Positions 1-64,000 of a stretch of 64,000 nt of DNA are shown here, piece after piece (the first letter of the stretch is position 1; each line of letters opens with the position of its first letter). The notes below the pieces were generated by a model that had not been told where the DNA came from, ran no database searches, and saw nothing but the letters and a program-made list of their open reading frames with translations. Location: contig NZ_AP023360.1 in NCBI RefSeq assembly GCF_018326265.1, positions 474,501-538,500 of the forward strand. Reading direction: 5' to 3'. Both the position numbers and the translations under genes were made by a program. Source of the DNA: Catellatospora sp. IY07-71. GTDB taxonomy: Bacteria; Actinomycetota; Actinomycetes; Mycobacteriales; Micromonosporaceae.

Positions 1-109
1 CGAGCAGGCGGGTTTCACGTACGAGGGCGTGCAGCGCAACGGCTGCGCGCACCGCGGCGAGCGCCGCGACGCCTGGACCGCCGCGCTGGTCCGCGAGGAC
101 CTCCCGTGA
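1..109 (+). CDS. GNAT N-acetyltransferase, C-terminal fragment
   Basis: This is the 3' end of a gene that begins before the window; 35 codons remain, ending in TGA at 107-109. The remaining residues (EQAGFTYEGVQRN) match the end of a GNAT fold, in which the last strand usually reads xxAGFxxEGxxR. The stop overlaps the GTG start of the next acetyltransferase by four bases (GTGA), so the two are probably translated together. The donor is presumably acetyl-CoA; the acceptor cannot be read from this fragment. Confidence 0.6.
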   Translation, partial: EQAGFTYEGVQRNGCAHRGERRDAWTAALVREDLP

Positions 110-1230
110 CCGAACCGGTGATCCTGGAAGGTGCGGGGGTGCGGCTGCGGCCGTTCGCGGCGCAGGACGCGCCGCGCGTGCGCGAGGCGTGCAACGATCC
201 GCTGATCACGCACTTCATGGCACAGATGCCGAGCCCGTACACCGAGGCCGACGCGCAGTGGTGGATCAACGAGGGCGCCCCGGCGGCCTGGCGCAAGGGC
301 GGTGCCGCCTGGGCGGTGGTCGATCCGGACACCGGCGACCTGCTCGGCGGCGCGGGCATGGGCCAGGTCCTGCCCGAGCGGGCGCAGGCCGAGGTCGGCT
401 ACTGGGTCGCCCCGTGGGCACGCCGGCGGGGTGTGGCCACCGCGGCCACCCGGGCGATCACGGACTGGGCGTTCGCCGAGCGCGGCGTCGCGCGGATGGA
501 GCTGGTCACCGCGCCGGGCAACGCGGCCAGCCAGCGGGTGGCCCTGGCGGCGGGCTTCACCCGCGAGGGGGTACGCCGCGGCGGCGCCACCCTGCGCGAC
601 GGCTCCCGTGGGGACTACATCGTGTTCACCCGGCTCGCGACCGACCCGCCCGGCCCGGTCGCCCCCGGCCTGCCCGACCTCCCCGGCGGCGAGCTGACCG
701 ACGGCGCGGTCCGGCTGCGCCGGCTCGGCCCCGGCGACGCCGAGGCGCTGTTCGCGCTGTCCCAGCTGCCGGAGGTGCGGCGCAGCAACATCGGCGGGCC
801 GAGCACGCTGGACGGCGTACGCGAGCGCTGCGCGCTGGCCGAATCGGAATGGCTGGCCGGGGTCCGCGCCGTCTGCGCCATCGTGGACGCGGCCACCGGC
901 GAGTTCGCGGGTGACATCGGCCTGTTCTACCAGGAGCCGTTCCTGCGGCAGGCGATCATGGGATACAGCCTGCGCCCGGAGTTCCGGGGCCGGGGCCTGG
1001 CCTCCCGGGCGGCCCGGCTGCTCAGCGACTGGGCGATGGCGGACGCGGGCGTGATCCGGGTGGTGGCCGGCACGTTCCCCTACAACGACGCGTCGCGCCG
1101 GGTGCTGGAGCGGGCCGGGTTCGAGCGGGAGGGCTACCGCACGGCCCGGCTGCCCGGACCGGACGGCACCCGCATCGACGACATCGAGTACGTGCGGATC
1201 GCGCCGCACCGCACGTCCGCCGACCAATGA
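106..1230 (+). CDS. Tandem GNAT-domain acetyltransferase
   Basis: The 374-residue protein carries two complete GNAT folds, about residues 5-175 and 198-365. Each shows the RimJ/RimL-type pattern: an early xLRPF or LRRLG strand, an acetyl-CoA-binding R/Q-x-x-G-x-A segment (ARRRGVAT and FRGRGLAS), and a late AGFxREG strand. The family moves an acetyl group from acetyl-CoA to an amine, often a protein N-terminus or antibiotic; the substrate here is unknown. The GTG start overlaps the previous GNAT stop. A strong hairpin follows the stop. Confidence 0.85.
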   Translation: MTEPVILEGAGVRLRPFAAQDAPRVREACNDPLITHFMAQMPSPYTEADAQWWINEGAPAAWRKGGAAWAVVDPDTGDLLGGAGMGQVLPERAQAEVGYWVAPWARRRGVATAATRAITDWAFAERGVARMELVTAPGNAASQRVALAAGFTREGVRRGGATLRDGSRGDYIVFTRLATDPPGPVAPGLPDLPGGELTDGAVRLRRLGPGDAEALFALSQLPEVRRSNIGGPSTLDGVRERCALAESEWLAGVRAVCAIVDAATGEFAGDIGLFYQEPFLRQAIMGYSLRPEFRGRGLASRAARLLSDWAMADAGVIRVVAGTFPYNDASRRVLERAGFEREGYRTARLPGPDGTRIDDIEYVRIAPHRTSADQ

Positions 1231-1233
1231 GAA

Positions 1234-1268
1234 TCGGCCTGTCCCGCCGTCGTGACGGGACAGGCCGA
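1234..1268. terminator. Bidirectional terminator hairpin
   Basis: A perfect 12-bp inverted repeat (CGGCCTGTCCCG at 1235-1246 and CGGGACAGGCCG at 1256-1267), extended by one T-A pair, lies between the convergent GNAT and HPF genes. There is no long T tract, as is common in actinomycetes. Confidence 0.75.
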
Positions 1269-1278
1269 AATGGTCATC

Positions 1279-1911
1279 TCACCAGGCGAGCGTCAGCAGG
1301 CCGTAGTCGTACGCCTTGCGGCGGTAGACCACGCACGGCCGTCCGCTGTCCTTGTCGTGGAACAGGTAGAAGTCGTGCCCGACCAGCTCCATCTGGTACA
1401 GCGCGTCGTCCACCGTCATCGGCTCGCCGGAGAACTCCTTCTCGCGCACGATGTGCCACGGCTGGTCCGCGTCCTCCAGCGCGTCCACCGCGCCGCCGGC
1501 GCCGTTGGCCGAGCGGATCATGGTGGCGGTCGATCCCGCGGCCGGGGGTTGGAACGCGGCCAGGCCCGCGGTCGCTTCGGCGACGGAGACCGGAGCGCGG
1601 CGTCCGCGGTGGACGCGGCGGCGGTCGGCGGCCTTGCGCAGGCGGCGGTCGAGGCGGTCCACGGCCTCGTCGAGGGCGGTGTAGAAGTCGCCGGCGGCAC
1701 CGGTGGCGCGGATGACGGGGCCGCGGGTGACGCAGGTGATCTCGATGTGCTGGCAGGAATCAGCCTGACGCGGGTTGCGCTCGTGGATTAGCTCGACGTC
1801 GATTTCAATGATCTTCTGGTCGTAACGCTCAACCTTCGCCAGCTTGTCTGCCACGTGTACCCGGAAATGATCCGGGACCTCGACATTACGACCCTTGACC
1901 TCGATGTCCAC
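1279..1911 (-). CDS. hpf: Ribosome hibernation promoting factor, long form
   Basis: The 210-residue protein is a long HPF/RaiA. The N-terminal ~100 residues form the S30AE domain that binds the 30S decoding centre (DIEVKGRNVEVPDHFR at the start). A basic linker (RLDRRLRKAADRRR) leads to the C-terminal dimerisation domain (PMTVDDALYQMELVGHDFYLF), which drives 100S dimers. The frame stays open for 31 more codons upstream, but the GTG at 1911 is preceded by GGGAGGTCAG and starts the conserved domain, so I place the start there. It sits beside comF, as in mycobacteria. Confidence 0.93.
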   Translation of the reverse strand: MDIEVKGRNVEVPDHFRVHVADKLAKVERYDQKIIEIDVELIHERNPRQADSCQHIEITCVTRGPVIRATGAAGDFYTALDEAVDRLDRRLRKAADRRRVHRGRRAPVSVAEATAGLAAFQPPAAGSTATMIRSANGAGGAVDALEDADQPWHIVREKEFSGEPMTVDDALYQMELVGHDFYLFHDKDSGRPCVVYRRKAYDYGLLTLAW

Positions 1912-2164
1912 GCCTGACCTCCCACGGTCTGTCCGAGTGCGGAAACACCCCGGCGACTGTGTCCGGGGCGCACTTGTGTAAGCCCCTTCCGACGCTCCTG
2001 TCACTGCCGAGGCGGTGACTCCATCAGGTGGTTGGCTTCTGACGCTAGCCGCTCGTCAGCCCCTCGTCATCCTTTGTACCAAGACTGTTTTGACGAGATT
2101 CGCCCTTTCGGTACCACGCGTCATGGAGCCGTCACGGAGCACCGATCACGTCATTATCCGAAGA
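1912..2164. other. Intergenic region, hpf promoter area
   Basis: These 253 bases separate comF from hpf, both leftward. A possible hpf promoter on the minus strand reads TGACAG, 16 bases, TTACAC, just above the leader. Short dyads (CTGACG/CGTCAG and CTCGTCA/TGACGAG, about 2040-2100) could terminate comF. No gene is visible. Confidence 0.35.
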
Positions 2165-2854
2165 TTACGACCATATTGCGCGCTGTGGCGGAATACGGCG
2201 TGTCGCCGCGAGGACGACGCAGCCGTCGACGCGGACACCCGCGCCCGCCAGCAGCTCCGACGCGGCCGCGAGAGTGGATCCCGTGGTGACGATGTCGTCC
2301 AGCAGCAACGTCACGGATCCGGGCGCGGCACGCCGTACGTCCGCTATACCCCTTGATCGCAGAGCGAAACCCCCGGCCGCGGCCGCCGCCCGCTGCGCCG
2401 AGGACAGGTGCGCCGAGTCGGCCTTGGGCAGCGCGACCAGCGGCGCGGCGACGGACGCGGACCGCCCGGCCTCGCGCAGCCGGGCCGCCGCCGCGCGGGC
2501 CAGCAGGCGCATGTGGTCGCCGTGCCGGGCGCGGGCCGCGGCGGCGGTGTCCGGGACGTAGAGCAGCAGCGCCGGGGCGGACGGGGGCGTGCTCGCGGCG
2601 ACCGCCTCAGCCAGCAGCGCGCCGAGCGGGGCGGCCAGGCGGTGCCGCCCGCGCTCCTTGAACGCCAGGATCAGTTCACGCAGTTCCCCGGCGTAGTCGC
2701 CGAGCGCCACGCAGGGCGGCAGGCCGGGCGGCGGCGGATCGGGCCGGGTGGGAGCAGCCCGGAGCGCCTGGACGGTGGCGGCACAGGTCGCGCACACCTC
2801 GGACCGCAGCGGCTCGCCGTCGCGGCCACAGCCGGCGCAGGACGCGGGCAGCAC
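2165..2854 (-). CDS. ComF family phosphoribosyltransferase-like protein
   Basis: The protein has 229 residues as called. It begins with a small zinc-finger-like segment (C6-x2-C9, C19-x2-C22) and ends with a type I phosphoribosyltransferase fold whose PRPP-binding loop reads VTLLLDDIVTTGSTL (near residue 190). ComF proteins take part in DNA uptake in competent bacteria; in actinomycetes the role is unknown. The start is uncertain: the coding-like stretch reaches back to the lpqB stop (2897) in the same frame, but the only standard start is GTG at 2854, without a clear ribosome site. Coupling to lpqB is likely. Confidence 0.85.
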   Translation of the reverse strand: MLPASCAGCGRDGEPLRSEVCATCAATVQALRAAPTRPDPPPPGLPPCVALGDYAGELRELILAFKERGRHRLAAPLGALLAEAVAASTPPSAPALLLYVPDTAAAARARHGDHMRLLARAAAARLREAGRSASVAAPLVALPKADSAHLSSAQRAAAAAGGFALRSRGIADVRRAAPGSVTLLLDDIVTTGSTLAAASELLAGAGVRVDGCVVLAATRRIPPQRAIWS

Positions 2855-2896
2855 GAGGTCGGCCAGCGCCTGCCACAGCGTCCCGGCGGCCAGGGC

Positions 2897-4729
2897 TCAG
2901 CCCTCGAAGATCGCGCCGGTGACCGTGACCTGCTGCGGCGGGCTGGGCGAGGCCGACGCGCCGGGCGACGGCGAGGCCGTGGGCACCTCGTGCAGCTTCG
3001 GCTCCAGCGTGGTCTTGGGCGGGTTGTTGTTGTACGCCTGGTAGCTGATGCCGTCGATGTCGAACAAGATCTTGCCGGGCTGGTCCACGAACGCGGTCAG
3101 ATTGCTGATCTCGCCTGCCTGATCGTTCCTGTACTGCGCCTCCAGCGCGCCGTCGACGGTGATCTCGGCCAGCCGCACCTTGCTGGCAGAGCCCGCCACC
3201 ACGAGGGTGTCCAGGCCGACGAAGCCAACCCCGCGCAGCGCCGTGTCCAGCTCGCTGAGCGGCACCCGGTACGGCTCGCCGATGCCGGCGATCTCGGACT
3301 TCTGCCGCACCAGCCCGGCCATGTACAGGCGGCCGTCGGCGATCAGCGCGATCCGCCGCCCGTCCGGCGCGACGGCGAACGAGGTGATCGGTTGCGACGT
3401 CGGCAGGCGGGATGTGTCCAGCGCAGTGGCCTTGCCGCCCTCCCCGCCCACCGCGTACAGCCTGCCCGAGCCGAGCACCAGCAGGACGTCCGCCTTCCCG
3501 TCCAGCCACGCCAGCTCGGTCAGCGCGTCCGGCAGGCCCGTGATCCTCCGCTGCTGGTCATCGCGGGCGAGGTACAGCTCCGGCTTGCCCTTCACGGTCT
3601 TCACCAGCGCGAACAGGCTCTCCTCCCGGGCGACCGCGGCCCTGACCACGTTCTGGTTGAGCTTCGCGTCAAGTGGCAGCGGCGCCTGCACCGAGAGGCG
3701 GGTCAGCACACCGTCGACCAAGCCGAACCGGGCAGGGTCGCGTACGTCGCCCGCGGCGGCCAAGTCGTTGCGCGCCGAGGACAGGTCGGCCGCGAACTCG
3801 ACCCGGTTGACCTTCAACTTGATCGTGGCGACCTTGCTCGACGGGGTCAGCGTCCAGAACAGCTGCGACGCGAACTTCTCGAATTGCGCCTCGGGCAGGT
3901 CGGTCCTGAGGTTGACCTTGATCTCACTGCCGTCCGCGACGATCAGGTCGATCCGGCTCGTCGTGCCCGGCAACTGCGGCGCCACCACCTGGTCCAGCCA
4001 TTCCGCCGGGCCGCTGAGCAGGTAGTCGACCAGCCGGTTGCCATGCTGCTCGGCGGGCAGCGCCTTGGGCACGTAGCGCACATCCGTCACCAGCGACGTG
4101 CGGTCCTTGTTCCAGAAGTAGACGGGCTGCTTGACGTAGTACGTCTCCAGCTTGTCGACGTCGAGCCACAGCGCTGGCGGCTGTTTGATCAGGTGCAGCC
4201 CGCCGCCCTCGGCCGGGCCGAACTCGAACGTGTAGGACGACTTCTTGGGCTGCTGCTCGGGCACGAACTGGCCGTCCGAGTTCAGCGTGCCGACCGTCGT
4301 CATCTCCACCACGACGTTGCGCTCGCCCTCGCGGGTCATCCCGCCCGGTGTGCGTCTGACCAGGGTCAGTTCGGTGCCGGATCCGGGACTCCAGTTGTCA
4401 CGCAGGTTGGGGGCGAGGAAGCTCTTGACGTTGGTGAGGGCGAGGTTGCGGGACGCCGTCTGGAAGTAGTCCCCAGCGGCGGCCGACAGGAAGTTCTCCA
4501 CCAGGACGGTCCGGTCGTCGGCGGCGGACCACTTGGGCGGCTCCGGGTTGGTGTACGACAGTTGTCCACCCGGACCGGCCGACGGGCCGACGCCGACCCG
4601 GGTGACCCCGCTGGGCACCGAGATGCCGCAGCCGGTCAGCAGCACGCCGCTCAGCCCGACCGCGAGCAGCCCGGCGATCCCGCGGACGCCCCGCCGGACG
4701 TGGGGCGCCGGACGCTGGTGCGTGGTCAT
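2897..4729 (-). CDS. lpqB: Lipoprotein LpqB, MtrAB accessory factor
   Basis: The 610-residue lipoprotein has a signal peptide with lipobox LLTGC (lipidated Cys34), a GerMN-type domain in the middle (about 210-330) and a C-terminal beta-propeller-like region. LpqB binds the extracellular part of the sensor kinase MtrB and modulates MtrA phosphorylation, cell division and envelope homeostasis in mycobacteria and streptomycetes. The ATG overlaps the mtrB stop (ATGA). Order mtrA-mtrB-lpqB-comF on one strand indicates an operon. A serine/proline-rich run (ASPSPGASASPSPP) precedes the C-terminus. Confidence 0.95.
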   Translation of the reverse strand: MTTHQRPAPHVRRGVRGIAGLLAVGLSGVLLTGCGISVPSGVTRVGVGPSAGPGGQLSYTNPEPPKWSAADDRTVLVENFLSAAAGDYFQTASRNLALTNVKSFLAPNLRDNWSPGSGTELTLVRRTPGGMTREGERNVVVEMTTVGTLNSDGQFVPEQQPKKSSYTFEFGPAEGGGLHLIKQPPALWLDVDKLETYYVKQPVYFWNKDRTSLVTDVRYVPKALPAEQHGNRLVDYLLSGPAEWLDQVVAPQLPGTTSRIDLIVADGSEIKVNLRTDLPEAQFEKFASQLFWTLTPSSKVATIKLKVNRVEFAADLSSARNDLAAAGDVRDPARFGLVDGVLTRLSVQAPLPLDAKLNQNVVRAAVAREESLFALVKTVKGKPELYLARDDQQRRITGLPDALTELAWLDGKADVLLVLGSGRLYAVGGEGGKATALDTSRLPTSQPITSFAVAPDGRRIALIADGRLYMAGLVRQKSEIAGIGEPYRVPLSELDTALRGVGFVGLDTLVVAGSASKVRLAEITVDGALEAQYRNDQAGEISNLTAFVDQPGKILFDIDGISYQAYNNNPPKTTLEPKLHEVPTASPSPGASASPSPPQQVTVTGAIFEG

Positions 4730-6492
4730 GCGGTCACCTGCCCGGCACCGGTGCGCTGCGGCGCCGTGACGTGATCGGCCGGGATCAGCGGCAGCGGCGA
4801 GCCCGCCAGCCGCCCACCCGCGCGGACCGGCAGGGTGAGCCGGAACTGCGCGCCCGCGCCGGGCGCACCCCAGGCCTCCAGCCAGCCGCCGTGCAGCCGG
4901 GCGTCCTCCACGCTGATCGACAGGCCGAGGCCGGTGCCGCCGGTCTGCCGCGCCCGGGACGGATCGGCTCGCCAGAACCGGTTGAACACGAGTTTCTCCT
5001 CGCCAGGCTTCAGGCCCACGCCGTGGTCGCGCACGGTGATCGCGACCGCACGGCTGTCCATCGCCAGGGTCACCGTCACGGGGCGGCCCTCGCCGTGGTC
5101 GACCGCGTTGCCGACCAGGTTGCGCAGGACGCGCTCCACCCGGCGGGGATCGATCTCGGCGATGATGGGCGGGTCCGGAGCCACCAGCACCAGCTCGACG
5201 CCGACGCGGGCGGCGACCGGCTCCAGCCGCTCGGTGACCCGCTGCACGACGGTGACCAGGTCGGTGGGTTCGGCGTCGAGCATCGCGAAACCGGCGTCGA
5301 AGCGGCTGATCTCCAGCAGGTCGGTCAACAGCTCCTCGAACCGGTCCAGCTCGGCCTGCAGCAGCTCGGCGCTGCGCGCCGACGCCGGGTCGAAGCTGTC
5401 GCGCTCGGAGTAGAGCAGGTCGGCGGCCATCCGCACGGTGGTCAGCGGCGTACGCAGCTCGTGCGACACGTCGGAGGTGAAGCGGCGCTGCAGCCGGGAC
5501 ATCTCCTCCAGCCGCACGATCTGCCGCTGGAGGTTGGCCGCCATCTGGTTGAAGGCGTCGGCCAGCAGCGCCATCTCGTCCTCGCCCCGGACCACCATGC
5601 GCTGGTCGAGCAGCCCGGCCGACAGCCGCTGCGCGGTGCGGGCCGCGACCCGCACGGGGGCGACGGTGGCCCGAGTGACCAGCGCGGTGAGCATGCCGAG
5701 CAGCAGCACCAGCGCCACGCCGACGAAGCTGATCGTGGAGCGGATGTCGCCGGCGACCTTGAACTCGGTGTCCACCGGGAAGAGGTAGTAGAGCTCGACC
5801 GAGCCGGTCCGCCACTTCTGCGTGGGCACCGACGAGCCGTAGACGAGGTAGGTGTGTGCGCCGTCGCCGAGGTCGGCTTGCACGTACTGGCTCGCCTCGT
5901 AGCCGCCGACGACGTCTTCCTCCAGCTGCGGGGTGATCGCCCGGTGGGCCTCGACCTGCGGCCAGGCCAGCCCGGTCTGCTGAAGGGCCTGCACGTTCTC
6001 GCGCTTGAACCGCATGGTGACCACCACGCCGTTCTGGCCGGTCCCGGCCAGTCCGGCCAGCAGGCTGGTGATCTCCGAGGGGGTGTTCGGGCTCTCCGGG
6101 TTGGGGATGGCCTGCATCTGCTCGGTCGCCTTGGCCACGCCGCTGCGCAGCTGCCGCAGCGCGTCCTCGTTGGCGCCCTCCAGCAGGCTGTCGGTGCTGC
6201 TGTCGGCGATCAGGTAACCGAAGCCGCCGACCAGCGCACTTGAGCAGAGCAGGGTGATGGTGACCATCCGCAGCTGCAGCGAACGCCGCCAGATCCGGTG
6301 CGCCTGCCGCACGGGCGGGGCCAGCTTGCGTGCCGCCGGGCGCAGCGCGGGCACCTTGGCCGCACGCTTCACGAAGCGCTTGACCGCGACGGTGGCCCGC
6401 TCGGTGGCGCCGGGCACGCCCGCAGGCTGCCCGGACGACTCCGCCTGGCGGGGTCTGGGCAGCTCAGTAGGGGTAGGGGTGGGGGTGGTCAC
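4726..6492 (-). CDS. mtrB: Sensor histidine kinase MtrB
   Basis: The 588-residue membrane kinase has a long Pro/Arg-rich cytoplasmic N-terminus, TM1 about 72-96, an extracytoplasmic sensor domain, TM2 about 252-276 and a HAMP domain. The HisKA H-box is SHELRTPL with phospho-acceptor His344. The ATPase domain shows an N-box (NLVGNAVDHG) and G-boxes (DHGVGLKPG, GGTGLGLSI). It phosphorylates MtrA. The GTG start lies 12 bp after mtrA, and the end overlaps lpqB by 4 bp. Confidence 0.96.
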   Translation of the reverse strand: MTTPTPTPTELPRPRQAESSGQPAGVPGATERATVAVKRFVKRAAKVPALRPAARKLAPPVRQAHRIWRRSLQLRMVTITLLCSSALVGGFGYLIADSSTDSLLEGANEDALRQLRSGVAKATEQMQAIPNPESPNTPSEITSLLAGLAGTGQNGVVVTMRFKRENVQALQQTGLAWPQVEAHRAITPQLEEDVVGGYEASQYVQADLGDGAHTYLVYGSSVPTQKWRTGSVELYYLFPVDTEFKVAGDIRSTISFVGVALVLLLGMLTALVTRATVAPVRVAARTAQRLSAGLLDQRMVVRGEDEMALLADAFNQMAANLQRQIVRLEEMSRLQRRFTSDVSHELRTPLTTVRMAADLLYSERDSFDPASARSAELLQAELDRFEELLTDLLEISRFDAGFAMLDAEPTDLVTVVQRVTERLEPVAARVGVELVLVAPDPPIIAEIDPRRVERVLRNLVGNAVDHGEGRPVTVTLAMDSRAVAITVRDHGVGLKPGEEKLVFNRFWRADPSRARQTGGTGLGLSISVEDARLHGGWLEAWGAPGAGAQFRLTLPVRAGGRLAGSPLPLIPADHVTAPQRTGAGQVTA

Positions 6493-6504
6493 GGCAGGGC
6501 AAGG

Positions 6505-7194
6505 TTAGCTGGTGCCGGCCTTGTAGCCCACCCCGCGCACGGTCAAGATGATCTCCGGACGCTCCGGGTCCGGCTCGATCTTGGCGCGCAGCCGCTGCAC
6601 GTGCACGTTCACCAGGCGGGTGTCCGCCGAGTGCCGGTAGCCCCAGACCTGCTCCAGCAGCACCTCGCGGGTGAACACCTGGCGCGGCTTGCGGGCCAGC
6701 GCGACCAGCAGGTCGAACTCCAGCGGGGTGAGCTTCACCTCGGCGCCGTTGCGGGTCACCGTGTGCGCCGGCACGTCGATGATGATCTGGTTGTCCGGCG
6801 GGCCGATGGTCAGCAGCTCAGGCGTGACGTCCTCGCCGCGGCGCAGCCGTGCCCGCACCCGGGCCACCAGCTCCTTCGGCTTGAACGGCTTCACCACGTA
6901 GTCGTCGGCGCCGGACTCCAGGCCCAGCACCACGTCCACGGTGTCGCTCTTCGCCGTGAGCATCACGATGGGCACGCCGGACTCGGCCCGGATGGCGCGG
7001 CACACGTCCAGCCCGCTCATTCCGGGCAGCATCAGGTCCAGCAGAACCACGTCGGGGCGCGCCTCACGGAACGCGGCCAGCGCCCGCTCGCCGTCGGCCA
7101 CGAAGGCCGGCACGAACCCCTCGCTGCGCAGCACGATGCCCAGCATCTCGGCGAGCGCGGGATCGTCGTCCACCACCAGGACGCGGGCCCTCAT
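6505..7194 (-). CDS. mtrA: Response regulator MtrA
   Basis: This 229-residue OmpR-type regulator has a receiver domain with acidic pocket DDD9-11, phospho-acceptor Asp53 (LLDLMLPG) and MLTAKS, then a winged-helix DNA-binding domain ending RLRAKIEPDP...VRGVGYKAG. MtrA controls cell division, wall turnover and, in Streptomyces, development. The frame is open upstream, but the ATG at 7194 opens the receiver directly and gives the family length. It is the first gene of the mtrA-mtrB-lpqB-comF operon, so its promoter lies in 7195-7330. The tmk gene found beside mtrA in mycobacteria is absent. Confidence 0.96.
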   Translation of the reverse strand: MRARVLVVDDDPALAEMLGIVLRSEGFVPAFVADGERALAAFREARPDVVLLDLMLPGMSGLDVCRAIRAESGVPIVMLTAKSDTVDVVLGLESGADDYVVKPFKPKELVARVRARLRRGEDVTPELLTIGPPDNQIIIDVPAHTVTRNGAEVKLTPLEFDLLVALARKPRQVFTREVLLEQVWGYRHSADTRLVNVHVQRLRAKIEPDPERPEIILTVRGVGYKAGTS

Positions 7195-7422
7195 GCGGCA
7201 TGCCTCGGCATCATCGGAGCGCTCATGCCGTCCAATATCCCATCCCATACGCCGAGACACGAACCGGCTTCGCTGATCTCGTCCGATCGGCCAGGGTAGG
7301 GACCGCGCATCGGGCCACGCCGTGCCACTATGGCGGCGACCCGCCCCCGGCACGCCGTGACGCGTGGCGGGCCGCCCCTAGACTCCCCCACGTCCCGCCC
7401 GCACACCCCCTCGGAGCGACGA

Positions 7423-8271
7423 TTGGACCGCGCCGCGACCTCGGCCGCCCGCCGGCCGCGCGACCACGCGTTGCCGTTGCGCCCGCTCACCCTCGGCGAG
7501 CTGCTCGACGCCGCCGCCGAACTGGTCCGCCGCCGGGCCGGGGTGCTGCCGGCCACCGCCGCCGTGCTCGCCTTGGCCGAGCAGGCCGTGCTGGTGCCCG
7601 GCCGCGACACGGTGGGCGTCGTCCTCAGCGCCGGGCTGCCCGAGCTGAGCAGCGGTTACTGGCAGCTGCTCGCGCTGGGCGCCGGGCTGGAAGCGCTGAT
7701 CATCGTCTGGCTGGGCCTGCTCACCGGGCGTGGCGTGGCCGCGGCCCTCACCAGCCGGGTGCCCCCGAAGGGTCTGCGGGAGCGGCTGCGCGGTGCCGAG
7801 GCGGTCGCCGTGGGCGGCCTGATCGCCGCCGTGCCGGCCGCGCTGGGCGCCTTCCTCGGGCCGCTGTGGCTGCTCGGATACCCCCTGTTCGGGCTGGTCG
7901 GGGTCGTGGTCGCGGTGGAGCGGCGGGGCGCCTTCGCCGCCCTGGGCCGGGCCGCGTCGGTCGCCTTCCGGGGCGGTATGCGGGTGGCCGCGATCCGCGT
8001 GCTGGGCTACCTGTCGTGGCTGCTGCTGCGGTTCGCGTTCTACCTGGGCGCGCTGGCCGGGCTGGAGTTCCTGCCGGTCGGCCCGGAGCTGGCGGAGTGG
8101 CTGCTGGTGCCGGTGTTCGTGATCGCCAACGCGCTGGCGTACGCGACACTGGCCGCGCTGGACGCCGCGCTGCTGATCGAGTCCCGGATCCGGCTGGAGG
8201 GCCTGGACCTGTGGCTGGACCGCGCCTCGCGGCGCCGCGAGCCGACCCCCGAGATGCTGGCGGCCCGCTGA
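7423..8271 (+). CDS. Multi-pass membrane protein, head of MoxR block
   Basis: The 282-residue protein is strongly hydrophobic with about six predicted membrane segments (for instance VAVGGLIAAVPAALGAFLG and LLGYPLFGLVGVVVAV). It ends in a charged cytoplasmic tail. I recognise no catalytic motif; similar proteins stand at this place before DUF4129/DUF4350/MoxR genes in other actinomycetes. The TTG at 7423 has a good ribosome site (GGAGCGACGA). An in-frame ATG at 7330 has none, so I prefer the TTG. The stop overlaps the next ATG (TGATG). Confidence 0.75.
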   Translation: MDRAATSAARRPRDHALPLRPLTLGELLDAAAELVRRRAGVLPATAAVLALAEQAVLVPGRDTVGVVLSAGLPELSSGYWQLLALGAGLEALIIVWLGLLTGRGVAAALTSRVPPKGLRERLRGAEAVAVGGLIAAVPAALGAFLGPLWLLGYPLFGLVGVVVAVERRGAFAALGRAASVAFRGGMRVAAIRVLGYLSWLLLRFAFYLGALAGLEFLPVGPELAEWLLVPVFVIANALAYATLAALDAALLIESRIRLEGLDLWLDRASRRREPTPEMLAAR

Positions 8272-8831
8272 TGAGGTGGTGGAACGAGGCGGCCGCGGTC
8301 TGGGACGACATGTTCGGCATCGGCTTCAGCACGCTGGTGCTGCTGTTGCTGGCGGTCGTGGTCGCGGTGCTCTGGTACACGTACCCGGCCTGGCTGCCGT
8401 CGCGCTGGAAGCTGCGCCGGGCCGCCCGCCGCGCCCAGCGGGGCCAGGACGTCGGCGAGGTGACCGGCGAGCTCGCCGACGGCGAGCAGGACGCCGAGGA
8501 GCTGCCCGAGCAGCCCGCCGAGGTCTTCCATGAGCTGGCCGACCGGTACGCCGCCGAGGGCCGCTGGGCCGAGGCGGTGCGCGAGCGCCTGCGCGCCATC
8601 GTGCGCGAGCTGGCCGAGCGCGGCGTGATCGAGCACGTGCCCGGCTGGACGGTGACCGAGCTGGCCCGCGCCGCCGTCGCCGCCCGGCCGGCGCTGGGTC
8701 CGGCGCTGGGCGACGCCGCCGCGGTGTTCTCCGGGATCTGGTACGCCCAGCGCCCGGCGTCCGCCGGGGACGACGAGCGGATGCGGGGCCACCTGGCCAC
8801 CGTGCGCGAACTGGTGCGAGGTGGCCGATGA
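8271..8831 (+). CDS. DUF4129 domain membrane protein
   Basis: The 186-residue protein has one N-terminal membrane segment (about 14-36, FSTLVLLLLAVVVAVLWYTY). A cytoplasmic domain follows with the DUF4129 pattern: ERLRAIVRELAERGVI, then a GWTVTELARAA box, then FSGIWYAQRP. The function is unknown. In bacteria DUF4129 is repeatedly coupled to MoxR ATPases and DUF58 proteins. The ATG overlaps the preceding stop, and the end overlaps the next gene by four bases, so the block is one operon. Confidence 0.85.
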   Translation: MRWWNEAAAVWDDMFGIGFSTLVLLLLAVVVAVLWYTYPAWLPSRWKLRRAARRAQRGQDVGEVTGELADGEQDAEELPEQPAEVFHELADRYAAEGRWAEAVRERLRAIVRELAERGVIEHVPGWTVTELARAAVAARPALGPALGDAAAVFSGIWYAQRPASAGDDERMRGHLATVRELVRGGR

Positions 8832-10048
8832 GCTCCCGGGCCGACCGGCGCCGCCGATGGCGCCTGCTGGTGCCGTTCCTGCCGGTGCTCGCGCTGCTGG
8901 CGGTCACCCTGACCGCGCACGCCGTCGAGGAGCCCGACCCGGACGAGCCCGCGTACCTGTCCCCCACCGGCGACGGCCCGGACGGGGCGCGCCGCCTCGC
9001 CGAGCTGCTCGCGGCCGAGGGCGTCACCATCCGTACCGTCACCGCCAGCGCGGACGCGGTGCGGGCGGTCGGCGACACGGCTCACCCGGTCACGCTGTTC
9101 GTGCCCGCCCCGCAGTTCCTGCACCGCACCCGGCTGAGCACGCTGGCGGAGCTCCCCGAGGGCACCCGGGTGGTGCTGGTGGAGCCGGGCGGCACCCAGG
9201 TCTCCGCCGCGCTCGACTCGGTCGGGCTGGTACGGCGGCGCTGGGCGGCGGCGGTCCGGCAGCGCGGCGCCGACTGCGCCCTCACCACCGCCGACCGGGC
9301 CGCCGCGCTGCGCAACGTGTACGCCGAGGTGTACGGCGCGCCCGCGCCGGTGCAGCTCTGCTTCGACGGCGGCCTGGCCCGGGTGCGCGAATCCGGCGGG
9401 CCCGAGTTCGTGCTGGTGGGCAGCGCCGACCCGTTCCGCGCGGCGCGCATCGACGAGCACGGCAACGCGCGGCTCGCCGTCGACCTGCTCAGCACCCATC
9501 GCACCCTGATCTGGCTGGACCTGCACCAGGCGGAGCCGCCGCCGCCCCGGCCGCGCACCCCCCGCGGCGAGCGCCCCCAGCAGTCCGAACCCGACCGCGA
9601 GCCCGGGCCCAGCCCGTACCCGGACTGGCTGTTCTGGGTGGTGCTGACGCTGCTGGCGGCGACGCTCACGGTGGCGCTGGCCAAGGGCCGGCGGCTGGGC
9701 CCGCCCGCCGTGGAGGCCCTGCCGGTCGAGGTGCCGGGCGCGGAGACCGCGCTCGGGCGCGGCCGGCTCTACCGCCGGGCGAAGGCGCGCGGGCCCGCCC
9801 TGGAGACGCTGCGCGCCGACGCCCGCCGCCGCGTCGCGGCCGCCGTCGGCCTGCCGCCCGCCACGGGCCCCGAGGAGCTGCTGCCGGCGCTGCACGCCCG
9901 GACCGGCCTCGACCCGACGCTGACGGGCGGCCTGCTGTTCGGCCCCGAGCCGCAGACCGACGAGGAACTTCACCAGTGGGCCGGGCAGCTGCGGCTGCTG
10001 GTCGAGCGGGTGACCGCAGGAACTGTGAACGAAGGAGAGCACCGGTGA
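8828..10048 (+). CDS. DUF4350 domain membrane protein
   Basis: The 406-residue protein has an N-terminal membrane segment (about 11-31). An extracytoplasmic DUF4350 domain follows, of the type related to GATase-like folds (DGPDGARRLAELLAAEGVTI; VVLVEPGG). A proline/arginine-rich linker leads to a second membrane segment (about 263-281, WLFWVVLTLLAATLTVALA) and a cytoplasmic tail. No catalytic triad is obvious. It corresponds in position to Rv3691 beside moxR2 of M. tuberculosis, as I recall that locus. Its stop overlaps the MoxR GTG. Confidence 0.85.
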   Translation: MSSRADRRRRWRLLVPFLPVLALLAVTLTAHAVEEPDPDEPAYLSPTGDGPDGARRLAELLAAEGVTIRTVTASADAVRAVGDTAHPVTLFVPAPQFLHRTRLSTLAELPEGTRVVLVEPGGTQVSAALDSVGLVRRRWAAAVRQRGADCALTTADRAAALRNVYAEVYGAPAPVQLCFDGGLARVRESGGPEFVLVGSADPFRAARIDEHGNARLAVDLLSTHRTLIWLDLHQAEPPPPRPRTPRGERPQQSEPDREPGPSPYPDWLFWVVLTLLAATLTVALAKGRRLGPPAVEALPVEVPGAETALGRGRLYRRAKARGPALETLRADARRRVAAAVGLPPATGPEELLPALHARTGLDPTLTGGLLFGPEPQTDEELHQWAGQLRLLVERVTAGTVNEGEHR

Positions 10049-11040
10049 CCGAGCCGTTGACAACCGAGCCGCCGACGACCGCACCCGCCGCCGAGCCCGC
10101 GCGCGAGGCGCTCGGACGGCTGCGCGCCGAGGTGGCCAAGGCGGTCGTGGGCCAGGACGGCGTGGTCGCCGGGCTGCTCATCGCCCTGCTCTGCCGCGGC
10201 CACGTGCTGCTGGAGGGCCCGCCCGGGGTGGCCAAGACGCTGCTCGTACGCAGCCTCGGCGCGGCGCTGGAGCTGGAGATGAAGCGCATCCAGTTCACCC
10301 CCGACCTGATGCCCGGCGACGTCACCGGCTCGGTGATCTACGACCCGCGCAGCGCCGACTTCCAGTTCCGCCCCGGCCCGGTCTTCACGAACCTGCTGCT
10401 CGCCGACGAGATCAACCGGACGCCGCCGAAGACGCAGTCCGCGCTGCTGGAGGTCATGGAGGAGCGGCAGGTGTCGGCCGACGGGGTGACCCGGGCGCTG
10501 CCCGAGCCGTTCCTGGTCGCCGCGACGCAGAACCCGATCGAGCACGAGGGCACCTACCCGCTGCCCGAGGCGCAGGTGGACCGCTTCCTGCTGAAGCTCA
10601 CCGTGCCGCTGCCCGGCCGGGACGAGGAGCTGGGCGTGCTGCGCGCCCACCACGGCGGGTTCGACCCGCGCGACCTCGGCGCGGTCGGCATCAAGGCGGT
10701 CGCCGGGGCGGCCGACCTGGCCGCCGCCCGGGCCGCGGTCGGCCGGATCACGGTCACCGAGCCGGTGCTCGGCTACATCGTGGACCTCTGCCGGGCCACC
10801 CGTGCCACGCCCTCGGTCGAGCTGGGCGCCTCGCCCCGCGGTGCGACGTCGCTGCTGGCCACCGCGAAGGCGTGGGCCTGGCTGAGCGGCCGGGACCACG
10901 TCACCCCCGACGACGTGAAGGTGATGGCCCGGCCCACGCTCCGGCACCGGCTGCGCCTCACCCCGGAGGCCGAGCTGGAGAACGTGACCGCCGAATCGGT
11001 GCTGGACGCGGTGCTCGCCTCCGTGCCCACCCCGCGGTAG
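10045..11040 (+). CDS. moxR: MoxR family AAA+ ATPase
   Basis: The 331-residue AAA+ ATPase has Walker A GPPGVAKT (about residue 59), Walker B LLLADEINR, sensor 1 ATQNPIEHEGTYPLPEAQ and a C-terminal lid domain. MoxR ATPases act as chaperones that, together with von Willebrand-like proteins such as DUF58 members, mature or remodel envelope complexes. The GTG start at 10045 has a strong AAGGAG site at 10032-10037 and overlaps the DUF4350 stop. The DUF58 gene starts 5 bp downstream, which supports a functional pair. Confidence 0.95.
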   Translation: MTEPLTTEPPTTAPAAEPAREALGRLRAEVAKAVVGQDGVVAGLLIALLCRGHVLLEGPPGVAKTLLVRSLGAALELEMKRIQFTPDLMPGDVTGSVIYDPRSADFQFRPGPVFTNLLLADEINRTPPKTQSALLEVMEERQVSADGVTRALPEPFLVAATQNPIEHEGTYPLPEAQVDRFLLKLTVPLPGRDEELGVLRAHHGGFDPRDLGAVGIKAVAGAADLAAARAAVGRITVTEPVLGYIVDLCRATRATPSVELGASPRGATSLLATAKAWAWLSGRDHVTPDDVKVMARPTLRHRLRLTPEAELENVTAESVLDAVLASVPTPR

Positions 11041-11045
11041 CCGCC

Positions 11046-12359
11046 GTGCCCACCGTCCGCGCCGCGGTCCTGGTCGCGCTGTGCGCGCCGGTCGTCGGCG
11101 TGCTCTCGGCGCTGTTCGCGATCCCGCCGTGGGCGCCGGCCGTGGGCCTGCTCGGCCTGGTCGCGGCCGGGGTGCTGGCCGACTGGGCGGTCACCGCCGA
11201 CCCCCGCCGGCTCACCGTGCGCCGCGAGGGCACGGGCGCGGTGGTGCGGCTCGGCGAGCAGGTGAGCACCACGCTCACCGTCACCAACCGCACCGGTGCC
11301 GACGCGCGGCTGCTGGTGCGCGACGCGTGGGCGCCGTCGGCCGGCGCGGCGCCGTACGCCCACCGGGTCGCCCTGCCCACCGGCACGACGGCCACGCTGA
11401 CCACCACGCTGACCCCGACCCGGCGCGGCGACCGGCCCGCCGACCGGGTGACCGTACGCAGCCTCGGCCCGCTCGGCCTCGCCTTCCGGCAGGCCGACCA
11501 CCGGCCGCGGTGGAACCTGCGCGTGCTCCCGCCGTTCACCTCGCGCCGCCACCTGCCCGAGAAGCTGGCCCGGCTGCGCACCGTCGAGGGCGCCACCGCG
11601 ATCCGCGGCCGGGGCCAGGGCACCGAGTTCGACGTGCTGCGCGAGTACGTGCCCGGCGACGACGTGCGCTCCATCGACTGGCGCGCCACCGCGCGGCGGC
11701 GTGACGTCATGGTGCGCACCTGGCGGCCGGAGCGCTCCCGCCGCGTGGTGTGCGTGCTGGACACCGGCCGCACCAGCGCGGTACGCGTCGGCGACGAGCC
11801 CCGCCTCGACGCCGCGATGGACGCCGCGCTGCTGCTCGCCGCCGTCGCGCAGGAGGCCGGGGACCAGGTCGACCTCATCGCGGCCGACCACCGGGTGCGG
11901 GCCGTGGTCGCCGGGGCGCACGGGCGGGGCACCCTGCCCCGCCTGATCAACGCGGTGGCCCCGCTGCACCCGGCCATGGTCGAGACCGACTTCGAGCTGA
12001 TCACCAGCGAGGTGCTGCGCCGGGAGCGCAAGCGCTCGCTGGTGGTGGTGTTCACCGCCCTGGAGCCCGGCGCGCTGGGCGAGGGCCTGCTGCCGGTGCT
12101 GCCGCGGCTGGCCGCCCGGCACCGGGTGCTGATCGCCACGGTGCACGACCCCGCCCTGGTCGAACTGGCCGCGACCCCGCTGCACGGCCCGAACGAGGTG
12201 TACGCCGCCGCCGCCGGCACCCGCGCCCTCGCCGACCGGGAACGCCTCAGCACCGCACTGACCAGGCACGGTGTGGACGTCCTCGACTTCCCCGCCGACA
12301 TCTTCGCCAGCCGGGTCACCGACGCCTACCTGGCCCTGAAGGCCGCCGGGAAACTCTGA
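11046..12359 (+). CDS. DUF58 domain protein, MoxR partner
   Basis: The 437-residue protein has two N-terminal membrane segments (about 3-45), a beta-rich part, and the DUF58 signature FDVLREYVPGDDVRSIDWRA near residue 195. A vWA-like domain follows (VVCVLDTGRTSA for the metal site). Such proteins are the usual partners of MoxR ATPases. It is the last rightward gene of the 7.4-12.4 kb operon. The GTG at 11046 is the start closest to the first membrane helix. It corresponds to Rv3693 by position. Confidence 0.92.
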   Translation: MPTVRAAVLVALCAPVVGVLSALFAIPPWAPAVGLLGLVAAGVLADWAVTADPRRLTVRREGTGAVVRLGEQVSTTLTVTNRTGADARLLVRDAWAPSAGAAPYAHRVALPTGTTATLTTTLTPTRRGDRPADRVTVRSLGPLGLAFRQADHRPRWNLRVLPPFTSRRHLPEKLARLRTVEGATAIRGRGQGTEFDVLREYVPGDDVRSIDWRATARRRDVMVRTWRPERSRRVVCVLDTGRTSAVRVGDEPRLDAAMDAALLLAAVAQEAGDQVDLIAADHRVRAVVAGAHGRGTLPRLINAVAPLHPAMVETDFELITSEVLRRERKRSLVVVFTALEPGALGEGLLPVLPRLAARHRVLIATVHDPALVELAATPLHGPNEVYAAAAGTRALADRERLSTALTRHGVDVLDFPADIFASRVTDAYLALKAAGKL

Positions 12360-12383
12360 CCGTCCATCTCGGCGGCGGCGGCC

Positions 12384-12448
12384 AAGATCGCGGTCTCGTG
12401 TCACAAAGTGCGCCTGGACCACAGGTTCCGACACGAACCGGCGATCAT
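12384..12448 (+). repeat. 65-bp palindromic element, copy A1
   Basis: The outer arms are AAGATCGC and GCGATCAT and the inner arms TCGTGTCA and CGACACGA, arranged symmetrically in exactly 65 bp. It is the first of five intergenic copies. Confidence 0.85.
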
Positions 12449-12477
12449 CACCGCGCGGGTCGCCCGGCGGCGGCAGG

Positions 12478-12542
12478 AAGATCGCCACCTGGTGTCAGAA
12501 AGTGCGGTCCAGGCGCACTTTCTGACACGAGACACCGATCTT
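12478..12542. repeat. 65-bp palindromic element, copy A2
   Basis: This is the most symmetrical copy: it runs from AAGATCGC to CGATCTT and its centre also pairs (AAAGTGCG with CGCACTTT). It follows copy A1 after 29 bp. Confidence 0.85.
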
Positions 12543-12548
12543 GCCCCC

Positions 12549-12590
12549 GGCGGCACGGCGGCACGGCGGCACGGCGGCACGGCGGCACGG
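12549..12590. repeat. 9-bp tandem repeat
   Basis: About 4.7 head-to-tail copies of GGCGGCACG follow element A2 directly. Copy number in such arrays usually varies between strains. Confidence 0.85.
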
Positions 12591-12649
12591 GCCGCCGGCA
12601 CGGCCCGGCGTGGCTGGCCTGGCGCGGTCGGCACGGCCCGGCCGCCGGA

Positions 12650-13630
12650 TCAGGGCCGGGTCGGCAGGGCCGCGTCGAGGACCAGGTCGCCGCGCTCGGC
12701 GCGGCGGCCCAGCACCAGCACGTAGCCGAGGAAGGCACCCCACACCAGCACGCCGATGGCGTCGCGCACCAGCAGCGGCAGGAACGACGGCGTCACGAAC
12801 GCCTCCAGGACGCCCGCCACCGCGAACACCCCGACCAGACCCAGCGCGGCGTGCATACCCTGACGCATCGCGGCGGCCAGCGACTGCCCCCGGGTCAGCA
12901 CCGGCCCCGGCACCACCCAGGCCCAGCCGATCCGCAGGCCCACCCCGGCGGCCACGAAGATCCCGGTCAGCTCCAGCAGCCCGTGCGGGGCGATGAGCCC
13001 GAAGAAGACGTCCGCCCGGCCGTGCCCCACCATCAGCCCGCCGACCAGGCCCACGTTGAGCGCGTTCTGCCAGAGGAACCAGGCCACCGGGACCAGCAGC
13101 ACCCCGGAGGCCAGGCACTGCGCCGCGATCCAGGCGTTGTTCGTCCACACCATCAGCCCGAAGCTCGGCGCGGTGTGCTCGCTGTAGTAAGCCTCGAACT
13201 CGAACTCGACCAGGCGCTCGATGTCCGCCGCGCTCATGCCGAACGACTCGGCGACCCCCGGGTCGCTGTTGACCCACATCCCCACGGCGACGGCGGCGAG
13301 CACGAAGCAGACCGTGGTCCCGTACCACCAGCGGCGCGCCCGGTAGAGCGACAGCGGCAGGTCGTACGCGAGGAAGCGCGGCACGCGCCGCCAGTCCACG
13401 GGCGCGGCGCCGGTGATCGTCGCGCGGGCGGTCAGCACCAGCCGGGACAGCTCGGCCACCAGCGCCGGGTCGGGCGTGCGGCTGCGCACCACGGACAGGT
13501 GGGTGGCCACCCGCTGGTAGAGCAGCACCAGCTCGTCCGCCTCGGCCGCGGTGGGCTTGCGGCGCCGGCTCAGCATCTCCAGCCGCCGCCACTCGCCACG
13601 ATGCTCGGCGACGTACGCGTCCAGGTCCAC
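12650..13630 (-). CDS. Stage II sporulation protein M (DUF95) family protein
   Basis: The 326-residue membrane protein has a soluble N-terminal part (about 1-100) and then roughly six membrane segments, the core of the SpoIIM/DUF95 family. The segment GLIAPHGLLELTGIFVAAGVGLRIGWAWVVP contains the family GxxPHGxxE-like motif. In Bacillus SpoIIM works with SpoIID/SpoIIP in engulfment; in actinomycetes the role is unknown. It diverges from the RDD gene and converges on DUF58, the same strand arrangement as Rv3693-Rv3694c-Rv3695, as I recall it. Confidence 0.9.
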   Translation of the reverse strand: MDLDAYVAEHRGEWRRLEMLSRRRKPTAAEADELVLLYQRVATHLSVVRSRTPDPALVAELSRLVLTARATITGAAPVDWRRVPRFLAYDLPLSLYRARRWWYGTTVCFVLAAVAVGMWVNSDPGVAESFGMSAADIERLVEFEFEAYYSEHTAPSFGLMVWTNNAWIAAQCLASGVLLVPVAWFLWQNALNVGLVGGLMVGHGRADVFFGLIAPHGLLELTGIFVAAGVGLRIGWAWVVPGPVLTRGQSLAAAMRQGMHAALGLVGVFAVAGVLEAFVTPSFLPLLVRDAIGVLVWGAFLGYVLVLGRRAERGDLVLDAALPTRP

Positions 13631-13710
13631 CGCTCGTTCCTCCCGGAGTTCTCCGCCGACCGGGAGCAGCCTAACGGGGACCGTCGAGCGGTGCGTGCCT
13701 GTGATTCACT

Positions 13711-14700
13711 GTGCCGATGCGGCAGGGGCGTGAGGCGGCGGACGGCACCGCCACGGGGCTGGTCAGCGGTGAGGCCGTGCACCTGGAGGTGCGCCTGGCC
13801 CGCGCCGGGTCACGCACGCTGGCCCTGATGCTCGACGTCCTCGCCCAGGTCATGGTGGCGATGCTGCTGCTCCCGTTGCTGACTTTCGGCTTGATGCTGG
13901 TGCTGGGCCCGGACACGGCCAACGTGACGTCCGCGTACATCCTGACGATCGTGCTGGTCGCGGTGGGTTACCCGACGCTGCTGCTGGCGCTGACGCGCGG
14001 GCGCACGCTGGGCAAGCTGGCGATGGGCCTGCGGGTGGTGCGCGACGACGGCGGCCCGATCACGCTGCGCCAGTCGTTCACCCGGGCGCTGGTCGGCGCG
14101 ACGCTGGAGTGGCCCGGCCTGCTGCTGGCGGTGGGCTGGGTGGCGAGCCTGGCCGTGCTGACCGGCTCGCCGCGCGGCAAGCGGCTGGCCGACATGGCGG
14201 CGGGCACCCTCGTGGTGCACGACCGTACGCCGGAGAGCTGGGGCTGGGTGCCGAGCATCCCCCCGCCGCTGGCGCAGTGGGCGACCACGCTGGACCTGAC
14301 CGGGCTGGACGACGAGCTGGCGCTGGCCGCCCGCCACTTCCTCGCCCGCAGCCGCGGCCTGCGCGACCCGCACCGGACGCGCCTGGGCCACGCGCTGGCC
14401 ACCGAGATCGCCGCCTGCACCACGCCCGCCCCGCCGCAGGACACGCCGGGCTGGGCGTACCTGGCCGCGGTCGTCGGCGAGCGGCACCGCCGCGCGGCGG
14501 CCCGGCTGACCCGCGACCGGGCCAGCCACGCGCTGCTCTGGCCGGAGCTGTTCACGCCCGCGCAGACGGTCCCGCAATCCAGGCAGCCGGCCGCCCGGCC
14601 CGGCATCCCCGCACAGTCCGGCTCACCGCCGACAGCCGCGTCCAGCGCCCCGTCGACACCCACCGGTGCGGCGCCACTGCGTTCCGCCGCTCCCCGCTGA
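13711..14700 (+). CDS. RDD family membrane protein
   Basis: The 329-residue protein has the RDD domain with three or four membrane helices (about 30-155). It opens with the typical LVSGEAVHLEVRLARAGSRTLALMLD, in which the conserved Arg and Asp give the family its name, and contains GRTLGKLAMGLRVV. The C-terminal ~130 residues are soluble and end in a Pro/Ser/Ala-rich tail. Function unknown; some relatives transport small solutes. GTG at 13711 and ATG at 13717 are both possible starts; neither has a clear ribosome site. It is divergent from spoIIM. Confidence 0.88.
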   Translation: MPMRQGREAADGTATGLVSGEAVHLEVRLARAGSRTLALMLDVLAQVMVAMLLLPLLTFGLMLVLGPDTANVTSAYILTIVLVAVGYPTLLLALTRGRTLGKLAMGLRVVRDDGGPITLRQSFTRALVGATLEWPGLLLAVGWVASLAVLTGSPRGKRLADMAAGTLVVHDRTPESWGWVPSIPPPLAQWATTLDLTGLDDELALAARHFLARSRGLRDPHRTRLGHALATEIAACTTPAPPQDTPGWAYLAAVVGERHRRAAARLTRDRASHALLWPELFTPAQTVPQSRQPAARPGIPAQSGSPPTAASSAPSTPTGAAPLRSAAPR

Positions 14701-14755
14701 GCGGGGCTTTCACGCCCGGCACGCCTGACTGCGCGTCATCCAGACGAGCACGCCC

Positions 14756-14812
14756 GCCTTTGCTCTGCTTACAGATACGCGACGGTTGCGTATCTGTAAG
14801 CAGAGCAAAGGC
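14756..14812. terminator. Very long perfect hairpin after RDD gene
   Basis: Two 25-nt arms (14756-14780 and 14788-14812) are perfectly complementary around a 7-nt loop. The arms begin GCCTTTGCTCTGC and end GCAGAGCAAAGGC. Lying between convergent genes it can act as a two-way terminator, but the stem is far longer than termination needs. Confidence 0.8.
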
Positions 14813-14817
14813 AAAGC

Positions 14818-14861
14818 CGAAGCTCCCGCCCGGCTGGCAGAACAGCGGGGCGGGAGCTTCG
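14818..14861. terminator. Terminator of sahH
   Basis: A perfect 14-bp stem (CGAAGCTCCCGCCC with GGGCGGGAGCTTCG) with a 16-nt loop lies just before the sahH stop on the plus strand, that is, downstream of sahH. Confidence 0.8.
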
Positions 14862-14879
14862 ATCGAGCAGCTTCCAGGC

Positions 14880-16331
<1,452 letters not shown>

Positions 16332-16435
16332 AGATGAACTCCCAATCGGTCGGCTGACCAGTGCGTGCTACAGCCTACGCCGGGCCGTCCGGAGGGATGG
16401 GCACCGCCTGTCCCCGTGGGTCGGCCGTCTCATAC

Positions 16436-16485
16436 GTGTGGCCCGGTTCCCGGGCGGACCCTCCGCAACGGGAACCGGGCCACAC
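16436..16485 (-). promoter_or_regulatory. 17-bp perfect hairpin upstream of sahH
   Basis: The arms GTGTGGCCCGGTTCCCG (16436-16452) and its exact complement (16469-16485) enclose a 16-nt loop. It lies about 105 bp ahead of the sahH start, so it is either a second terminator of the mannose operon or a leader structure of sahH. Confidence 0.55.
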
Positions 16486-16641
16486 TCCCCCCGGTTTGGT
16501 TCCTCCGCGCGCGCTCGGCTGTGTTGATCCCGATAACGCTGCGTGGTTAAAAGGCTACACTCCGCGTTTCCGCTGTCAAGCAGAACCGTCGAGTCGTACG
16601 GCGCGCCGCGGCGCGACACGTCGGGGGTACCGAAAAACAGC

Positions 16642-16680
16642 CCGCCGGTTGAGAAACGGGATTCGTTTTCAACCAGGCGG
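16642..16680 (-). terminator. Rho-independent terminator of mannose operon
   Basis: On the minus strand an imperfect 16-bp stem (CCGCCTGGTTGAAAACG with its partner) is followed by GCTGTTTTTCGG. The T run makes this one of the most classical terminators in the window. Confidence 0.8.
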
Positions 16681-16708
16681 ACCGTCGTCCGTTGTGGAAC
16701 AGGGCCGC

Positions 16709-17884
16709 TCAGAGCGAGGCCAGATACGCCTCGCCCGCGCCCGAGAAGATCATCTTTCCGCCGTCCGCGGCGCCGAACGCCGCGTCGCCGCCGCCCAGCC
16801 GCGCCGTGCCCGCGCTGTCGGCCACGGTCACCTCGCCCGCGACGCAGAACGCGGTCCGCGGACCCGCCGGGTCCAGTCGCGCCTCGCCCACCGCGCCGTC
16901 CAGCCGCACCCGGTGCAGCCGGAAGTCGTCGACCGGCACCGACCAGGTCACCACGCCCGGGGCGACCGGCTCCGGGTCGCGGACCGGGGCGTGCAGCGGC
17001 TCGAAGCGCAGCACGCGGAGCAGCTCCGGCACGTTCACATGCTTGGGGGTCAGGCCGCCGCGCAGCACGTTGTCGCTGGCCGCCATGATCTCGACACCGG
17101 CCCCGCGCAGGTAGCCGTGCAGGTTGCCGGCGGGCATCCAGATGCCCTGGCCGGGCGCCAGCACCACGTGGTTGAGCAGCAGCGACACCAGCACACCCAC
17201 GTCACCCGGGTAGTCGGAGGCGAGCAGCCGCACCAGGCCGCGCGGCCCGCCGCCGGCCGGCCCGTCCGGCAGGTTCCCGGACGCCGTGACAGCCTCCTCG
17301 ACCAGCTCCGCGCGGGTGTGCGCGGGCCAGGACAGCAGCGCGCGCACCGCCTCGCGCAGGTCGCCCACGGCCAGCGCGCCGACCACCGGCTTGAGCGCCA
17401 TGACGCCCAGCGCGTCCACCAGCTCCGCCGACTCCTCCGCCGGCCGGAACCCGCACAGCGCCTCGAACTCGGTGTACGCCACCAGCAGCTCGGGCTTGTG
17501 GTTGCCGTCGACGTAGCTGCGGTGGGCGGCGTCGCGCGGCACCCCCGCGGCGTCCTCCGCGGCGTAGCCGTCGGCCGCCTGGCGCGCGTCGGGGTGCGCC
17601 TGCAGCGACAGCGAGCGCTCCGCGGCCAGCAGCTTCAACAGGTACGGCAGGCGGGCGCCGAAGCGCCCGAGCGCCTCGGCGCCGAGCAGGTCGCCCGGCG
17701 CCGAAGCGATCACGTCGGCCAGCTGCGCGCCCTCGCCCTCCACCAGGGAGGAGCAGTCGGGATGTGCGCCGACCCACAGCTCGGCCTCGGGTCCCTCGCT
17801 GGGCACGGGGCGGCCCTGGACCCGCGCGATGACCTCGCGCGAGCCCCATGCGTAGGGCCGGATCCGGTTGTGGAGTCGGCGCAC
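16709..17884 (-). CDS. manA: Mannose-6-phosphate isomerase, class I
   Basis: Type I phosphomannose isomerase, 391 residues, interconverts fructose 6-phosphate and mannose 6-phosphate. This zinc enzyme has its N-terminal NRIRPYAWGS, the LWVGAHP segment, a LLKLLAAERSLSLQAHPD metal/active-site region and a VLAPGQGIWMPAGNLHGYL metal-binding segment. The start is GTG at 17884, two bases after the cation efflux gene stop, so it is the last gene of the five-gene mannose operon. Together with ManB and ManC it supplies GDP-mannose. Confidence 0.95.
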   Translation of the reverse strand: MRRLHNRIRPYAWGSREVIARVQGRPVPSEGPEAELWVGAHPDCSSLVEGEGAQLADVIASAPGDLLGAEALGRFGARLPYLLKLLAAERSLSLQAHPDARQAADGYAAEDAAGVPRDAAHRSYVDGNHKPELLVAYTEFEALCGFRPAEESAELVDALGVMALKPVVGALAVGDLREAVRALLSWPAHTRAELVEEAVTASGNLPDGPAGGGPRGLVRLLASDYPGDVGVLVSLLLNHVVLAPGQGIWMPAGNLHGYLRGAGVEIMAASDNVLRGGLTPKHVNVPELLRVLRFEPLHAPVRDPEPVAPGVVTWSVPVDDFRLHRVRLDGAVGEARLDPAGPRTAFCVAGEVTVADSAGTARLGGGDAAFGAADGGKMIFSGAGEAYLASL

Positions 17885-17886
17885 AC

Positions 17887-18825
17887 TCAGCCCTTCTGGT
17901 AGTAGATGTCCGGCTCTAGGTAGATCACCCGAGCGATCGGCACGGCCGCCCGGATCCGGGCCTCCGCCGCGTCGATGCCCTTGGCGACCTCGTCCGCGGT
18001 CTCGTCGTGCCGGACCGCGATCTTGGCCGCGACCAGCAGCTCCTCCGGGCCGAGGTGCAGGGTGCGCATGTGGATCACGCGCTCCACCTCGGGGCCGTCG
18101 ACGATCGCCGCGGCGATCGCCTTGACGTCCTCGTCGGTCGCCGACTCGCCGAGCAGCAGGCTCTTCGTCTCGATCGCCAGGATGATCGCGATGACCACCA
18201 GGAGCAGGCCGATCATCATAGTGCCCGCGGCATCCCAGAGGCCGTTGCCGGTGATGAGGGTCATCGACACGCCGATCAGGGCGAAGATCAGACCCACCAG
18301 CGCGCCGAGGTCCTCCAGCAGGATCACCGGCAGCTCCGGCGCCTTGGCCCGGCGGACGAACTCCTTCCACGACGCCTTGCCGCGGACGGCGTTCGACTCG
18401 ACGATCGCGGTCCGGAAGGAGAACGACTCCAGGATGATCGCGACGACCAGCACGGTCACCGGCAGCCACTGCCAGCTGGTGATCGCGCCCTTGGTCGGCG
18501 AGTGGATCGCCTCCTCGTACTTGTGGAACGCCTCGTAGATCGCGAACAGACCGCCCACGCTGAACAGGACGATCGACACGATGAACGCGTAGATGTAGCG
18601 TTCCCGGCCGTAGCCGAACGGGTGCAGCGGCGTCGCCGCCCGCTGGGCCCGGCGGCCGCCGAACAGCAGCAGCACCTGGTTGCCCGAGTCGGCGACCGAG
18701 TGGATCGCCTCCGCCAGCATCGACGACGAGCCGGACAGGGCCCACGCGATGAACTTCGTGATCGCGATGCCCACGTTGGCCAGCAGCGCCGCGACGATCG
18801 CCTTCGTCCCGCCGCCCGCGCTCAC
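17887..18825 (-). CDS. Cation diffusion facilitator metal transporter
   Basis: The 312-residue CDF-family protein has six membrane segments and a C-terminal cytoplasmic domain (about 215-312). The metal-binding HSVADSGNQ in TM2 matches the family H/D-x-x-x-D pattern, followed by RYIYAFIVSIVLF. CDF proteins export Zn, Mn, Co or Fe in exchange for protons. It lies 2 bp before manA, whose product needs zinc, which hints at a shared metal theme. The metal cannot be assigned from sequence alone. Confidence 0.92.
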   Translation of the reverse strand: MSAGGGTKAIVAALLANVGIAITKFIAWALSGSSSMLAEAIHSVADSGNQVLLLFGGRRAQRAATPLHPFGYGRERYIYAFIVSIVLFSVGGLFAIYEAFHKYEEAIHSPTKGAITSWQWLPVTVLVVAIILESFSFRTAIVESNAVRGKASWKEFVRRAKAPELPVILLEDLGALVGLIFALIGVSMTLITGNGLWDAAGTMMIGLLLVVIAIILAIETKSLLLGESATDEDVKAIAAAIVDGPEVERVIHMRTLHLGPEELLVAAKIAVRHDETADEVAKGIDAAEARIRAAVPIARVIYLEPDIYYQKG

Positions 18826-18868
18826 GCCCGCGCTCCGTACATGTAGTTGTTGAGCTCGCCTCGCCTGC

Positions 18869-20074
18869 TCACTTGCGCAACTGCTCCTTCAGCTCCGTGA
18901 CGGCCGGCACCGCCATCGGATCCAGGCCATGCCCGAGGCCGAGGTAGACCGAGGCGAAGTCAGTCGCCGCGACCAGTGAGGCGAACCGCTCCAGCGCCGA
19001 TCCGCCCTCGGCGGTGAGCACGTCCACCTCGATCCCGCGCCTCGCCGCGATGTCCTGCACCACCTCGGCTCGCCGGTCCGTCGTCTGCGCCGCACTGTTC
19101 TCGTCGGCGAGACCACCGTCGCACAGCAGCACCACGCGCAGACGCGAGGGGTCCTCGGTCACGCCGTCAAGGTCAGGATCAGCGAAGATGTCCCGCTCGG
19201 CCGCCGCCAGCGCGCCGAACACGCCGTCGAGCAGACCCACCCGGCCGCGCCCGGCCTCGCCGAGCGCGTCGGTCACGATGGGATAACGGGCGTTGGCCGA
19301 CAGCATGTCGCCGAAGCGCACCGCCGCGACCGCCGCCAGCGGCGAGTCGCCCCAGATCACCGGCACCGAGCCGGCCAGGTTCAGGGCCAGCGTCTTGGCC
19401 CGGTTGACGAACGTCTCCGCGGTCGGGCGGCAGCGGTCGGCCTCCTGGTCCAGCCGGGTCGCGCTCTCCGCCAGGTCCGCCTCGTTCACCTTCACCAGGC
19501 CCAGCGCACGCGCGGTGAGCAGCACCGGGACCGTCAGGCCCCACAGGTTCGCCCGCGCCGCGCCGCGGCGCGGCACCGGGATGAACGGCGCGCGGTAGCG
19601 CTCGGCCACCGACTGCAGCGGCGAGCCCGGCGCGCCGATGCCGATCAGCCGGGCCCCGCGGCGGCCCGCCGCCTCGGCCACGGCCAGCGCCTCGGGCGAG
19701 CGGCCCGAGGCCGACACGGCCAGCACCACGTCCGCCGCGCCGATCCAGGCCGGCACCTCCACGCTGCGGTGGGTCAGCACCGGCACGAGGCAGCGCGGTC
19801 CCGCGATGGTGGTCAGGATGTCGCCGGTACGCGCCGCGGTGCCCGCGCCGACCACGACCACGGCCCGCGGCCGGCCCTCGTCGGCCAGGTGCGTCAGGTC
19901 CACCTCGGCGGTCAGCGAGGTCGCCTCGCGCACCTGCGCCCCGGCCGACGCGATCGCCCGGAGCATGCCCCCGGGGTCGCGCGCGGCCAGGGCCGGTGCG
20001 TTGTCCAGCAGCGCCTCGTCGAAGAAGCGGTTGCCGCGTACGCCCGCGGCACCGTCGATCGGAGCACCCATCAC
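18869..20074 (-). CDS. SIS domain protein, phosphoglucose/phosphomannose isomerase type
   Basis: The 401-residue protein has a sugar isomerase (SIS) fold with AVSASGRSPEALAVAEAA in the phosphosugar site. Its C-terminal half resembles the bifunctional phosphoglucose/phosphomannose isomerases (NLAGSVPVIWGDSPLAAVAAVRF). Its place, equal to Rv3256c between manA and manB as I recall, suggests mannose 6-phosphate metabolism. GTG at 20074 overlaps the Trm112 stop; ATG at 20071 is an alternative. Activity is unproven, since such actinobacterial copies are divergent. Confidence 0.85.
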   Translation of the reverse strand: MMGAPIDGAAGVRGNRFFDEALLDNAPALAARDPGGMLRAIASAGAQVREATSLTAEVDLTHLADEGRPRAVVVVGAGTAARTGDILTTIAGPRCLVPVLTHRSVEVPAWIGAADVVLAVSASGRSPEALAVAEAAGRRGARLIGIGAPGSPLQSVAERYRAPFIPVPRRGAARANLWGLTVPVLLTARALGLVKVNEADLAESATRLDQEADRCRPTAETFVNRAKTLALNLAGSVPVIWGDSPLAAVAAVRFGDMLSANARYPIVTDALGEAGRGRVGLLDGVFGALAAAERDIFADPDLDGVTEDPSRLRVVLLCDGGLADENSAAQTTDRRAEVVQDIAARRGIEVDVLTAEGGSALERFASLVAATDFASVYLGLGHGLDPMAVPAVTELKEQLRK

Positions 20075-20253
20075 TCACCCGCCGGGGCGTCGAGCACCTC
20101 GTCGAGCAGCAGCACCGGCAGGCCATCCCGGACCGGGTACACCCGGCCGCAGGAGGTGCAGGTCAGCGTCTGCGCGTCGGGGTCGTGCCGCAGCGGGGCG
20201 TGGTCCTCCGCCGGGCAGGCGAGCACTTCGAGCAGTTGCGGGGCGAGCGACAC
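20071..20253 (-). CDS. Trm112 family small zinc-ribbon protein
   Basis: This 60-residue protein starts with LAPQLLEVLACPAEDHAPL and carries a second cysteine pair, TCTSCGRVYPVRDGLPVLL, typical of the Trm112/UPF0434 family. Eukaryotic Trm112 activates methyltransferases; the bacterial role is unclear. One of the four usual zinc Cys is replaced by the acidic stretch after CPAED. It overlaps the SIS gene by four bases and follows manB by 39 bp. Confidence 0.88.
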   Translation of the reverse strand: MSLAPQLLEVLACPAEDHAPLRHDPDAQTLTCTSCGRVYPVRDGLPVLLLDEVLDAPAGE

Positions 20254-20292
20254 GTCAGGCTCCTTCAGATCGCCGGCTGAGCGAGGAACAGC

Positions 20293-21672
20293 CTACCCAC
20301 GGACCAGCTTCAGCACCTCGTCGCGCAGCTGCGACATCCGCTCCTGCGTCGGGGCCTCGACGTTCAGCCGCAGCAGGGGCTCGGTGTTCGACGCGCGCAG
20401 GTTCACCCAGGCGCCGTCGTCGAACGCGACGGTCAGCCCGTCCAGCTCGTCCTGCTGCTCCCCGGCGAAGTGCGAGCGCACCTGGGCCAGCTTCGCGCCC
20501 TGGTCGGCCACCACCGAGTTGATCTCGCCAGAGGAGATGTAACGCTCGTAGCGCCGCCCCAGCTCCGACAGCGGGCCGTCCTGCTCGCCCAGCGCCGCCA
20601 GCACGTGCATCGCGGCCAGCATGCCGGTGTCGGCGCCCCAGAAGTCGCGGAAGTAGTAGTGCGCCGAGTGCTCGCCGCCGAACACCGCGCCGGTGCTGGC
20701 CATCTCCGCCTTGATGAAGGAGTGGCCCACCCGGGTGCGCACCGGGACGCCGCCCTGCTCGCGCACGATCTCCGGCACCGCCGCCGACGTGATCAGGTTG
20801 TGGATGATCGTGGCGCCCGGGTACTTGGCCAGCTCGCGGGTCGCGACCAGCGCGGTCACCGCGGACGGGGACACCGGCGCGCCCTCGGCGTCCACCACGA
20901 AGCAGCGGTCGGCGTCGCCGTCGAAGGCCAGGCCCAGGTCGGCCCCGTGCTCGCGCACCGCCGCCTGCAGGTCCACCAGGTTCGCCGGCTCCAGCGGGTT
21001 GGCCTCGTGGTTGGGGAACGAGCCGTCCAGCTCGAAGTACAGCGGCACGATGTCCAGCGGCAGCGCGGGCAGCACCGCGTCGCCGAGCACCGCGGGCACC
21101 GTGTATCCACCCATGCCGTTGCCGGCGTCGACGACCACCTTCAGCGGCCGGATCCCGCTCAGGTCCACCAGCGTGCGCAGGTGCGCCGCGTAGTCGGCCA
21201 GCATCTCCCGCGACTCGATCGTGCCGCTCGGCGCGGGCAGTGCCTCACCCGAGTCGAGCAGCTGCTGAGCCCGCTCGCGGATGGCGGACAGCCCGCTGGC
21301 CTGGCCCACCGGCTTGGCTCCGGCGAAGCACAGCTTGATGCCGTTGTACTGGGCCGGGTTGTGGCTGGCGGTGAACATGGCGCCGGGCAGGTCGAGGATG
21401 CCGGAGGCGTAGTACAGCAGGTCGGTCGAGCCGAGACCGGCGTTGATCACGTTGACGCCTTCGGCGCGTACCCCGTCGGTGAAGGCCTTGACCAGCGCGG
21501 GGCCGGACTCGCGCATGTCGTGCGCGACGACGACGGTGCCGCGGTCCTCCCCCAGGTCCTTGAGCGTCTGCGCGAACGCCCGGCCCAGCGCGCCGGCCAC
21601 CGGCTCGTTCAGCTGGTCCGGCACGGTGCCGCGGACGTCGTACGCCTTGACGATCTGGGACAGGTCAGACAC
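20293..21672 (-). CDS. manB: Phosphomannomutase/phosphoglucomutase
   Basis: The 459-residue alpha-D-phosphohexomutase converts mannose 6-phosphate to mannose 1-phosphate. The phosphoserine loop is TASHNP (Ser103), the metal loop DGDADR (251-256), the sugar-binding loop GGEHSAHYYF, and the phosphate-binding loop RASNTEPLLRLNVEA near the end. The GTG start has a GAGGAGAAG site. It is the first gene of the operon manB-trm112-SIS-CDF-manA. In mycobacteria manB is followed on its other side by DUF3499; here an 18-kb island lies between. Confidence 0.95.
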   Translation of the reverse strand: MSDLSQIVKAYDVRGTVPDQLNEPVAGALGRAFAQTLKDLGEDRGTVVVAHDMRESGPALVKAFTDGVRAEGVNVINAGLGSTDLLYYASGILDLPGAMFTASHNPAQYNGIKLCFAGAKPVGQASGLSAIRERAQQLLDSGEALPAPSGTIESREMLADYAAHLRTLVDLSGIRPLKVVVDAGNGMGGYTVPAVLGDAVLPALPLDIVPLYFELDGSFPNHEANPLEPANLVDLQAAVREHGADLGLAFDGDADRCFVVDAEGAPVSPSAVTALVATRELAKYPGATIIHNLITSAAVPEIVREQGGVPVRTRVGHSFIKAEMASTGAVFGGEHSAHYYFRDFWGADTGMLAAMHVLAALGEQDGPLSELGRRYERYISSGEINSVVADQGAKLAQVRSHFAGEQQDELDGLTVAFDDGAWVNLRASNTEPLLRLNVEAPTQERMSQLRDEVLKLVRG

Positions 21673-21830
21673 GGCTTCTCCTCAATCTCGACCAAACGCC
21701 TCACCCTAACCACCGCACGTTACGTACCCAGGACCGGCGCGCGAACCACGTCACTCGGGAGAAAGCCGCCCCCGTGCCGCCGTCGCAGCATGGGGGCGGC
21801 AGCCTGGCGGAACTGTCGCGATGTGGGCAG

Positions 21831-23264
21831 TCAGAGCTGGAGACCCGTGAGGACCATCACGCGGGGATCGGTGTAGTCGTCCATGGCGCTGCGCAGGCCC
21901 TCGCGGCCGGTGCCGGAGCCCTTCACGCCGCCGTACGGCATCTGGTCGGCGCGGAACGACGGCACGTCACCCACGATCACCCCGCCCACCTGCAACGTCG
22001 CGTGCGCCGCGAACGCCGTCTGCAGGTCGCTGGTGAAGACCCCGGCCTGCAGGCCGAAGGCCGAGTCGTTGACGGCCGCGAACGCGGCCTCGTCGGAGTC
22101 GACGACGGACACCACGAGCACCGGCCCGAACACCTCGTCGCAGGCGACCTTGGCGTCGGCGGGCACGTCGGCCAGCACGGTCGGGGCGTAGTTCGCGCCG
22201 TCGCGGACCCCGCCGACGAGTACCCGCGCCCCTGCGGCGACCGCTTCCTCGACCCAGCTCTCGACCCGCTCCGCGGCGGCCTCGTTGATCAGCGGGCCGA
22301 CCTGGGTGTCGGCCGCGGCCGGGTCGCCGGTCTTCAGGCCGCGCACCGCCTCGACCAGCTTCGGCAGGAACGCTTCGGCCTGGTCGCGGTGCACGATGAC
22401 CCGCTGCACCGCGATGCAGCTCTGCCCCGCCTGGTAGTTGCTGAACAGCGCGATGCGCTGCGCCGCCCAGGACAGGTCGCGGTAGTCGCCGCAGACCACG
22501 GCCGCGGCGTTGCCGCCCAGCTCCAGCGTGACGTGCTTGTGTGGCACGGCCGCCTGGATCGCCGCACCGACCGGCCCGGACCCGGTGAACGAGACCACCG
22601 GCAGCCGCGGGTCGGCGGCCAGCGCCGCCGCCCGGTCGTTGGGCACCGGAACGATCGAGAACATGCCCGGGGGCAGGTCCGTCTCCGCCAGCAGCTCGCC
22701 GAGCAGCAGCGCGGACAGCGGGGTGGCCGGGGCGGGCTTGACCACGATCGGCGCGCCGACCGCGATCGCCGGGGCGACCTTGTGCGCGACCAGGTTCAGC
22801 GGGAAGTTGAACGGGCTGATGCCCAGCACCGGCCCCTTGGGGAAGCGGCGCACCACCGCCATGCGCCCGGCGGCGGCCGGGTCGGTGTCCAGCCGCATCA
22901 GCTCGCCGGAGAAGCGGCGCGCCTCCTCGGCGGCCCAGCGGAAGGTGGAGGCGGCGCGGCCCAGCTCCGCCCTGGCCCACATGAGCGGCTTGCCGTTCTC
23001 GCCGGAGATCAGCGCGGCGATCTCGTCGCCCCGCTCGGTCAGGCGGCGGCTGACGTGGTCGAGGGCGGCGGCGCGGGCGGCGGCGGGCAGCCGGGCCGCT
23101 TCCGGCGCGGCCTTCGCCGCTGCGGCGACCGCGGTTTCGACCTGCGCAGGCGTAGCGTTGGCGGTCTGACCGACCACCCGCCCGTCATAGGGGTTACGGA
23201 TGACGACGGTGTCGTCGCTCGACTCCGGGGAGCCCGCGATCCAGTACGGGGTCTGATCGGCCAT
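21831..23264 (-). CDS. Aldehyde dehydrogenase, semialdehyde/lactaldehyde type
   Basis: The 477-residue NAD(P)-dependent aldehyde dehydrogenase has FNFPLNLVAHKVAPAIA (cofactor site), FTGSGPVG, ELGGNAAAVV with the general-base Glu, and the catalytic Cys in GQSCIAVQR. It resembles lactaldehyde, phosphonoformaldehyde and NADP glyceraldehyde-3-phosphate dehydrogenases more than the other two copies here. At the edge of the polyamine island it could oxidise succinate semialdehyde made by GabT, but this is inference. It diverges from the next aldehyde dehydrogenase across a 74-bp promoter gap. Confidence 0.88.
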   Translation of the reverse strand: MADQTPYWIAGSPESSDDTVVIRNPYDGRVVGQTANATPAQVETAVAAAAKAAPEAARLPAAARAAALDHVSRRLTERGDEIAALISGENGKPLMWARAELGRAASTFRWAAEEARRFSGELMRLDTDPAAAGRMAVVRRFPKGPVLGISPFNFPLNLVAHKVAPAIAVGAPIVVKPAPATPLSALLLGELLAETDLPPGMFSIVPVPNDRAAALAADPRLPVVSFTGSGPVGAAIQAAVPHKHVTLELGGNAAAVVCGDYRDLSWAAQRIALFSNYQAGQSCIAVQRVIVHRDQAEAFLPKLVEAVRGLKTGDPAAADTQVGPLINEAAAERVESWVEEAVAAGARVLVGGVRDGANYAPTVLADVPADAKVACDEVFGPVLVVSVVDSDEAAFAAVNDSAFGLQAGVFTSDLQTAFAAHATLQVGGVIVGDVPSFRADQMPYGGVKGSGTGREGLRSAMDDYTDPRVMVLTGLQL

Positions 23265-23338
23265 ATGCCCACCCTACTGCACGAAAACAGTTGCTCAAGA
23301 CCCTTGCTGGTTGCGGATTTCGTCGCGAGGATAGCCCT

Positions 23339-24778
23339 ATGCCACCGATGACAGAGAAACTGGCCAACTTCATCAACGGAAAGTACGTGGCCCCCGTGGA
23401 CGGCGGCTACGCCGACCTGGTCGACCCGTGCACGGGTGAGGTGATCGCGAGCGCGCCCGTCTCCGGCAAGCAGGACGTCGAGGACGCCATGGCCGCGGCG
23501 GCCGCGGCCTTTGAGACCTGGCGCGACACCACGCCGAGCGAGCGCCAGAAGGCCCTGCTGAAGATCGCCGACGCGGTCGAGGCGCGGGCGGACGAGCTGG
23601 TCGCGCTGGAGAGCCGCAACACCGGCAAGCCGCTGCACCTGACCGCGAGCGAGGAGCTGCCGCCCGCGATCGACCAGCTCCGCTTCTTCGCCGGCGCCGC
23701 CCGGCTGCTGGAGGGCCGCTCCGCCGGGGAGTACATGACCGGCCTGACCAGCTACGTGCGCCGCGAGCCGATCGGTGTGGTCGCGCAGGTCACGCCGTGG
23801 AACTACCCCCTGATGATGGCCGTGTGGAAGTTCGCCCCGGCGATCGCCGCGGGCAACACGGTGGTGCTCAAGCCGTCCGACACCACGCCGATGTCGACGC
23901 TGCTGCTGGCCGAGATCGCCGCCGAGTTCCTGCCGCCGGGCGTGCTCAACGTGGTCTGCGGCGACCGGGACACCGGCCGGGCGCTGGTCGCGCACCCGAC
24001 CCCGGCGCTGGTCTCCATCACCGGCTCCACGCGAGCCGGTTCCGAGGTCGCCGCCTCGGCCGCGCCCGCGCTCAAGCGCACCCACCTGGAGCTGGGCGGC
24101 AAGGCCCCGGTGCTGGTGTTCGACGACGCCGACGTGGCCGCCGCGGCCGAGGGCATCGCCATCGCCGGGTTCTTCAACGCGGGCCAGGACTGCACCGCCG
24201 CCACCCGGGTGCTGGTCACCGAGGGGGCGTACGACGCGTTCGTGGAGGCGCTCACCGAGCAGGCCCGCAACCTCAAGACCGGCGCGCCCGACGACGAGGA
24301 CGTGCTCTACGGCCCGCTGAACAACGTCAACCAGCTCGCCCGGGTCACCGGCTTCATCGAGCGGCTGCCCGCGCACGCCCGGGTCACCACCGGCGGCGAG
24401 CGGGTCGGCGACCGGGGCTTCTACTTCGCCCCGACCGTCGTGGCGGACCTGCTCCAGGGCGACGAGATCGTCACCGACGAGGTGTTCGGCCCGGTCATCA
24501 CCGTGCAGAAGGTCGCCGACGAGGCCGAGGCGCTGCGCTACGCCAACGACTGCCGCTACGGCCTGGCCTCCAGCGTGTGGACCGCCGACCACGGCCGCGC
24601 GATGCGCCTGAGCAAGCGGCTGGACTTCGGCTGCGTCTGGGTGAACACGCACATCCCGCTGGTCGCCGAGATGCCGCACGGCGGCTTCAAGCAGTCCGGC
24701 TACGGCAAGGACCTGTCGGCCTACGGGCTGGAAGACTACACCCGGGTCAAGCACGTCATGCACAGCATCGGAGAGTGA
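23339..24778 (+). CDS. Gamma-aminobutyraldehyde dehydrogenase-like protein
   Basis: The 479-residue aldehyde dehydrogenase has QVTPWNYPLMMAVWKFAPAIAAGN, ITGSTRAGSEVA, ELGGKAPVLVFDDAD and the catalytic Cys in GQDCTAATR, as in PatD/PuuC-type enzymes that turn 4-aminobutyraldehyde into GABA. The ATG at 23339 has a GAGG site; ATG at 23348 is an alternative. GabT starts 2 bp after the stop, so its GABA product would be passed to the next enzyme. It is paralogous to the gene at 33325-34809. Confidence 0.88.
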   Translation: MPPMTEKLANFINGKYVAPVDGGYADLVDPCTGEVIASAPVSGKQDVEDAMAAAAAAFETWRDTTPSERQKALLKIADAVEARADELVALESRNTGKPLHLTASEELPPAIDQLRFFAGAARLLEGRSAGEYMTGLTSYVRREPIGVVAQVTPWNYPLMMAVWKFAPAIAAGNTVVLKPSDTTPMSTLLLAEIAAEFLPPGVLNVVCGDRDTGRALVAHPTPALVSITGSTRAGSEVAASAAPALKRTHLELGGKAPVLVFDDADVAAAAEGIAIAGFFNAGQDCTAATRVLVTEGAYDAFVEALTEQARNLKTGAPDDEDVLYGPLNNVNQLARVTGFIERLPAHARVTTGGERVGDRGFYFAPTVVADLLQGDEIVTDEVFGPVITVQKVADEAEALRYANDCRYGLASSVWTADHGRAMRLSKRLDFGCVWVNTHIPLVAEMPHGGFKQSGYGKDLSAYGLEDYTRVKHVMHSIGE

Positions 24779-24780
24779 TC

Positions 24781-26058
24781 GTGAGCTCCTCCTCCGAGAT
24801 CCACGCCCGGCGCGCCGGTGCCGTCGCGCGCGGAGTCGGTTCGACCCTGTCGTCGTACGTGGACCGCGCCTCCGGCGGCACGCTGACCGACGTCGACGGG
24901 CGCGAGTGGATCGACTTCGCGGCCGGGATCGCCGTCACCAACGTGGGCAACAGCGCCCCGGCCGTCGTCGCGGCGGTACGCGAGCAGGTCGAGCGCTTCA
25001 CGCACACCTGCTTCATGGTGACGCCGTACGAGTCGTACGTGGCCGTGTGCGAGCAGCTCAACGAGCTGACGCCGGGCGGCTTCGAGAAACGCTCGGCGCT
25101 GTTCAACTCCGGTGCGGAGGCCGTCGAGAACGCCGTGAAGATCGCCCGGTACGCCACCGGGCGGCAGGCGGTGATCGTGTTCGAGCACGGCTACCACGGC
25201 CGGACGAACCTGACCATGGCGCTGACCGCGAAGAACATGCCGTACAAGCACGGGTTCGGGCCGTTCGCGCCGGAGGTCTACCGCGCGCCGATGTCGTACC
25301 CGCTGCGCGACGGCCTGACCGGCGAGCAGGCCGCCGCCCGCGCCCTCGACGCGATCACCACGCAGGTCGGGGCGCAGAACGTGGCCGCGATCGTGATCGA
25401 GCCGATCCAGGGCGAGGGCGGCTTCGTGGTGCCCGCGCCCGGCTTCCTGCCCGCCCTCGCGTCCTGGGCCTCGGCCAACGGCGCGCTGTTCGTGGCCGAC
25501 GAGATCCAGACCGGGTTCTGCCGCACCGGCGACTGGTTCGCCAGCGAGCACGAGCAGGTGGTGCCCGATCTGATCACCACGGCGAAGGGCATCGCGGGCG
25601 GCCTGCCGCTGGCGGCGGTCACCGGCCGGGCGGAGGTGATGGACGCGGTGCACGTCGGCGGGCTCGGTGGCACGTACGGCGGCAACCCCATCGCCTGCGC
25701 CGCCGCCCTGGCCTCCATCGAGACCATGCGCGAGCTGGACCTGGCCGCCGCGGCCCGCCGCATCGGCGGGGTGCTCACCGACCGGCTCACCTCGCTGGCC
25801 GCCAAGTATCCGCAGATCGCCGAGGTCCGCGGCCGTGGCGCGATGGTCGCGATCGAGCTGACCCGCCCCGGCACCCTCGACCCCGACCCGGTCCTCACCG
25901 GCGCGGTCAACAAGGCGTGCCACGCCGCCGGCCTGCTCACCCTCACCTGCGGCACCTGGGGCAACGTCTTCCGCTTCCTCCCCCCGCTCGTCATCTCCGA
26001 CGACGACCTGGACCGCGGCCTCACCATCCTCGACCAGGCCTTCGCCACCACCACCTGA
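24781..26058 (+). CDS. gabT: 4-aminobutyrate aminotransferase
   Basis: The 425-residue class III PLP aminotransferase moves the amino group of GABA to 2-oxoglutarate, giving succinate semialdehyde and glutamate. Visible signatures are FNSGAEAVENAVKIAR (phosphate binding), GYHGRTNLTMALT, VADEIQTGFCRTG and the PLP lysine in TTAKGIAGGLPLAAV. GTG at 24781 lies 7 bp after a GGAG site; an in-frame GTG at 24775 overlaps the previous stop. A GGAAGGGCACC repeat hairpin begins right after the TGA and probably ends the transcript. Confidence 0.93.
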   Translation: MSSSSEIHARRAGAVARGVGSTLSSYVDRASGGTLTDVDGREWIDFAAGIAVTNVGNSAPAVVAAVREQVERFTHTCFMVTPYESYVAVCEQLNELTPGGFEKRSALFNSGAEAVENAVKIARYATGRQAVIVFEHGYHGRTNLTMALTAKNMPYKHGFGPFAPEVYRAPMSYPLRDGLTGEQAAARALDAITTQVGAQNVAAIVIEPIQGEGGFVVPAPGFLPALASWASANGALFVADEIQTGFCRTGDWFASEHEQVVPDLITTAKGIAGGLPLAAVTGRAEVMDAVHVGGLGGTYGGNPIACAAALASIETMRELDLAAAARRIGGVLTDRLTSLAAKYPQIAEVRGRGAMVAIELTRPGTLDPDPVLTGAVNKACHAAGLLTLTCGTWGNVFRFLPPLVISDDDLDRGLTILDQAFATTT

Positions 26059-26059
26059 T

Positions 26060-26115
26060 AAAAGGAAGGGCACCTTCTTAACGCTATGCGTAGAGGAAGG
26101 TGCCCTTCTTAACGC
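26060..26115 (+). repeat. GGAAGGGCACCTTC repeat, locus B1
   Basis: Two units, AAAGGAAGGGCACCTTCTT and GAGGAAGGTGCCCTTCTT, each followed by AACGC, can fold on each other with a 13-bp stem. It lies directly behind gabT and likely acts as its terminator. Confidence 0.85.
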
Positions 26116-26158
26116 CCGTCCGCCCCACGGTGGACCTGGGCCACCGGGCAGCCACGCC

Positions 26159-26223
26159 AAGATCGCGACTTCGTGTCACAAAGTACGGCCCAGCCCTAGG
26201 TCTGGACACGAACCAGCGATCAT
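26159..26223 (+). repeat. 65-bp palindromic element, copy A3
   Basis: It runs from AAGATCGC to GCGATCAT, with TCGTGTCA and GGACACGA inside, between the convergent gabT and saccharopine-dehydrogenase-like genes, 43 bp after repeat B1. Confidence 0.85.
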
Positions 26224-26254
26224 GGCGCCCTGAAGGGCCGCGGAGCGGATCACG

Positions 26255-27517
26255 TCAGGCCGCGATCTGCTCCCGGGCGGGCTGGGGCAGCGCCCGGAAC
26301 GGCTGCTGGTCGCGCATGCCCCAGGGCGAGCCGTACGCCGTCAGCAGGTCCAGGAACGGCACCGGGTCCAGCGCCTCCGGGCCGAGCACGCCGGTGCCCT
26401 GCCACGCCCCGCCGGCGAGCAGTTCCAGCGCCACCACGGGGTTGACCGCGGTCTGCCACACCACGGCCTGGTGGCCGTACTCGCGCATGGACCACTCGTT
26501 GTCGACGACGTGGTAGAGGTACAGCTCCCGGGCCTTGCCGTCCAGGCCCCTGCCCTTGACCCAGGTGCCGGCGCAGGTCTTGCCCTTCATGAGGGAGCCG
26601 AGCGTGGCCGGGTCGGGCAGCTGGGCGGCCAGCACGTCCCGCGGCGACACCATGACCTGCGACTTGCCGCCGCCGATGGCGATCGGGCGGGTGGAGTCGA
26701 GGCCGAGCTTGTGCACGGTCTTCAGGATCTCGATGAACTCGGTGCCCAGGCCGTACTTGAAGGTGACCCGCTTGGCGTCGACCCAGCGCGGGATGAGCAG
26801 CACCTCCTCGTGCTCCACGTTGACGCACTCGACCGGTCCGATGCCCTCCGGGAAGTCGAACACCTCGGGCTCGCTGAACGGGGCGGTGGTGAACCAGCCG
26901 CGCTCGCGCTCCCAGACGATCGGGGGGTTGAGGCATTCCTCGATGGTGGTCCAGATGGAGAACGACGGGGCGAAGTCGAACCCGTCCACGGTGATGTTGG
27001 AGCCGTCCCGCACCCCGATCTCGTCGATCTCGGCGAACAGGTGATCGGCGGCGTAGCGGGCGAACACGTCGGACAGGCCGGGTTCCACACCGATGCCGAC
27101 CAGGGCGAGCCGCCCGGCGGCCGCCCACGCGACGGCCTTGCCGAACTGCTCCTCGCCGAGCATCACCCCGGTCTTGGCGTACGGCTCGGTCGGGTGCGGG
27201 CGGGACAGCGACATGGCCATGTCGAGATAGTCCGCGCCGGCCTCGAACGCGCCGTCGAAGATCGGCATCACGAAACGGGGGTCGACCGCGTTCAGCACGT
27301 GCGTGATGCCGTGCGTGCGGCACAGCTCGGCCACGTCGCGGGCCTGCGACGCGTCGAGCCTGGCCGCGACGAAACGGTCGTCGAGCCCGGAGACGGCGCG
27401 CTGGGCCCGCTCCAGGGAGTAGTCCGCTACGACCATGAGCTGGAAGAAGTCACGGCGAGCGGCGATGGCGGCTGCTGCACTGCCGACGCCACCAGCGCCG
27501 ACCAGCAGGATACGCAT
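26255..27517 (-). CDS. Saccharopine dehydrogenase family protein
   Basis: The 420-residue protein starts with the NAD(P)-binding MRILLVGAGGVGSAAAAIAAR and keeps the family pattern HVLNAVDPRFVMPIFDGAFEAGADYLD. Relatives include lysine-pathway dehydrogenases and the carboxy(nor)spermidine synthase of polyamine making. Its neighbourhood points to polyamine or lysine metabolism; the substrate is not readable. The ATG at 27517 follows an AAGGGAC site; an upstream in-frame ATG would add 18 residues crossing the dyad. It probably forms an operon with the FAD oxidoreductase 98 bp upstream, or uses its own promoter. Confidence 0.85.
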   Translation of the reverse strand: MRILLVGAGGVGSAAAAIAARRDFFQLMVVADYSLERAQRAVSGLDDRFVAARLDASQARDVAELCRTHGITHVLNAVDPRFVMPIFDGAFEAGADYLDMAMSLSRPHPTEPYAKTGVMLGEEQFGKAVAWAAAGRLALVGIGVEPGLSDVFARYAADHLFAEIDEIGVRDGSNITVDGFDFAPSFSIWTTIEECLNPPIVWERERGWFTTAPFSEPEVFDFPEGIGPVECVNVEHEEVLLIPRWVDAKRVTFKYGLGTEFIEILKTVHKLGLDSTRPIAIGGGKSQVMVSPRDVLAAQLPDPATLGSLMKGKTCAGTWVKGRGLDGKARELYLYHVVDNEWSMREYGHQAVVWQTAVNPVVALELLAGGAWQGTGVLGPEALDPVPFLDLLTAYGSPWGMRDQQPFRALPQPAREQIAA

Positions 27518-27533
27518 AAAAGTCCCTTCAACG

Positions 27534-27555
27534 TCGTGGCGGACATTCGCCACGA
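27534..27555 (-). promoter_or_regulatory. Operator-like dyad before saccharopine dehydrogenase gene
   Basis: A perfect inverted repeat TCGTGGCG-6-CGCCACGA lies 17-38 bp ahead of the ATG. The position fits a repressor site or a leader hairpin that could hide the ribosome site. Confidence 0.45.
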
Positions 27556-27615
27556 AAGGTGCGTTATTCACGTGTGTTTCTCCCGCGTCCCCACGGAGGG
27601 ACGCGGGACGGGGGG

Positions 27616-29028
27616 TCAGGAGTCGAAGCCGAGCCCGGCGTGGTCCAGCGTGCGCAGCCAGAGGTTGCGCCGTCCCTGGTGCTCGTCGGCGCGCGCCAGC
27701 GACCAGCGGGTGAGCTGGATGCCGAGCGAGCGCAGCGGCTCCGGGGGCAGCGGCCAGGGCTTGGAGCGGACGAAGTCCAGTTCCGTGCGTGCCGTGGCCA
27801 CACCGCTGAGGTGGTCGAGCATCACCTGCGCGCCGAAGCGGGTCGCCCCGACGCCCAGCCCTGTGTAACCGGCCGCATAGGCCAGCCGCCCGCCGAAGGC
27901 CGTGCCGAAGAAGGCGCAGAACCGGGTGCAGGTGTCGATCACCCCGCCCCAGCTGTGGGTGAACCGAAGCCCCTCCAGCTGCGGGAACGTGGTGAAGAAG
28001 TGCTCGGCCAGCCGGTCGAAGGTGGCTTCTCGCTGTTCGAGGGTGGGCGCGATGCGGTTGCCGAAGTGGTAGATCGCGTCGTACCCGCCGAACAGGATCC
28101 GGTTGTCCGCGGTGAGCCGGTAGTAGTGGAACTGGTTGGCCGAGTCGCCCAGCCCCTGCCGGTTGGCCCAGCCCAGGTCACCGAGTTGCGCCGGGGACAG
28201 CGGCTCGGTCATCAGGGCGTAGTCGTACACCGGGATCAGGTAGCGCTTGAGCTTGCGCAGCAGCGGCCCGAAGGCGCTGGTCGCCAGCGCGACCTTCGCC
28301 GCGCGCACCTCGCCGTGCGGCGTGCGCAGGGTGAGCCCGTCGCGTCCGCTGCTCAGCCCGAGGACGGGGGTGCCCTCGTAGATGCGCACGCCCAGCGACA
28401 GGCATGCCTGGCGCAGGCCCCAGGCCAGCTTCGCCGGGTCGAGCATGGCCACCCGGTCGCGGTCCCACCAGCCGCCCAGGTAGGTGGGCGAGTCGACCTG
28501 CGCCCGCACCTGGTCGCGGTCGAACAGCTCGGCCTGGTAGCCCATCGAGCGGGTCAGCTCGTAGGACTCGTGCAGCCAGTCCAGCTGGTACGCGGAGGTG
28601 GCCACCTCCAGCTCACCGGTGCGCTCGAAGTCGCAGTCGATGGCGTACCGGCCCAGCGTGTCCTCGATCTGGTCGAGGTTCTCCCGGCCGAGCCGTTCCA
28701 GCTCGGTGATCTCGTCCGGGAAGCGGTCCACCCCGTTGGCGAGCCCGTGGGTCAGGCTCGCGGAGCAGAAGCCGCCGTTGCGTCCGGAGGCGGCGTGGCC
28801 GCACACCCCCGATTCGAGCAGGACCACGTCGGCCGACGGGTCGCGCTCCTTGGCCAGCAGGGCCGTCCACAGGCCGCTGTAGCCTCCCCCGATCACCGCC
28901 AGCTGCGCGGTGGTCGCGCTGGTCAGCGGGGGCACGGGTGCCGGCCGCTCAGGCCGGTCCGTCCAGTACGGCGTCGGCGACGCATCCGCAAGCGCCGACG
29001 CCCACAGTTTTGATCCTTTGGCCCGCAT
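27616..29028 (-). CDS. FAD-dependent amine oxidoreductase (DAO family)
   Basis: The 470-residue protein has an FAD-binding GxGxxG motif (VIGGGYSGLWTALLAKERDP, about 45-64), the GHAASGRNGGFC segment typical of PuuB-like enzymes and a C-terminal GYTGLGVGATRFGAQVM FAD contact. Such enzymes oxidise primary or glutamylated amines to aldehydes and produce peroxide. Next to Pot transport genes it is a candidate polyamine oxidase. The ATG has a very strong AAGGAGGAG site. It is paralogous to the gene at 38495-39838. Confidence 0.88.
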   Translation of the reverse strand: MRAKGSKLWASALADASPTPYWTDRPERPAPVPPLTSATTAQLAVIGGGYSGLWTALLAKERDPSADVVLLESGVCGHAASGRNGGFCSASLTHGLANGVDRFPDEITELERLGRENLDQIEDTLGRYAIDCDFERTGELEVATSAYQLDWLHESYELTRSMGYQAELFDRDQVRAQVDSPTYLGGWWDRDRVAMLDPAKLAWGLRQACLSLGVRIYEGTPVLGLSSGRDGLTLRTPHGEVRAAKVALATSAFGPLLRKLKRYLIPVYDYALMTEPLSPAQLGDLGWANRQGLGDSANQFHYYRLTADNRILFGGYDAIYHFGNRIAPTLEQREATFDRLAEHFFTTFPQLEGLRFTHSWGGVIDTCTRFCAFFGTAFGGRLAYAAGYTGLGVGATRFGAQVMLDHLSGVATARTELDFVRSKPWPLPPEPLRSLGIQLTRWSLARADEHQGRRNLWLRTLDHAGLGFDS

Positions 29029-29118
29029 GAGCCGATCTCCTCCTTCTGCTACCCGGGAGCGGGTGACGCTCCTTTTTCCTGATTAATCCCCTGATAAACG
29101 GAATGTCCGGGGATGCCA

Positions 29119-29175
29119 AACGGCCGCCGAGCCGGACCCTCCACGATCAGGCGTGGAGGCCGGGTCGGCGGCCGT
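29119..29175 (-). terminator. Terminator after potC
   Basis: A nearly perfect 25-bp stem (AACGGCCGCCGA... with ...TCGGCGGCCGTT) lies 9 bp behind the potC stop, separating the transport operon from the FAD oxidoreductase gene. Confidence 0.75.
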
Positions 29176-29183
29176 TCAGAGAA

Positions 29184-30017
29184 TTAGGAAGTCGCCGCGC
29201 GGCGGGCGGAGCGGCGGCGGTTGCGCAGCTGGCCCGCGATGACGAACGCGAACGAGATCAGGAACATGGCACTGGCGATGGCGTTGACCTGCGGCGGGAT
29301 GCCGCGCAGGTTGGACCCCCAGATGAACATCGGGAAGGTCTCGTAGCCGCTGGTGCCGGTCACGAAGTTCGTGATGATGAAGTCGTCGAAGCTGAGCGAG
29401 AACGCCAGCAGCGAGGCCGCCACGATGCCGGGCAGCACGAGCGGCAGGATGACCAGACGGAACGCCTGCCACGGCGTCGCGTACAGGTCCATCGCCGCCT
29501 CCTGCAGCCTCGGATCGAGCCCGGCCAGCCGTGCCTTCACGGTGACCACCACGAACGATATGCAGAACATGACATGCGCGATGAGGATCGTCAAGAAGCC
29601 CAGCGGCACCTGCCACCCTATGAACAGGGTCAACAACGAGGTGCCCATCACGATTTCCGGCGTGGCCATCGGCAGGAAGATCAGGGTGTTCGTGCCCTTT
29701 CGCCCGAAGAACCGGTATCTCACCAGCGCGAACGAGATGAGCGTGCCCAGGATCGTGGAGATCAGGGTGGCCCCGAACCCGATGTAGATGCTGCGCAGCA
29801 GCGCGTCGCAGATCCCGGCCGCGCCGCACATGTCGGTCCAGTTGTTCCAGGTGAAGTCGAACGTCTGGAGGTCGAGCACGTAGGTGGTGTTGCGGCTGCC
29901 CGGCTGGTTGAACGACAGCAGGAAGATCACCGCGATCGGGACGAACAGGTACAGCAGGATCAGCAGGCCGACCAGCAGCACCCACTTGTCGGCGAGCCAG
30001 CGCCACAGCGCGTGCAT
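29184..30017 (-). CDS. potC: Polyamine ABC transporter permease PotC
   Basis: The 277-residue inner-membrane permease has about six membrane helices and the cytoplasmic EAA loop EAAMDLYATPWQAFRLVILPLVLPGI, which contacts the ATPase. With PotB it forms the channel for putrescine or spermidine. The start ATG overlaps the potB stop by one base. An acidic, Cys-containing loop (DMCGAAGICDAL) lies outside between TM1 and TM2, longer than I expect for E. coli PotC. Confidence 0.92.
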   Translation of the reverse strand: MHALWRWLADKWVLLVGLLILLYLFVPIAVIFLLSFNQPGSRNTTYVLDLQTFDFTWNNWTDMCGAAGICDALLRSIYIGFGATLISTILGTLISFALVRYRFFGRKGTNTLIFLPMATPEIVMGTSLLTLFIGWQVPLGFLTILIAHVMFCISFVVVTVKARLAGLDPRLQEAAMDLYATPWQAFRLVILPLVLPGIVAASLLAFSLSFDDFIITNFVTGTSGYETFPMFIWGSNLRGIPPQVNAIASAMFLISFAFVIAGQLRNRRRSARRAATS

Positions 30018-30940
30018 CAGACCACCTCGTCCGTGCCGGCGGTGCTGACGTAGACCGTCACCAGCACCAGGATCGTCACCATCAGCATGACCGACAGCGC
30101 CGACGCGATCGGGTAGTCGTTGACCACCAGGAACCGCGACTGGATCACGCTGCCGATCATCTGCGTGTTCGGCCCGCCCAGCAGGTTCGCGTTGACGTAG
30201 TCGCCGGCCGACGGGATGAACGTCAGCAGCGTGCCCGCCACCACGCCCGGCAGGGACAGCGGCAGCGTCACGCGCAGGAAGCTGCGCACCGGCCCGTGGT
30301 AGAGGTCGCGCGCGGCCTCCAGCAGGCGTACGTCCAGCTTGTCCAGGCTGGCGTAGAGCGGCAGCACCATGAACGGCAGGAAGTTGTAGACCAGGCCCGC
30401 GATCACCGCGAACTCGGTCGCCAGCAGCCGCCCGTCCGGCCCGAGCAGGTGGGCCCACTTGAGGAAGTCGACCGCCGGCCCGCTGTCGGACAGGATCGCC
30501 TTCCACGAGTAGGTGCGCACCAGGTAGCTGGTGAAGAACGGCGCGATCACGCCGACCAGCATGAGGTTCTTCCAGCGCCCGCCCTTGATCGCGATGGCGT
30601 ACGCGAGCGGGTAGCCCAGCGCCAGGCAGATCACCGTGGTGATCAGCGCGTACCAGAGCGAGCGCAGGAACTGGACGTGGAACATCTCCCACGCGTCGGC
30701 GTAGTTGCTCCACGACCAGTCGAACACGTAGCCGGTCTCGATCGACCCGGCCGGGTTCCACAGGCTCGCCATGAACAGCTGGACCACGGGGTAGACGAAG
30801 AACACCGCGAGCCACAGCATGCCCGGGGCGAGCAGCGCGTACGGGATCCAGCGCCGCCGCCGCATCCCGGCCGGCGGTTCGACCGGGACCTCGGCGGCGA
30901 CGGCGCTGCCGCCCGACGCGGTGGGAAGGAGGGCCGCCAC
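30017..30940 (-). CDS. potB: Polyamine ABC transporter permease PotB
   Basis: The 307-residue permease has about six helices, TM1 at 33-55 (YALLAPGMLWLAVFFVYPVVQL) and the EAA loop EAARDLYHGPVRSFLRVTLPLSLPGV. It pairs with PotC. The GTG start comes 1 bp after potA, so the four transport genes are tightly coupled. The Pro/Ala-rich cytoplasmic N-terminus is longer than in E. coli PotB. Confidence 0.92.
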   Translation of the reverse strand: MAALLPTASGGSAVAAEVPVEPPAGMRRRRWIPYALLAPGMLWLAVFFVYPVVQLFMASLWNPAGSIETGYVFDWSWSNYADAWEMFHVQFLRSLWYALITTVICLALGYPLAYAIAIKGGRWKNLMLVGVIAPFFTSYLVRTYSWKAILSDSGPAVDFLKWAHLLGPDGRLLATEFAVIAGLVYNFLPFMVLPLYASLDKLDVRLLEAARDLYHGPVRSFLRVTLPLSLPGVVAGTLLTFIPSAGDYVNANLLGGPNTQMIGSVIQSRFLVVNDYPIASALSVMLMVTILVLVTVYVSTAGTDEVV

Positions 30941-30941
30941 G

Positions 30942-32033
30942 TCAGCTCCCCACGAGGAACGAGTGCGCGGGCAGCCAGTGCACCGCCACCTCGGCCCCCG
31001 GCGCGGCCGGGGAGGCCAGGCCCGAGTTCGGCACGAACACGGTCAGCTCGCTGCCCCACGGCGCCCGCACCAGGTACTGCGTGGAGACGCCGGTGAACGA
31101 GGTGTCGGTGATGACACCGCGCACCGCCGCGTGGCCCGAGGGCACCGCGTCCAGCCCGTCGCACAGGTGCAGCTTCTCCGGGCGTACGCCCAGCAGCGCG
31201 CTGCCGGAGGTGACCCGGCAGCGGGCCGCGGGCAGCGCCAGGCGGTTGCCGTGCGCGTCGACTGTGACGTGGCCGTCGGTCTGCCCGGTCACCTCGGCCG
31301 GGATCAGGTTGGACTGGCCGAGGAAGTTGGCCACGAACGCCGAGGCGGGGAACTCGTACATCTCGGCGGGCGCGCCCAGCTGCTCGATGCGCCCGGCCTG
31401 CATCACCGCGACCGTGTCGGCCATGGTCATGGCCTCCTCCTGGTCGTGGGTGACGTGCACGAAGGTGATGCCGACCTCGGTCTGGATGCGCTTGAGCTCG
31501 ATCTGCATCTGGCGGCGCAGCTTCAGGTCGAGCGCGCCCAGCGGCTCGTCGAGCAGCAGCACCTCGGGGCTGTTGACCAGGGCCCGGGCCAGCGCCACCC
31601 GCTGCTGCTGCCCACCGGACAGCTGCGCCGGGCGGCGCGGCCCGTAACCGCCGAGCTGGACCAGGTCGAGCATCTCCGCGACCTTGCGGTCGGCGTCCTT
31701 CCTGCCCACTCCCTTGCGCCGCAGCCCGAACGCCACGTTGTCCGCGACGCTCAGGTGCGGGAACAGCGCGTAGCTCTGGAACACGGTGTTGACCGGCCGC
31801 TTGTAGGGGCGCATCCGGGTGATGTCCAGGCCGCCGAGCGTGATCCGCCCGGCGGTCGGCTCCTCCAGACCCGCCACCATGCGCAGCGTGGTGGTCTTGC
31901 CGCAGCCCGACGCCCCCAGCAGGGCGAAGAACGAGCCGTCCGGGATGGTCAGGGTGAGGTCGTCGACGGCGGTGAAGCCGCCGAACGTCTTGGTGACGTT
32001 CTCGATGCGGAGATCCTGGTTCTGGCCCTTCAC
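30942..32033 (-). CDS. potA: Polyamine ABC transporter ATPase PotA
   Basis: The 363-residue ATPase has Walker A GASGCGKT (40-47), Q-loop region QSYALFPHLSV, signature LSGGQQQR (138-145), Walker B LLLDEP (159-164) and a C-terminal TOBE domain (about 285-360), as in spermidine/putrescine importers. It lies 4 bp after the binding-protein gene. It may also energise import for the second binding protein at 35652, which has no ATPase of its own here. Confidence 0.95.
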   Translation of the reverse strand: MKGQNQDLRIENVTKTFGGFTAVDDLTLTIPDGSFFALLGASGCGKTTTLRMVAGLEEPTAGRITLGGLDITRMRPYKRPVNTVFQSYALFPHLSVADNVAFGLRRKGVGRKDADRKVAEMLDLVQLGGYGPRRPAQLSGGQQQRVALARALVNSPEVLLLDEPLGALDLKLRRQMQIELKRIQTEVGITFVHVTHDQEEAMTMADTVAVMQAGRIEQLGAPAEMYEFPASAFVANFLGQSNLIPAEVTGQTDGHVTVDAHGNRLALPAARCRVTSGSALLGVRPEKLHLCDGLDAVPSGHAAVRGVITDTSFTGVSTQYLVRAPWGSELTVFVPNSGLASPAAPGAEVAVHWLPAHSFLVGS

Positions 32034-32037
32034 CCAG

Positions 32038-33276
32038 TCACGCCCCGATCGCTGCCTGGAACTTGCCCTGGTACTCCTTCTCCTGCGCCTCGGTCAGCGG
32101 CATGAAGATCTTGGTCTTCGCCTGCATCGCGGCGTCGGGGAAGATGAGCGGGTTCTCGGCGAGCTCGGGGTCGATGTCCTTCATCGCCTCCTGCGCGCCG
32201 GCCACCGGGCACACGTAGTTGACGTACGCGGCCAGCTCGGCGGCGACCTTCGGGTCGTAGTAGTAGTCGATCAGCGCCTGGGCGTTGCTCGCGTGCGTGG
32301 CGGTGACCGGGATCAGCATGTTGTCCGACCAGAGCATCATGCCCTCGTCCGGCGCGATCAGCTTGATCTTCGGGTTGTCGAAGCCGAGCTGGATCACGTC
32401 GCCGGACCACGCGATGCACGCCGCGATGTCGCCCTTGGCCAGGTCCTGCACGTAGTCGTTGCCGGTGAAGCGGCGGATCTGGCCGGAGCTGACGCCGCCC
32501 TTCAGCTTCTCCAGCGCCGCGTCGAAGTCGGCGCCGGTGAAGTTGCCCGGGTCCTTGCCGATCGACAGCAGCATGAAGCCCATGGTGTCGTGCATCTCGG
32601 TCAGGAAGGTGACCTTGCCCTTCAGGTCGGGGCGGGTCAGCAGCTCGTCGACCGTGCGCACCTCCTTGGTCACCCCGGTGTTCACGCCGATGCCGGTCAG
32701 GCCGGACTGCCACGGCGCGGCGTACTCCATGTTGGGGTCGAACTGGCGGCCGCGCAGCGACGGGGCCAGGTTCTTGGCGAACGTGGCCACCTTGTCGGGG
32801 CTGAACTTCTGGGCGAAGCCGTTGCGGATGAACGTCGCCGCCATCCAGTCGGTGAACACCACCAGGTCGCGGTTGATCGTCTGGCAGGCCGTGAGCTGCT
32901 GGCGGATCTTGCCGTAGAAGTCGTTGTTGTCGTTGATGTCGGCCGTGTACTCGACGTCGAGGCCGGTCTTCGCCTTGAACGCGACCAGCGTCGGGTGGAT
33001 CTCCGGGTTCTTCTCGTCCTCGTCGATGTAGGCCGGCCAGTTGGAGAAGAGGACCTTGCGCTCGGTCGCCGACAGGTCCTGGGTGGTGCACTTCGGGCCC
33101 TCGGACTGCGTGCCGGTGGCGTTGCCGTTGGTGCCCTTGGTGCCGCAGGCGGCCAGCGCCCCGCCCGCCGCCGCGAACGCGCCGGCGGCGAGGGTCCCGC
33201 GCAGCACGTTCCGGCGGGACGGCATCGCCGACAGCACAGCCTGGGCCTGGGGGGAGAGTGGTATGCGACGAGCCAT
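32038..33276 (-). CDS. potD: PotD-like polyamine-binding lipoprotein, Tat-exported
   Basis: The 412-residue solute-binding protein starts with a twin-arginine signal (SRRNVLRG, Arg21-Arg22) and a lipobox ALAAC (Cys44). It should therefore be exported folded and lipid-anchored. The mature part has the PotD pattern FSNWPAYIDEDE... with aromatic and acidic ligand residues and PVAGAQEAM near the end. The ATG at 33276 has an AAGGAAC site. It follows the aldehyde dehydrogenase by 48 bp and leads potABC. A close paralogue lies at 35652-36887. Confidence 0.92.
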   Translation of the reverse strand: MARRIPLSPQAQAVLSAMPSRRNVLRGTLAAGAFAAAGGALAACGTKGTNGNATGTQSEGPKCTTQDLSATERKVLFSNWPAYIDEDEKNPEIHPTLVAFKAKTGLDVEYTADINDNNDFYGKIRQQLTACQTINRDLVVFTDWMAATFIRNGFAQKFSPDKVATFAKNLAPSLRGRQFDPNMEYAAPWQSGLTGIGVNTGVTKEVRTVDELLTRPDLKGKVTFLTEMHDTMGFMLLSIGKDPGNFTGADFDAALEKLKGGVSSGQIRRFTGNDYVQDLAKGDIAACIAWSGDVIQLGFDNPKIKLIAPDEGMMLWSDNMLIPVTATHASNAQALIDYYYDPKVAAELAAYVNYVCPVAGAQEAMKDIDPELAENPLIFPDAAMQAKTKIFMPLTEAQEKEYQGKFQAAIGA

Positions 33277-33324
33277 CGAAAGTTCCTTCACTGCTGGAGG
33301 GGTTACCGGCGCGGTATCACTTGC

Positions 33325-34809
33325 TCACTGGCTGAAGACGGTGCGGTGCCACGGTTTCGCGGCCACCGCCGTGCGGTCGTACATAACGTGTTTGAGCTGG
33401 GTGTACTCCTCGAAGGAGTACGTGGACATGTCCTTGCCGAAGCCGGAGCGACGGTAACCCCCGTGCGGCATCTCGCTGATGATCGGGATGTGGTCGTTGA
33501 CCCACACGCACCCGGCGCGCAGCTCGCGCGTGCCCCTCAGGGAGCGGTGCACGTCGCGCGTCCACACGCTCGCCGCCAGGCCGTACGGCGTGTCGTTGGC
33601 CAGGGCCACACCCTCGTCGTCGGCGTCGAACGGCAGCACGACCAGCACCGGGCCGAACACCTCCTGCCGTACGATCTCGCTGTCCTGGGCGGCGTCCACG
33701 ACCAGGGTCGGCGCGTAGTACGCACCATGCCCGAGGCCGTCGGGCACCCGCCCGCCGGTCACGATCTTGGCACCCGCGGCGCGGGCCCGGTCCACGAACC
33801 CCGCCACCCGGTCGCGCTGCGCGACGCTGATCAGCGGGCCGATGTCGGTCGCCGGGTCGAGCGGGTCGCCGGGGCGTACCCCCTCGAACAGCTCGGCGAC
33901 CCGCGCGACGAAGCGGTCGTAGAGCGGCCGCTGCACGTAGGCGCGGGTGGCCGCGGTGCAGTCCTGCCCGCTGTTGATCAGCGAACCGGCGACCGCGCCC
34001 TGCGCGGCGGCCTCCACGTCGGCGTCGTCGAAGACCAGGAACGGGGCCTTGCCGCCCAGCTCCAGGTGGATCCGCTTCACGGCGCCCGCGGCGGTCGCGC
34101 CGACCTGGCGGCCCACCGCGGTCGAGCCGGTGAAGCTGACCATGTCCACGTCGGGGTGGGCGACCAGGGCCGCGCCCGCCACCGCGCCGCGGCCGGTGAC
34201 CACGTTGACCACGCCCGGGGGGATGCCCGCGTCCAGGCACGCCTGTGCGAACATCACGCTGGTCAGCGGGGTCAGCTCGGCGGGCTTGAGCACGATGGTG
34301 TTGCCCGCGGCGATCGCGGGCAGGATCTTCCAGGCGGCCATCTGCAGCGGGTAGTTCCACGGCGAGATCGAGCCCACCACGCCGATCGCCTCGCGGCGCA
34401 CGTAGCTGGTGTGGTCGGCCGAGTACTCCCCCGCGGCCTTGCCCGCGAGGTCGCGCGCGGCGCCGGCGAAGAAGGCGGTGTTGTCGACGGTGCCGGGCAC
34501 GTCGAACTCCGCCGCCAGCCGCACCGGCTTGCCGGTCTGCGACACCTCGGCCGCCACGAAATCCGCGGCGCGGTCCGCGAGGATCCCGGCCAGGCGGTGC
34601 AGCGCGCCGGAGCGCTCCCCCGGCGTCGCGCCCGACCAGCCGCCGAACGCGGCGCGGGCCGCGGCCACCGCGGCGTCGACGTCTTCCTGACCAGCGAGTA
34701 CATACTCGGCGACGGTGCTACCGTCAGCGGGGTTGACCACGGCGAACGGCTCACCCGAGCTTCCGTCGGCCAAACGGTCACCGATGACGTTCGGCGAGAA
34801 GCCTGCCAT
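33325..34809 (-). CDS. Aminobutyraldehyde dehydrogenase family protein
   Basis: The 494-residue aldehyde dehydrogenase has SISPWNYPLQMAAWKILPAIAAGN, FTGSTAVGRQVG, ELGGKAPFLVFDDAD and catalytic Cys in GQDCTAATR. It is similar to the copy at 23339 and to PatD/PuuC enzymes. The ATG at 34809 follows AAAGGGGGCGAT; longer readings into the promoter are unlikely. It is the first gene of the operon with potD-potA-potB-potC and diverges from the Lrp-type regulator, so import and aldehyde oxidation should be co-expressed. Confidence 0.9.
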   Translation of the reverse strand: MAGFSPNVIGDRLADGSSGEPFAVVNPADGSTVAEYVLAGQEDVDAAVAAARAAFGGWSGATPGERSGALHRLAGILADRAADFVAAEVSQTGKPVRLAAEFDVPGTVDNTAFFAGAARDLAGKAAGEYSADHTSYVRREAIGVVGSISPWNYPLQMAAWKILPAIAAGNTIVLKPAELTPLTSVMFAQACLDAGIPPGVVNVVTGRGAVAGAALVAHPDVDMVSFTGSTAVGRQVGATAAGAVKRIHLELGGKAPFLVFDDADVEAAAQGAVAGSLINSGQDCTAATRAYVQRPLYDRFVARVAELFEGVRPGDPLDPATDIGPLISVAQRDRVAGFVDRARAAGAKIVTGGRVPDGLGHGAYYAPTLVVDAAQDSEIVRQEVFGPVLVVLPFDADDEGVALANDTPYGLAASVWTRDVHRSLRGTRELRAGCVWVNDHIPIISEMPHGGYRRSGFGKDMSTYSFEEYTQLKHVMYDRTAVAAKPWHRTVFSQ

Positions 34810-35065
34810 ATCGCCCCCTTTGTCGGCTGGTTGACAACCTGCGGCGCGACGATCCTGACATGACCTGCGCCACATGACAAGGGATTCCGTGGTGAATCCG
34901 GGAGGCGGCTACGGATTCCGACATCCTATGTCGCGTGCACATGACGTTTCCGTTACGCGAACGTCCGCCAAGTGTCGGAATCGTCTGCCACGTAGCGATA
35001 CGATGCCCGGGTCGGGTCCCCACCCCTGGTCGATCCCCCCATCTGACACGCCTCAGGAGGCCTCA
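34810..35065. promoter_or_regulatory. Divergent control region, ALDH-pot operon and lrp-type gene
   Basis: This 256-bp divergent promoter region holds three ACATGAC motifs (34858-34864, 34872-34878, 34939-34945), a perfect 15-bp palindrome CGACATCCTATGTCG (34919-34933) and a spaced 10-bp inverted repeat GATTCCGACA / TGTCGGAATC (34914-34923 and 34973-34982). Several spaced dyads fit binding by an Lrp/AsnC octamer, most likely the adjacent regulator. A possible -10 (TACGAT) for the regulator gene lies near 35000. Confidence 0.6.
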
Positions 35066-35584
35066 TTGCCGACGCCCGCCGAACCAGCCGTGCCGCGCGC
35101 CGTGATCCGCCGTCACCCTCAACTGAACCATGCGAACCACGCGCTGCTCGACGACATCGCCAAGCAGATCATCGAGCAACTGCAGGAAGACGGCAGACGG
35201 CCGTACGCGACCATCGGCCGTGCGGTCGGCCTCAGCGAGGCGGCGGTACGCCAGCGCGTGCAGCGGCTCATCGACGCGGGCGTCATGCAGATCGTGGCGG
35301 TCACCGACCCGCTCCAGCTCGGCCTCGGCCGCCAGGCGATGATCGGCGTCCGGACCACGGGTGACCTGGAGGGCATCGCCGACCGGATCTCGGCGATCGG
35401 CGAGGTCGACTACGTCGTGATCACCGCCGGCTCGTACGACATCCTGTGCGAGGTCGTCTGCCGCAACGACGACCACCTGCTGGAGATCCTCCAGGACGTG
35501 CGCGCCGTGGACGGCGTCGTCAGCGCCGAGGTCTTCGTCTACCTCAAGCTCCGCAAACAGACGTACTCCTGGGGCACGGCCTAG
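35066..35584 (+). CDS. Lrp/AsnC family transcriptional regulator
   Basis: The 172-residue protein has an N-terminal winged helix-turn-helix (DDIAKQIIEQLQEDGRRPYATIGRAVGLSEAAVRQRVQRLIDAGV) and a C-terminal RAM domain (about 90-165) that senses small ligands and forms octamers. The TTG at 35066 is preceded by AGGAGG at the right distance; the frame upstream is open but non-coding in character. It sits between the two halves of the polyamine island and diverges from the transport operon. It is therefore the likely local regulator, with polyamines or an amino acid as effector. Confidence 0.9.
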   Translation: MPTPAEPAVPRAVIRRHPQLNHANHALLDDIAKQIIEQLQEDGRRPYATIGRAVGLSEAAVRQRVQRLIDAGVMQIVAVTDPLQLGLGRQAMIGVRTTGDLEGIADRISAIGEVDYVVITAGSYDILCEVVCRNDDHLLEILQDVRAVDGVVSAEVFVYLKLRKQTYSWGTA

Positions 35585-35595
35585 CCCTCGCACGA

Positions 35596-35638
35596 CGAAG
35601 CTCCCGCCATGCTGTCCGGCAGCACGACGGGAGCTTCG
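35596..35638. terminator. Bidirectional terminator after lrp-type gene
   Basis: A perfect 11-bp stem (CGAAGCTCCCG with CGGGAGCTTCG) contains a small inner GCTG/CAGC hairpin, between the convergent regulator and binding-protein genes. Confidence 0.8.
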
Positions 35639-35651
35639 CTCATGAGCTGGT

Positions 35652-36887
35652 TCAGACGCCCATGACGGCGGAGAACTTCGCCTGGTACTCACGCTCCTCG
35701 GACTCGCTGAGCGGGGCGAAGGCCTTCACGTTCGCCAGCATCGCCGCATCCGGGAAGATCAGCTTGCTCTCGGCCAGCTCCGGGTCGATCTTGGCCATCT
35801 CCTCCTGCGCGCCGGCCACCGGGCACACGTAGTTGACCCACGCGGCCAGCTCGGCGGCCACCTTCGGGTCGTAGTAGTGGTCCAGCAGCGTCATGGCGTT
35901 GCTCGCGTGCTTCGCGGTCACCGGGATCACCGCCGCGTCGGACCAGATCAGCAGGCCCTCCTCCGGCGTGACGAACTTGATCTTCTCGTCGTTGAAGCCG
36001 AGCTGGATCGCGTCGCCGGACCAGGCCACCGCCGCCGCGACGTCGCCCTTGGCCAGGTCCTGCACGTACTCGTTGCCGGTGAAGCGGCGGATCTGGCCGG
36101 ACTCGACGGCCTTACGCAGCTTCTCCAGCGCCGCGTCGAAGTCCTCGGGGGTGAAGGCCGCCGGGTTCTTGCCGAGCGAGGCGATGAGCAGGCCCATGGT
36201 GTCGGGCATCTCCATCGGCACGGTCACCCGGCCCTTGAGGTCGGGGCGGGTGAGCAGCTCGTCGATGGTGCGCACCTCCTTGGCCACCCGGGTGTTGACC
36301 GCGATGCCGGTCAGGCCGGACTGCCACGGCACCGCGTAGCGCAGCTCGGTGTCGTACGGCCGCGCCTTCAGCGAGGGCAGCAGGTTGCGGTGGTAGTTGA
36401 CCATCTTGGCGGCGTCGAGCGGCTGCGCGAACCCGTGCCGCAGGAACTTGCTCACCATCCAGTCGGAGAACACCACGATGTCGCGGTCGATGCTCTGGCA
36501 GCCCGCAAGCTGCGTGCGGATCTTGCCGAAGAACTCGTTGTTGTCGTTGATGTCCTCGGTGTACGCGACCTTCAGCCCGCTCTTCGCCTGGAACGCGGCC
36601 AGGGTGGGGTGGCGCGCGGAGTCGTTCTCGTCGACGTCGAGGTACTGCGTCCAGTTGGAGAACGCCACCGTGCGCTCGGTGGCGGACACATCGGGGGTGA
36701 CGCAGGCGGCGGCGCTGGTGGCGACGGTGCCGGGCACGCCGCGGGTGCCGCAGGCGGCCATCGTGGCGCCGGTCGCGGCGATCGCGCCGCCGGCCAGGGC
36801 GCCCTTGAGCAGGCGCCGCCGCGACGGGTTGGCCTGGGCGGCGGCGAGCAGGGCACGGGCCGGGGTCGACAGGGAACGAGCACGCAA
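35652..36887 (-). CDS. Second PotD-like polyamine-binding lipoprotein
   Basis: The 411-residue protein is a close paralogue of the one at 32038, sharing long blocks such as RRFTGNEYVQDLAKGD and HYYDPKVAAELAAWVNYVCP. It also has a Tat signal (SRRRLLKG, Arg23-Arg25) and lipobox MAAC (Cys46). I chose TTG at 36887 because GAGAGG lies 8 bases before it and the N-terminus then aligns with the paralogue; GTG at 36896 is the alternative. No permease or ATPase gene accompanies it, so it may share PotABC. Confidence 0.88.
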   Translation of the reverse strand: MRARSLSTPARALLAAAQANPSRRRLLKGALAGGAIAATGATMAACGTRGVPGTVATSAAACVTPDVSATERTVAFSNWTQYLDVDENDSARHPTLAAFQAKSGLKVAYTEDINDNNEFFGKIRTQLAGCQSIDRDIVVFSDWMVSKFLRHGFAQPLDAAKMVNYHRNLLPSLKARPYDTELRYAVPWQSGLTGIAVNTRVAKEVRTIDELLTRPDLKGRVTVPMEMPDTMGLLIASLGKNPAAFTPEDFDAALEKLRKAVESGQIRRFTGNEYVQDLAKGDVAAAVAWSGDAIQLGFNDEKIKFVTPEEGLLIWSDAAVIPVTAKHASNAMTLLDHYYDPKVAAELAAWVNYVCPVAGAQEEMAKIDPELAESKLIFPDAAMLANVKAFAPLSESEEREYQAKFSAVMGV

Positions 36888-37031
36888 TCGAGGCACCTCT
36901 CGGCGGGCGGGGCGGCGATACCCCGCAGGTGGGCGACCCGCAATTGTGCCCAAATCACCCCGCGCCGTGCCCGGTCCGGTGGGGCGGCTCACAAACCGCC
37001 CGCCGGGCGCGGACGGGCGCGAACCTCACGG

Positions 37032-37059
37032 ACATGACCACGAAATCCGTAGGTCATGT
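37032..37059. promoter_or_regulatory. ACATGACC dyad upstream of aminotransferase
   Basis: The perfect inverted repeat ACATGACC-12-GGTCATGT lies in the 264-bp gap between the second binding-protein gene and the aminotransferase gene. The same half-site occurs three times in the divergent region at 34858-34945, suggesting one shared regulator. The rest of the gap shows no gene. Confidence 0.55.
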
Positions 37060-37151
37060 GCGAAAATACCACGGAGAGGGTTGCCGTATCTCGAAGACGT
37101 ATGCGATAACCGTAGGCACTGCCGCAACGTACGGATGAGTGAGGCCTCACG

Positions 37152-38498
37152 ATGGGCAAGGAAACCGACCACCTCTGGATGCACTTCACCCGCATGGCCG
37201 CCTACCGTGACGGCGACGTGCCGACGATCGTGCGAGGTGAGGGCGCGTACGTCTGGGACAGCAAGGGTCGGCGCTACCTCGACGGCCTCGCCGGCCTGTT
37301 CACCGTCAACGCCGGGCACGGCCGCTCCGAGCTCGCCGAGGCCGCTGCCAAGCAGGCGCACGAGCTGGCGTACTTCCCGCTGTGGTCGTACGCCCACCCG
37401 AAGGCGGTCGAGCTGGCGGACCGGATCGCGGGGCTGACCCCCGGCGACCTCAACCGGGTCTTCTTCACCACCGGCGGCTCCGAGGCGGTCGAGAGCGCCT
37501 GGAAGCTGGCCCGCTCCTACTTCAAGAAGATCGGCCAGCCGCTGCGGCACAAGGTGGTCAGCCGCTACCTGGCCTACCACGGCACCTCGCTGGGCGCCCT
37601 GTCGATCACCGGCGTGCCCGCGTTCCGGGCCGAGTTCGAGCCGCTGGTGCCCGGCGGCATCAAGGCCCCCAACACGAACTTCTACCGCGCCCCCGAGCAC
37701 GGCGACGACTACGCGGCGTTCGGCGTGTGGGCGGCCGACGAGATCGCCCGCGCCATCGAGCGCGAAGGGCCGGAGACCGTCGCCGCGGTCTTCCTGGAGC
37801 CGGTGCAGAACGCCGGCGGCTGCTTCCCCGCGCCGCCCGGCTACTTCCAGCGGGTACGCGAGATCTGCGACCGCTACGGCGTGCTGCTGGTGTCCGACGA
37901 GGTCATCTGCTCCTGGGGCCGGCTCGGCGAGTACTTCGGCGCCCAGTACTACGGCTACCAGCCCGACATCATCACCACGGCCAAGGGCATGACCTCGGGA
38001 TACTCGCCGCTCGGCGCGATGATCGCCAGCGAGCGGCTGATCGAGCCGTTCCTGGCCGACGGGCAGATGTTCGCCCACGGCATCACCTTCGGCGGCCACC
38101 CGGTCAGCTGCGCGGTCGGCCTGGCCAACCTGGACATCTTCGAACGGGAGGATCTCAACGGGCACGTGCGCGAGCAGGCGCCCGCGTTCCGGGCCACCCT
38201 GGAGAAGCTGTACGACCTGCCGATCGTCGGCGACGTGCGGGGCGAGGGCTTCTTCTACGGCATCGAGCTGGTCAAGGACAAGGCCACCCGGGAGACGTTC
38301 AACGCCGAGGAGTCGGAGAAGCTGATCCGCGGCTTCCTGTCCGGCGCGCTGTTCGAGGCGGGCCTCTACTGCCGCGCCGACGACCGGGGCGACCCGGTGA
38401 TCCAGCTGTCCCCCGCGCTGACCTGCACCCAGCAGCAGTTCGACGAGATCGAGCAGATCCTGCGCGACGTGCTCACCCGGGCCGCGACGCTGCTGTGA
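37152..38498 (+). CDS. Class III aminotransferase, putative putrescine aminotransferase
   Basis: The 448-residue PLP enzyme belongs to the aspartate aminotransferase-like class III family (RRYLDGLAGLFTVNAGHGR near the start, FFTTGGSEAVESAWKLAR, VLLVSDEVICSWGRLG, PLP lysine in TTAKGMTSGYSPLGAM). Relatives act on putrescine, taurine or beta-alanine with pyruvate or 2-oxoglutarate. The context makes putrescine to 4-aminobutyraldehyde the best guess. The stop overlaps the GTG of the FAD oxidoreductase, so the two amine-consuming enzymes are coupled. Confidence 0.88.
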   Translation: MGKETDHLWMHFTRMAAYRDGDVPTIVRGEGAYVWDSKGRRYLDGLAGLFTVNAGHGRSELAEAAAKQAHELAYFPLWSYAHPKAVELADRIAGLTPGDLNRVFFTTGGSEAVESAWKLARSYFKKIGQPLRHKVVSRYLAYHGTSLGALSITGVPAFRAEFEPLVPGGIKAPNTNFYRAPEHGDDYAAFGVWAADEIARAIEREGPETVAAVFLEPVQNAGGCFPAPPGYFQRVREICDRYGVLLVSDEVICSWGRLGEYFGAQYYGYQPDIITTAKGMTSGYSPLGAMIASERLIEPFLADGQMFAHGITFGGHPVSCAVGLANLDIFEREDLNGHVREQAPAFRATLEKLYDLPIVGDVRGEGFFYGIELVKDKATRETFNAEESEKLIRGFLSGALFEAGLYCRADDRGDPVIQLSPALTCTQQQFDEIEQILRDVLTRAATLL

Positions 38499-39838
38499 CC
38501 AGCCTCTGGTCCGACACCGCGGGCGGGGCCGGCGCGCCCCGCCCGCCCCTGCCCGGCGACCTGGACGCCGACGTGGCGATCGTGGGAGCCGGCTACACCG
38601 GCCTGTGGACGGCGTACTACCTGCGCCGGGCCGACCCGGGCCTGCGTATCGCGATCGTCGAGGCCGCGCACGCCGGGTTCGGCGCGTCCGGCCGCAACGG
38701 CGGCTGGTGCTCCGGGCTTCTCCCCATCTCCCTGCCCAGGCTGGAGAAGCTGCACGGCCGGGCCGCCGCGATCGCGTTCCAGCAGGCGATGATCGACACG
38801 GTGGACGAGGTCGGCCGGATCGCCGCGGCCGAGGGCATCGACTGCGACTGGGCCAAGGGCGGCACCCTGGGCCTGGCCCGCAGCGCGGCACAGTGGCGCG
38901 CGGCGCGGGCCGAGGCGGCGCTGGCCGCGTCGTACGGCTTCGACCTGCACCTGCTCGACCGGGCCGCGACGCTGGACCGCTGCGGCGCGACGTCGGTTCA
39001 CGGGGCGACCTGGTCGCCGCACTGCGCGGCGGTACACCCGCTGCGCCTGGCCCTGGGGCTGGCCGCGACGGTCGAGCGGCAGGGCACGGTGATCTACGAG
39101 GGGACTCGGGCGCTGGAGCTGGCGCCGGGGCGCGTGCGCACCACGTACGGCACCGTGCGGGCCCCGTACGTGGTCCGGGCCACCGAGGGGTACACGCCCG
39201 ACCTGCCCGGACACCGGCGCGACGTGGTGCCGGTCTACTCCCTCATGATCGCGACCGAGCCGCTGCCCAAGACCTTCTGGGACGAGGCCGGGCTCGACCG
39301 CCGGGAAACCTTCACCGATCACCGGCGCATGGTGATCTACGGCCAGCGCACCGCCGACGACCGGCTCGCCTTCGGCGGGCGCGGCGCCCCGTACCACTTC
39401 GGCTCGGCGGTCCGCCCGTCGTTCGACCACGAGCCGTCCGTGCACCTGGCCCTGCGGAACACGCTCACCGACCTGTTCCCGGCGCTGGACGGCGCGAAGC
39501 TCACCCACGTCTGGGGCGGCCCGCTCGGCATCGCCCGTGACTGGCACCCGTCCACCGGCCTCGACCGCGCCACCGGCCTCGCCTGGGCCGGCGGCTACGT
39601 GGGCGACGGCGTCGCCGCCGGCAACCTGGCCGGCCGCACCCTCGCCGACCTCATCACCGGCCACGAGTCGCCGCTCACGGTCCTCCCCTGGGTCAACCAC
39701 CGCTCCCCCCGCTGGGAGCCCGAACCCCTCCGCTGGCTGGGCATCAACACCGCCCTGCACGCCGTAGCCACCCTCGACCGCCTGACAAAGGAAGGGCACC
39801 TTCTTAACGCTTTCCGTAAAGGAAGGGCACCTTCTTAA
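38495..39838 (+). CDS. FAD-dependent amine oxidoreductase with repeat-derived C-terminus
   Basis: The 447-residue DAO-family protein has the FAD motif IVGAGYTGLWTAYYLRR (about 30), GFGASGRNGGWCSG and a C-terminal GGYVGDGVAAGNLAGR. It is paralogous to the gene at 27616 and a candidate polyamine oxidase. The GTG overlaps the aminotransferase stop (GTGA). The final ~17 residues (from LTKEGHLLN) and the TAA are read from repeat locus B2. The natural tail was therefore replaced or extended when the repeat arrived. The FAD core is intact, so it may still work. Confidence 0.87.
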   Translation: MTSLWSDTAGGAGAPRPPLPGDLDADVAIVGAGYTGLWTAYYLRRADPGLRIAIVEAAHAGFGASGRNGGWCSGLLPISLPRLEKLHGRAAAIAFQQAMIDTVDEVGRIAAAEGIDCDWAKGGTLGLARSAAQWRAARAEAALAASYGFDLHLLDRAATLDRCGATSVHGATWSPHCAAVHPLRLALGLAATVERQGTVIYEGTRALELAPGRVRTTYGTVRAPYVVRATEGYTPDLPGHRRDVVPVYSLMIATEPLPKTFWDEAGLDRRETFTDHRRMVIYGQRTADDRLAFGGRGAPYHFGSAVRPSFDHEPSVHLALRNTLTDLFPALDGAKLTHVWGGPLGIARDWHPSTGLDRATGLAWAGGYVGDGVAAGNLAGRTLADLITGHESPLTVLPWVNHRSPRWEPEPLRWLGINTALHAVATLDRLTKEGHLLNAFRKGRAPS

Positions 39839-39842
39839 CGCT
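39787..39842 (+). repeat. GGAAGGGCACCTTC repeat, locus B2
   Basis: Two direct copies of AAAGGAAGGGCACCTTCTT followed by AACGCT are spaced 31 bp apart. The repeat encodes the end of the upstream oxidoreductase, including its TAA stop at 39836-39838. Confidence 0.9.
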
Positions 39843-39874
39843 CACTGTGCGGCCTGCCGGGCGCCTGGCCGCCG

Positions 39875-39939
39875 ATGATCGCTAGTTCGTGTCACAACCT
39901 CAGGTCTGGCCACAGGTTCTGACACGAACCCGCGATCTT
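39875..39939 (-). repeat. 65-bp palindromic element, copy A4
   Basis: It runs from ATGATCGC to GCGATCTT, so compared with A1, A3 and A5 it lies in the opposite direction. The inner arms are TCGTGTCA and TGACACGA. Its left neighbour is repeat B2 and its right neighbour B3. Confidence 0.85.
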
Positions 39940-39972
39940 GCCCGAGGCCGGATATCACAGACCGGCGGCACA

Positions 39973-40025
39973 GTTAAGAAGGGCACCTTCTACTACGGAA
40001 AACGATAAGAAGGTGCCCTTCCTTC
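39973..40025. repeat. GGAAGGGCACCTTC repeat, locus B3
   Basis: The inverted arms AAGAAGGGCACCTTCT and AGAAGGTGCCCTTCCTT form a 14-bp or longer hairpin directly behind the DUF3499 stop, where it can serve as terminator. Confidence 0.85.
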
Positions 40026-40028
40026 GCC

Positions 40029-40391
40029 TCAATTGGGGGGGATGACGCGGAGGTGGCCGCGGCGGCCGGGGGTGGGTGGGCCGGGGTAAGGCGGCGGCTC
40101 CGGGGCCTGGCGCGGGGCGGGGCGGGCCGCCTCGCGGACGGCCTCGGCCAGGGCGACCAGGTCGTCGGTGGTGGGCGGCGGCGGCTCGAACTCGCCGTCG
40201 TGGCGGACCAGGTCCCAGCCGCGCGGGGCGGTCAGGCTCAGCGCGTGCGGCTCGCACAGGTCGTACGTGTGCGGTTCCTGGTACGCGGCGAGCGGGCCGA
40301 CCACCGCGGTGGACTCGGCATAGACATAGGTCAGCGTCGCGACCGCCTGCCGTTGGCAGCCGTTACGAGAGCAACGCCGTGGAGACCTCAC
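40029..40391 (-). CDS. DUF3499 family protein
   Basis: The 120-residue protein has the conserved start RSPRRCSRNGCQRQAVATLTYVYAESTAVVGPLA and a second metal-like part, HTYDLCEPHALSLTAPRGW. This suggests a small Cys/His metal site; function unknown. It matches Rv3258c by position next to the metallopeptidase-like gene and whiB2. The GTG at 40391 starts the conserved part and lies 8 bases after a -10-like TAACGT on the minus strand, indicating a leaderless transcript; ATG at 40421 would include that element. Confidence 0.88.
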   Translation of the reverse strand: MRSPRRCSRNGCQRQAVATLTYVYAESTAVVGPLAAYQEPHTYDLCEPHALSLTAPRGWDLVRHDGEFEPPPPTTDDLVALAEAVREAARPAPRQAPEPPPYPGPPTPGRRGHLRVIPPN

Positions 40392-40499
40392 GGCGTGTGA
40401 CGTTATCGCCCCGCCGGGCATCGGTGAACCGGAAACGCCGCGACACGCCGAGGGAAGGATCACGCCCCCGTACCGGGGCCCGCGACTGGCGCGCGGGGA

Positions 40500-40505
40500 T
40501 ACATT
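40500..40505 (+). promoter_or_regulatory. -10 element TACATT, leaderless promoter
   Basis: TACATT ends 6 bases before the GTG at 40512, the spacing expected when transcription starts on the first coding base. No ribosome site is present. No -35 box is clear. Confidence 0.5.
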
Positions 40506-40511
40506 GGCGAA

Positions 40512-40958
40512 GTGACCAGTCCCGCCCGCCGCCGCCCGACCCTCGCCCGCCGCCGCCGTGACCGTCACGGCAGGGGGATGCGAGGCCGGCTGGTGCCCGC
40601 GAGCGTGCCCCTGGCGCGCACCAAGGCCGAGGTGTTCGACGAGCTGGTGCTGGACACGGTCGAGTCGCTCGAGGCGCGGTTCGCCAACGAGCTGGCCGGG
40701 GTCGAGTTCGCCGTCGAGGACGTGCCGCCGGATCTGAACGTGTACGACTCCGACGTGCTGGAGGACGGGCGGGTGCCGCTGGCGCGGCTGCTGCCGGGAC
40801 GGCCGGGCCGGCACGGGGTGCCGCCGCGGATCGTGGTCTACCGGCGTCCGCTGGAGTTCCGGGCCTCAGATCGGGACGACCTGGGCGAGCTGGTGCGTGA
40901 CGTGATCGTGGAGCAGGTCGCGAACCTGCTCGGGCTCAACCCCGACGACCTGGCCTGA
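40512..40958 (+). CDS. Metallopeptidase-family protein lacking the zinc motif
   Basis: The 148-residue protein matches the small zincin-like family found next to DUF3499 and whiB2 (Rv3259 position). It has LVLDTVESLEARFANELAGVEFAVEDVPP and the strand IVVYRRPLEFRASDRDDL. Where the family has HExxHHxG, this protein has EQVANLLG: all three zinc-site residues are changed (H to E, E to Q, H to N). It is unlikely to be a protease. The GTG start agrees with the leaderless -10 at 40500. It diverges from the DUF3499 gene. Confidence 0.82.
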   Translation: MTSPARRRPTLARRRRDRHGRGMRGRLVPASVPLARTKAEVFDELVLDTVESLEARFANELAGVEFAVEDVPPDLNVYDSDVLEDGRVPLARLLPGRPGRHGVPPRIVVYRRPLEFRASDRDDLGELVRDVIVEQVANLLGLNPDDLA

Positions 40959-40982
40959 GCCCTCGGCGACACGCTGAACCGC

Positions 40983-41024
40983 GGAAGAGCTGCCGGGCCG
41001 TCCCCCAACGGCCCTGGCAGCTTC
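40983..41024. terminator. Bidirectional terminator before whiB end
   Basis: A roughly 18-bp stem with one bulge (GGAAGAGCTGCCGGGCCGT with ACGGCCCTGGCAGCTTCC) lies between the convergent metallopeptidase-like and whiB genes. Confidence 0.75.
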
Positions 41025-41031
41025 CACGTCT

Positions 41032-41289
41032 TCAGACCGCGCGCCGCTTGAGCTTGCGGCGCTCGCGCTCGGACAGTCCACCCCAGATGCCGAAGCGCTC
41101 GTCGTGCGAGAGCGCGTACTCCAGGCACTCGGACTTGACCTCGCAGCGCGAGCAGATGCGCTTGGCCTCGCGGGTAGAACCACCCTTCTCAGGGAAGAAC
41201 GCCTCCGGGTCAGTCTGGGAGCACAGTGCGTGCTCCTGCCACTCGGGCGCGTTGCCCAGCAGATCCGCCACGACGGGGCGACCGTCCAT
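41032..41289 (-). CDS. whiB2: WhiB-family iron-sulfur regulator, WhiB2/WhmD type
   Basis: The 85-residue protein has the four cluster-binding cysteines Cys23, Cys46, Cys49 and Cys55, the G-[I/V]-W-G-G turn (FGIWGGLSERER) and a basic C-terminus (RRKLKRRAV). The block QTDPEAFFPEKGGSTREAK is typical of WhiB2/WhmD, which with sigma factor controls septation and sporulation genes. The ATG at 41289 has an ideal AAGGAGG site; the upstream in-frame ATG at 41397 lies near the expected transcription start. Position beside F420 and DUF3499 genes matches whiB2 in mycobacteria. Confidence 0.93.
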   Translation of the reverse strand: MDGRPVVADLLGNAPEWQEHALCSQTDPEAFFPEKGGSTREAKRICSRCEVKSECLEYALSHDERFGIWGGLSERERRKLKRRAV

Positions 41290-41608
41290 CTCCGCTGCCT
41301 CCTTATTGCGCGCCGACACACGGTCGGCGCAACCCCCCACCTGGGAAGCGTTTGTCCACATAGGCGGTTTTGTGGATGCCGCTACCTCCAGCCCCACGCA
41401 AAATTACACGTGTGTCGTACGTGCACCGTCAAGCTCACTCTGGTACACGTCCGGCAGGGCCGTTCGGCTCGGTCTGCACCGTCCCGCCACTGCCCTATCG
41501 ATTCAGACCCGAAACCGGTGACGGCATGTCGGGCGTGTCGCGACGAAATTCTGCTGGCGTGTCGAACTTGACGGACGGCGCTGACGGTCTTCGGACAGAA
41601 GTGTTCGG
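41290..41608 (-). promoter_or_regulatory. whiB promoter and leader
   Basis: On the minus strand a good promoter reads TTGACG (41427-41432), 18 bases, TGTAAT (41403-41408), giving a leader of about 105 nt. Within the leader are TTGTCCACA (41352-41360) and, inverted, TGTGGATGC (41371-41379), which resemble DnaA boxes. Beyond the promoter, up to the FO synthase stop at 41609, I see no gene. Confidence 0.6.
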
Positions 41609-44197
41609 CTAGCGGGCGTAACTCGTGGTACGCCGGCGAGCGGGGCGGCCCGCGGCCGCCGCGATGGCCTCCAGCTGTTCCACCGTACGTGCCGAGCCGT
41701 GCGCCGACCCGGCCATCCGGGAGATCGTCTCCTCCATGAGGGTGCCGCCGAGGTCGTTGCAGCCGCCGTTCAGCATGGCCACGGTGCCCTCGTCGCCCAG
41801 CTTCACCCAGGAGCACTGGATGTTGGGGATGCGACCGTGCAGCAGCAGCCGGGCCATCGCGTGCACGACCCGGTTCTCCCGCCAGGTGGCCCCGGCGCGG
41901 GCGATGCCGGCCAGGTAGATCGGCGCGTTGGTGTGCACGAACGGCAGCGCCACGAACTCGGTGAACCCGCCGGTGCGGTCCTGCACCCCGGCCAGCACCC
42001 GGAAGTGGCCCAGCCAGTGCCGCGGGTGGTCGACGTGGCCGTACATCATCGTGGAGCTGGATCGGATGCCCAGCCGGTGCGCCGCCTCGACGGTCTCCAC
42101 CCAGGCGGAGGTGGGCAGCTTGCCCTTGGTCAGCACCCAGCGCACCTCGTCGTCGAGGATCTCCGCGGCGGTGCCCGGGATGGTGTCCAGCCCGGCCTCC
42201 CGCAGTCGGGTCAGCCACTCCACGACGGGCACCCCCGCCTTCGCGGCCGCGGTGACGATCTCCATCGGCGAGAAGGCGTGCACGTGCATGCCCGGCACGC
42301 GCTCCTTCACCGCGCGGACCAGCTCCGGGTACACCGAGACGGGCAGCTGCGGGTCGATGCCGCCCTGTACGCACACCTCGGTGGCGCCGTCCCGCCAGGC
42401 CTCCTCGGCCCGGTCGGCGACCTGCCCGATGCTCAGCCGGTACGCGTCGGCGTCCCGCTCGCGCTGCGCGAACGCGCAGAACCGGCAGCCCACGTAGCAC
42501 ACGTTCGAGAAGTTGATGTTGCGGTTGACCACGTAGGTGACGTCGTCGCCGACGGTGTCCCGGCGCACGTCGTCGGCAATGCGGCACAGCTCGTCCAGCG
42601 CCGCCCCGTCGGCGTGCAGCAGCGCCAGCGCGGCATCCTCGTGCACCGGCTCCAGCAGCGCCGCCGGATTCTCCCGCGCGACACGCAGCCCCGCCGCGAG
42701 CGCGCCCACGCTGACCGCCGGGCCGGCCTGCCCAGCCACCGGACCTGCGCTCGTCGCGTCCGGGCTCATGTAGCCGATCGCTGAACCCGCGGTCGTGCCG
42801 TCCGCTGCCGCGAGGCCCGCCGCTTCTCCGATCGCCGACCAGTCGCCGTAAACGGTGTCGAAGTCGCCGCGGCGGTCGTCCGAGCGGCCCCCGGCGTCGA
42901 TTTCCCGATGCAGGTCGATCCGGCCCGTGCCGCCCTCCACCTCGGGCTCCTGCCAGGGGCGCCCGGTGACGGGTGCGTCCGCCACGGCCATGCCGCCCCC
43001 GTCGGCCAGGGCGCGCACGTGCGGGTGAAGTCGCGGGTCGATCCACCGGTCCGCGCCGCGCACGTATCCCGGATACACCGTCAGCCGCTCGCGCAGCTCG
43101 AACCCGGCGGCCTTCGTCAGATCCGCCAGCTCGTCCAGGTGCGGCCAGGGGCGCTCGGGGTTCACGTGGTCGGGGGTGAGCGGCGATACGCCGCCCCAGT
43201 CGTCGATGCCGGCCTTGACCAGCAGCTCGAACGACGCGTCGATGAGATTCGGCGGGGCCTGGATGCGCATACCGGGCCCGAGCAGCAGCCGGGTCACGGC
43301 GACGGTGGCGGCCAGGTCGCGCACCGAGGCGTCGGGAGTGGAGCGCATCGCCGTGTCCGGCTTGGCCCGGAAGTTCTGCACGATCACCTCCTGGAGGTGC
43401 CCGTACTCGCGGTGACTGCGCCGCATCTCGAAGATCGCGTCGACCCGCTCGGCGTGCGTCTCGCCGATGCCGATCAGGATGCCCGTGGTGAACGGCACCC
43501 CGACCCGGCCCGCGTCGGCCAGCACCCGCAGCCGGACCGCCGGCTCCTTGTCGGGCGAGCCGTAGTGCGGCCCGCCCGGCTCCGACCACAGCCGCGTCGC
43601 GGTCGTCTCCAGCATCATGCCCATGCTCGGCGCCACCGGCCGCAGCCGCTGCAGCTCCGCCCAGCTCAGCACGCCCGGGTTCAGGTGCGGCAGCAGGCCG
43701 GTCTCCTCCAGCACCGCGATCGCGACCGAGCGCAGGTAGTCCACCGTGGAGCCGTAGCCGCGCGCGTTCAGCCACTCCTGCGCGGCCGGCCACCGCTCCT
43801 CCGGCCGGTCACCCAGCGTGAACAAGGCCTCCTTGCAGCCCAGCGCCGCGCCCTGCCGCGCGATGGCCAGCACCTCGTCCCGGTCCAGGTAGGCCGCGGG
43901 CAGCCGGTGCGGCACCGTCGCGAACGTGCAGTAGTGACACCGGTCACGACACAGCCTGGTCAGCGGGATGAACACCTTCTTCGAGAACGTGATCACACCG
44001 GGCCGCCCGGCGTCGCGCAGGCCCGCGTCGCGTACCCCCGAAGCAAGCAAGAGCAGCTCGTCGAAGGCCGCACCATGGGCACTGAGCAGGGCGGTCGCCT
44101 CCGCGGCGTCCAGTGCCCGCCCGGCTGCGGCGCGCTTCAGCGCGCGCGCCACCTCCGCGTCGGTGACCTTGGACTGGGCGGCGACCTCGCTGGACAT
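41609..44197 (-). CDS. fbiC: FO synthase (fused CofG-CofH)
   Basis: The 862-residue protein fuses two radical-SAM domains. The CofG half has C83-x3-C87-x2-C90 (CRDRCHYC); the CofH half has C567-x3-C571-x2-C574 (CYVGCRFC). Together they build 7,8-didemethyl-8-hydroxy-5-deazariboflavin (FO), the chromophore of F420, from tyrosine and a pyrimidine precursor of riboflavin synthesis. A linker of about 95 residues joins the halves. The ATG at 44197 gives the family length. Unlike mycobacteria, where fbiC is elsewhere, it sits beside cofD and cofE, divergent from them. Confidence 0.96.
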
Positions 44198-44255
44198 GCC
44201 CGCCAGCCTACGACCCTGGCCCCGCCGCCCTCCCCCGGTGGGAGAGGATGTCGCC

Positions 44256-45212
44256 ATGCGGATCGTGGTGCTGGCAGGCGGCATCGGCGGGGCGCGCTTC
44301 CTGTCGGGGGTACGGGCACACGCCCGCGCCACCGGCGCCGAGGTGACCGCCGTCGTCAACGTGGGCGACGACGTGTGGATGCACGGGCTGCGCATCACCC
44401 CCGACCTGGACTCGGTCATGTACACGCTTGGCGGCGGCATCGACCCCGAGCGCGGCTGGGGCCGCGCGGGCGAGACCTGGACCGTCAAGGAGGAGCTGGC
44501 CAAGTACGGCGCCGAGCCCACCTGGTTCGGCCTCGGCGACCGCGACATCGCCACCCACCTGGTCCGCACCCGCATGCTCAACGCCGGCTACCCGCTCTCG
44601 GCGGTCGTCGCCGCGCTGTGCGACCGCTGGCAGCCCGGCATCACCCTGCTGCCCGCCACCGACGACCGGGTCGAGACCCACGTCGTCGTCACCGACGCCG
44701 ACGGCTCCCGCGCCATCCACTTCCAGGAATGGTGGGTACGCCACCGCGCCGCCCTGCCCGCCGAGCAGTTCCGCTTCGTCGGGGCCGACACCGCCAAACC
44801 CGCGGCCGGGGTGCTCGACGCGCTCGCCGCCGCCGACGTCGTGCTGCTCGCCCCGAGCAATCCCGTCGTGTCCATCGCGCCCGTGCTCGCCGTGTCCGCC
44901 CTGCGCGAAGCGCTCGTGTCCGGCACCGCGCCCGTCGTCGGCGTCTCCCCCATCATCGGCGGCAGCCCCGTCCGCGGCATGGCCGACAAGTGCCTCGCCG
45001 CGATCGACGTCCCGTGCACCGCCGAGGGCGTCGGCCGCCTCTACGGCGCGCGCGCCGCCGGTGGCGTACTCGACGCCTGGCTCGTTGACACCGGCGACGC
45101 CGCCGCCGACGTGCCCGGCGTACGCGTCGGCGCCGCGCCCCTGTGGATGACCGACGACGACGCCACCGCCGCCATGGTCCGCGCCGCGCTCGAACTGGGA
45201 GGAGCCGCATGA
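44256..45212 (+). CDS. cofD: 2-phospho-L-lactate transferase (CofD/FbiA)
   Basis: The 318-residue enzyme joins FO with the activated phosphoenolpyruvate/phospholactate donor to form (dehydro-)F420-0. It begins with [18 protein letters not shown], the nucleotide-binding loop of the family, and has [26 protein letters not shown] and [13 protein letters not shown]. The ATG at 44256 follows GGAGAGG. It ends overlapping cofE by four bases (ATGA). Confidence 0.96.
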
Positions 45213-45973
45213 TCGACGGGTTCACCGTGCTCGCCGTCCGGGGCATCCCCGACGTGCAGCCCGGCGACGACCTCGCCAAGCTCATCGTCACCGCCGCCCC
45301 GTGGCTCGCCGACGGCGACATCCTCGTGGTCACCAGCAAGATCGTGTCCAAGGCCGAGGGCGCCCTGGCCGACGTGCCCCCCGGCGGCCCCGAACGCGAG
45401 GAGGCCCGCGAGCGCATCCTGCGGTCGCAGACCGCCCGCGCCGTCGCCACCCGCGGCCACACCCGCATCGTGCAGACCCACCACGGCTTCGTCATGGCCT
45501 CGGCGGGCATCGACAACTCCAACGTGGACCGCACCCAGCTCGTGCTGCTCCCCGAGGACCCCGACCGCTCCGCCCGCGCTCTGCGCCAAGCGCTGCGCGA
45601 CGAGTACGGCCTCGACGTCGCGATCATCGTCAGCGACACCATGGGCCGCCCGTGGCGCAACGGGCTCACCGACGTGGCCCTCGGCTGCGCGGGCATCGAA
45701 CCCCTGCGCGACCACCGCGGCGAGACCGACCCCCACGGCAACGAACTCCAGATCACCCAGATGGCCGTCGTCGACGAGCTGGCCGCCGCCGCCGAGCTGG
45801 TCAAGGGGAAGATCGACCGGGTGCCGGTGGCGGTCGTCCGCGGCCTGCTCACCGCCACCCGCGACAGCAACGGCGTCATCCCCACCCTGATCCGCGACGC
45901 CGAACACGACCTCTTCTCCCTCGGCACCGCCGAAGCCCGCGCCGAAGGCCGCCGCGAGGCGACCGGCACCTAG
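45209..45973 (+). CDS. cofE: Coenzyme F420:L-glutamate ligase (CofE)
   Basis: The 254-residue ligase adds glutamates to F420-0 with GTP. Motifs include VVTSKIVSKAEG, ASAGIDNSNV, VSDTMGRPWRNGLTDVALGCAGI. Mycobacterial FbiB carries an extra C-terminal nitroreductase-like domain that reduces dehydro-F420-0; this protein stops after the ligase domain, so that step must be done by another gene. ATG at 45209 has GGGAGGAG. CofC/FbiD, which makes the donor, is not in the window. Confidence 0.95.
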   Translation: MIDGFTVLAVRGIPDVQPGDDLAKLIVTAAPWLADGDILVVTSKIVSKAEGALADVPPGGPEREEARERILRSQTARAVATRGHTRIVQTHHGFVMASAGIDNSNVDRTQLVLLPEDPDRSARALRQALRDEYGLDVAIIVSDTMGRPWRNGLTDVALGCAGIEPLRDHRGETDPHGNELQITQMAVVDELAAAAELVKGKIDRVPVAVVRGLLTATRDSNGVIPTLIRDAEHDLFSLGTAEARAEGRREATGT

Positions 45974-46027
45974 CCCACCCACCCCACCCCGACCCCCACC
46001 GCAGCGCGCAGCGCCGCCGCCCCAGCC

Positions 46028-46092
46028 AAGATCACTGTTTCGTGTCCAAAAGTGCGGCTGGGCCGTAGGTTTTGACACGAGACCGCGATCAT
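46028..46092 (+). repeat. 65-bp palindromic element, copy A5
   Basis: It runs from AAGATCAC to GCGATCAT with inner arms TCGTGTCC and TGACACGA, 54 bp behind cofE and ahead of the secretion-like trio. The rest of the 278-bp gap holds a TTATCCACA sequence (46112-46120) and a possible -10. Confidence 0.85.
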
Positions 46093-46251
46093 CGGCGGGT
46101 GCGACGAGGGGTTATCCACAGGCGGTGGCGCTAGGGCTGCACTGAGTAGGGTCGATCCGTTACCCTGCCCGCAGGCGTCCTGTCCGGCCGGTGTGGACCA
46201 GCGGAGTGCCGGGCCGCCCCATTCATTGCGCGCTTCTTTGGGGAGGGAAGC

Positions 46252-46668
46252 ATGCCTGAACGACCCGTGCACGGCAGGCTCACCGTCGACCTGGCCGGCC
46301 TACGCGAGATCAGCGCCGATCTGCGTCGCGACACCGACGAGGACCTGCGCCCCGGCTTCGCGACCGCCCAACGGCAGATGCGGTATGGTGCCCGCTTCTG
46401 CCTCGCCCTCGACTGCGCCGAAGGCCGGGCCGCTCGCGCCTCGGTCAACGACGTGCTGGATCAGCACCGCAAGAACGCCGAGCACCAACTACGCGTCGCC
46501 GAAGGTCTGACGATCGCCCTGGAACGCATCGTCGAGAACTACACCGACGCGGATACCCGGGCTGCCGTCCGGCTGGGCGAAGTAGAGGCTGAGCTGAACA
46601 GAGCGCTCGCGCAGTTGACGCCGCCCGTGGTCAAGCAGGCCCCACCACCGCGCGGGATGCTGGCATGA
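46252..46668 (+). CDS. Small helical protein, possible type VII secretion substrate
   Basis: I do not recognise the family. The 138-residue protein is mostly helical and acidic/basic-rich. After its second long helix it has YTDAD (Tyr97-Asp101), which fits the YxxxD/E export signal of type VII substrates; the WxG turn is missing. It is led by GGAGGGAAGC, overlaps the next gene by four bases, and a mycosin protease gene closes the trio, so I infer an ESX-related role. Codon use is less GC-rich than in neighbours. Confidence 0.6.
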   Translation: MPERPVHGRLTVDLAGLREISADLRRDTDEDLRPGFATAQRQMRYGARFCLALDCAEGRAARASVNDVLDQHRKNAEHQLRVAEGLTIALERIVENYTDADTRAAVRLGEVEAELNRALAQLTPPVVKQAPPPRGMLA

Positions 46669-47912
46669 TCACCGGCCCTAAGGGAATGCTGCCCGCCGAA
46701 GGCGGCCCGATCGTCACTGGCGAATTCGCGCTGACTCAATGGCCCACGGAGGGCACGACGAACTGGACCGCGGTCGATCCACCGCGTGTCTGGGACATGC
46801 TCCGCCACGAAGATGACGAGCTCGGCTGGGAGCAGGTCCGAGGCCTGCGGGCGCTCGCCACGCTGTTGATGGCGAAGGCAGACAAGCTGAGCCGCCATCG
46901 CGACGCGCTCGCCCGGCTCTGGCCCGCGGAACAGAGCAAGGCAGCAGGCCTGGCGCTGCAGCGCATCGACGATCTCATCGGCAGCATGCGGGCGGACAGC
47001 GAGACCGCGATTCAGAACGCACTCGCGATCGACGGCATCATGACGGCCACGGCGAAGGCCAAACGCGAGGTACAGCGAGTCGTGGAAGCCTGGGAACTCA
47101 CGACGAACGACGGCGGACCGGAATGGTGGGATCGTGAAGCCACGCGGCTCAGCTACGTCACCGAGCAGACGATGACCGCCACCGAGCGCGCCATCCGTGA
47201 CCACCGCGCCCAGATAACGTTGCCGACACCCAGTGAGTCCTTCAAAGGCTCATGGAAGCCAGTCGCCGGTCCCGAGCCTGTCAAGGACCGCACCACGGCC
47301 AGCGGCACTGGCCGGCCGCCCTTTCCCCCGACCACAGTGGCGGTGCCCCCGAAGCCGGGGTATCCGCCCCTCGTCACCCCTCCGTCAGGCGCTGGCCCTG
47401 ACCTGCAAGGCATTACGCCACCTGTGCCTGCGGTCCCCGGCCAGCCAGTGTCCATGCTTCCCATCGCTCCCGGCAATCCGTATGCGCCCTATGGAGGCGC
47501 ATACGTGCTGCCCGGACCCGGAGTGGGGCCGAGTGGATACGTCGTGTCATTGCCGCCACCCGGCTCGAACGCCCCTGCGACAGTCTCCGGCGGGAATCGC
47601 GGCGGTTCTGGGGGCATGCCGGGAATGATGCCGATGCCTATAGGCGGCCCTGCTCAGGCAGCCTCCCGCGGTGAAGGTGGAGGCTATCGGCGCAGTGCGG
47701 ACACCAGGTGGCAGCTCGCCCACGGAGTCGCTCCGGTGATCTACCCGGATCAGCTGTCTGCGTCCCCAGCGCCGCCCGCTCCGACACCCGAGGAGACAGA
47801 AGCGCAGTTTCGTGATTGGTTCACACAGACAGCGATGCCCTGGCGCAACAGCGGCGAGCCCGATGCACCGGCTCCGATCGTCACCATCCGTAGAGGAGCT
47901 TCCCCGCAGTGA
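46665..47912 (+). CDS. PPE/EspB-like protein with Pro/Gly-rich tail
   Basis: No certain family. The N-terminal ~185 residues are helical (for example WDMLRHEDDELGWEQVRGLRALATLLMAKADKL), with a LWPAEQSKAA turn at Trp86 where PPE-like proteins have WxG. Residues 190-350 are disordered and rich in Pro and Gly (PPKPGYPPLVTPPSGAG). The design recalls EspB or PPE substrates of type VII secretion. The mycosin gene overlaps its end. It uses ATA, TTG and AT-ending codons that are rare around it, which suggests transfer from elsewhere. Confidence 0.6.
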   Translation: MITGPKGMLPAEGGPIVTGEFALTQWPTEGTTNWTAVDPPRVWDMLRHEDDELGWEQVRGLRALATLLMAKADKLSRHRDALARLWPAEQSKAAGLALQRIDDLIGSMRADSETAIQNALAIDGIMTATAKAKREVQRVVEAWELTTNDGGPEWWDREATRLSYVTEQTMTATERAIRDHRAQITLPTPSESFKGSWKPVAGPEPVKDRTTASGTGRPPFPPTTVAVPPKPGYPPLVTPPSGAGPDLQGITPPVPAVPGQPVSMLPIAPGNPYAPYGGAYVLPGPGVGPSGYVVSLPPPGSNAPATVSGGNRGGSGGMPGMMPMPIGGPAQAASRGEGGGYRRSADTRWQLAHGVAPVIYPDQLSASPAPPAPTPEETEAQFRDWFTQTAMPWRNSGEPDAPAPIVTIRRGASPQ

Positions 47913-48970
47913 CTCATGCTCTGAACGGCACACGGACCATCCTTACGGCGGCACTGACGCTCGTCCTGGCCACTGCTCCCCTACCGGGGCATGCTGCCGA
48001 TGAGGTGTCTGACGGGCAGTGGTTCCATAACTTTCTGCGCACGGATCAGGCACATGAGATCACCACTGGTAGTGGCGTGACCGTTGCGGTCATCGACTCC
48101 GGTGTCGACGGGACGCACCCAGACCTGCAGGGCTCAGTCCTTCCTGGAGTCGACCTCAGCTCAGAGGGCCCAGGAGATGGACATCGCGACGCCTCCGGTC
48201 ACGGCACCAGCATGGCCGGCTTGATCGCCGCCCATGGGAAGGTTCGTGGAATCGCACCAGACGCCAAGATCCTGCCTGTACGAGCCTTCACCACTGAGGG
48301 CTTCGGCGGTGTCACCAGGGAGAGCATTCTGTGGGCCGTCGAACACGGGGCAGACGTCATCTCGATCTCCGCAGGAGGAGATTCAGCTGATCCGGGTGTA
48401 CGGCGGGCAATCGACGAAGCGCTGAAGCGCGACGTGGTGGTCGTCGCAGCAGCAGGGAACAGGCCCGCGGACCAGCAAGTCATCTATCCGGCCGCTTTCC
48501 CGGGCGTGGTCGCCGTCGGCGCTGTGAATAAGGATGGAGTGCAGTCCAGCCTGTCCGTGACCGGCCCCGCCGTCGTCGTCGCCGCGCCCGGAGATGACAT
48601 CACAAGCACCGGATTGAAGCACCGCTGGTCGAACGGCAGTGGCACCTCCGGGGCAACCGCAATCGTCGCAGGTGCGGCCGCGTTGATCCGTGCACAATTT
48701 CCTGATCTCTCGGCGGTCGAGGTGGTTCGGCGGCTCACTTCGACCGCTGTCGACAAGGGCTACACAGGCAGGGATCCCCAATACGGGTTCGGAGTTCTGG
48801 ACCTGGTGGCGGCGCTGACAACGGATGTGCCGCCGCCAGCCTCTGCCACGCCGGGTGGTCCCACCGAACCGGGCTCAAGCAGCTCTCGGCCGCTCGAACT
48901 CGCCATCGGCGTGCTGGCTCTCACATTCTTGATGGTTCTCGGTGCGGTCAAATTACGGCGTAGGGGCTGA
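47909..48970 (+). CDS. mycP: Mycosin-type subtilisin-like serine protease
   Basis: The 353-residue S8 peptidase has a signal peptide (about 1-30), catalytic Asp63 (VIDSGVDG), His98 (SGHGTSMAG), oxyanion Asn184 (AAAGN) and Ser247 (GTSGATAIVAG). A Pro/Ser linker and one C-terminal membrane helix (about 325-347) with a basic tail anchor it. This is the layout of mycosins, which belong to type VII secretion systems and cleave substrates. No EccB, EccC, EccD or EccE gene is nearby. The GTG overlaps the previous stop. Confidence 0.88.
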   Translation: MTHALNGTRTILTAALTLVLATAPLPGHAADEVSDGQWFHNFLRTDQAHEITTGSGVTVAVIDSGVDGTHPDLQGSVLPGVDLSSEGPGDGHRDASGHGTSMAGLIAAHGKVRGIAPDAKILPVRAFTTEGFGGVTRESILWAVEHGADVISISAGGDSADPGVRRAIDEALKRDVVVVAAAGNRPADQQVIYPAAFPGVVAVGAVNKDGVQSSLSVTGPAVVVAAPGDDITSTGLKHRWSNGSGTSGATAIVAGAAALIRAQFPDLSAVEVVRRLTSTAVDKGYTGRDPQYGFGVLDLVAALTTDVPPPASATPGGPTEPGSSSSRPLELAIGVLALTFLMVLGAVKLRRRG

Positions 48971-49951
48971 GCGGCCGGCGAGCATCGCGTACCCCAGCTG
49001 CGTCAGCGTGTGGTGAACCGTGTTCCGGTCGCGCACGCTGTGCAGCAGTCCCGCATCACGCAGCACGGCCACGTGCTGGCTGGCGGCGGCCGGCGACACG
49101 TCGAGCCGCCGCGCCAGCTCACTGGTCGTACTCCCCTGCGCCACGAGCTCCAGCACCGCCGCCCGCGTACGCCCCAACAACGCCGACAGCGCCTCGCCCC
49201 CGCGCACGACCGCCGCCCGCGCCTCCTGATGTACGGAGTACACCAGCACCGGCGGCAGCTCCGGGTCGAACAGGGTCACCGGCTTGGTCGGCGTCTTGAA
49301 GTACGACGGCACCAGTTGCAGCCCCCGCCCCTCCAGATGCACCTCCCGATGGGACGGGTAGTCCGCCACCTCGAGCACGTTCCCGTCGAAGCGCACGGTC
49401 GGGTGCAGGCTGTTCAGCAGCCCCTCCGTACCAGAGTCGATCATGGTGCGAGCCCGGATCCCCCGGTCCGCGTCGACGGCTGTACGTACCCGGTCCCACA
49501 TCGGCGCGATGGCCGTCTCGTGATAGCGGCCGATCGCGGTGCCCAGTTCACCGATCGCACCCAGGTGACCGCTGCCGACGTCGTCGACCGGGGCGGGCAG
49601 TGACCCCTGCGCGTCGCCGAGCGCGTTGATCTCCTGCCGGAGCCGGTTCTTCGGCGTGGTCAGCACGGCGTCCAGCCCCGCGCCGATACCGCCGGACGCC
49701 TCGGGCGGGGTGAGGAAGTCGGGGAAGTAGCCGACCGGCGGGTTGAGCGCCAGCAGCAGGCCCACCTCGTCCCGCAGCGGGCCGCCCGGTTTCAGGCCGT
49801 TGACCATGCGCTGCTTCCAGCCGGCCAGCAGCGGATCGGTGCCGCGCATGCGGAGCAGGTGGATGCTGAGCGCGAGTTCCCACAACGGATCCGGCACTGA
49901 CGCGATCCGCGTACGGACCAGGTCGGCACCGGTGAAGTGGATGCGCAGCAT
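48953..49951 (-). CDS. ArsR-like winged-helix regulator (DUF5937 type)
   Basis: The 332-residue protein has a long N-terminal domain of unknown function (HFTGADLVRTRIASVPDPLWELALSIHLL) and a C-terminal ArsR-type helix-turn-helix, STTSELARRLDVSPAAASQHVAVLRDAGLLHSVRDRN (about 282-316), with a wing. The N-terminal part resembles the DUF5937 domain of many actinomycete ArsR relatives. No metal-binding cysteines are present. The ATG at 49951 has a GGAGAG site. Its last 18 bases overlap the mycosin gene, convergently. Confidence 0.85.
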   Translation of the reverse strand: MLRIHFTGADLVRTRIASVPDPLWELALSIHLLRMRGTDPLLAGWKQRMVNGLKPGGPLRDEVGLLLALNPPVGYFPDFLTPPEASGGIGAGLDAVLTTPKNRLRQEINALGDAQGSLPAPVDDVGSGHLGAIGELGTAIGRYHETAIAPMWDRVRTAVDADRGIRARTMIDSGTEGLLNSLHPTVRFDGNVLEVADYPSHREVHLEGRGLQLVPSYFKTPTKPVTLFDPELPPVLVYSVHQEARAAVVRGGEALSALLGRTRAAVLELVAQGSTTSELARRLDVSPAAASQHVAVLRDAGLLHSVRDRNTVHHTLTQLGYAMLAGRSAPTP

Positions 49952-50347
49952 GGACTCTCCGGATGAGGGGGTGCCGCTGACTCTACCGGCGGACGTGACC
50001 TGCGTCTTTAAGTCACCGCCGAATGTCGTGGACCCGTCACCGTTCGGTGGACGATCCTTGTCGGGCCTGGGGAGCCGGGACGGTACCACGCGGAGGGTGC
50101 CGGTCCCTGGACCGTACGGGGGCGTACGGGGCGATGCGGCAGCGGCTGGTCAGAGTGCCGGGGGGCGGTCTGACCGGCCGCTCCGTGCGTTCACACCCGA
50201 CCAGCCCGGCGCGCACTTTCGGGGAAAGTGCAGCCACCAGACGCCGAACGAGCGCACTTTCGGGGAAAGTGCAGCCACCAGGCACCAGAAGAGTGCACTT
50301 CCCCGAAACTGCACCCCGCACACCAGGCAGCCCCGCGCGAGGACGCG
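49952..50347. other. Intergenic region with tandem repeat
   Basis: These 396 bp hold the promoter of the ArsR-like gene (a possible -10 TAGAGT near 49980 on the minus strand) and, at 50211-50317, a 41-bp tandem repeat. I see no convincing gene in any frame. Confidence 0.6.
50211..50317. repeat. 41-bp tandem repeat with hairpin core
   Basis: Two nearly identical 41-bp units (50211-50251, 50252-50292) start with GCGCACTTTCGGGGAAAGTGC, itself an 8-bp hairpin. A third, decayed unit (50293-50317) is partly inverted (CACTTCCCCGAAACTGC). It lies behind the leftward gene at 50348 and may end its transcript. Confidence 0.85.
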
Positions 50348-51376
50348 TCAGTTGGTGAGCCAGAGGGCGATGCGGTGGTCTTCGTCGGCGACGTAGAGCG
50401 GGGTGCCGTCGCGTTCCGACACGCCCTCGATGTGGTGCAGTGGCGCGAGGTCGGCGACCGGCTCCGGCGCGATCAGACCCGGGCCGCCCGCGTCGGGCAG
50501 CCGGAACCGCAGGTGGCGGCAGGTGGCGTGCCGGGCGTGCGGGTGGTGCTCCAGCAGGATCGACCCCTTGTCGAGCGCGTCGATCGACCCGACGACCACG
50601 TCGAAGCTCCCGTCGGCACGCGCCGCCAGCGCCCGCACTCCCAGCGGCCCCGCCCCGGCACCGGTCAGCGCGTACACCCCGGCGACCCCGAGCGAGCCGC
50701 CGCTGAACAGCCCCGGCAGCCCGGTCAGCTCGACGAGGATCGGCTCCCCGGCGGCGGTCACCGGCCAGCGCAGCCCCGCGAGCAGCGTGCCGCGAGCGGT
50801 GAACGCGGCGCCCTCGATGTTGATCGGGTGGTCACCGGGGGCGAGCTGCGCGACCCACCCCTTGCCCTTGGCCGTGCCCCGCCGCTGCGCCGCCCCGACG
50901 AAGCCGTCGTGTACGGCGAACGCGACCCGCTCCGGCGCCGCCGGGTGCCCGGTGACGGCGAGCGCGGCGAGCGCGTCGTTCACGGCCCGGTGCAGCGCGA
51001 ACCGGTGCCGCACGATCTCCAGGCGTGGGTTGGCGGACTCGCGGAAGCGGGCCACGAAGGCCCGTTTCGGCTGTAGCGGACCGGCCTTGGAGCCGAAGTG
51101 CGAGCCGAGCACGTACACCCAGCCGTCGTGGTGGGCCAGGGCCTCGGCGTCCTCGGTGCGCCCGGCGTGCGCACCGGCCTCGGCTTTGACGTGTTCGGCG
51201 CGCCATTGCCCGTCGGCGTGCTCGACGAGCAGCGCCAGGCACTCCTCGACCGGTCCCTCGTCGAGCACGGTCCAGTAGGCCCGGCGCGCGCCGAGTTCCC
51301 GCAGCAGCGCCTCGTCGTGTACGGGCAGCAGGTCGCTTGCTTCGTTGCCGGCCGCGGTCAGCTCCACCAATCGCAT
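50348..51376 (-). CDS. Conserved hypothetical protein, propeller-like
   Basis: I cannot name the family with certainty. The 342-residue soluble protein has no signal peptide or membrane helix. Repeating strand motifs (AHHDGWVYVLGSHFGSKAG, INIEGAAFTARGTLLAGLRWP, HHIEGVSERDGTPLYVADED) suggest a beta-propeller, similar to DUF3616/SMP-30-like proteins that may bind metal or hydrolyse lactones. It is 10 bp before the manC stop on the same strand as manC. The ATG at 51376 is the only sensible start. Confidence 0.75.
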   Translation of the reverse strand: MRLVELTAAGNEASDLLPVHDEALLRELGARRAYWTVLDEGPVEECLALLVEHADGQWRAEHVKAEAGAHAGRTEDAEALAHHDGWVYVLGSHFGSKAGPLQPKRAFVARFRESANPRLEIVRHRFALHRAVNDALAALAVTGHPAAPERVAFAVHDGFVGAAQRRGTAKGKGWVAQLAPGDHPINIEGAAFTARGTLLAGLRWPVTAAGEPILVELTGLPGLFSGGSLGVAGVYALTGAGAGPLGVRALAARADGSFDVVVGSIDALDKGSILLEHHPHARHATCRHLRFRLPDAGGPGLIAPEPVADLAPLHHIEGVSERDGTPLYVADEDHRIALWLTN

Positions 51377-51386
51377 GACTGGCAGA

Positions 51387-52487
51387 TTAGATGCGGCTGT
51401 CGCCCCGCTCCTTGAGCTCGTCGACGAGCTTCTTGACGTCCTGGGCCCGGTGGCGCGGGCAGACCAGCACCGCGTCGGGGGTGTCCACCACGATCACGTC
51501 GCGCATGCCGAGCGCGGCGACCAGGCGGCCCGACTGGGGCACCAGCACCGTGCCGGCGCAGTCGTGCAGCAGCACCTCGGGCTTGCCGCCGTCGAGGGTG
51601 GCGCTGTCGCCGACCACGACGTTGCCGTCCTCGTCACCGGGCAGCACGTCGCCGAGGGTGTGGAAGTCGCCGACGTCGTTCCAGCCGAAGTCGCCGGGCA
51701 CCGTGGCGACGAGGCCGGCGGCGGCCGCGCCCTCCATCACCGCGTAGTCGACGGAGATCTTGGGCAGGGTCGGCCAGATCTCGCCGAGCACCCGGTCGCG
51801 GTCGTCGCCGTCCCAGGCGGCGGCGATCCGGATCAGGCCCGCGTGCAGCTCGGGCTGCTGGCGGGCCAGCTCACGGAGGAAGACGTCGACCCGCCACACG
51901 AACATGCTGGCGTTCCACAGGTAGCGGCCGGACTGCACGTACTCGGTCGCCACGTCGAGCGACGGCTTCTCCTTGAACTCGTCGACGGTGCGGATCGGGC
52001 CGTCGACGACGGCGCCGCACTGCAGGTAGCCGTACCCGGTCTCGGGGTGGGTGGGCGTGATGCCGACGGTCATCAGCAGGCCGCGGCGGGCGCCGGCCTC
52101 GGCGTCGCGCAGCACCTCGGTGAAGCGCCCGCCGTCACGCACCAGGTGGTCGGCGGCGAACGAGCCCATCACGGCCTCCGGGTCGCGCTGCGCGATGACG
52201 GCGGCGGCCAGACCGATCGCGGCGCAGGAGTCGCGCGGGCTCGGCTCGATCAGGATGTTGGACTCGGGCAGGTCGGGCAGCTGCCGGGCGATGGCGGCCG
52301 CGTGGGCCGTGCCCGTCACCACGTACGTGTCGGCGAGCGCGGCCACGGGCGCGAGCCGGGCGACGGTCGCCTGGATGAGCGTGTCCGCGGTCCCGGTCAG
52401 CGGGTGCAGGAACTTGGGGTTCGTGGCGCGCGACAGCGGCCAGAGACGGGTTCCACTTCCACCTGCGGGAATGACGGCGTGCAGCAT
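51387..52487 (-). CDS. manC: Mannose-1-phosphate guanylyltransferase
   Basis: The 366-residue nucleotidyltransferase makes GDP-mannose from mannose 1-phosphate and GTP. Signatures are HAVIPAGGSGTRLWPLSRATNPKFL (GTP loop), SFAADHLVRDG, FKEKPSL (mannose 1-phosphate binding), YLWNASMFVW and PGDFGWNDVGDF. The ATG at 52487 precedes the conserved start directly. The isomerase domain found in bifunctional ManC is absent; ManA (16709) provides it. It corresponds to Rv3264c. Confidence 0.95.
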   Translation of the reverse strand: MLHAVIPAGGSGTRLWPLSRATNPKFLHPLTGTADTLIQATVARLAPVAALADTYVVTGTAHAAAIARQLPDLPESNILIEPSPRDSCAAIGLAAAVIAQRDPEAVMGSFAADHLVRDGGRFTEVLRDAEAGARRGLLMTVGITPTHPETGYGYLQCGAVVDGPIRTVDEFKEKPSLDVATEYVQSGRYLWNASMFVWRVDVFLRELARQQPELHAGLIRIAAAWDGDDRDRVLGEIWPTLPKISVDYAVMEGAAAAGLVATVPGDFGWNDVGDFHTLGDVLPGDEDGNVVVGDSATLDGGKPEVLLHDCAGTVLVPQSGRLVAALGMRDVIVVDTPDAVLVCPRHRAQDVKKLVDELKERGDSRI

Positions 52488-52579
52488 CCGACCATCATGC
52501 CTGACAGATGCGACCTCCCCGTGCACCCCGCCCGTGACACAAGCCGCATTCGCCTGCTAGGGGCGGGGTGCGCGGAAGA

Positions 52580-53734
52580 TCAGCGGTAGTGGTGATGGCG
52601 GATCGACCGCTGCCACGCGGCGACGTGCGCCTCGGCGCTGGAGTTCCAGCTGAACTCCTTCGCGCGGGCCAGGCCCGCGGCGGCCAGTGCGGACCGGCGC
52701 GCCTCGTCGTCGAGCAGGGCGGCCAGGTCCTTGGCGATGTGGTCGGCGTCCTGGCCGGTGTAGGCGACGGCGTCGCCGCCGACCTCCGGCAGGGACAGCC
52801 GCGGCGTGGTCAGCACGGGTGCCCCGCAGGCCATCGCCTCCAGGATCGGCAGGCCGAAACCCTCCCCATGGCTGGGGTACGCGCACAGCACCGCGCCGCC
52901 GAGGAAGCCGGGCAGGTCGGCGTACCGCAGATATCCCGGGCGCAGCAGCCGCAGGTGCGCGGGGACCTCACCGGCCACCCGGTCGATCTCGTCGTCGTGG
53001 CCCTGGCCGCCGGCCAGCACCAGCGCGGGCGGGTCGATGCGGTCGCGGACCGCCGCGATCCAGCCCCGGACCAGGTTCGGCACGTTCTTGCGCGGCTCCT
53101 TCGCGCCGAGGAACGCGATGTACGACTGCTCGCCGAGGCCGAGCCGGGCCCGCACCCGCGCCTTCTCGTCCTCGCCGGGCACGTGGAACGCGGTGTGGTC
53201 GACCCCGTGGTACGCCACGTCGATCTTGGTCGGGTCGGCGTCGAGCAGACGGATCAGCTCGTCACGGGTCGCCTTGCTGGGCACGATCACGCGCTCGGCC
53301 CGCCGCAGCGACGTCTTGATCGCGGACCGGAAGAAGGTGCCGCGGGACTTGTCGTAGTGCTCCGGCTCGGTGAAGAAGGTCGCGTCGTGCACGGTCACCG
53401 TCACCGGGCAGCCCGCGCGCAGCGGGCAGGTGTAGAACGGCGAGTGCAGCACCTGGGCGCCGACCTGCTGGGCGAGCAGCGGCAGGCCGGTCTGCTCCCA
53501 GGCCAGCCGGGCGGGGCGGTGCGCCACCGCGGCGGGCGCGGCCACGACCTGCGCGTGCGGCAGCGTACGCGCGTAACGCTCCTGGTCGGTGCGCTGGGAG
53601 ACCACGACCAGGTCGATGTCGGAATGGTCGGCGAGGGCGCCGAGCAGGCCGTCGAGATACCGGCCCACGCCGCCGCGGTCGGCGGGCACGCTGGTGGCAT
53701 CGACGAGCACCCGGGGCGAGCGATCGATCGTCAC
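52580..53734 (-). CDS. Glycosyltransferase family 4 protein
   Basis: The 384-residue GT-B enzyme has an N-terminal VDATSVPADRGGVGRYLDGLLGAL, an acceptor region, and the C-terminal donor site YPSHGEGFGLPILEAMACGAPVLT with the E-x7-E motif. GT4 enzymes of this type often add mannose from GDP-mannose to lipid or polysaccharide, fitting manC 92 bp away. The GTG at 53734 lies 8 bases after AAGGAG; the GTG three codons upstream has no such site. Confidence 0.93.
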   Translation of the reverse strand: MTIDRSPRVLVDATSVPADRGGVGRYLDGLLGALADHSDIDLVVVSQRTDQERYARTLPHAQVVAAPAAVAHRPARLAWEQTGLPLLAQQVGAQVLHSPFYTCPLRAGCPVTVTVHDATFFTEPEHYDKSRGTFFRSAIKTSLRRAERVIVPSKATRDELIRLLDADPTKIDVAYHGVDHTAFHVPGEDEKARVRARLGLGEQSYIAFLGAKEPRKNVPNLVRGWIAAVRDRIDPPALVLAGGQGHDDEIDRVAGEVPAHLRLLRPGYLRYADLPGFLGGAVLCAYPSHGEGFGLPILEAMACGAPVLTTPRLSLPEVGGDAVAYTGQDADHIAKDLAALLDDEARRSALAAAGLARAKEFSWNSSAEAHVAAWQRSIRHHHYR

Positions 53735-53879
53735 GGTGAACACTCCTTGTGGGGGTGTGCAGCGCAGCCCAGCCGACCGCCGCTCTGCGGTTGTGAGACT
53801 GTGCGCTGTTTCACAGCAGTCACGCTTCAGACTACGCCCGACATGCCCCCAGGCAAGGTCCACGACGCGGCAGTGTCGG

Positions 53880-53885
53880 TAGCCT
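53880..53885 (+). promoter_or_regulatory. -10 element TAGCCT, leaderless promoter
   Basis: TAGCCT ends 6 bases before the GTG of the TIGR03089 gene at 53892, which has no ribosome site. The arrangement matches the leaderless start at 40500. Confidence 0.45.
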
Positions 53886-53891
53886 GACCAC

Positions 53892-54605
53892 GTGTCCACT
53901 ATCGGTCAGCTCTTCGCCGCAGCAGTCGCCGCCGATCCGGCAAAACCACTGCTCACCTGGTACGACGACGGCACCGGCGAGCGCACCGAGCTCTCCGGCG
54001 CGACGCTGGCGAACTGGGTGTCCAAGACCGCCAACCTGCTGGTCGACGGCTGTGGCCTGGGCGCCGGGGACGTGGCCCGGATCGCGCTGCCGCCGCACTG
54101 GCAGACCGCGGCGATCATGCTGGCCGCGTGGACGGCCGGGCTGGCCGTGTCCCACTCCGCCGACCTGCCCGCCGACGTCGCCTTCGTCGAGGCCGGGGTC
54201 GAGCCCGCCGCGCCGGACACGTACGCCGTCAGCCTTCACCCGTTCGCGCTGCCCCTGCGCGACCTGCCCGCCGGGGTGTCGGACTGGGTCAGCTCGGCGC
54301 GCGCCCACGGCGACTTCTACGGTGGCCCGCCCGCCGACCCGGCCGCCGCCTCGCTGGTCGGCCTGCCCGGCGGCGGCGGCTCGATCAGCCACGCCGACCT
54401 GGCCGAGCGCTCCCTGACCCGGGCCAAGGAGCTGGAGATCGGCAAGGGCGACCGGGTGCTGATCGACATCGGCGCCCACCCGCGCCCGCTCGACTGGCTG
54501 ACCGCCCCCATCGCCGCCGGCGCGAGCCTGGTCCTGTCCTACCGCACCGCCCCCGGCATCCTCGACTCCCGCGCCACCACCGAACACGCCCGCCTCATCC
54601 CCTGA
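53892..54605 (+). CDS. TIGR03089 family protein
   Basis: The 237-residue protein resembles the N-terminal part of AMP-binding adenylate-forming enzymes (LLTWYDDGTGERTELSGATLANWVSKTANLL). It is too short and lacks the AMP-binding signature and C-terminal domain. Such proteins, grouped as TIGR03089, occur beside manC and glycosyltransferase genes in many actinobacteria; the role is unknown. The GTG start fits the leaderless promoter at 53880. It converges on the acetoacetyl-CoA synthetase gene through a repeat-hairpin. Confidence 0.88.
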   Translation: MSTIGQLFAAAVAADPAKPLLTWYDDGTGERTELSGATLANWVSKTANLLVDGCGLGAGDVARIALPPHWQTAAIMLAAWTAGLAVSHSADLPADVAFVEAGVEPAAPDTYAVSLHPFALPLRDLPAGVSDWVSSARAHGDFYGGPPADPAAASLVGLPGGGGSISHADLAERSLTRAKELEIGKGDRVLIDIGAHPRPLDWLTAPIAAGASLVLSYRTAPGILDSRATTEHARLIP

Positions 54606-54611
54606 CGCGTC

Positions 54612-54698
54612 AGGAAGGGCACCTTCTTATCCAGAAAACGAGCTGAGCTGCTGCTCGTCTCGCTGACGCGAGCCGACGAAGGTGCCCTTCCTTCTAAC
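54612..54698. repeat. GGAAGGGCACCTTC repeat, locus B4
   Basis: The arms AGGAAGGGCACCTTC (54612-54626) and GAAGGTGCCCTTCCT (54678-54692) form a 15-bp stem around a 51-nt loop that itself can fold. It fills the gap between convergent genes and touches the stop of the leftward one. Confidence 0.88.
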
Positions 54699-56634
54699 GG
54701 GACTTGGCGAGGGCTTCGAAGGCGAGGAGGGACTCGGGGTTGGCGAGGGCGCCCTTGGCGGCGGCGGAGTCGACGGGGGTGCCGGTCAGGATGCGCTTGA
54801 CGGGGACCTCGAGCTTCTTGCCGGAGAGGGTGCGGGGCACGGCGCCGACCTGGTAGATCACGTCGGGGATGTGGCGGGGCGAGAGGGCGGTGCGCAGCTC
54901 GCGGGCGATCTTGGCCTTGAGGGCGTCGTCGAGGTCCAGGCCGGGCTGGAGCACGACGAAGAGCAGCAGCTCACCGGCCCCGCCTTCGTCGTCCTCCAGG
55001 TGTACGACCACCGAGTCGGCGACCTCGGCCATGCCCTCGACCACGGAGTAGAACTCGGCGGTGCCCAGGCGCACCCCGCCCCGGTTGAGGGTGGCGTCGG
55101 AGCGGCCGGTGATGACGCAGGTACCGCGCTCGCTGACGGTGATCCAGTCGCCGTGCCGCCACACGCCGGGGAACACGTCGAAGTACGCCTCGCGGTAGCG
55201 CGAGCCGTCCGCGTCGCCCCAGAAGCCGACCGGCATGCTCGGCATCGGCGCGCTGATCACCAGCTCGCCGAGCGCGTGCTCGACCGGGTGGCCGGCCGGG
55301 TCGTACGCCTCGACCTTCGCCCCCAGGCAGCGGGCCGCGATCTCGCCGGGGTAGACCGGGTTGAGCGGGGTGCCGCCGACGAACCCGGTGCACACGTCGG
55401 TGCCCCCGGACAGGGACAGCAGCAGCAGGTCGGGGTTGACGTTCTCGTACACCCACACGAAGCCCTCGGCGGGCAGCGGCGCCCCGGTGGAGCCCAGCCC
55501 GCGCAGCTTCGACAGGTCCGCCACCTCGCGCGGGACGACGCCCTCCTTGCGGCAGGCCAGCAGGTACGGCGCGGAGGTGCCGAAGTAGGTCATGCCCGCC
55601 ACCGCGGCCAGGCGCCACAGGGCGCTCAGGTCCGGGGCGGCCGGGTTGCCGTCGAACAGCACGATCGCCGCGCCCACGGCCGGGCCGGAGACCAGGTAGT
55701 TCCACATCATCCAGCCGGTGGTGGAGAACCAGAAGAAGCGGTCGCCCGGCCCGAGGTCGTGGTGCAGGGCCAGCATCTTCAGGTGCTCCAGCAGGATGCC
55801 GCCATGCCCGTGCACGATGGGCTTCGGCAGGCCGGTGGTGCCGGAGGAGTACAGCACGTACAGCGGGTGCGCGAACGGGACGGGCGTGAACGCCAGCGGC
55901 TCGTCGGTGTCGGCGGCCAGCTCGCCCAGGCCCACCTGCCCCTCGGTGTACGGGAGCAGCACGGTGTGCGCGAGCGACGGCAGCGCGGCCTGGATCGCGG
56001 CGACCTCGCCCCGGCGGTCGATCAGCTTCTCGCCGTACATGTAGCCGTCGACGGCGACCAGCACCTTCGGCGAGATCTGCTGCCAGCGGTCGGTGACGCT
56101 GCGGGTGCCGAACTCGGGCGCGCACGAGGAGAAGATCGCACCCAGGCTGGCCGTGGCGAGCATCAGCACCACGGTCTCCGGGATGTTCGGCAGGTACGCC
56201 GCGACCCGGTCGCCCTCGCCCACGCCGAGCCGGCGCAGCCCGGCCCGCGCCCGGCGGACCTGCTCGCGCAGCTGCGCGGCGGTGAGGATGACCGGCTCGC
56301 GGGTCTGCGAGTAGCCGAGCACCACCGGCTCGCCGTCGCCCACGCCGGGCATCCGCAGCACGTTCTCGGCGTAGTTCAGCGTCGCGCCGGGGAACCACCT
56401 CGCGCCCGGCATGGTGGCGTCCGGCAACACATCCGTCGGCTGATCATGTGCGACGACCTGGAAGTAGTCCCAGATCGAGGACCAGAACGCGGTCAGGTCG
56501 GTGGTGCTCCACCGCCACAGCTCGTCGTACGAGGCGAAGGCCAGCCCGCGCTCGCGCTCCAGCCAGCCGAGGTAGTCCCCGATCCGGGAGTGCTGCCTGA
56601 CATCTGCCGGTGGGGTCCACAGCGCCTCGGTCAT
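54694..56634 (-). CDS. Acetoacetate-CoA ligase
   Basis: Acetoacetyl-CoA synthetase, 646 residues, activates acetoacetate with ATP and CoA. It has the long ACS-type N-terminus (FWSSIWDYFQV), the P-loop-like YSSGTTGLPKPIVHG, WFSTTGWMMWN, GGTDVCTGFVGG, HGDWITV and the C-terminal RTLSGKKLEVPVKRIL with the acylation lysine. The ATG at 56634 follows GGAGAGGATCAGG. The stop lies at the edge of repeat B4. It would let the cell use acetoacetate or hydroxybutyrate-derived carbon. Confidence 0.94.
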   Translation of the reverse strand: MTEALWTPPADVRQHSRIGDYLGWLERERGLAFASYDELWRWSTTDLTAFWSSIWDYFQVVAHDQPTDVLPDATMPGARWFPGATLNYAENVLRMPGVGDGEPVVLGYSQTREPVILTAAQLREQVRRARAGLRRLGVGEGDRVAAYLPNIPETVVLMLATASLGAIFSSCAPEFGTRSVTDRWQQISPKVLVAVDGYMYGEKLIDRRGEVAAIQAALPSLAHTVLLPYTEGQVGLGELAADTDEPLAFTPVPFAHPLYVLYSSGTTGLPKPIVHGHGGILLEHLKMLALHHDLGPGDRFFWFSTTGWMMWNYLVSGPAVGAAIVLFDGNPAAPDLSALWRLAAVAGMTYFGTSAPYLLACRKEGVVPREVADLSKLRGLGSTGAPLPAEGFVWVYENVNPDLLLLSLSGGTDVCTGFVGGTPLNPVYPGEIAARCLGAKVEAYDPAGHPVEHALGELVISAPMPSMPVGFWGDADGSRYREAYFDVFPGVWRHGDWITVSERGTCVITGRSDATLNRGGVRLGTAEFYSVVEGMAEVADSVVVHLEDDEGGAGELLLFVVLQPGLDLDDALKAKIARELRTALSPRHIPDVIYQVGAVPRTLSGKKLEVPVKRILTGTPVDSAAAKGALANPESLLAFEALAKSR

Positions 56635-56749
56635 CCTGATCCTCTCCCGCGAAACCTCGTCGTACCGCGCTTCGCATCCTGCCGCATGGCACGACGGACC
56701 ATTCTCCGACCTGGGAGGGGTGCCTCGCGGTGGGTTCCGGCACATCAGC

Positions 56750-56776
56750 GGCGGCCGACCCGTGGGCCGGGCCGCC
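56750..56776 (-). terminator. Terminator after thioesterase gene
   Basis: A 7-bp GGCGGCC/GGCCGCC stem with further inner pairing lies 8 bp behind the thioesterase stop. Confidence 0.55.
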
Positions 56777-56783
56777 ACCGGGG

Positions 56784-57308
56784 TCAGGCGCGGTCGGCGC
56801 GGTGCTGGTCGATGGCGCGGCGGCGGGCCAGCCGGTGCTCGCGGCGGATCTCCGCCTCGTGGAAGCGGCGCACGTCCTCCGGGGTCTCCGGCAGTACGGG
56901 CGGCACCCCGCGCGGGTCGCCCGCGGCATCCACCCCCACGAACACCAGGTATGCCGTGGCGACGTTCACCGGGTCGCTGCCCGCCTCGTTCCAGCGCTCG
57001 GCGAACACCGTCACGCCGATCTCCAGCGAGGTCTTGCCGGTCCAGTTGACCTGCGCCTTCGCGTGCACCAGGTCGCCGACCCGGACCGGCACCATCAGCG
57101 TGATCTCGTCGATGGCCACCGTCACCGCGTTGAACCCGCAGTGCCGCGCCGCGGCGGCGCCCGCCGCGTCGTCCACGAACTTCATGATCACGCCACCGTG
57201 CACGGTGCCGTAGAGGTTCACGTCCTGGTTGGTCATGATGCGGCTCAGGGTGACCCGCGAGAACGCGGTCGGCCGGCCGAGCGGCGGAGTGTCGATCACG
57301 CCGTTCAC
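56784..57308 (-). CDS. Acyl-CoA thioesterase, hotdog fold
   Basis: The 174-residue hotdog-domain protein carries TNQDVNLYGTVHGGVIMKFVDDAAG, whose N-x-x-G-x-x-x-G-G-x-x-x-x-x-x-D pattern is the active site of YciA/BFIT-type acyl-CoA thioesterases. They cleave acyl-CoA to free acid and CoA. The GTG at 57308 has GAGGAG 6 bases before it and leaves a 58-bp divergent promoter gap to the next gene; longer reading would run through that gap. Confidence 0.9.
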   Translation of the reverse strand: MNGVIDTPPLGRPTAFSRVTLSRIMTNQDVNLYGTVHGGVIMKFVDDAAGAAAARHCGFNAVTVAIDEITLMVPVRVGDLVHAKAQVNWTGKTSLEIGVTVFAERWNEAGSDPVNVATAYLVFVGVDAAGDPRGVPPVLPETPEDVRRFHEAEIRREHRLARRRAIDQHRADRA

Positions 57309-57366
57309 CGTACGCTCCTCGGCCGAACGGTTGCGGTGCGGCTGGAAATCAGTAAGGTACCGGCCC

Positions 57367-57924
57367 ATGCGCCATGTATGGAGCCTTCTCGCCGGAATTG
57401 TCATCGCCCCTCTGGCCTGGCTGGTCATCGCATACGGCCAGGCGGTCATCACCGAATCGGCGCAGGTCGGCGCCGAACGGCCACTGTGGTTCGGCCTCAT
57501 CCTGCTCGCCCTCATCGGCCTGGCCCTCGGCACGGTCGGCAGCCTGCGCGTCTCCCCCGCCGGGCCCCTCGTCGTCGCCGCCGGCTACGTCGGCGCCACC
57601 GCGTTCCTCATCGCGGCGCCGGACGCGGCACAGCGGATGCTGCCCGACGTGTGGGTGTTCCTGGGCGAGCTGGTCGTCCCGGCCAGCCCGGTCACCAGCG
57701 GCGTGCTCGGCATGCTCGGCACGATGCTGCTGATCGCCGTGCTGAGCCCGCAGCGCTGGCGCAACTGGCCGCGCCGCGAGGAGGAGGCCGAGCCGGCCTG
57801 GACGGAAACGCTGTCCACCCGCGGCGACGGCCCGGACACCTTCAACGGATTCGCCGACTTGCGGACCCCCGCAGACATGTCTGGTGTCGATACGCCATCC
57901 TGGAGCGCGCCAACCAAGGTCTAA
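57367..57924 (+). CDS. Small membrane protein, four helices
   Basis: The 185-residue protein has four predicted membrane helices within the first ~135 residues (LLAGIVIAPLAWLVIAYG, WFGLILLALIGLALGTV, LVVAAGYVGATAFLIAA, GVLGMLGTMLLIAVLS) and an acidic cytoplasmic tail. I recognise no family. It is similar in layout to the next gene (MRHVWSLLAGIVIAPLAW against VRHIGSFLLALVFAPAVF), so the two arose by duplication. The ATG at 57367 starts the first helix. The pair forms an operon. Confidence 0.75.
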   Translation: MRHVWSLLAGIVIAPLAWLVIAYGQAVITESAQVGAERPLWFGLILLALIGLALGTVGSLRVSPAGPLVVAAGYVGATAFLIAAPDAAQRMLPDVWVFLGELVVPASPVTSGVLGMLGTMLLIAVLSPQRWRNWPRREEEAEPAWTETLSTRGDGPDTFNGFADLRTPADMSGVDTPSWSAPTKV

Positions 57925-57934
57925 CCCCGGAGGC

Positions 57935-58894
57935 ATGGTGCGCCACATCGGATCGTTCCTGCTCGCGCTGGTCTTCGCACCAGCGGTGTTCCTGCTGACC
58001 GGCACGGGACTCAGCGCCTTCGCGACCAGCTGGGTCGCGGGCGGTGCGCCCGAGGCGGTGCTCGACACAGCCGTCGCGCTCGGCGCGCTGCTGCTCGCGG
58101 GCGCCCTCTACGCCGTGCTCACCATGGTGCGCCTGTCGCCGGTGGGCCCGTTCCTGGCCGGGCTCGGCCTGCTGGGCATGAGCGTCTGGGCGATCGCCCA
58201 CCCCGGGTCCTACGAGGACACGTTCGCGATGCTGCGGGTGCACATGGGCGGCGCCGTCGGCCAGACCGGGCTGGGCATCGTGCTCGCGGTGCCGCTGCTG
58301 GCCACGGTCGGCAGCCCGCGCCGCTGGAAGAAGCACGACCGGCTGGCCGACGAGACGGTCGCGCTGGCGGCGTACCCGCTGCAGGCGGGCCGTCCCGGCG
58401 CGCCCGCCGACGCCACGCGGCAGTTCACGGCGCAGCCGGGCGGCACGGCGTACACCGGCCTGCCGGACGTGCCGCCGCCGTCGCTGCACTACCCGAGGAT
58501 GACCCCGCAGAGCGTGCCCACGGTCAACGTGCCGCCCGCCCCGCCCGCGTCCGCCGCCCCGACCGTGCAGACCCCGCCGAGCCCGCCCAGCGCCCCCAAG
58601 GCCCCCAAGGCGCCCAAGGCTCCGCAGGCCCCGGCGGCGCCCGTGGCGGAGGCTCCGCCGCTGCCGCGCCGCACCCCGGCGGCGGCCCAGCCCAGCGTCC
58701 CGCAGCCGAACACACCGCAGCCGCCTGGCGCGCCGCAGGCAGCCGCCCCGTCCGCGCCGCCCGCCGCACCGGTTTCCGCACCGGCCCCCGCGGCGACGCA
58801 GCCGGTCGCGCCGCCACCGCTGCCCGAGGAGCAGACCGTCATGCTCGTCGACCCCGCCGACCAGCAGACCATCAAGATCGACAAGAAGGACTGA
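57935..58894 (+). CDS. Membrane protein with long Pro/Ala-rich tail
   Basis: The 319-residue protein has four membrane helices (first ~145 residues) like its upstream neighbour. A long disordered tail follows, rich in Pro and Ala (APKAPKAPKAPQAPAAP), ending with a charged conserved-looking piece (EEQTVMLVDPADQQTIKIDKKD). The tail may be a spacer or protein-binding arm. ATG at 57935 or GTG at 57938 can start it; GTG aligns with the paralogue and fits the GGAGG spacing better. Function unknown. Confidence 0.75.
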   Translation: MVRHIGSFLLALVFAPAVFLLTGTGLSAFATSWVAGGAPEAVLDTAVALGALLLAGALYAVLTMVRLSPVGPFLAGLGLLGMSVWAIAHPGSYEDTFAMLRVHMGGAVGQTGLGIVLAVPLLATVGSPRRWKKHDRLADETVALAAYPLQAGRPGAPADATRQFTAQPGGTAYTGLPDVPPPSLHYPRMTPQSVPTVNVPPAPPASAAPTVQTPPSPPSAPKAPKAPKAPQAPAAPVAEAPPLPRRTPAAAQPSVPQPNTPQPPGAPQAAAPSAPPAAPVSAPAPAATQPVAPPPLPEEQTVMLVDPADQQTIKIDKKD

Positions 58895-58925
58895 CCGGGC
58901 CCCCCGGCAGCTCGCACGACAAGTC

Positions 58926-58960
58926 GCGCCCCCACGAACCTCGTGGGGGCGCTTCCCTTT
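58926..58960 (+). terminator. Rho-independent terminator
   Basis: A perfect 12-bp stem GCGCCCCCACGA/TCGTGGGGGCGC with a 3-nt loop is followed on the plus strand by TTCCCTTTTCC. It ends the two-gene membrane operon. Confidence 0.85.
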
Positions 58961-58975
58961 TCCCGCCGTGCTACC

Positions 58976-59025
58976 AGATCTTGGAGAGTTGTTGTCGTTG
59001 GAGCGACCACAACTCTCCAAGATCT
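58976..59025. terminator. 22-bp hairpin between convergent genes
   Basis: The arms begin AGATCTTGGAGAGTTGT and pair over 22 positions with one mismatch around a 6-nt loop. It is the second of three hairpins in this gap. Confidence 0.65.
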
Positions 59026-59041
59026 ACCCAACCCACTCGGC

Positions 59042-59097
59042 GATCATGAAGTTAAGGAGCACGACACGCCGTCGAACACGTCCATAAGTTCATGATC
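59042..59097. repeat. Third hairpin, GATCATGAA arms
   Basis: The arms GATCATGAAGTTA (59042-59054) and TAAGTTCATGATC (59085-59097) match at 12 of 13 positions around a 30-nt loop, next to the hrpA stop. Confidence 0.6.
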
Positions 59098-59126
59098 AAC
59101 GCAGCAGGGGCGGGGGCGGGGGCGGG

Positions 59127-62100
59127 TCAGGTGGGGAGGGTGGCTAGGGCGCGGTAGATGCGCTTGTCGGAGACGGGGTAGGGGGTGCCGAGGGACTGGG
59201 CGAAGTAGCTGACGCGGAGTTCCTCGATCATCCAGCGGACCTCGGCGAGGGTGTCCCAGCCGGGGGCGCCGGGGCGGATGGCGGCCTTGGCGTCGGCGTA
59301 CTCCTGCTGGACGTCCTCGATCAGGAGGAGGCGCTCGCGGTCGCGTTGGGGCTGCTCGGGGAGTTTGGCGAGGCGCTGCTCGACGGCGCGGAGGTAGCGG
59401 GCCAGGTCCGGTAGGCGGCGCAGGCCGGTGGCGGCCACGAAGCCCGGGTACACCAGGCCGGTGAGCTGGGCGCGGATGTCGGCCACCGAGCGCACCAGGA
59501 GCACGTTCGTGATCGACTTGAGCCGCCGGTCGATGTCGTACGCCGACGACAGGATCGGCTCCAGCAGCTGGAGGATCTCGTACATGGTGTCCGGCATGTC
59601 GGCCCGCGCCTTGGCGACCAGGGCGGCGAACGCGTCGGCGTCCCACGCCGGGCCGCCCGCCTCGATGATGACCTTGTCGACCGCGGTGGTGACCACGTCT
59701 TCGAGCAGCTTGTTCACGCTGCCGTGCGGGTTGCGGCTCAGTGCCAGCTTGGCCTGGTTGGACAGCCGGCCCTGAAGTGACTTCAGCGGCGGCGGCGCGC
59801 CGAGCAGCACCAGGCGGCGGGTGCCCCGCCACATGGCGGTCCACTGCTCGCCGGGGCTGTCGAACACGCCGACGCCGACGGTCTCGCCCTCGTCGACCAG
59901 CGCTGGATAGCCCTTGACGGCGTACCCGCCGCGCTGCCGCTCGACGACCTTGGCCAGCGGGCCGATGGTCCACGCCTTGAGGCCGTGCTGCTCCATGTCG
60001 TCGGCGGCGGCCGCGACGGCGGCCTGCGCCTTGTCCCGGAGCTGGCGCTTGAGCGCGGCGAGGTCCTTGCCCTCGGCCAGCCGGGCGCCCTTCTCGTCCT
60101 CCACCCGGAACGTCATGCGCAGGTGGTCGGGCACCTTGTCCGGCTCCCACGCCTCGCGCGCCACGACCACGCCGGTCATCGTGCGCAGCTGCCGCTCCAG
60201 CAGCCCGAGCAGCGGCTCCCCGTCGGGCTTGTGCCCGGCGATGGCCTCGCGTACGTAGTCGGGCACGGGCACGAAGTTGCGCCGGATCGACTTGGGCAGC
60301 GAGCGGACCAGCGCCACCGCCAGCTCCTCGCGCAGGCCCGGGATCTGCCAGTCGAACCCGGCCGGGGAGACCTGGTTGAGCAGCGGCAGCGGGATGTGGA
60401 CCGTGACGCCGTCGGCGTCGGCGCCGGGCTCGAACTGGTAGGTAAGCGGGAACTCGAACTCGCCCTGCCGCCACACGTCCGGGTAGTCGGCCTCGTCGAC
60501 GCCGCCCGCGGTCTCGTTGACCAGCATCGACTTCTCGAAGTCGAGCAGCTCGGGGGTCTGGCGGCGAGCCGCCTTCCACCAGGTGTCGAAGTGGCGGCCG
60601 GAGACCACGTCGGCCGGGATGCGGGCGTCGTAGAAGTCGAACAGGGTGCCGTCGTCGACGAGGATGTCGCGGCGGCGTACCCGGTGCTCCAGCTCCTCGA
60701 CCTCGGCGAGCAGGTCCCGGTTGGCGTGGAAGAACCGATGTGGGGTCTCCCAGTCGCCGTCGACCAGCGCGTGCCGGATGAACAGCTCGCGCGACAGCGC
60801 CGGGTCGATCCGGCCGAAGTTGACCTTGCGCTTGGCCACGATGGGGATGCCGTAGAGGGTCACCTTCTCGTATGCCAGCACCGCGGCCTGCTTCTTCTCC
60901 CAGTGCGGCTCGCTGTACTGCCGCTTCACCAGGTGCTCGGCCAGGCTCTCGGCCCACTCGGGCTCGATCTTGGCGGCGATGCGGCCCCACAGCCGGGACG
61001 TCTCGACCAGCTCGGCGACCATCACCCAGCGCGGCGACTTCTTGAACAGCGCCGAACCCGGCGAGACGAAGAAGCGGCCGTTGCGGGCGCCGATGAAGTC
61101 GCGCTTCTCCGGGTCGTACAGGCCGATGTGCGACAGCAGGCCGGACAGCAGCGACTGGTGCAGCCGCTGCGGCTCGGCGGGCACCGTGTTGAGCGTGAAG
61201 CCCATGCCCTTGACCACCTGGCGCAGCTGCGACTCCAGGTCCTGCCACTCGCGGATGCGCAGGTAGTGCAGGAAGTCCGTCTTGCAGGTCCGCCGGAACT
61301 GGTTGGACGACAGCTCTTTCTGCTGCTCCTTGAGCCAGTTCCAGAGGTTGAGGTACGCGACGAAGTCCGAGTCCTTGTCCGCGAAGCGGGCGTGCTTCTC
61401 GGCCGCGGCCTGCTGCTTGTCCGCCGGGCGCTCGCGCGGGTCCTGGATGGACAACGCCGCCGTGATGATCAGCACCTCGCGCAGGCAGCCGTTGCGGTCG
61501 GCCTCCAGCACCATGCGGCCCAGCCGCGGGTCGACCGGCAGCTGCGCCAGCTTGCGGCCCAGCGGGGTGAGCCGCCCCGGCTCGCCGCGCACCGGCGCCT
61601 CCAGCGCGCCCAATTCATGTAGAAGGTCAACACCATCTGCGATGTGGCGCCGGTCCGGCGGGTCGATGAACGGGAACGCCGCGATGTCGCCCAGCCCCAG
61701 CGAGATCATCTGCAGGATGACCGAGGCCAGGTTGGTACGCAGGATCTCCGGCTCGGTGAACTCCGGCCGGTTGACGAAGTCCGTCTCGTCGTAGAGCCGG
61801 ATCGCGATGCCGTCCGAGGTGCGCCCGCAGCGGCCCTTGCGCTGGTTGGCCGAGGCCTGCGAGACCGGCTCGATGGGCAGCCGCTGCACCTTGAGCCGGT
61901 TGCTGTAGCGGGAGATGCGGGCCGTGCCCGGATCGACCACGTACTTGATGCCCGGCACGGTCAGCGAGGTCTCGGCCACGTTGGTGGCCAGCACGATGCG
62001 GCGGCCGGTGTGCGGCTGGAAGACCTTGTGCTGCTCGGCGGTGGACAGCCGGGCGTACAGCGGCAGGATCTCCGTATGCCGGAGGTTGCGTTTGCGCAGC

Positions 62101-63104
62101 GCCTCGGCGGTGTCCCGGATCTCGCGCTCGCCGCTGAGGAAGACCAGCACGTCGCCGGCCGCCTCCAGGGCCAGCTCGTCGACCGCGTCGGAGATCGCCT
62201 GGATCTGGTCGCGCTCGTCGTCGTTGTCGTCCTCGTCGCCCGCGACGACAAGCGGGCGGTAGCGGACCTCGACCGGGTACGTGCGCCCGGACACCTCGAC
62301 GATCGGGGCCGGGACCGGCTCGCCGCCACCCGCCGGGACGGTCGCGAAGTGGGCCGCGAAGCGCTCCGGGTCGATCGTCGCCGAGGTGATGATCACCTTG
62401 AGGTCGGGGCGGCGCGGCAGCAGCTGCTTCAGGTAGCCGAGGATGAAGTCGATGTTGAGGCTGCGCTCGTGCGCCTCGTCGATGATCAGCGTGTCGTACT
62501 GGCTGAGCGTGCGGTCGTGCTGGATCTCGGCGAGCAGGATGCCGTCGGTCATCAGCTTGACCATGGTCTCGTCGCCGACGTGGTCGGTGAACCGGACCTT
62601 CCACCCGACCACGCCGCCGAGCGGCGTCTGCAGCTCCTCGGCGATGCGCTCGGCGACCGTACGGGCGGCCAGCCGGCGCGGCTGGGTATGGCCGATCAGC
62701 CCGCGCTGGCCGCGCCCGAGTTCGAGGCAGATCTTCGGGATCTGGGTGGTCTTGCCGGAGCCCGTCTCGCCCGCGATGATCACGACCTGGTGGTCGCGGA
62801 TCGCCGCGGCGATGTCGTCGCGCTTCTGGCTGACCGGCAGCTCGTCGGGGTAGGTGACCTGCGGCACGTTGGCGGCCCGCAGGGCGATCCGCTCCTCGGC
62901 CTTGGCGACGGCCTCCGTGATCTGCGCCACGGCGGCGTCCAGCGCCTCCCCGGGCTTCATCCGGCGTACGCCGTCGAGGCGCCGGGAGAGCCGACGCTGA
63001 TCCTGCGCCAACAGCACGTCGACGCGTTTACGCAGCTCTACGAGCTGGCTGGGGTTGCGGGGCGGCCTGTTGCGGCGCGCCGCCGGCTCGGACTGCGATG
63101 TCAT
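59127..63104 (-). CDS. hrpA: ATP-dependent RNA helicase HrpA
   Basis: The 1325-residue DEAH-box helicase has Walker A GETGSGKT (112-119), DEAH (209-212), SAT (241-243) and the motif VI stretch QRKGRCGRTSDGIAIRLY. Helicase-associated, OB-fold and the long DUF3418 C-terminal domains follow. HrpA unwinds RNA; in E. coli it frees stalled ribosomes on mRNA. Length agrees with the family. The ATG at 63104 is followed by a basic, disordered N-terminus. It is a single gene between a hairpin-rich gap and the GH18 gene. Confidence 0.96.
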   Translation of the reverse strand: MTSQSEPAARRNRPPRNPSQLVELRKRVDVLLAQDQRRLSRRLDGVRRMKPGEALDAAVAQITEAVAKAEERIALRAANVPQVTYPDELPVSQKRDDIAAAIRDHQVVIIAGETGSGKTTQIPKICLELGRGQRGLIGHTQPRRLAARTVAERIAEELQTPLGGVVGWKVRFTDHVGDETMVKLMTDGILLAEIQHDRTLSQYDTLIIDEAHERSLNIDFILGYLKQLLPRRPDLKVIITSATIDPERFAAHFATVPAGGGEPVPAPIVEVSGRTYPVEVRYRPLVVAGDEDDNDDERDQIQAISDAVDELALEAAGDVLVFLSGEREIRDTAEALRKRNLRHTEILPLYARLSTAEQHKVFQPHTGRRIVLATNVAETSLTVPGIKYVVDPGTARISRYSNRLKVQRLPIEPVSQASANQRKGRCGRTSDGIAIRLYDETDFVNRPEFTEPEILRTNLASVILQMISLGLGDIAAFPFIDPPDRRHIADGVDLLHELGALEAPVRGEPGRLTPLGRKLAQLPVDPRLGRMVLEADRNGCLREVLIITAALSIQDPRERPADKQQAAAEKHARFADKDSDFVAYLNLWNWLKEQQKELSSNQFRRTCKTDFLHYLRIREWQDLESQLRQVVKGMGFTLNTVPAEPQRLHQSLLSGLLSHIGLYDPEKRDFIGARNGRFFVSPGSALFKKSPRWVMVAELVETSRLWGRIAAKIEPEWAESLAEHLVKRQYSEPHWEKKQAAVLAYEKVTLYGIPIVAKRKVNFGRIDPALSRELFIRHALVDGDWETPHRFFHANRDLLAEVEELEHRVRRRDILVDDGTLFDFYDARIPADVVSGRHFDTWWKAARRQTPELLDFEKSMLVNETAGGVDEADYPDVWRQGEFEFPLTYQFEPGADADGVTVHIPLPLLNQVSPAGFDWQIPGLREELAVALVRSLPKSIRRNFVPVPDYVREAIAGHKPDGEPLLGLLERQLRTMTGVVVAREAWEPDKVPDHLRMTFRVEDEKGARLAEGKDLAALKRQLRDKAQAAVAAAADDMEQHGLKAWTIGPLAKVVERQRGGYAVKGYPALVDEGETVGVGVFDSPGEQWTAMWRGTRRLVLLGAPPPLKSLQGRLSNQAKLALSRNPHGSVNKLLEDVVTTAVDKVIIEAGGPAWDADAFAALVAKARADMPDTMYEILQLLEPILSSAYDIDRRLKSITNVLLVRSVADIRAQLTGLVYPGFVAATGLRRLPDLARYLRAVEQRLAKLPEQPQRDRERLLLIEDVQQEYADAKAAIRPGAPGWDTLAEVRWMIEELRVSYFAQSLGTPYPVSDKRIYRALATLPT

Positions 63105-63216
63105 GACGCCCGCAAGGATAAGCCGCTCCCCCGCCCGGACGACCAGCGGTTTTCGCTCACAGCGCCGACGGGGCCGGCCTGACCGCGACAGCGGCCACGC
63201 CGACCCCGCCGTACGT

Positions 63217-64000
63217 TCAGCGCAGGACCGGGCCCAGCGCGCCGATCAGCGCGTGGTCGTCGGAGTCCTGGCTCAGCTCCCACGCCATCGCGCCGCGCAG
63301 GCCGAGCAGCTTGATCAGCGCGGTGCGCTCGGCGAGCGACTTCGGATCGGTGTACACGATCGTGGTCGGCGCGGTGACCGTGCCGGACGCCAGCACGTGC
63401 TCCGCGGCCGGGTTGACCAGGTACGGCTCACCCGCGAGCGGGTTCCACCTGCGGGTCCAGCCGCCGGTGGCGGTGCCGTCCGGGCTGAGCACGCCCGCGA
63501 CGTCGACCAGGTCGTGGTACGACGGCTGCGGCTTCTGATCCCAGATCAGCGAGTCGGGGTTCATCCCGGTGTTGTCGAACGCGCCGTAGAGCCCGTCGGG
63601 GTTGCGGATGTACTGCACGCCGTAGAAGGGCACGCCGACGACGATCTTGTTGGCGGGCACCCCCTGGGCGAGGTAGTAGCCGACCGTGCCGACGGTGTTC
63701 CAGGTCCAGTCGCCCGCGTTCGGGTCGCGCGGGTCGCGGGTGAACAGGGTGCTCGGGCCGGCGACGGAGCCGCCGGGCACGTTGAAGTCGTAGGTCATGA
63801 TGTTGACCCAGTCCAGCGACTTCACGAACTCGCGCAGCTCGTAGTACTTGGTGGAGCTCTTGGCGGCGGGCAGCGCGGCGGTCAGCAGGTAGTGCTTGCC
63901 GTCGGCCTTGCCCTGCACGTCGAGCTGGCGGCGGAACTCCTGGGCCAGCAGCGTCGCGTTGTGGCGGTCCTCCGGGCCGTAGTCGACGTTGTTGTCGGCC
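63217..64000 (-). CDS. GH18 family glycosidase (chitinase), C-terminal part
   Basis: The last 260 residues of a leftward gene whose start lies beyond the window. The TIM-barrel signatures WVNIMTYDFNVPGG, KIVVGVPFYGVQY and GLRGAMAWELSQDS are those of glycoside hydrolase family 18, which cleaves beta-1,4-N-acetylglucosamine chains. The catalytic DxxDxDxE motif should lie just past the window edge. No carbohydrate-binding domain follows the catalytic domain on this side. Secretion is likely but not visible. Confidence 0.9.
   Translation of the reverse strand, partial: ADNNVDYGPEDRHNATLLAQEFRRQLDVQGKADGKHYLLTAALPAAKSSTKYYELREFVKSLDWVNIMTYDFNVPGGSVAGPSTLFTRDPRDPNAGDWTWNTVGTVGYYLAQGVPANKIVVGVPFYGVQYIRNPDGLYGAFDNTGMNPDSLIWDQKPQPSYHDLVDVAGVLSPDGTATGGWTRRWNPLAGEPYLVNPAAEHVLASGTVTAPTTIVYTDPKSLAERTALIKLLGLRGAMAWELSQDSDDHALIGALGPVLR

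What the first reader, a model, noticed from the sequence alone, without database searches (positions are those of the whole stretch)
12384..46092. Five copies of an exactly 65-bp palindromic intergenic element
Copies at 12384-12448, 12478-12542, 26159-26223, 39875-39939 and 46028-46092 are all 65 bp. All share outer arms AAGATCGC/GCGAT(C)(A/T)T and inner arms TCGTGTCA/TGACACGA at constant spacing, while the centre varies. Constant length with conserved arms and a variable centre points to selection for structure or for a protein that binds both arms. All are intergenic, four of five between convergent genes, and one lies in the other direction. I know no named element with this pattern; it may be a non-autonomous mobile element, a REP-type repeat or a chromosome-organising site.
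Basis: partly seen in the sequence, partly recalled or inferred. Interest (0 to 1): 0.8.

Follow-up and report, generated by a model that had tools for sequence, protein, structure and literature searches.

The report
Genus-wide 65-bp palindromic DNA site
One genus of soil bacteria carries up to a few hundred 65-letter mirror-image DNA sites at the ends of its genes; they look like docking places for an unknown protein that evolution protects copy by copy, rather than a jumping DNA parasite.

Summary
The five 65-bp palindromes are real, and the own genome (8.6 Mb) has about 280 copies against 0 in the control. All 11 genomes searched from the genus, Catellatospora, carry them (19-263 by a generic pattern). 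Outside it I found 4 convincing copies, in two genomes of two other genera.

Length is nearly fixed: 33 of 34 left half-sites in 864 kb have their partner at exactly 65 bp. In 19 orthologous pairs from a sister species, 18 core columns differ at 1 of 342 cells, other columns at 161 of 893. Tandem copies are spaced in multiples of about 10.5 bp. Co-directional copies show no G-U over A-C preference (93 vs 89). No target-site duplication was seen, and five of the 11 genomes lack any Y1/RAYT-type transposase.

Best reading: a genus-specific DNA site for an unidentified dyad-binding protein at transcription-unit 3' ends, including rRNA operons (12 of 25), probably a transcription or topology boundary. 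The protein and the boundary role are inferred. It is not a RAYT-dependent REP.

The parts
12384..12448 (+). Copy 1 of the 65-bp palindrome, between a convergent DUF58 gene (10872-12359 +) and SpoIIM gene (12650-13630 -)
12478..12542 (-). Copy 2, 94 bp from copy 1 (9 helical turns), same convergent intergenic region; the pair is retained at 94 bp spacing in sister species G002
26159..26223 (+). Copy 3, between convergent genes, beside a second palindrome family (AAGGTGCCCTT, see Noticed in passing)
39875..39939 (-). Copy 4, between a + gene ending at 39838 and a DUF3499 gene (40029-40814 -)
46028..46092 (-). Copy 5, 54 bp after the stop of an F420 ligase-family gene (45143-45973 +), before another + gene
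12386..12402 (+). Example of the half-site unit GATC-N8-GTGTC (left half of copy 1)
12430..12446 (-). Partner half-site of copy 1 (GACAC-N8-GATC)

Best explanation
The element is a near-fixed-length (65 bp) dyad-symmetric DNA site made of two inverted half-sites (W-GATCG - variable 4-5 bp - TCGTGTC or TTTSNGGTC - AA..TG.GG), recognised as B-form DNA by an oligomeric sequence-specific protein that I could not identify. SHOWN: copy number, length, 3'-end placement, in-situ conservation of the core, 10.5-bp phasing of tandem copies, no wobble asymmetry, near restriction to one genus, concerted change of the two arms between species. INFERRED: that a protein binds; that neighbouring complexes touch or loop on one face of the helix; that the bound site is a two-way boundary at transcription-unit ends (RNA polymerase roadblock or insulator, or a place where transcription-driven supercoiling is handled), which would explain convergent gene pairs and the ends of rRNA and ribosomal-protein operons; that the concerted arm changes come from template switching within the imperfect palindrome. 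I put about 0.85 on 'functional DNA site, not an active transposon' and about 0.35 on the boundary role.
For: 280 copies vs control 0. 35 of 35 copies counted in 864 kb are intergenic (two overlap a gene end by 4 bp); 16 convergent (expected about 6-7, p=2e-4 by counts; tandem pairs are not independent), 4 divergent. Wider set of 243 distinct contexts: 117 convergent, 91 co-directional (79 of 91 nearer the upstream stop), 12 divergent, 23 unassigned, 2 inside predicted genes. 19 G000-G002 orthologous pairs: 1 of 342 differences at 18 core columns vs 161 of 893 elsewhere; larger sets 5/700 vs 330/1350, 0/196 vs 98/378, 5/560 vs 458/1080 (core 14 columns vs centre). Ungapped matrix scan of 864 kb: 34 copies at 65-95 bits, one at 29.5, nothing else above 0. 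All 29 tandem spacings: R=0.81 at 10.5 bp, p about 5e-9; 24 kept after dropping repeats: R=0.91, p about 2e-9. G-U 93 vs A-C 89 in 91 co-directional copies read along transcription. An element starts within 450 bp after 12 of 25 5S genes with enough downstream sequence; in the own genome 3 of 4, against 42 of 766 gene 3' ends (5.5%). Copies also lie between the L1 and L10 genes and beside the S12 gene, with counterparts in G001 and G002.
Against: No binding protein was found and nothing was measured. The two arms change together between species (162 both-changed cells vs 122 simulated; 200 of 238 WC-start cells stay WC), which a simple operator does not predict and which would equally suit selection for a cruciform or hairpin; even between G000 and G002, where double changes are not in excess, 16 of 23 WC-start double changes end WC (35% expected). 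G002 counterparts were recognised by motif, so lost or degraded copies are under-counted: 25 of 35 rows had a counterpart (at most 23 distinct elements); the other 10 were absent, shifted, degraded or unmapped. rRNA flanks are paralogous, so 12 of 25 are not independent events, and G004 and G010 have none (0 of 5). Eight of the 24 kept spacings are exactly 105 bp, so the phasing rests partly on one peak (10 distinct values alone: p about 5e-4); the two most out-of-phase spacings, 108 and 279, were among the five dropped.
Confidence: 0.55

Rival explanations
1. RNA hairpin: a two-way intrinsic terminator or mRNA 3'-end stabiliser; conservation acts on base pairing in the transcript.
For: 3'-end and convergent placement; all five window copies fold better than shuffles, z -4.1 to -8.7; arms co-vary in 70 copies from five other species (z 11.6) and change in concert.
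Against: No G-U over A-C excess in the transcribed sense (93 vs 89); GATC and GTC positions are nearly invariant rather than exchangeable as pairs; in G000 the inner halves are statistically independent; 10.5-bp phasing of tandem copies is a DNA property; no U-tract at the element ends read.
Confidence: 0.15
2. Non-autonomous mobile element (REP/RAYT-type, MITE, or insertion-sequence-derived ends) that spread in the genus.
For: Copies must have been copied to new places: a G001 counterpart was found for 5 of 35 own-genome copies by exact scan and 3 more by matrix, against 25 of 35 in G002; tandem amplification occurs (L180, L231). Y1_Tnp genes occur in 6 of 11 genus genomes and 0 of 6 other family genomes searched.
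Against: No target-site duplication (59 copies); few decayed copies; core conserved in place; G002, G005, G007, G008 and G009 lack Y1_Tnp yet have 48-263 copies; 538 half-site hits lie in full copies, and the 13 others are indel or degraded copies (6), contig ends (3) or half-plus-full arrays (4). No transposase search was made beside those 13.
Confidence: 0.15
3. Cruciform- or single-strand-hairpin-dependent DNA site: the extruded palindrome itself is recognised (as single-stranded attC hairpins are by integron integrases, recalled).
For: Compensatory WC-to-WC change in both arms, 84% vs 34% expected; the uncoupled centre (cols 26-40) would be the loop.
Against: Coupling is nearly lost in G000 and double changes show no excess between G000 and G002 (24 vs 29 simulated) although the core stays conserved; phasing of neighbours fits duplex DNA.
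Confidence: 0.1
4. Sites kept by drive rather than function (for example uptake- or transfer-biased recombination, as for DNA uptake sequences).
For: Hundreds of intact dispersed copies with lineage-specific variants (GTGTC vs NGGTC).
Against: In-situ divergence at non-core columns shows the copies are not simply overwritten; no uptake system was examined.
Confidence: 0.05

Closest known systems
REP elements / BIMEs (GTAG and CGTC superfamilies; PMC3733652)
   Same: High-copy intergenic palindromes, mostly at gene 3' ends between convergent or unidirectional genes, clustered in tandem; E. coli REPs are reported gyrase targets (abstract and passages).
   Different: 65 bp instead of 20-40 bp with 5-13 bp stems; no GTAG/CGTC tag; present in genomes without a RAYT; core conserved in place; 10.5-bp phasing between neighbours.
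Dispersed protein-binding chromosomal sites (matS, parS, KOPS; recalled)
   Same: Genome-wide sequence-specific sites kept by selection, uneven along the ori-ter axis.
   Different: Known sites are much shorter (recalled) and bound by known proteins; here 65 bp with two boxes per half, placed at transcription-unit ends and sparser near ter.
Eukaryotic rDNA terminator/fork-barrier sites (TTF-I Sal box, Reb1; recalled) and bacterial protein roadblocks (PMC10310618, start of abstract in the listing only)
   Same: Would be a protein-bound block downstream of rRNA genes.
   Different: No protein known; the bacterial element is palindromic and dispersed over about 280 places.
Integron attC sites (recalled)
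   Same: Outer and inner conserved arms, covarying stem, variable centre.
   Different: Near-fixed length, dispersed single or tandem copies; no integrase association tested; recognised boxes differ.

Membership tests
REP element | 20-40 bp with 5-13 bp stem | tested here: not met
   65 bp for 33 of 34 left half-sites in 864 kb
REP element | GTAG or CGTC unpaired tag at one end | tested here: not met
   Ends are WGATC/GATCW in the 59 own copies (one with a changed C) and, by the search pattern, in the 70 others
REP element | Associated RAYT (Y1_Tnp) gene | tested here: not met
   PF01797 absent from 5 of 11 genus genomes: G002, G005, G007, G008, G009; the one own-genome hit at 5919117-5919482 has no copy in tile L291 (5900001-5920000), which ends 0.5 kb past it
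REP element | Intergenic, 3'-end placement | tested here: met
MITE / insertion-sequence remnant | Target-site duplication | tested here: not met
   59 copies, offsets -2 to 7, lengths 2-12, best z 2.3 among 110 tests
MITE / insertion-sequence remnant | Related autonomous element with the same ends | tested here: inconclusive
   13 half-sites outside full copies in 2.48 Mb, none left over as a clear lone end; no transposase search beside them, and most of each genome was not scanned for lone halves
RNA hairpin (terminator) | Wobble G-U tolerated over A-C in the transcribed strand | tested here: not met
   93 vs 89 in 91 co-directional copies
Known Rfam RNA | Match at gathering score | tested here: not met
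   0 matches in the window
Protein-bound chromosomal site | Helical phasing of neighbouring sites | tested here: met
Protein-bound chromosomal site | Identified cognate protein | not testable with these tools
   No candidate found; genus-specific proteins could not be enumerated here

The most novel reading that the evidence does not exclude
Catellatospora has a dedicated, sequence-specific two-way transcription (and perhaps replication) boundary system: an oligomeric protein on 65-bp dyads, cooperatively phased on the helix, placed after rRNA, ribosomal-protein and many other transcription units, comparable in role to TTF-I/Reb1 at eukaryotic rDNA and without a bacterial precedent that I know of.
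Probability: 0.2. Interest if true: 0.92.

Novelty: new variant of a known kind. Interest (0 to 1): 0.75.

Why it matters
High-copy bacterial palindromes are often treated as selfish DNA. Here many copies keep their core letter for letter in place while the rest drifts at about the intergenic rate, and neighbouring copies obey the DNA helical repeat. That makes a concrete, testable case for a chromosome-wide site family with one unknown reader protein, limited almost to one genus, and links it to the ends of strongly transcribed units. It also offers a natural data set on how the two arms of imperfect palindromes evolve in concert.

Tried and rejected
REP/RAYT origin: rejected. Target-site duplications: none. 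Insertion-sequence ends: none seen, not conclusive. RNA hairpin as the selected form: disfavoured by the wobble test, although arms co-vary. Spacer inversion, which template switching can cause (PMC8604942, abstract and outline), was looked for and not seen: 0 of 51 close pairs, 2 of 104 pairs in all, against 8.4% of random pairs; so the template-switch reading of arm homogenisation rests on arm changes alone. Viral origin: 0 stretches in viral contigs with an exact 22-base pattern that needs TTC in both arms. Other taxa: an outer-arm pattern in 397 genomes of the order (the own genome the only one of its genus) gave 0-3 hits per genome elsewhere; those printed look like chance matches, the listing was cut. 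The first pattern I wrote was misregistered and returned 0. A first column-permutation control overstated the concerted arm changes; the rate-corrected simulation is the one to use. Genes beside some widely shared sites and some sites between divergent genes gave no DNA-binding candidate. Literature: nine searches showed no paper on such an element in Catellatospora or its family in the rows I saw (titles and starts of abstracts); only open-licence papers are held.

Full report
OBSERVATION. The five 65-bp palindromes are at the stated places. The symmetric pattern finds these five only, at 0 mismatches, against 0.02 expected. The own genome, one contig of 8,595,826 bases, has 280 copies at up to 3 mismatches and 278 at up to 2; of the 59 read in full, 58 match all 18 fixed letters. 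Half-sites searched on their own in 864 kb pair at exactly 65 bp in 33 of 34 left cases; among four unpaired right halves are one 65-bp copy with a mutated outer arm, one 64-bp copy and one about 67 bp long. An ungapped position-weight matrix separates 34 copies at 65-95 bits and the 64-bp copy at 29.5 from everything else at or below 0; it misses the 67-bp copy, which I did not count further. In the wider held sequence 8 of 256 hits (repeats not removed) score between 20 and 60 bits, so degraded copies exist but are few.

TAXON. An exact outer-plus-inner pattern in the collection of 84,980 species genomes gave 86 stretches, all Catellatospora (80 rows, all 86 in the locus list). A generic pattern counts 253, 201, 263, 52, 30, 48, 19, 119, 178, 130 and 40 copies in G000-G010; the GTGTC pattern with up to 2 mismatches gives 278, 110, 281, 81, 43, 4, 5, 87, 5, 17 and 39, so neither count is complete. 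In one search, 13 of the 139 other family genomes have 1-3 hits; one printed locus of each was inspected and those of G073 and G074 are palindromic relatives. One search (43 genomes, 41 of other genera) found 1 copy in G073 and 3 in G074, and none in the other 39. In an order-wide test of 397 genomes the hits printed outside the own genome looked like chance.

ANATOMY. Half-site consensus in the own genome: A W G A T C G C N R K Y T C G T G T C R R A A N S T G N G G Y C (118 half-sites). The strongest couplings are between neighbouring columns (24-25, 41-42, 54-55, 11-12), not across the dyad; exceptions are columns 31-35, which are anti-complementary, and weak pairing at columns 9-12 (z 3.2). 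In five other species (70 copies pasted) the halves co-vary strongly (z 11.6 overall) at columns 2-25 and not at 26-32, also within each of the GTGTC and NGGTC classes. Where orthologous copies from different species are compared, both arms change together more than a rate-corrected model predicts: 24 vs 14.5 among other species and 162 vs 122 between G000/G002 and others. Of WC-start double changes (each pair counted in both directions) 26 of 31 and 200 of 238 end as WC pairs, against 34% expected. Between G000 and G002 there is no excess of double changes (24 vs 29), though 16 of 23 WC-start ones end WC (35% expected). In the centre (26-32) no set has a significant excess of double changes, though between G000/G002 and others 36 of 48 end WC. 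So arm pairing has mattered, or arms have been homogenised, over the genus, and this is weak in the latest split of this lineage, where the core sequence is nevertheless kept.

IN-SITU SELECTION. For 35 own-genome copies, 29 coding anchors were sought in G002 and G001. In G002, 25 of 35 rows have an element in the mapped interval (at most 23 distinct elements, since two pairs of own copies point to the same one); 3 have no mapped region; in the remaining 7 the exact scan found none (one is a degraded copy, one lies at a shifted position). In G001, 5 of 35 by exact scan (4 distinct) and 3 more by matrix. In 19 G002 pairs (6 of the 25 with doubtful pairing left out) the 18 core columns differ in 1 of 342 cells and the other 47 columns in 161 of 893; the 40-bp flanks on each side matched at 69% of positions counting gaps as mismatches. 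In larger automatic sets the 14 core columns differ in 5/700, 0/196 and 5/560 cells and the centre in 330/1350, 98/378 and 458/1080. Counterparts were recognised by motif, so these figures favour conservation somewhat. No clean insertion or empty-site boundary was seen in the seven alignments read.

PHASING. Neighbouring copies in held genus sequence are 94 (3), 104 (3), 105 (8), 106 (3), 108, 114, 115 (3), 125, 126 (2), 127, 147, 159 and 279 bp apart, 29 pairs. For all 29 the resultant at 10.5 bp is 0.81, p about 5e-9. For 24, after dropping by hand one orthologous pair, three repeats within arrays and the 279-bp pair (whose spacer holds a degraded third copy), it is 0.91, p about 2e-9; for the 10 distinct values p about 5e-4. 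Apart from one orthologous pair and two arrays, the spacers compared (22, those up to 115 bp) are not alike. Four loci have a half-site followed by a full site with GATC-to-GATC 41 bp (L014, L022, L142, L149; L142 may be the ortholog of L022). This is a property of duplex DNA and suggests proteins on one face.

PLACEMENT. In 864 kb (my own simple gene finder) 35 of 35 counted copies are intergenic, two of them overlapping a gene end by 4 bp: 16 convergent, 15 co-directional, 4 divergent, where convergent regions make up 17% of intergenic length (p 7e-5; divergent depleted, p 0.01). In 243 distinct contexts of the genus 117 are convergent, 91 co-directional, 12 divergent, 23 unassigned; 79 of 91 co-directional copies are nearer the upstream stop; 2 overlap predicted genes. 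Copies lie between the L1 and L10 genes and beside the S12 gene, each with a counterpart in G001 and G002. Of 31 5S rRNA matches in 9 of 11 genomes, 30 loci were read and 25 have enough downstream sequence; 12 of 25 have an element over 25 bits starting within 450 bp (G000 3/4, G003 3/4, G008 3/4, G007 2/3, G001 1/2, G004 0/3, G005 0/3 with one weak, G010 0/2). In the own genome 42 of 766 predicted gene 3' ends (5.5%) have one within 450 bp. The rRNA flanks are paralogous within a genome, so the cases are not independent.

RNA OR DNA. If the transcript's hairpin were selected, G-U should outnumber A-C in the transcribed orientation. In 91 co-directional copies they are 93 and 89; outside G000/G002 32 and 31. 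With the phasing this points to DNA.

CHROMOSOME. dnaA is at 1,435,246. In a 72-copy subset picked by one base 55 lie in the origin half and 17 in the terminus half (KS p 3e-6). None of the subset lies within 0.3 Mb of the point opposite the origin, but a copy outside the subset does, in the tile at 5.60-5.62 Mb. The gradient may reflect young accessory DNA near the terminus rather than function.

MECHANISM. I therefore read the family as a genus-specific protein-binding site at transcription-unit ends. The protein is unknown. A roadblock/insulator or a supercoil-handling site are the two boundary roles I consider; present data do not separate them. Arm homogenisation by template switching is a published mutational process (PMC8604942, abstract and outline read; PMC8794818, start of abstract in the listing only), and would explain concerted arms without pairing selection; spacer inversion, one of its marks, was not seen.

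KNOWN KINDS. REPs share placement and copy number but differ in size, tags, transposase association and, as far as tested, conservation (PMC3733652, abstract, outline and twelve passages). I found no description of this element in the listings; most subscription papers are not held.

Noticed in passing
window about 26065-26130; 44 of 51 core matches in the 864 kb held are intergenic: A second palindromic intergenic family with AAGGTGCCCTT/AAGGGCACCTT cores (about 50 bp, TTAAGAAGGTGCCC...). It shares intergenic regions with the 65-bp element more often than chance (6 of 30 vs 6 of 307 regions of at least 100 bp) and also occurs after a 5S gene.
   Followed up: partly
L014, L022, L142, L149: A lone half-site followed by a full element with GATC-to-GATC distance 41 bp, about four helical turns.
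   Followed up: partly
L342 9010-9742: The single copy in G073 lies beside a decayed reading frame that, from recalled motif (Cys-rich zinc ribbon), resembles a large serine recombinase; not scanned against a library.
   Followed up: partly
L180, L231 (C. bangladeshensis): Arrays with homologous spacers (four copies 126-127 bp apart in L180; three copies 105-108 bp apart listed in L231), a sign of local tandem amplification.
   Followed up: no
L326, L330, L333, L336, L338 (G008) and L327 (G009): In G008 and G009 the arms are kept (GATCGCNGTTTCCGGTC and similar) while the centre looks largely unrelated to that of the other species, so the centre may not be needed.
   Followed up: no
G000:C1:5919117-5919482: A Y1_Tnp gene with an open frame of 150 codons (IS200-like size) in the own genome, with no element copy in tile L291; related genes in 5 other genus genomes, some broken.
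   Followed up: partly
L035 vs L165 and several G001-G000 sites: At the same locus both inner arms switch class together (GGGTC/GACCC in one species, GTGTC/GACAC in another) with flanks about 84-96% identical.
   Followed up: partly
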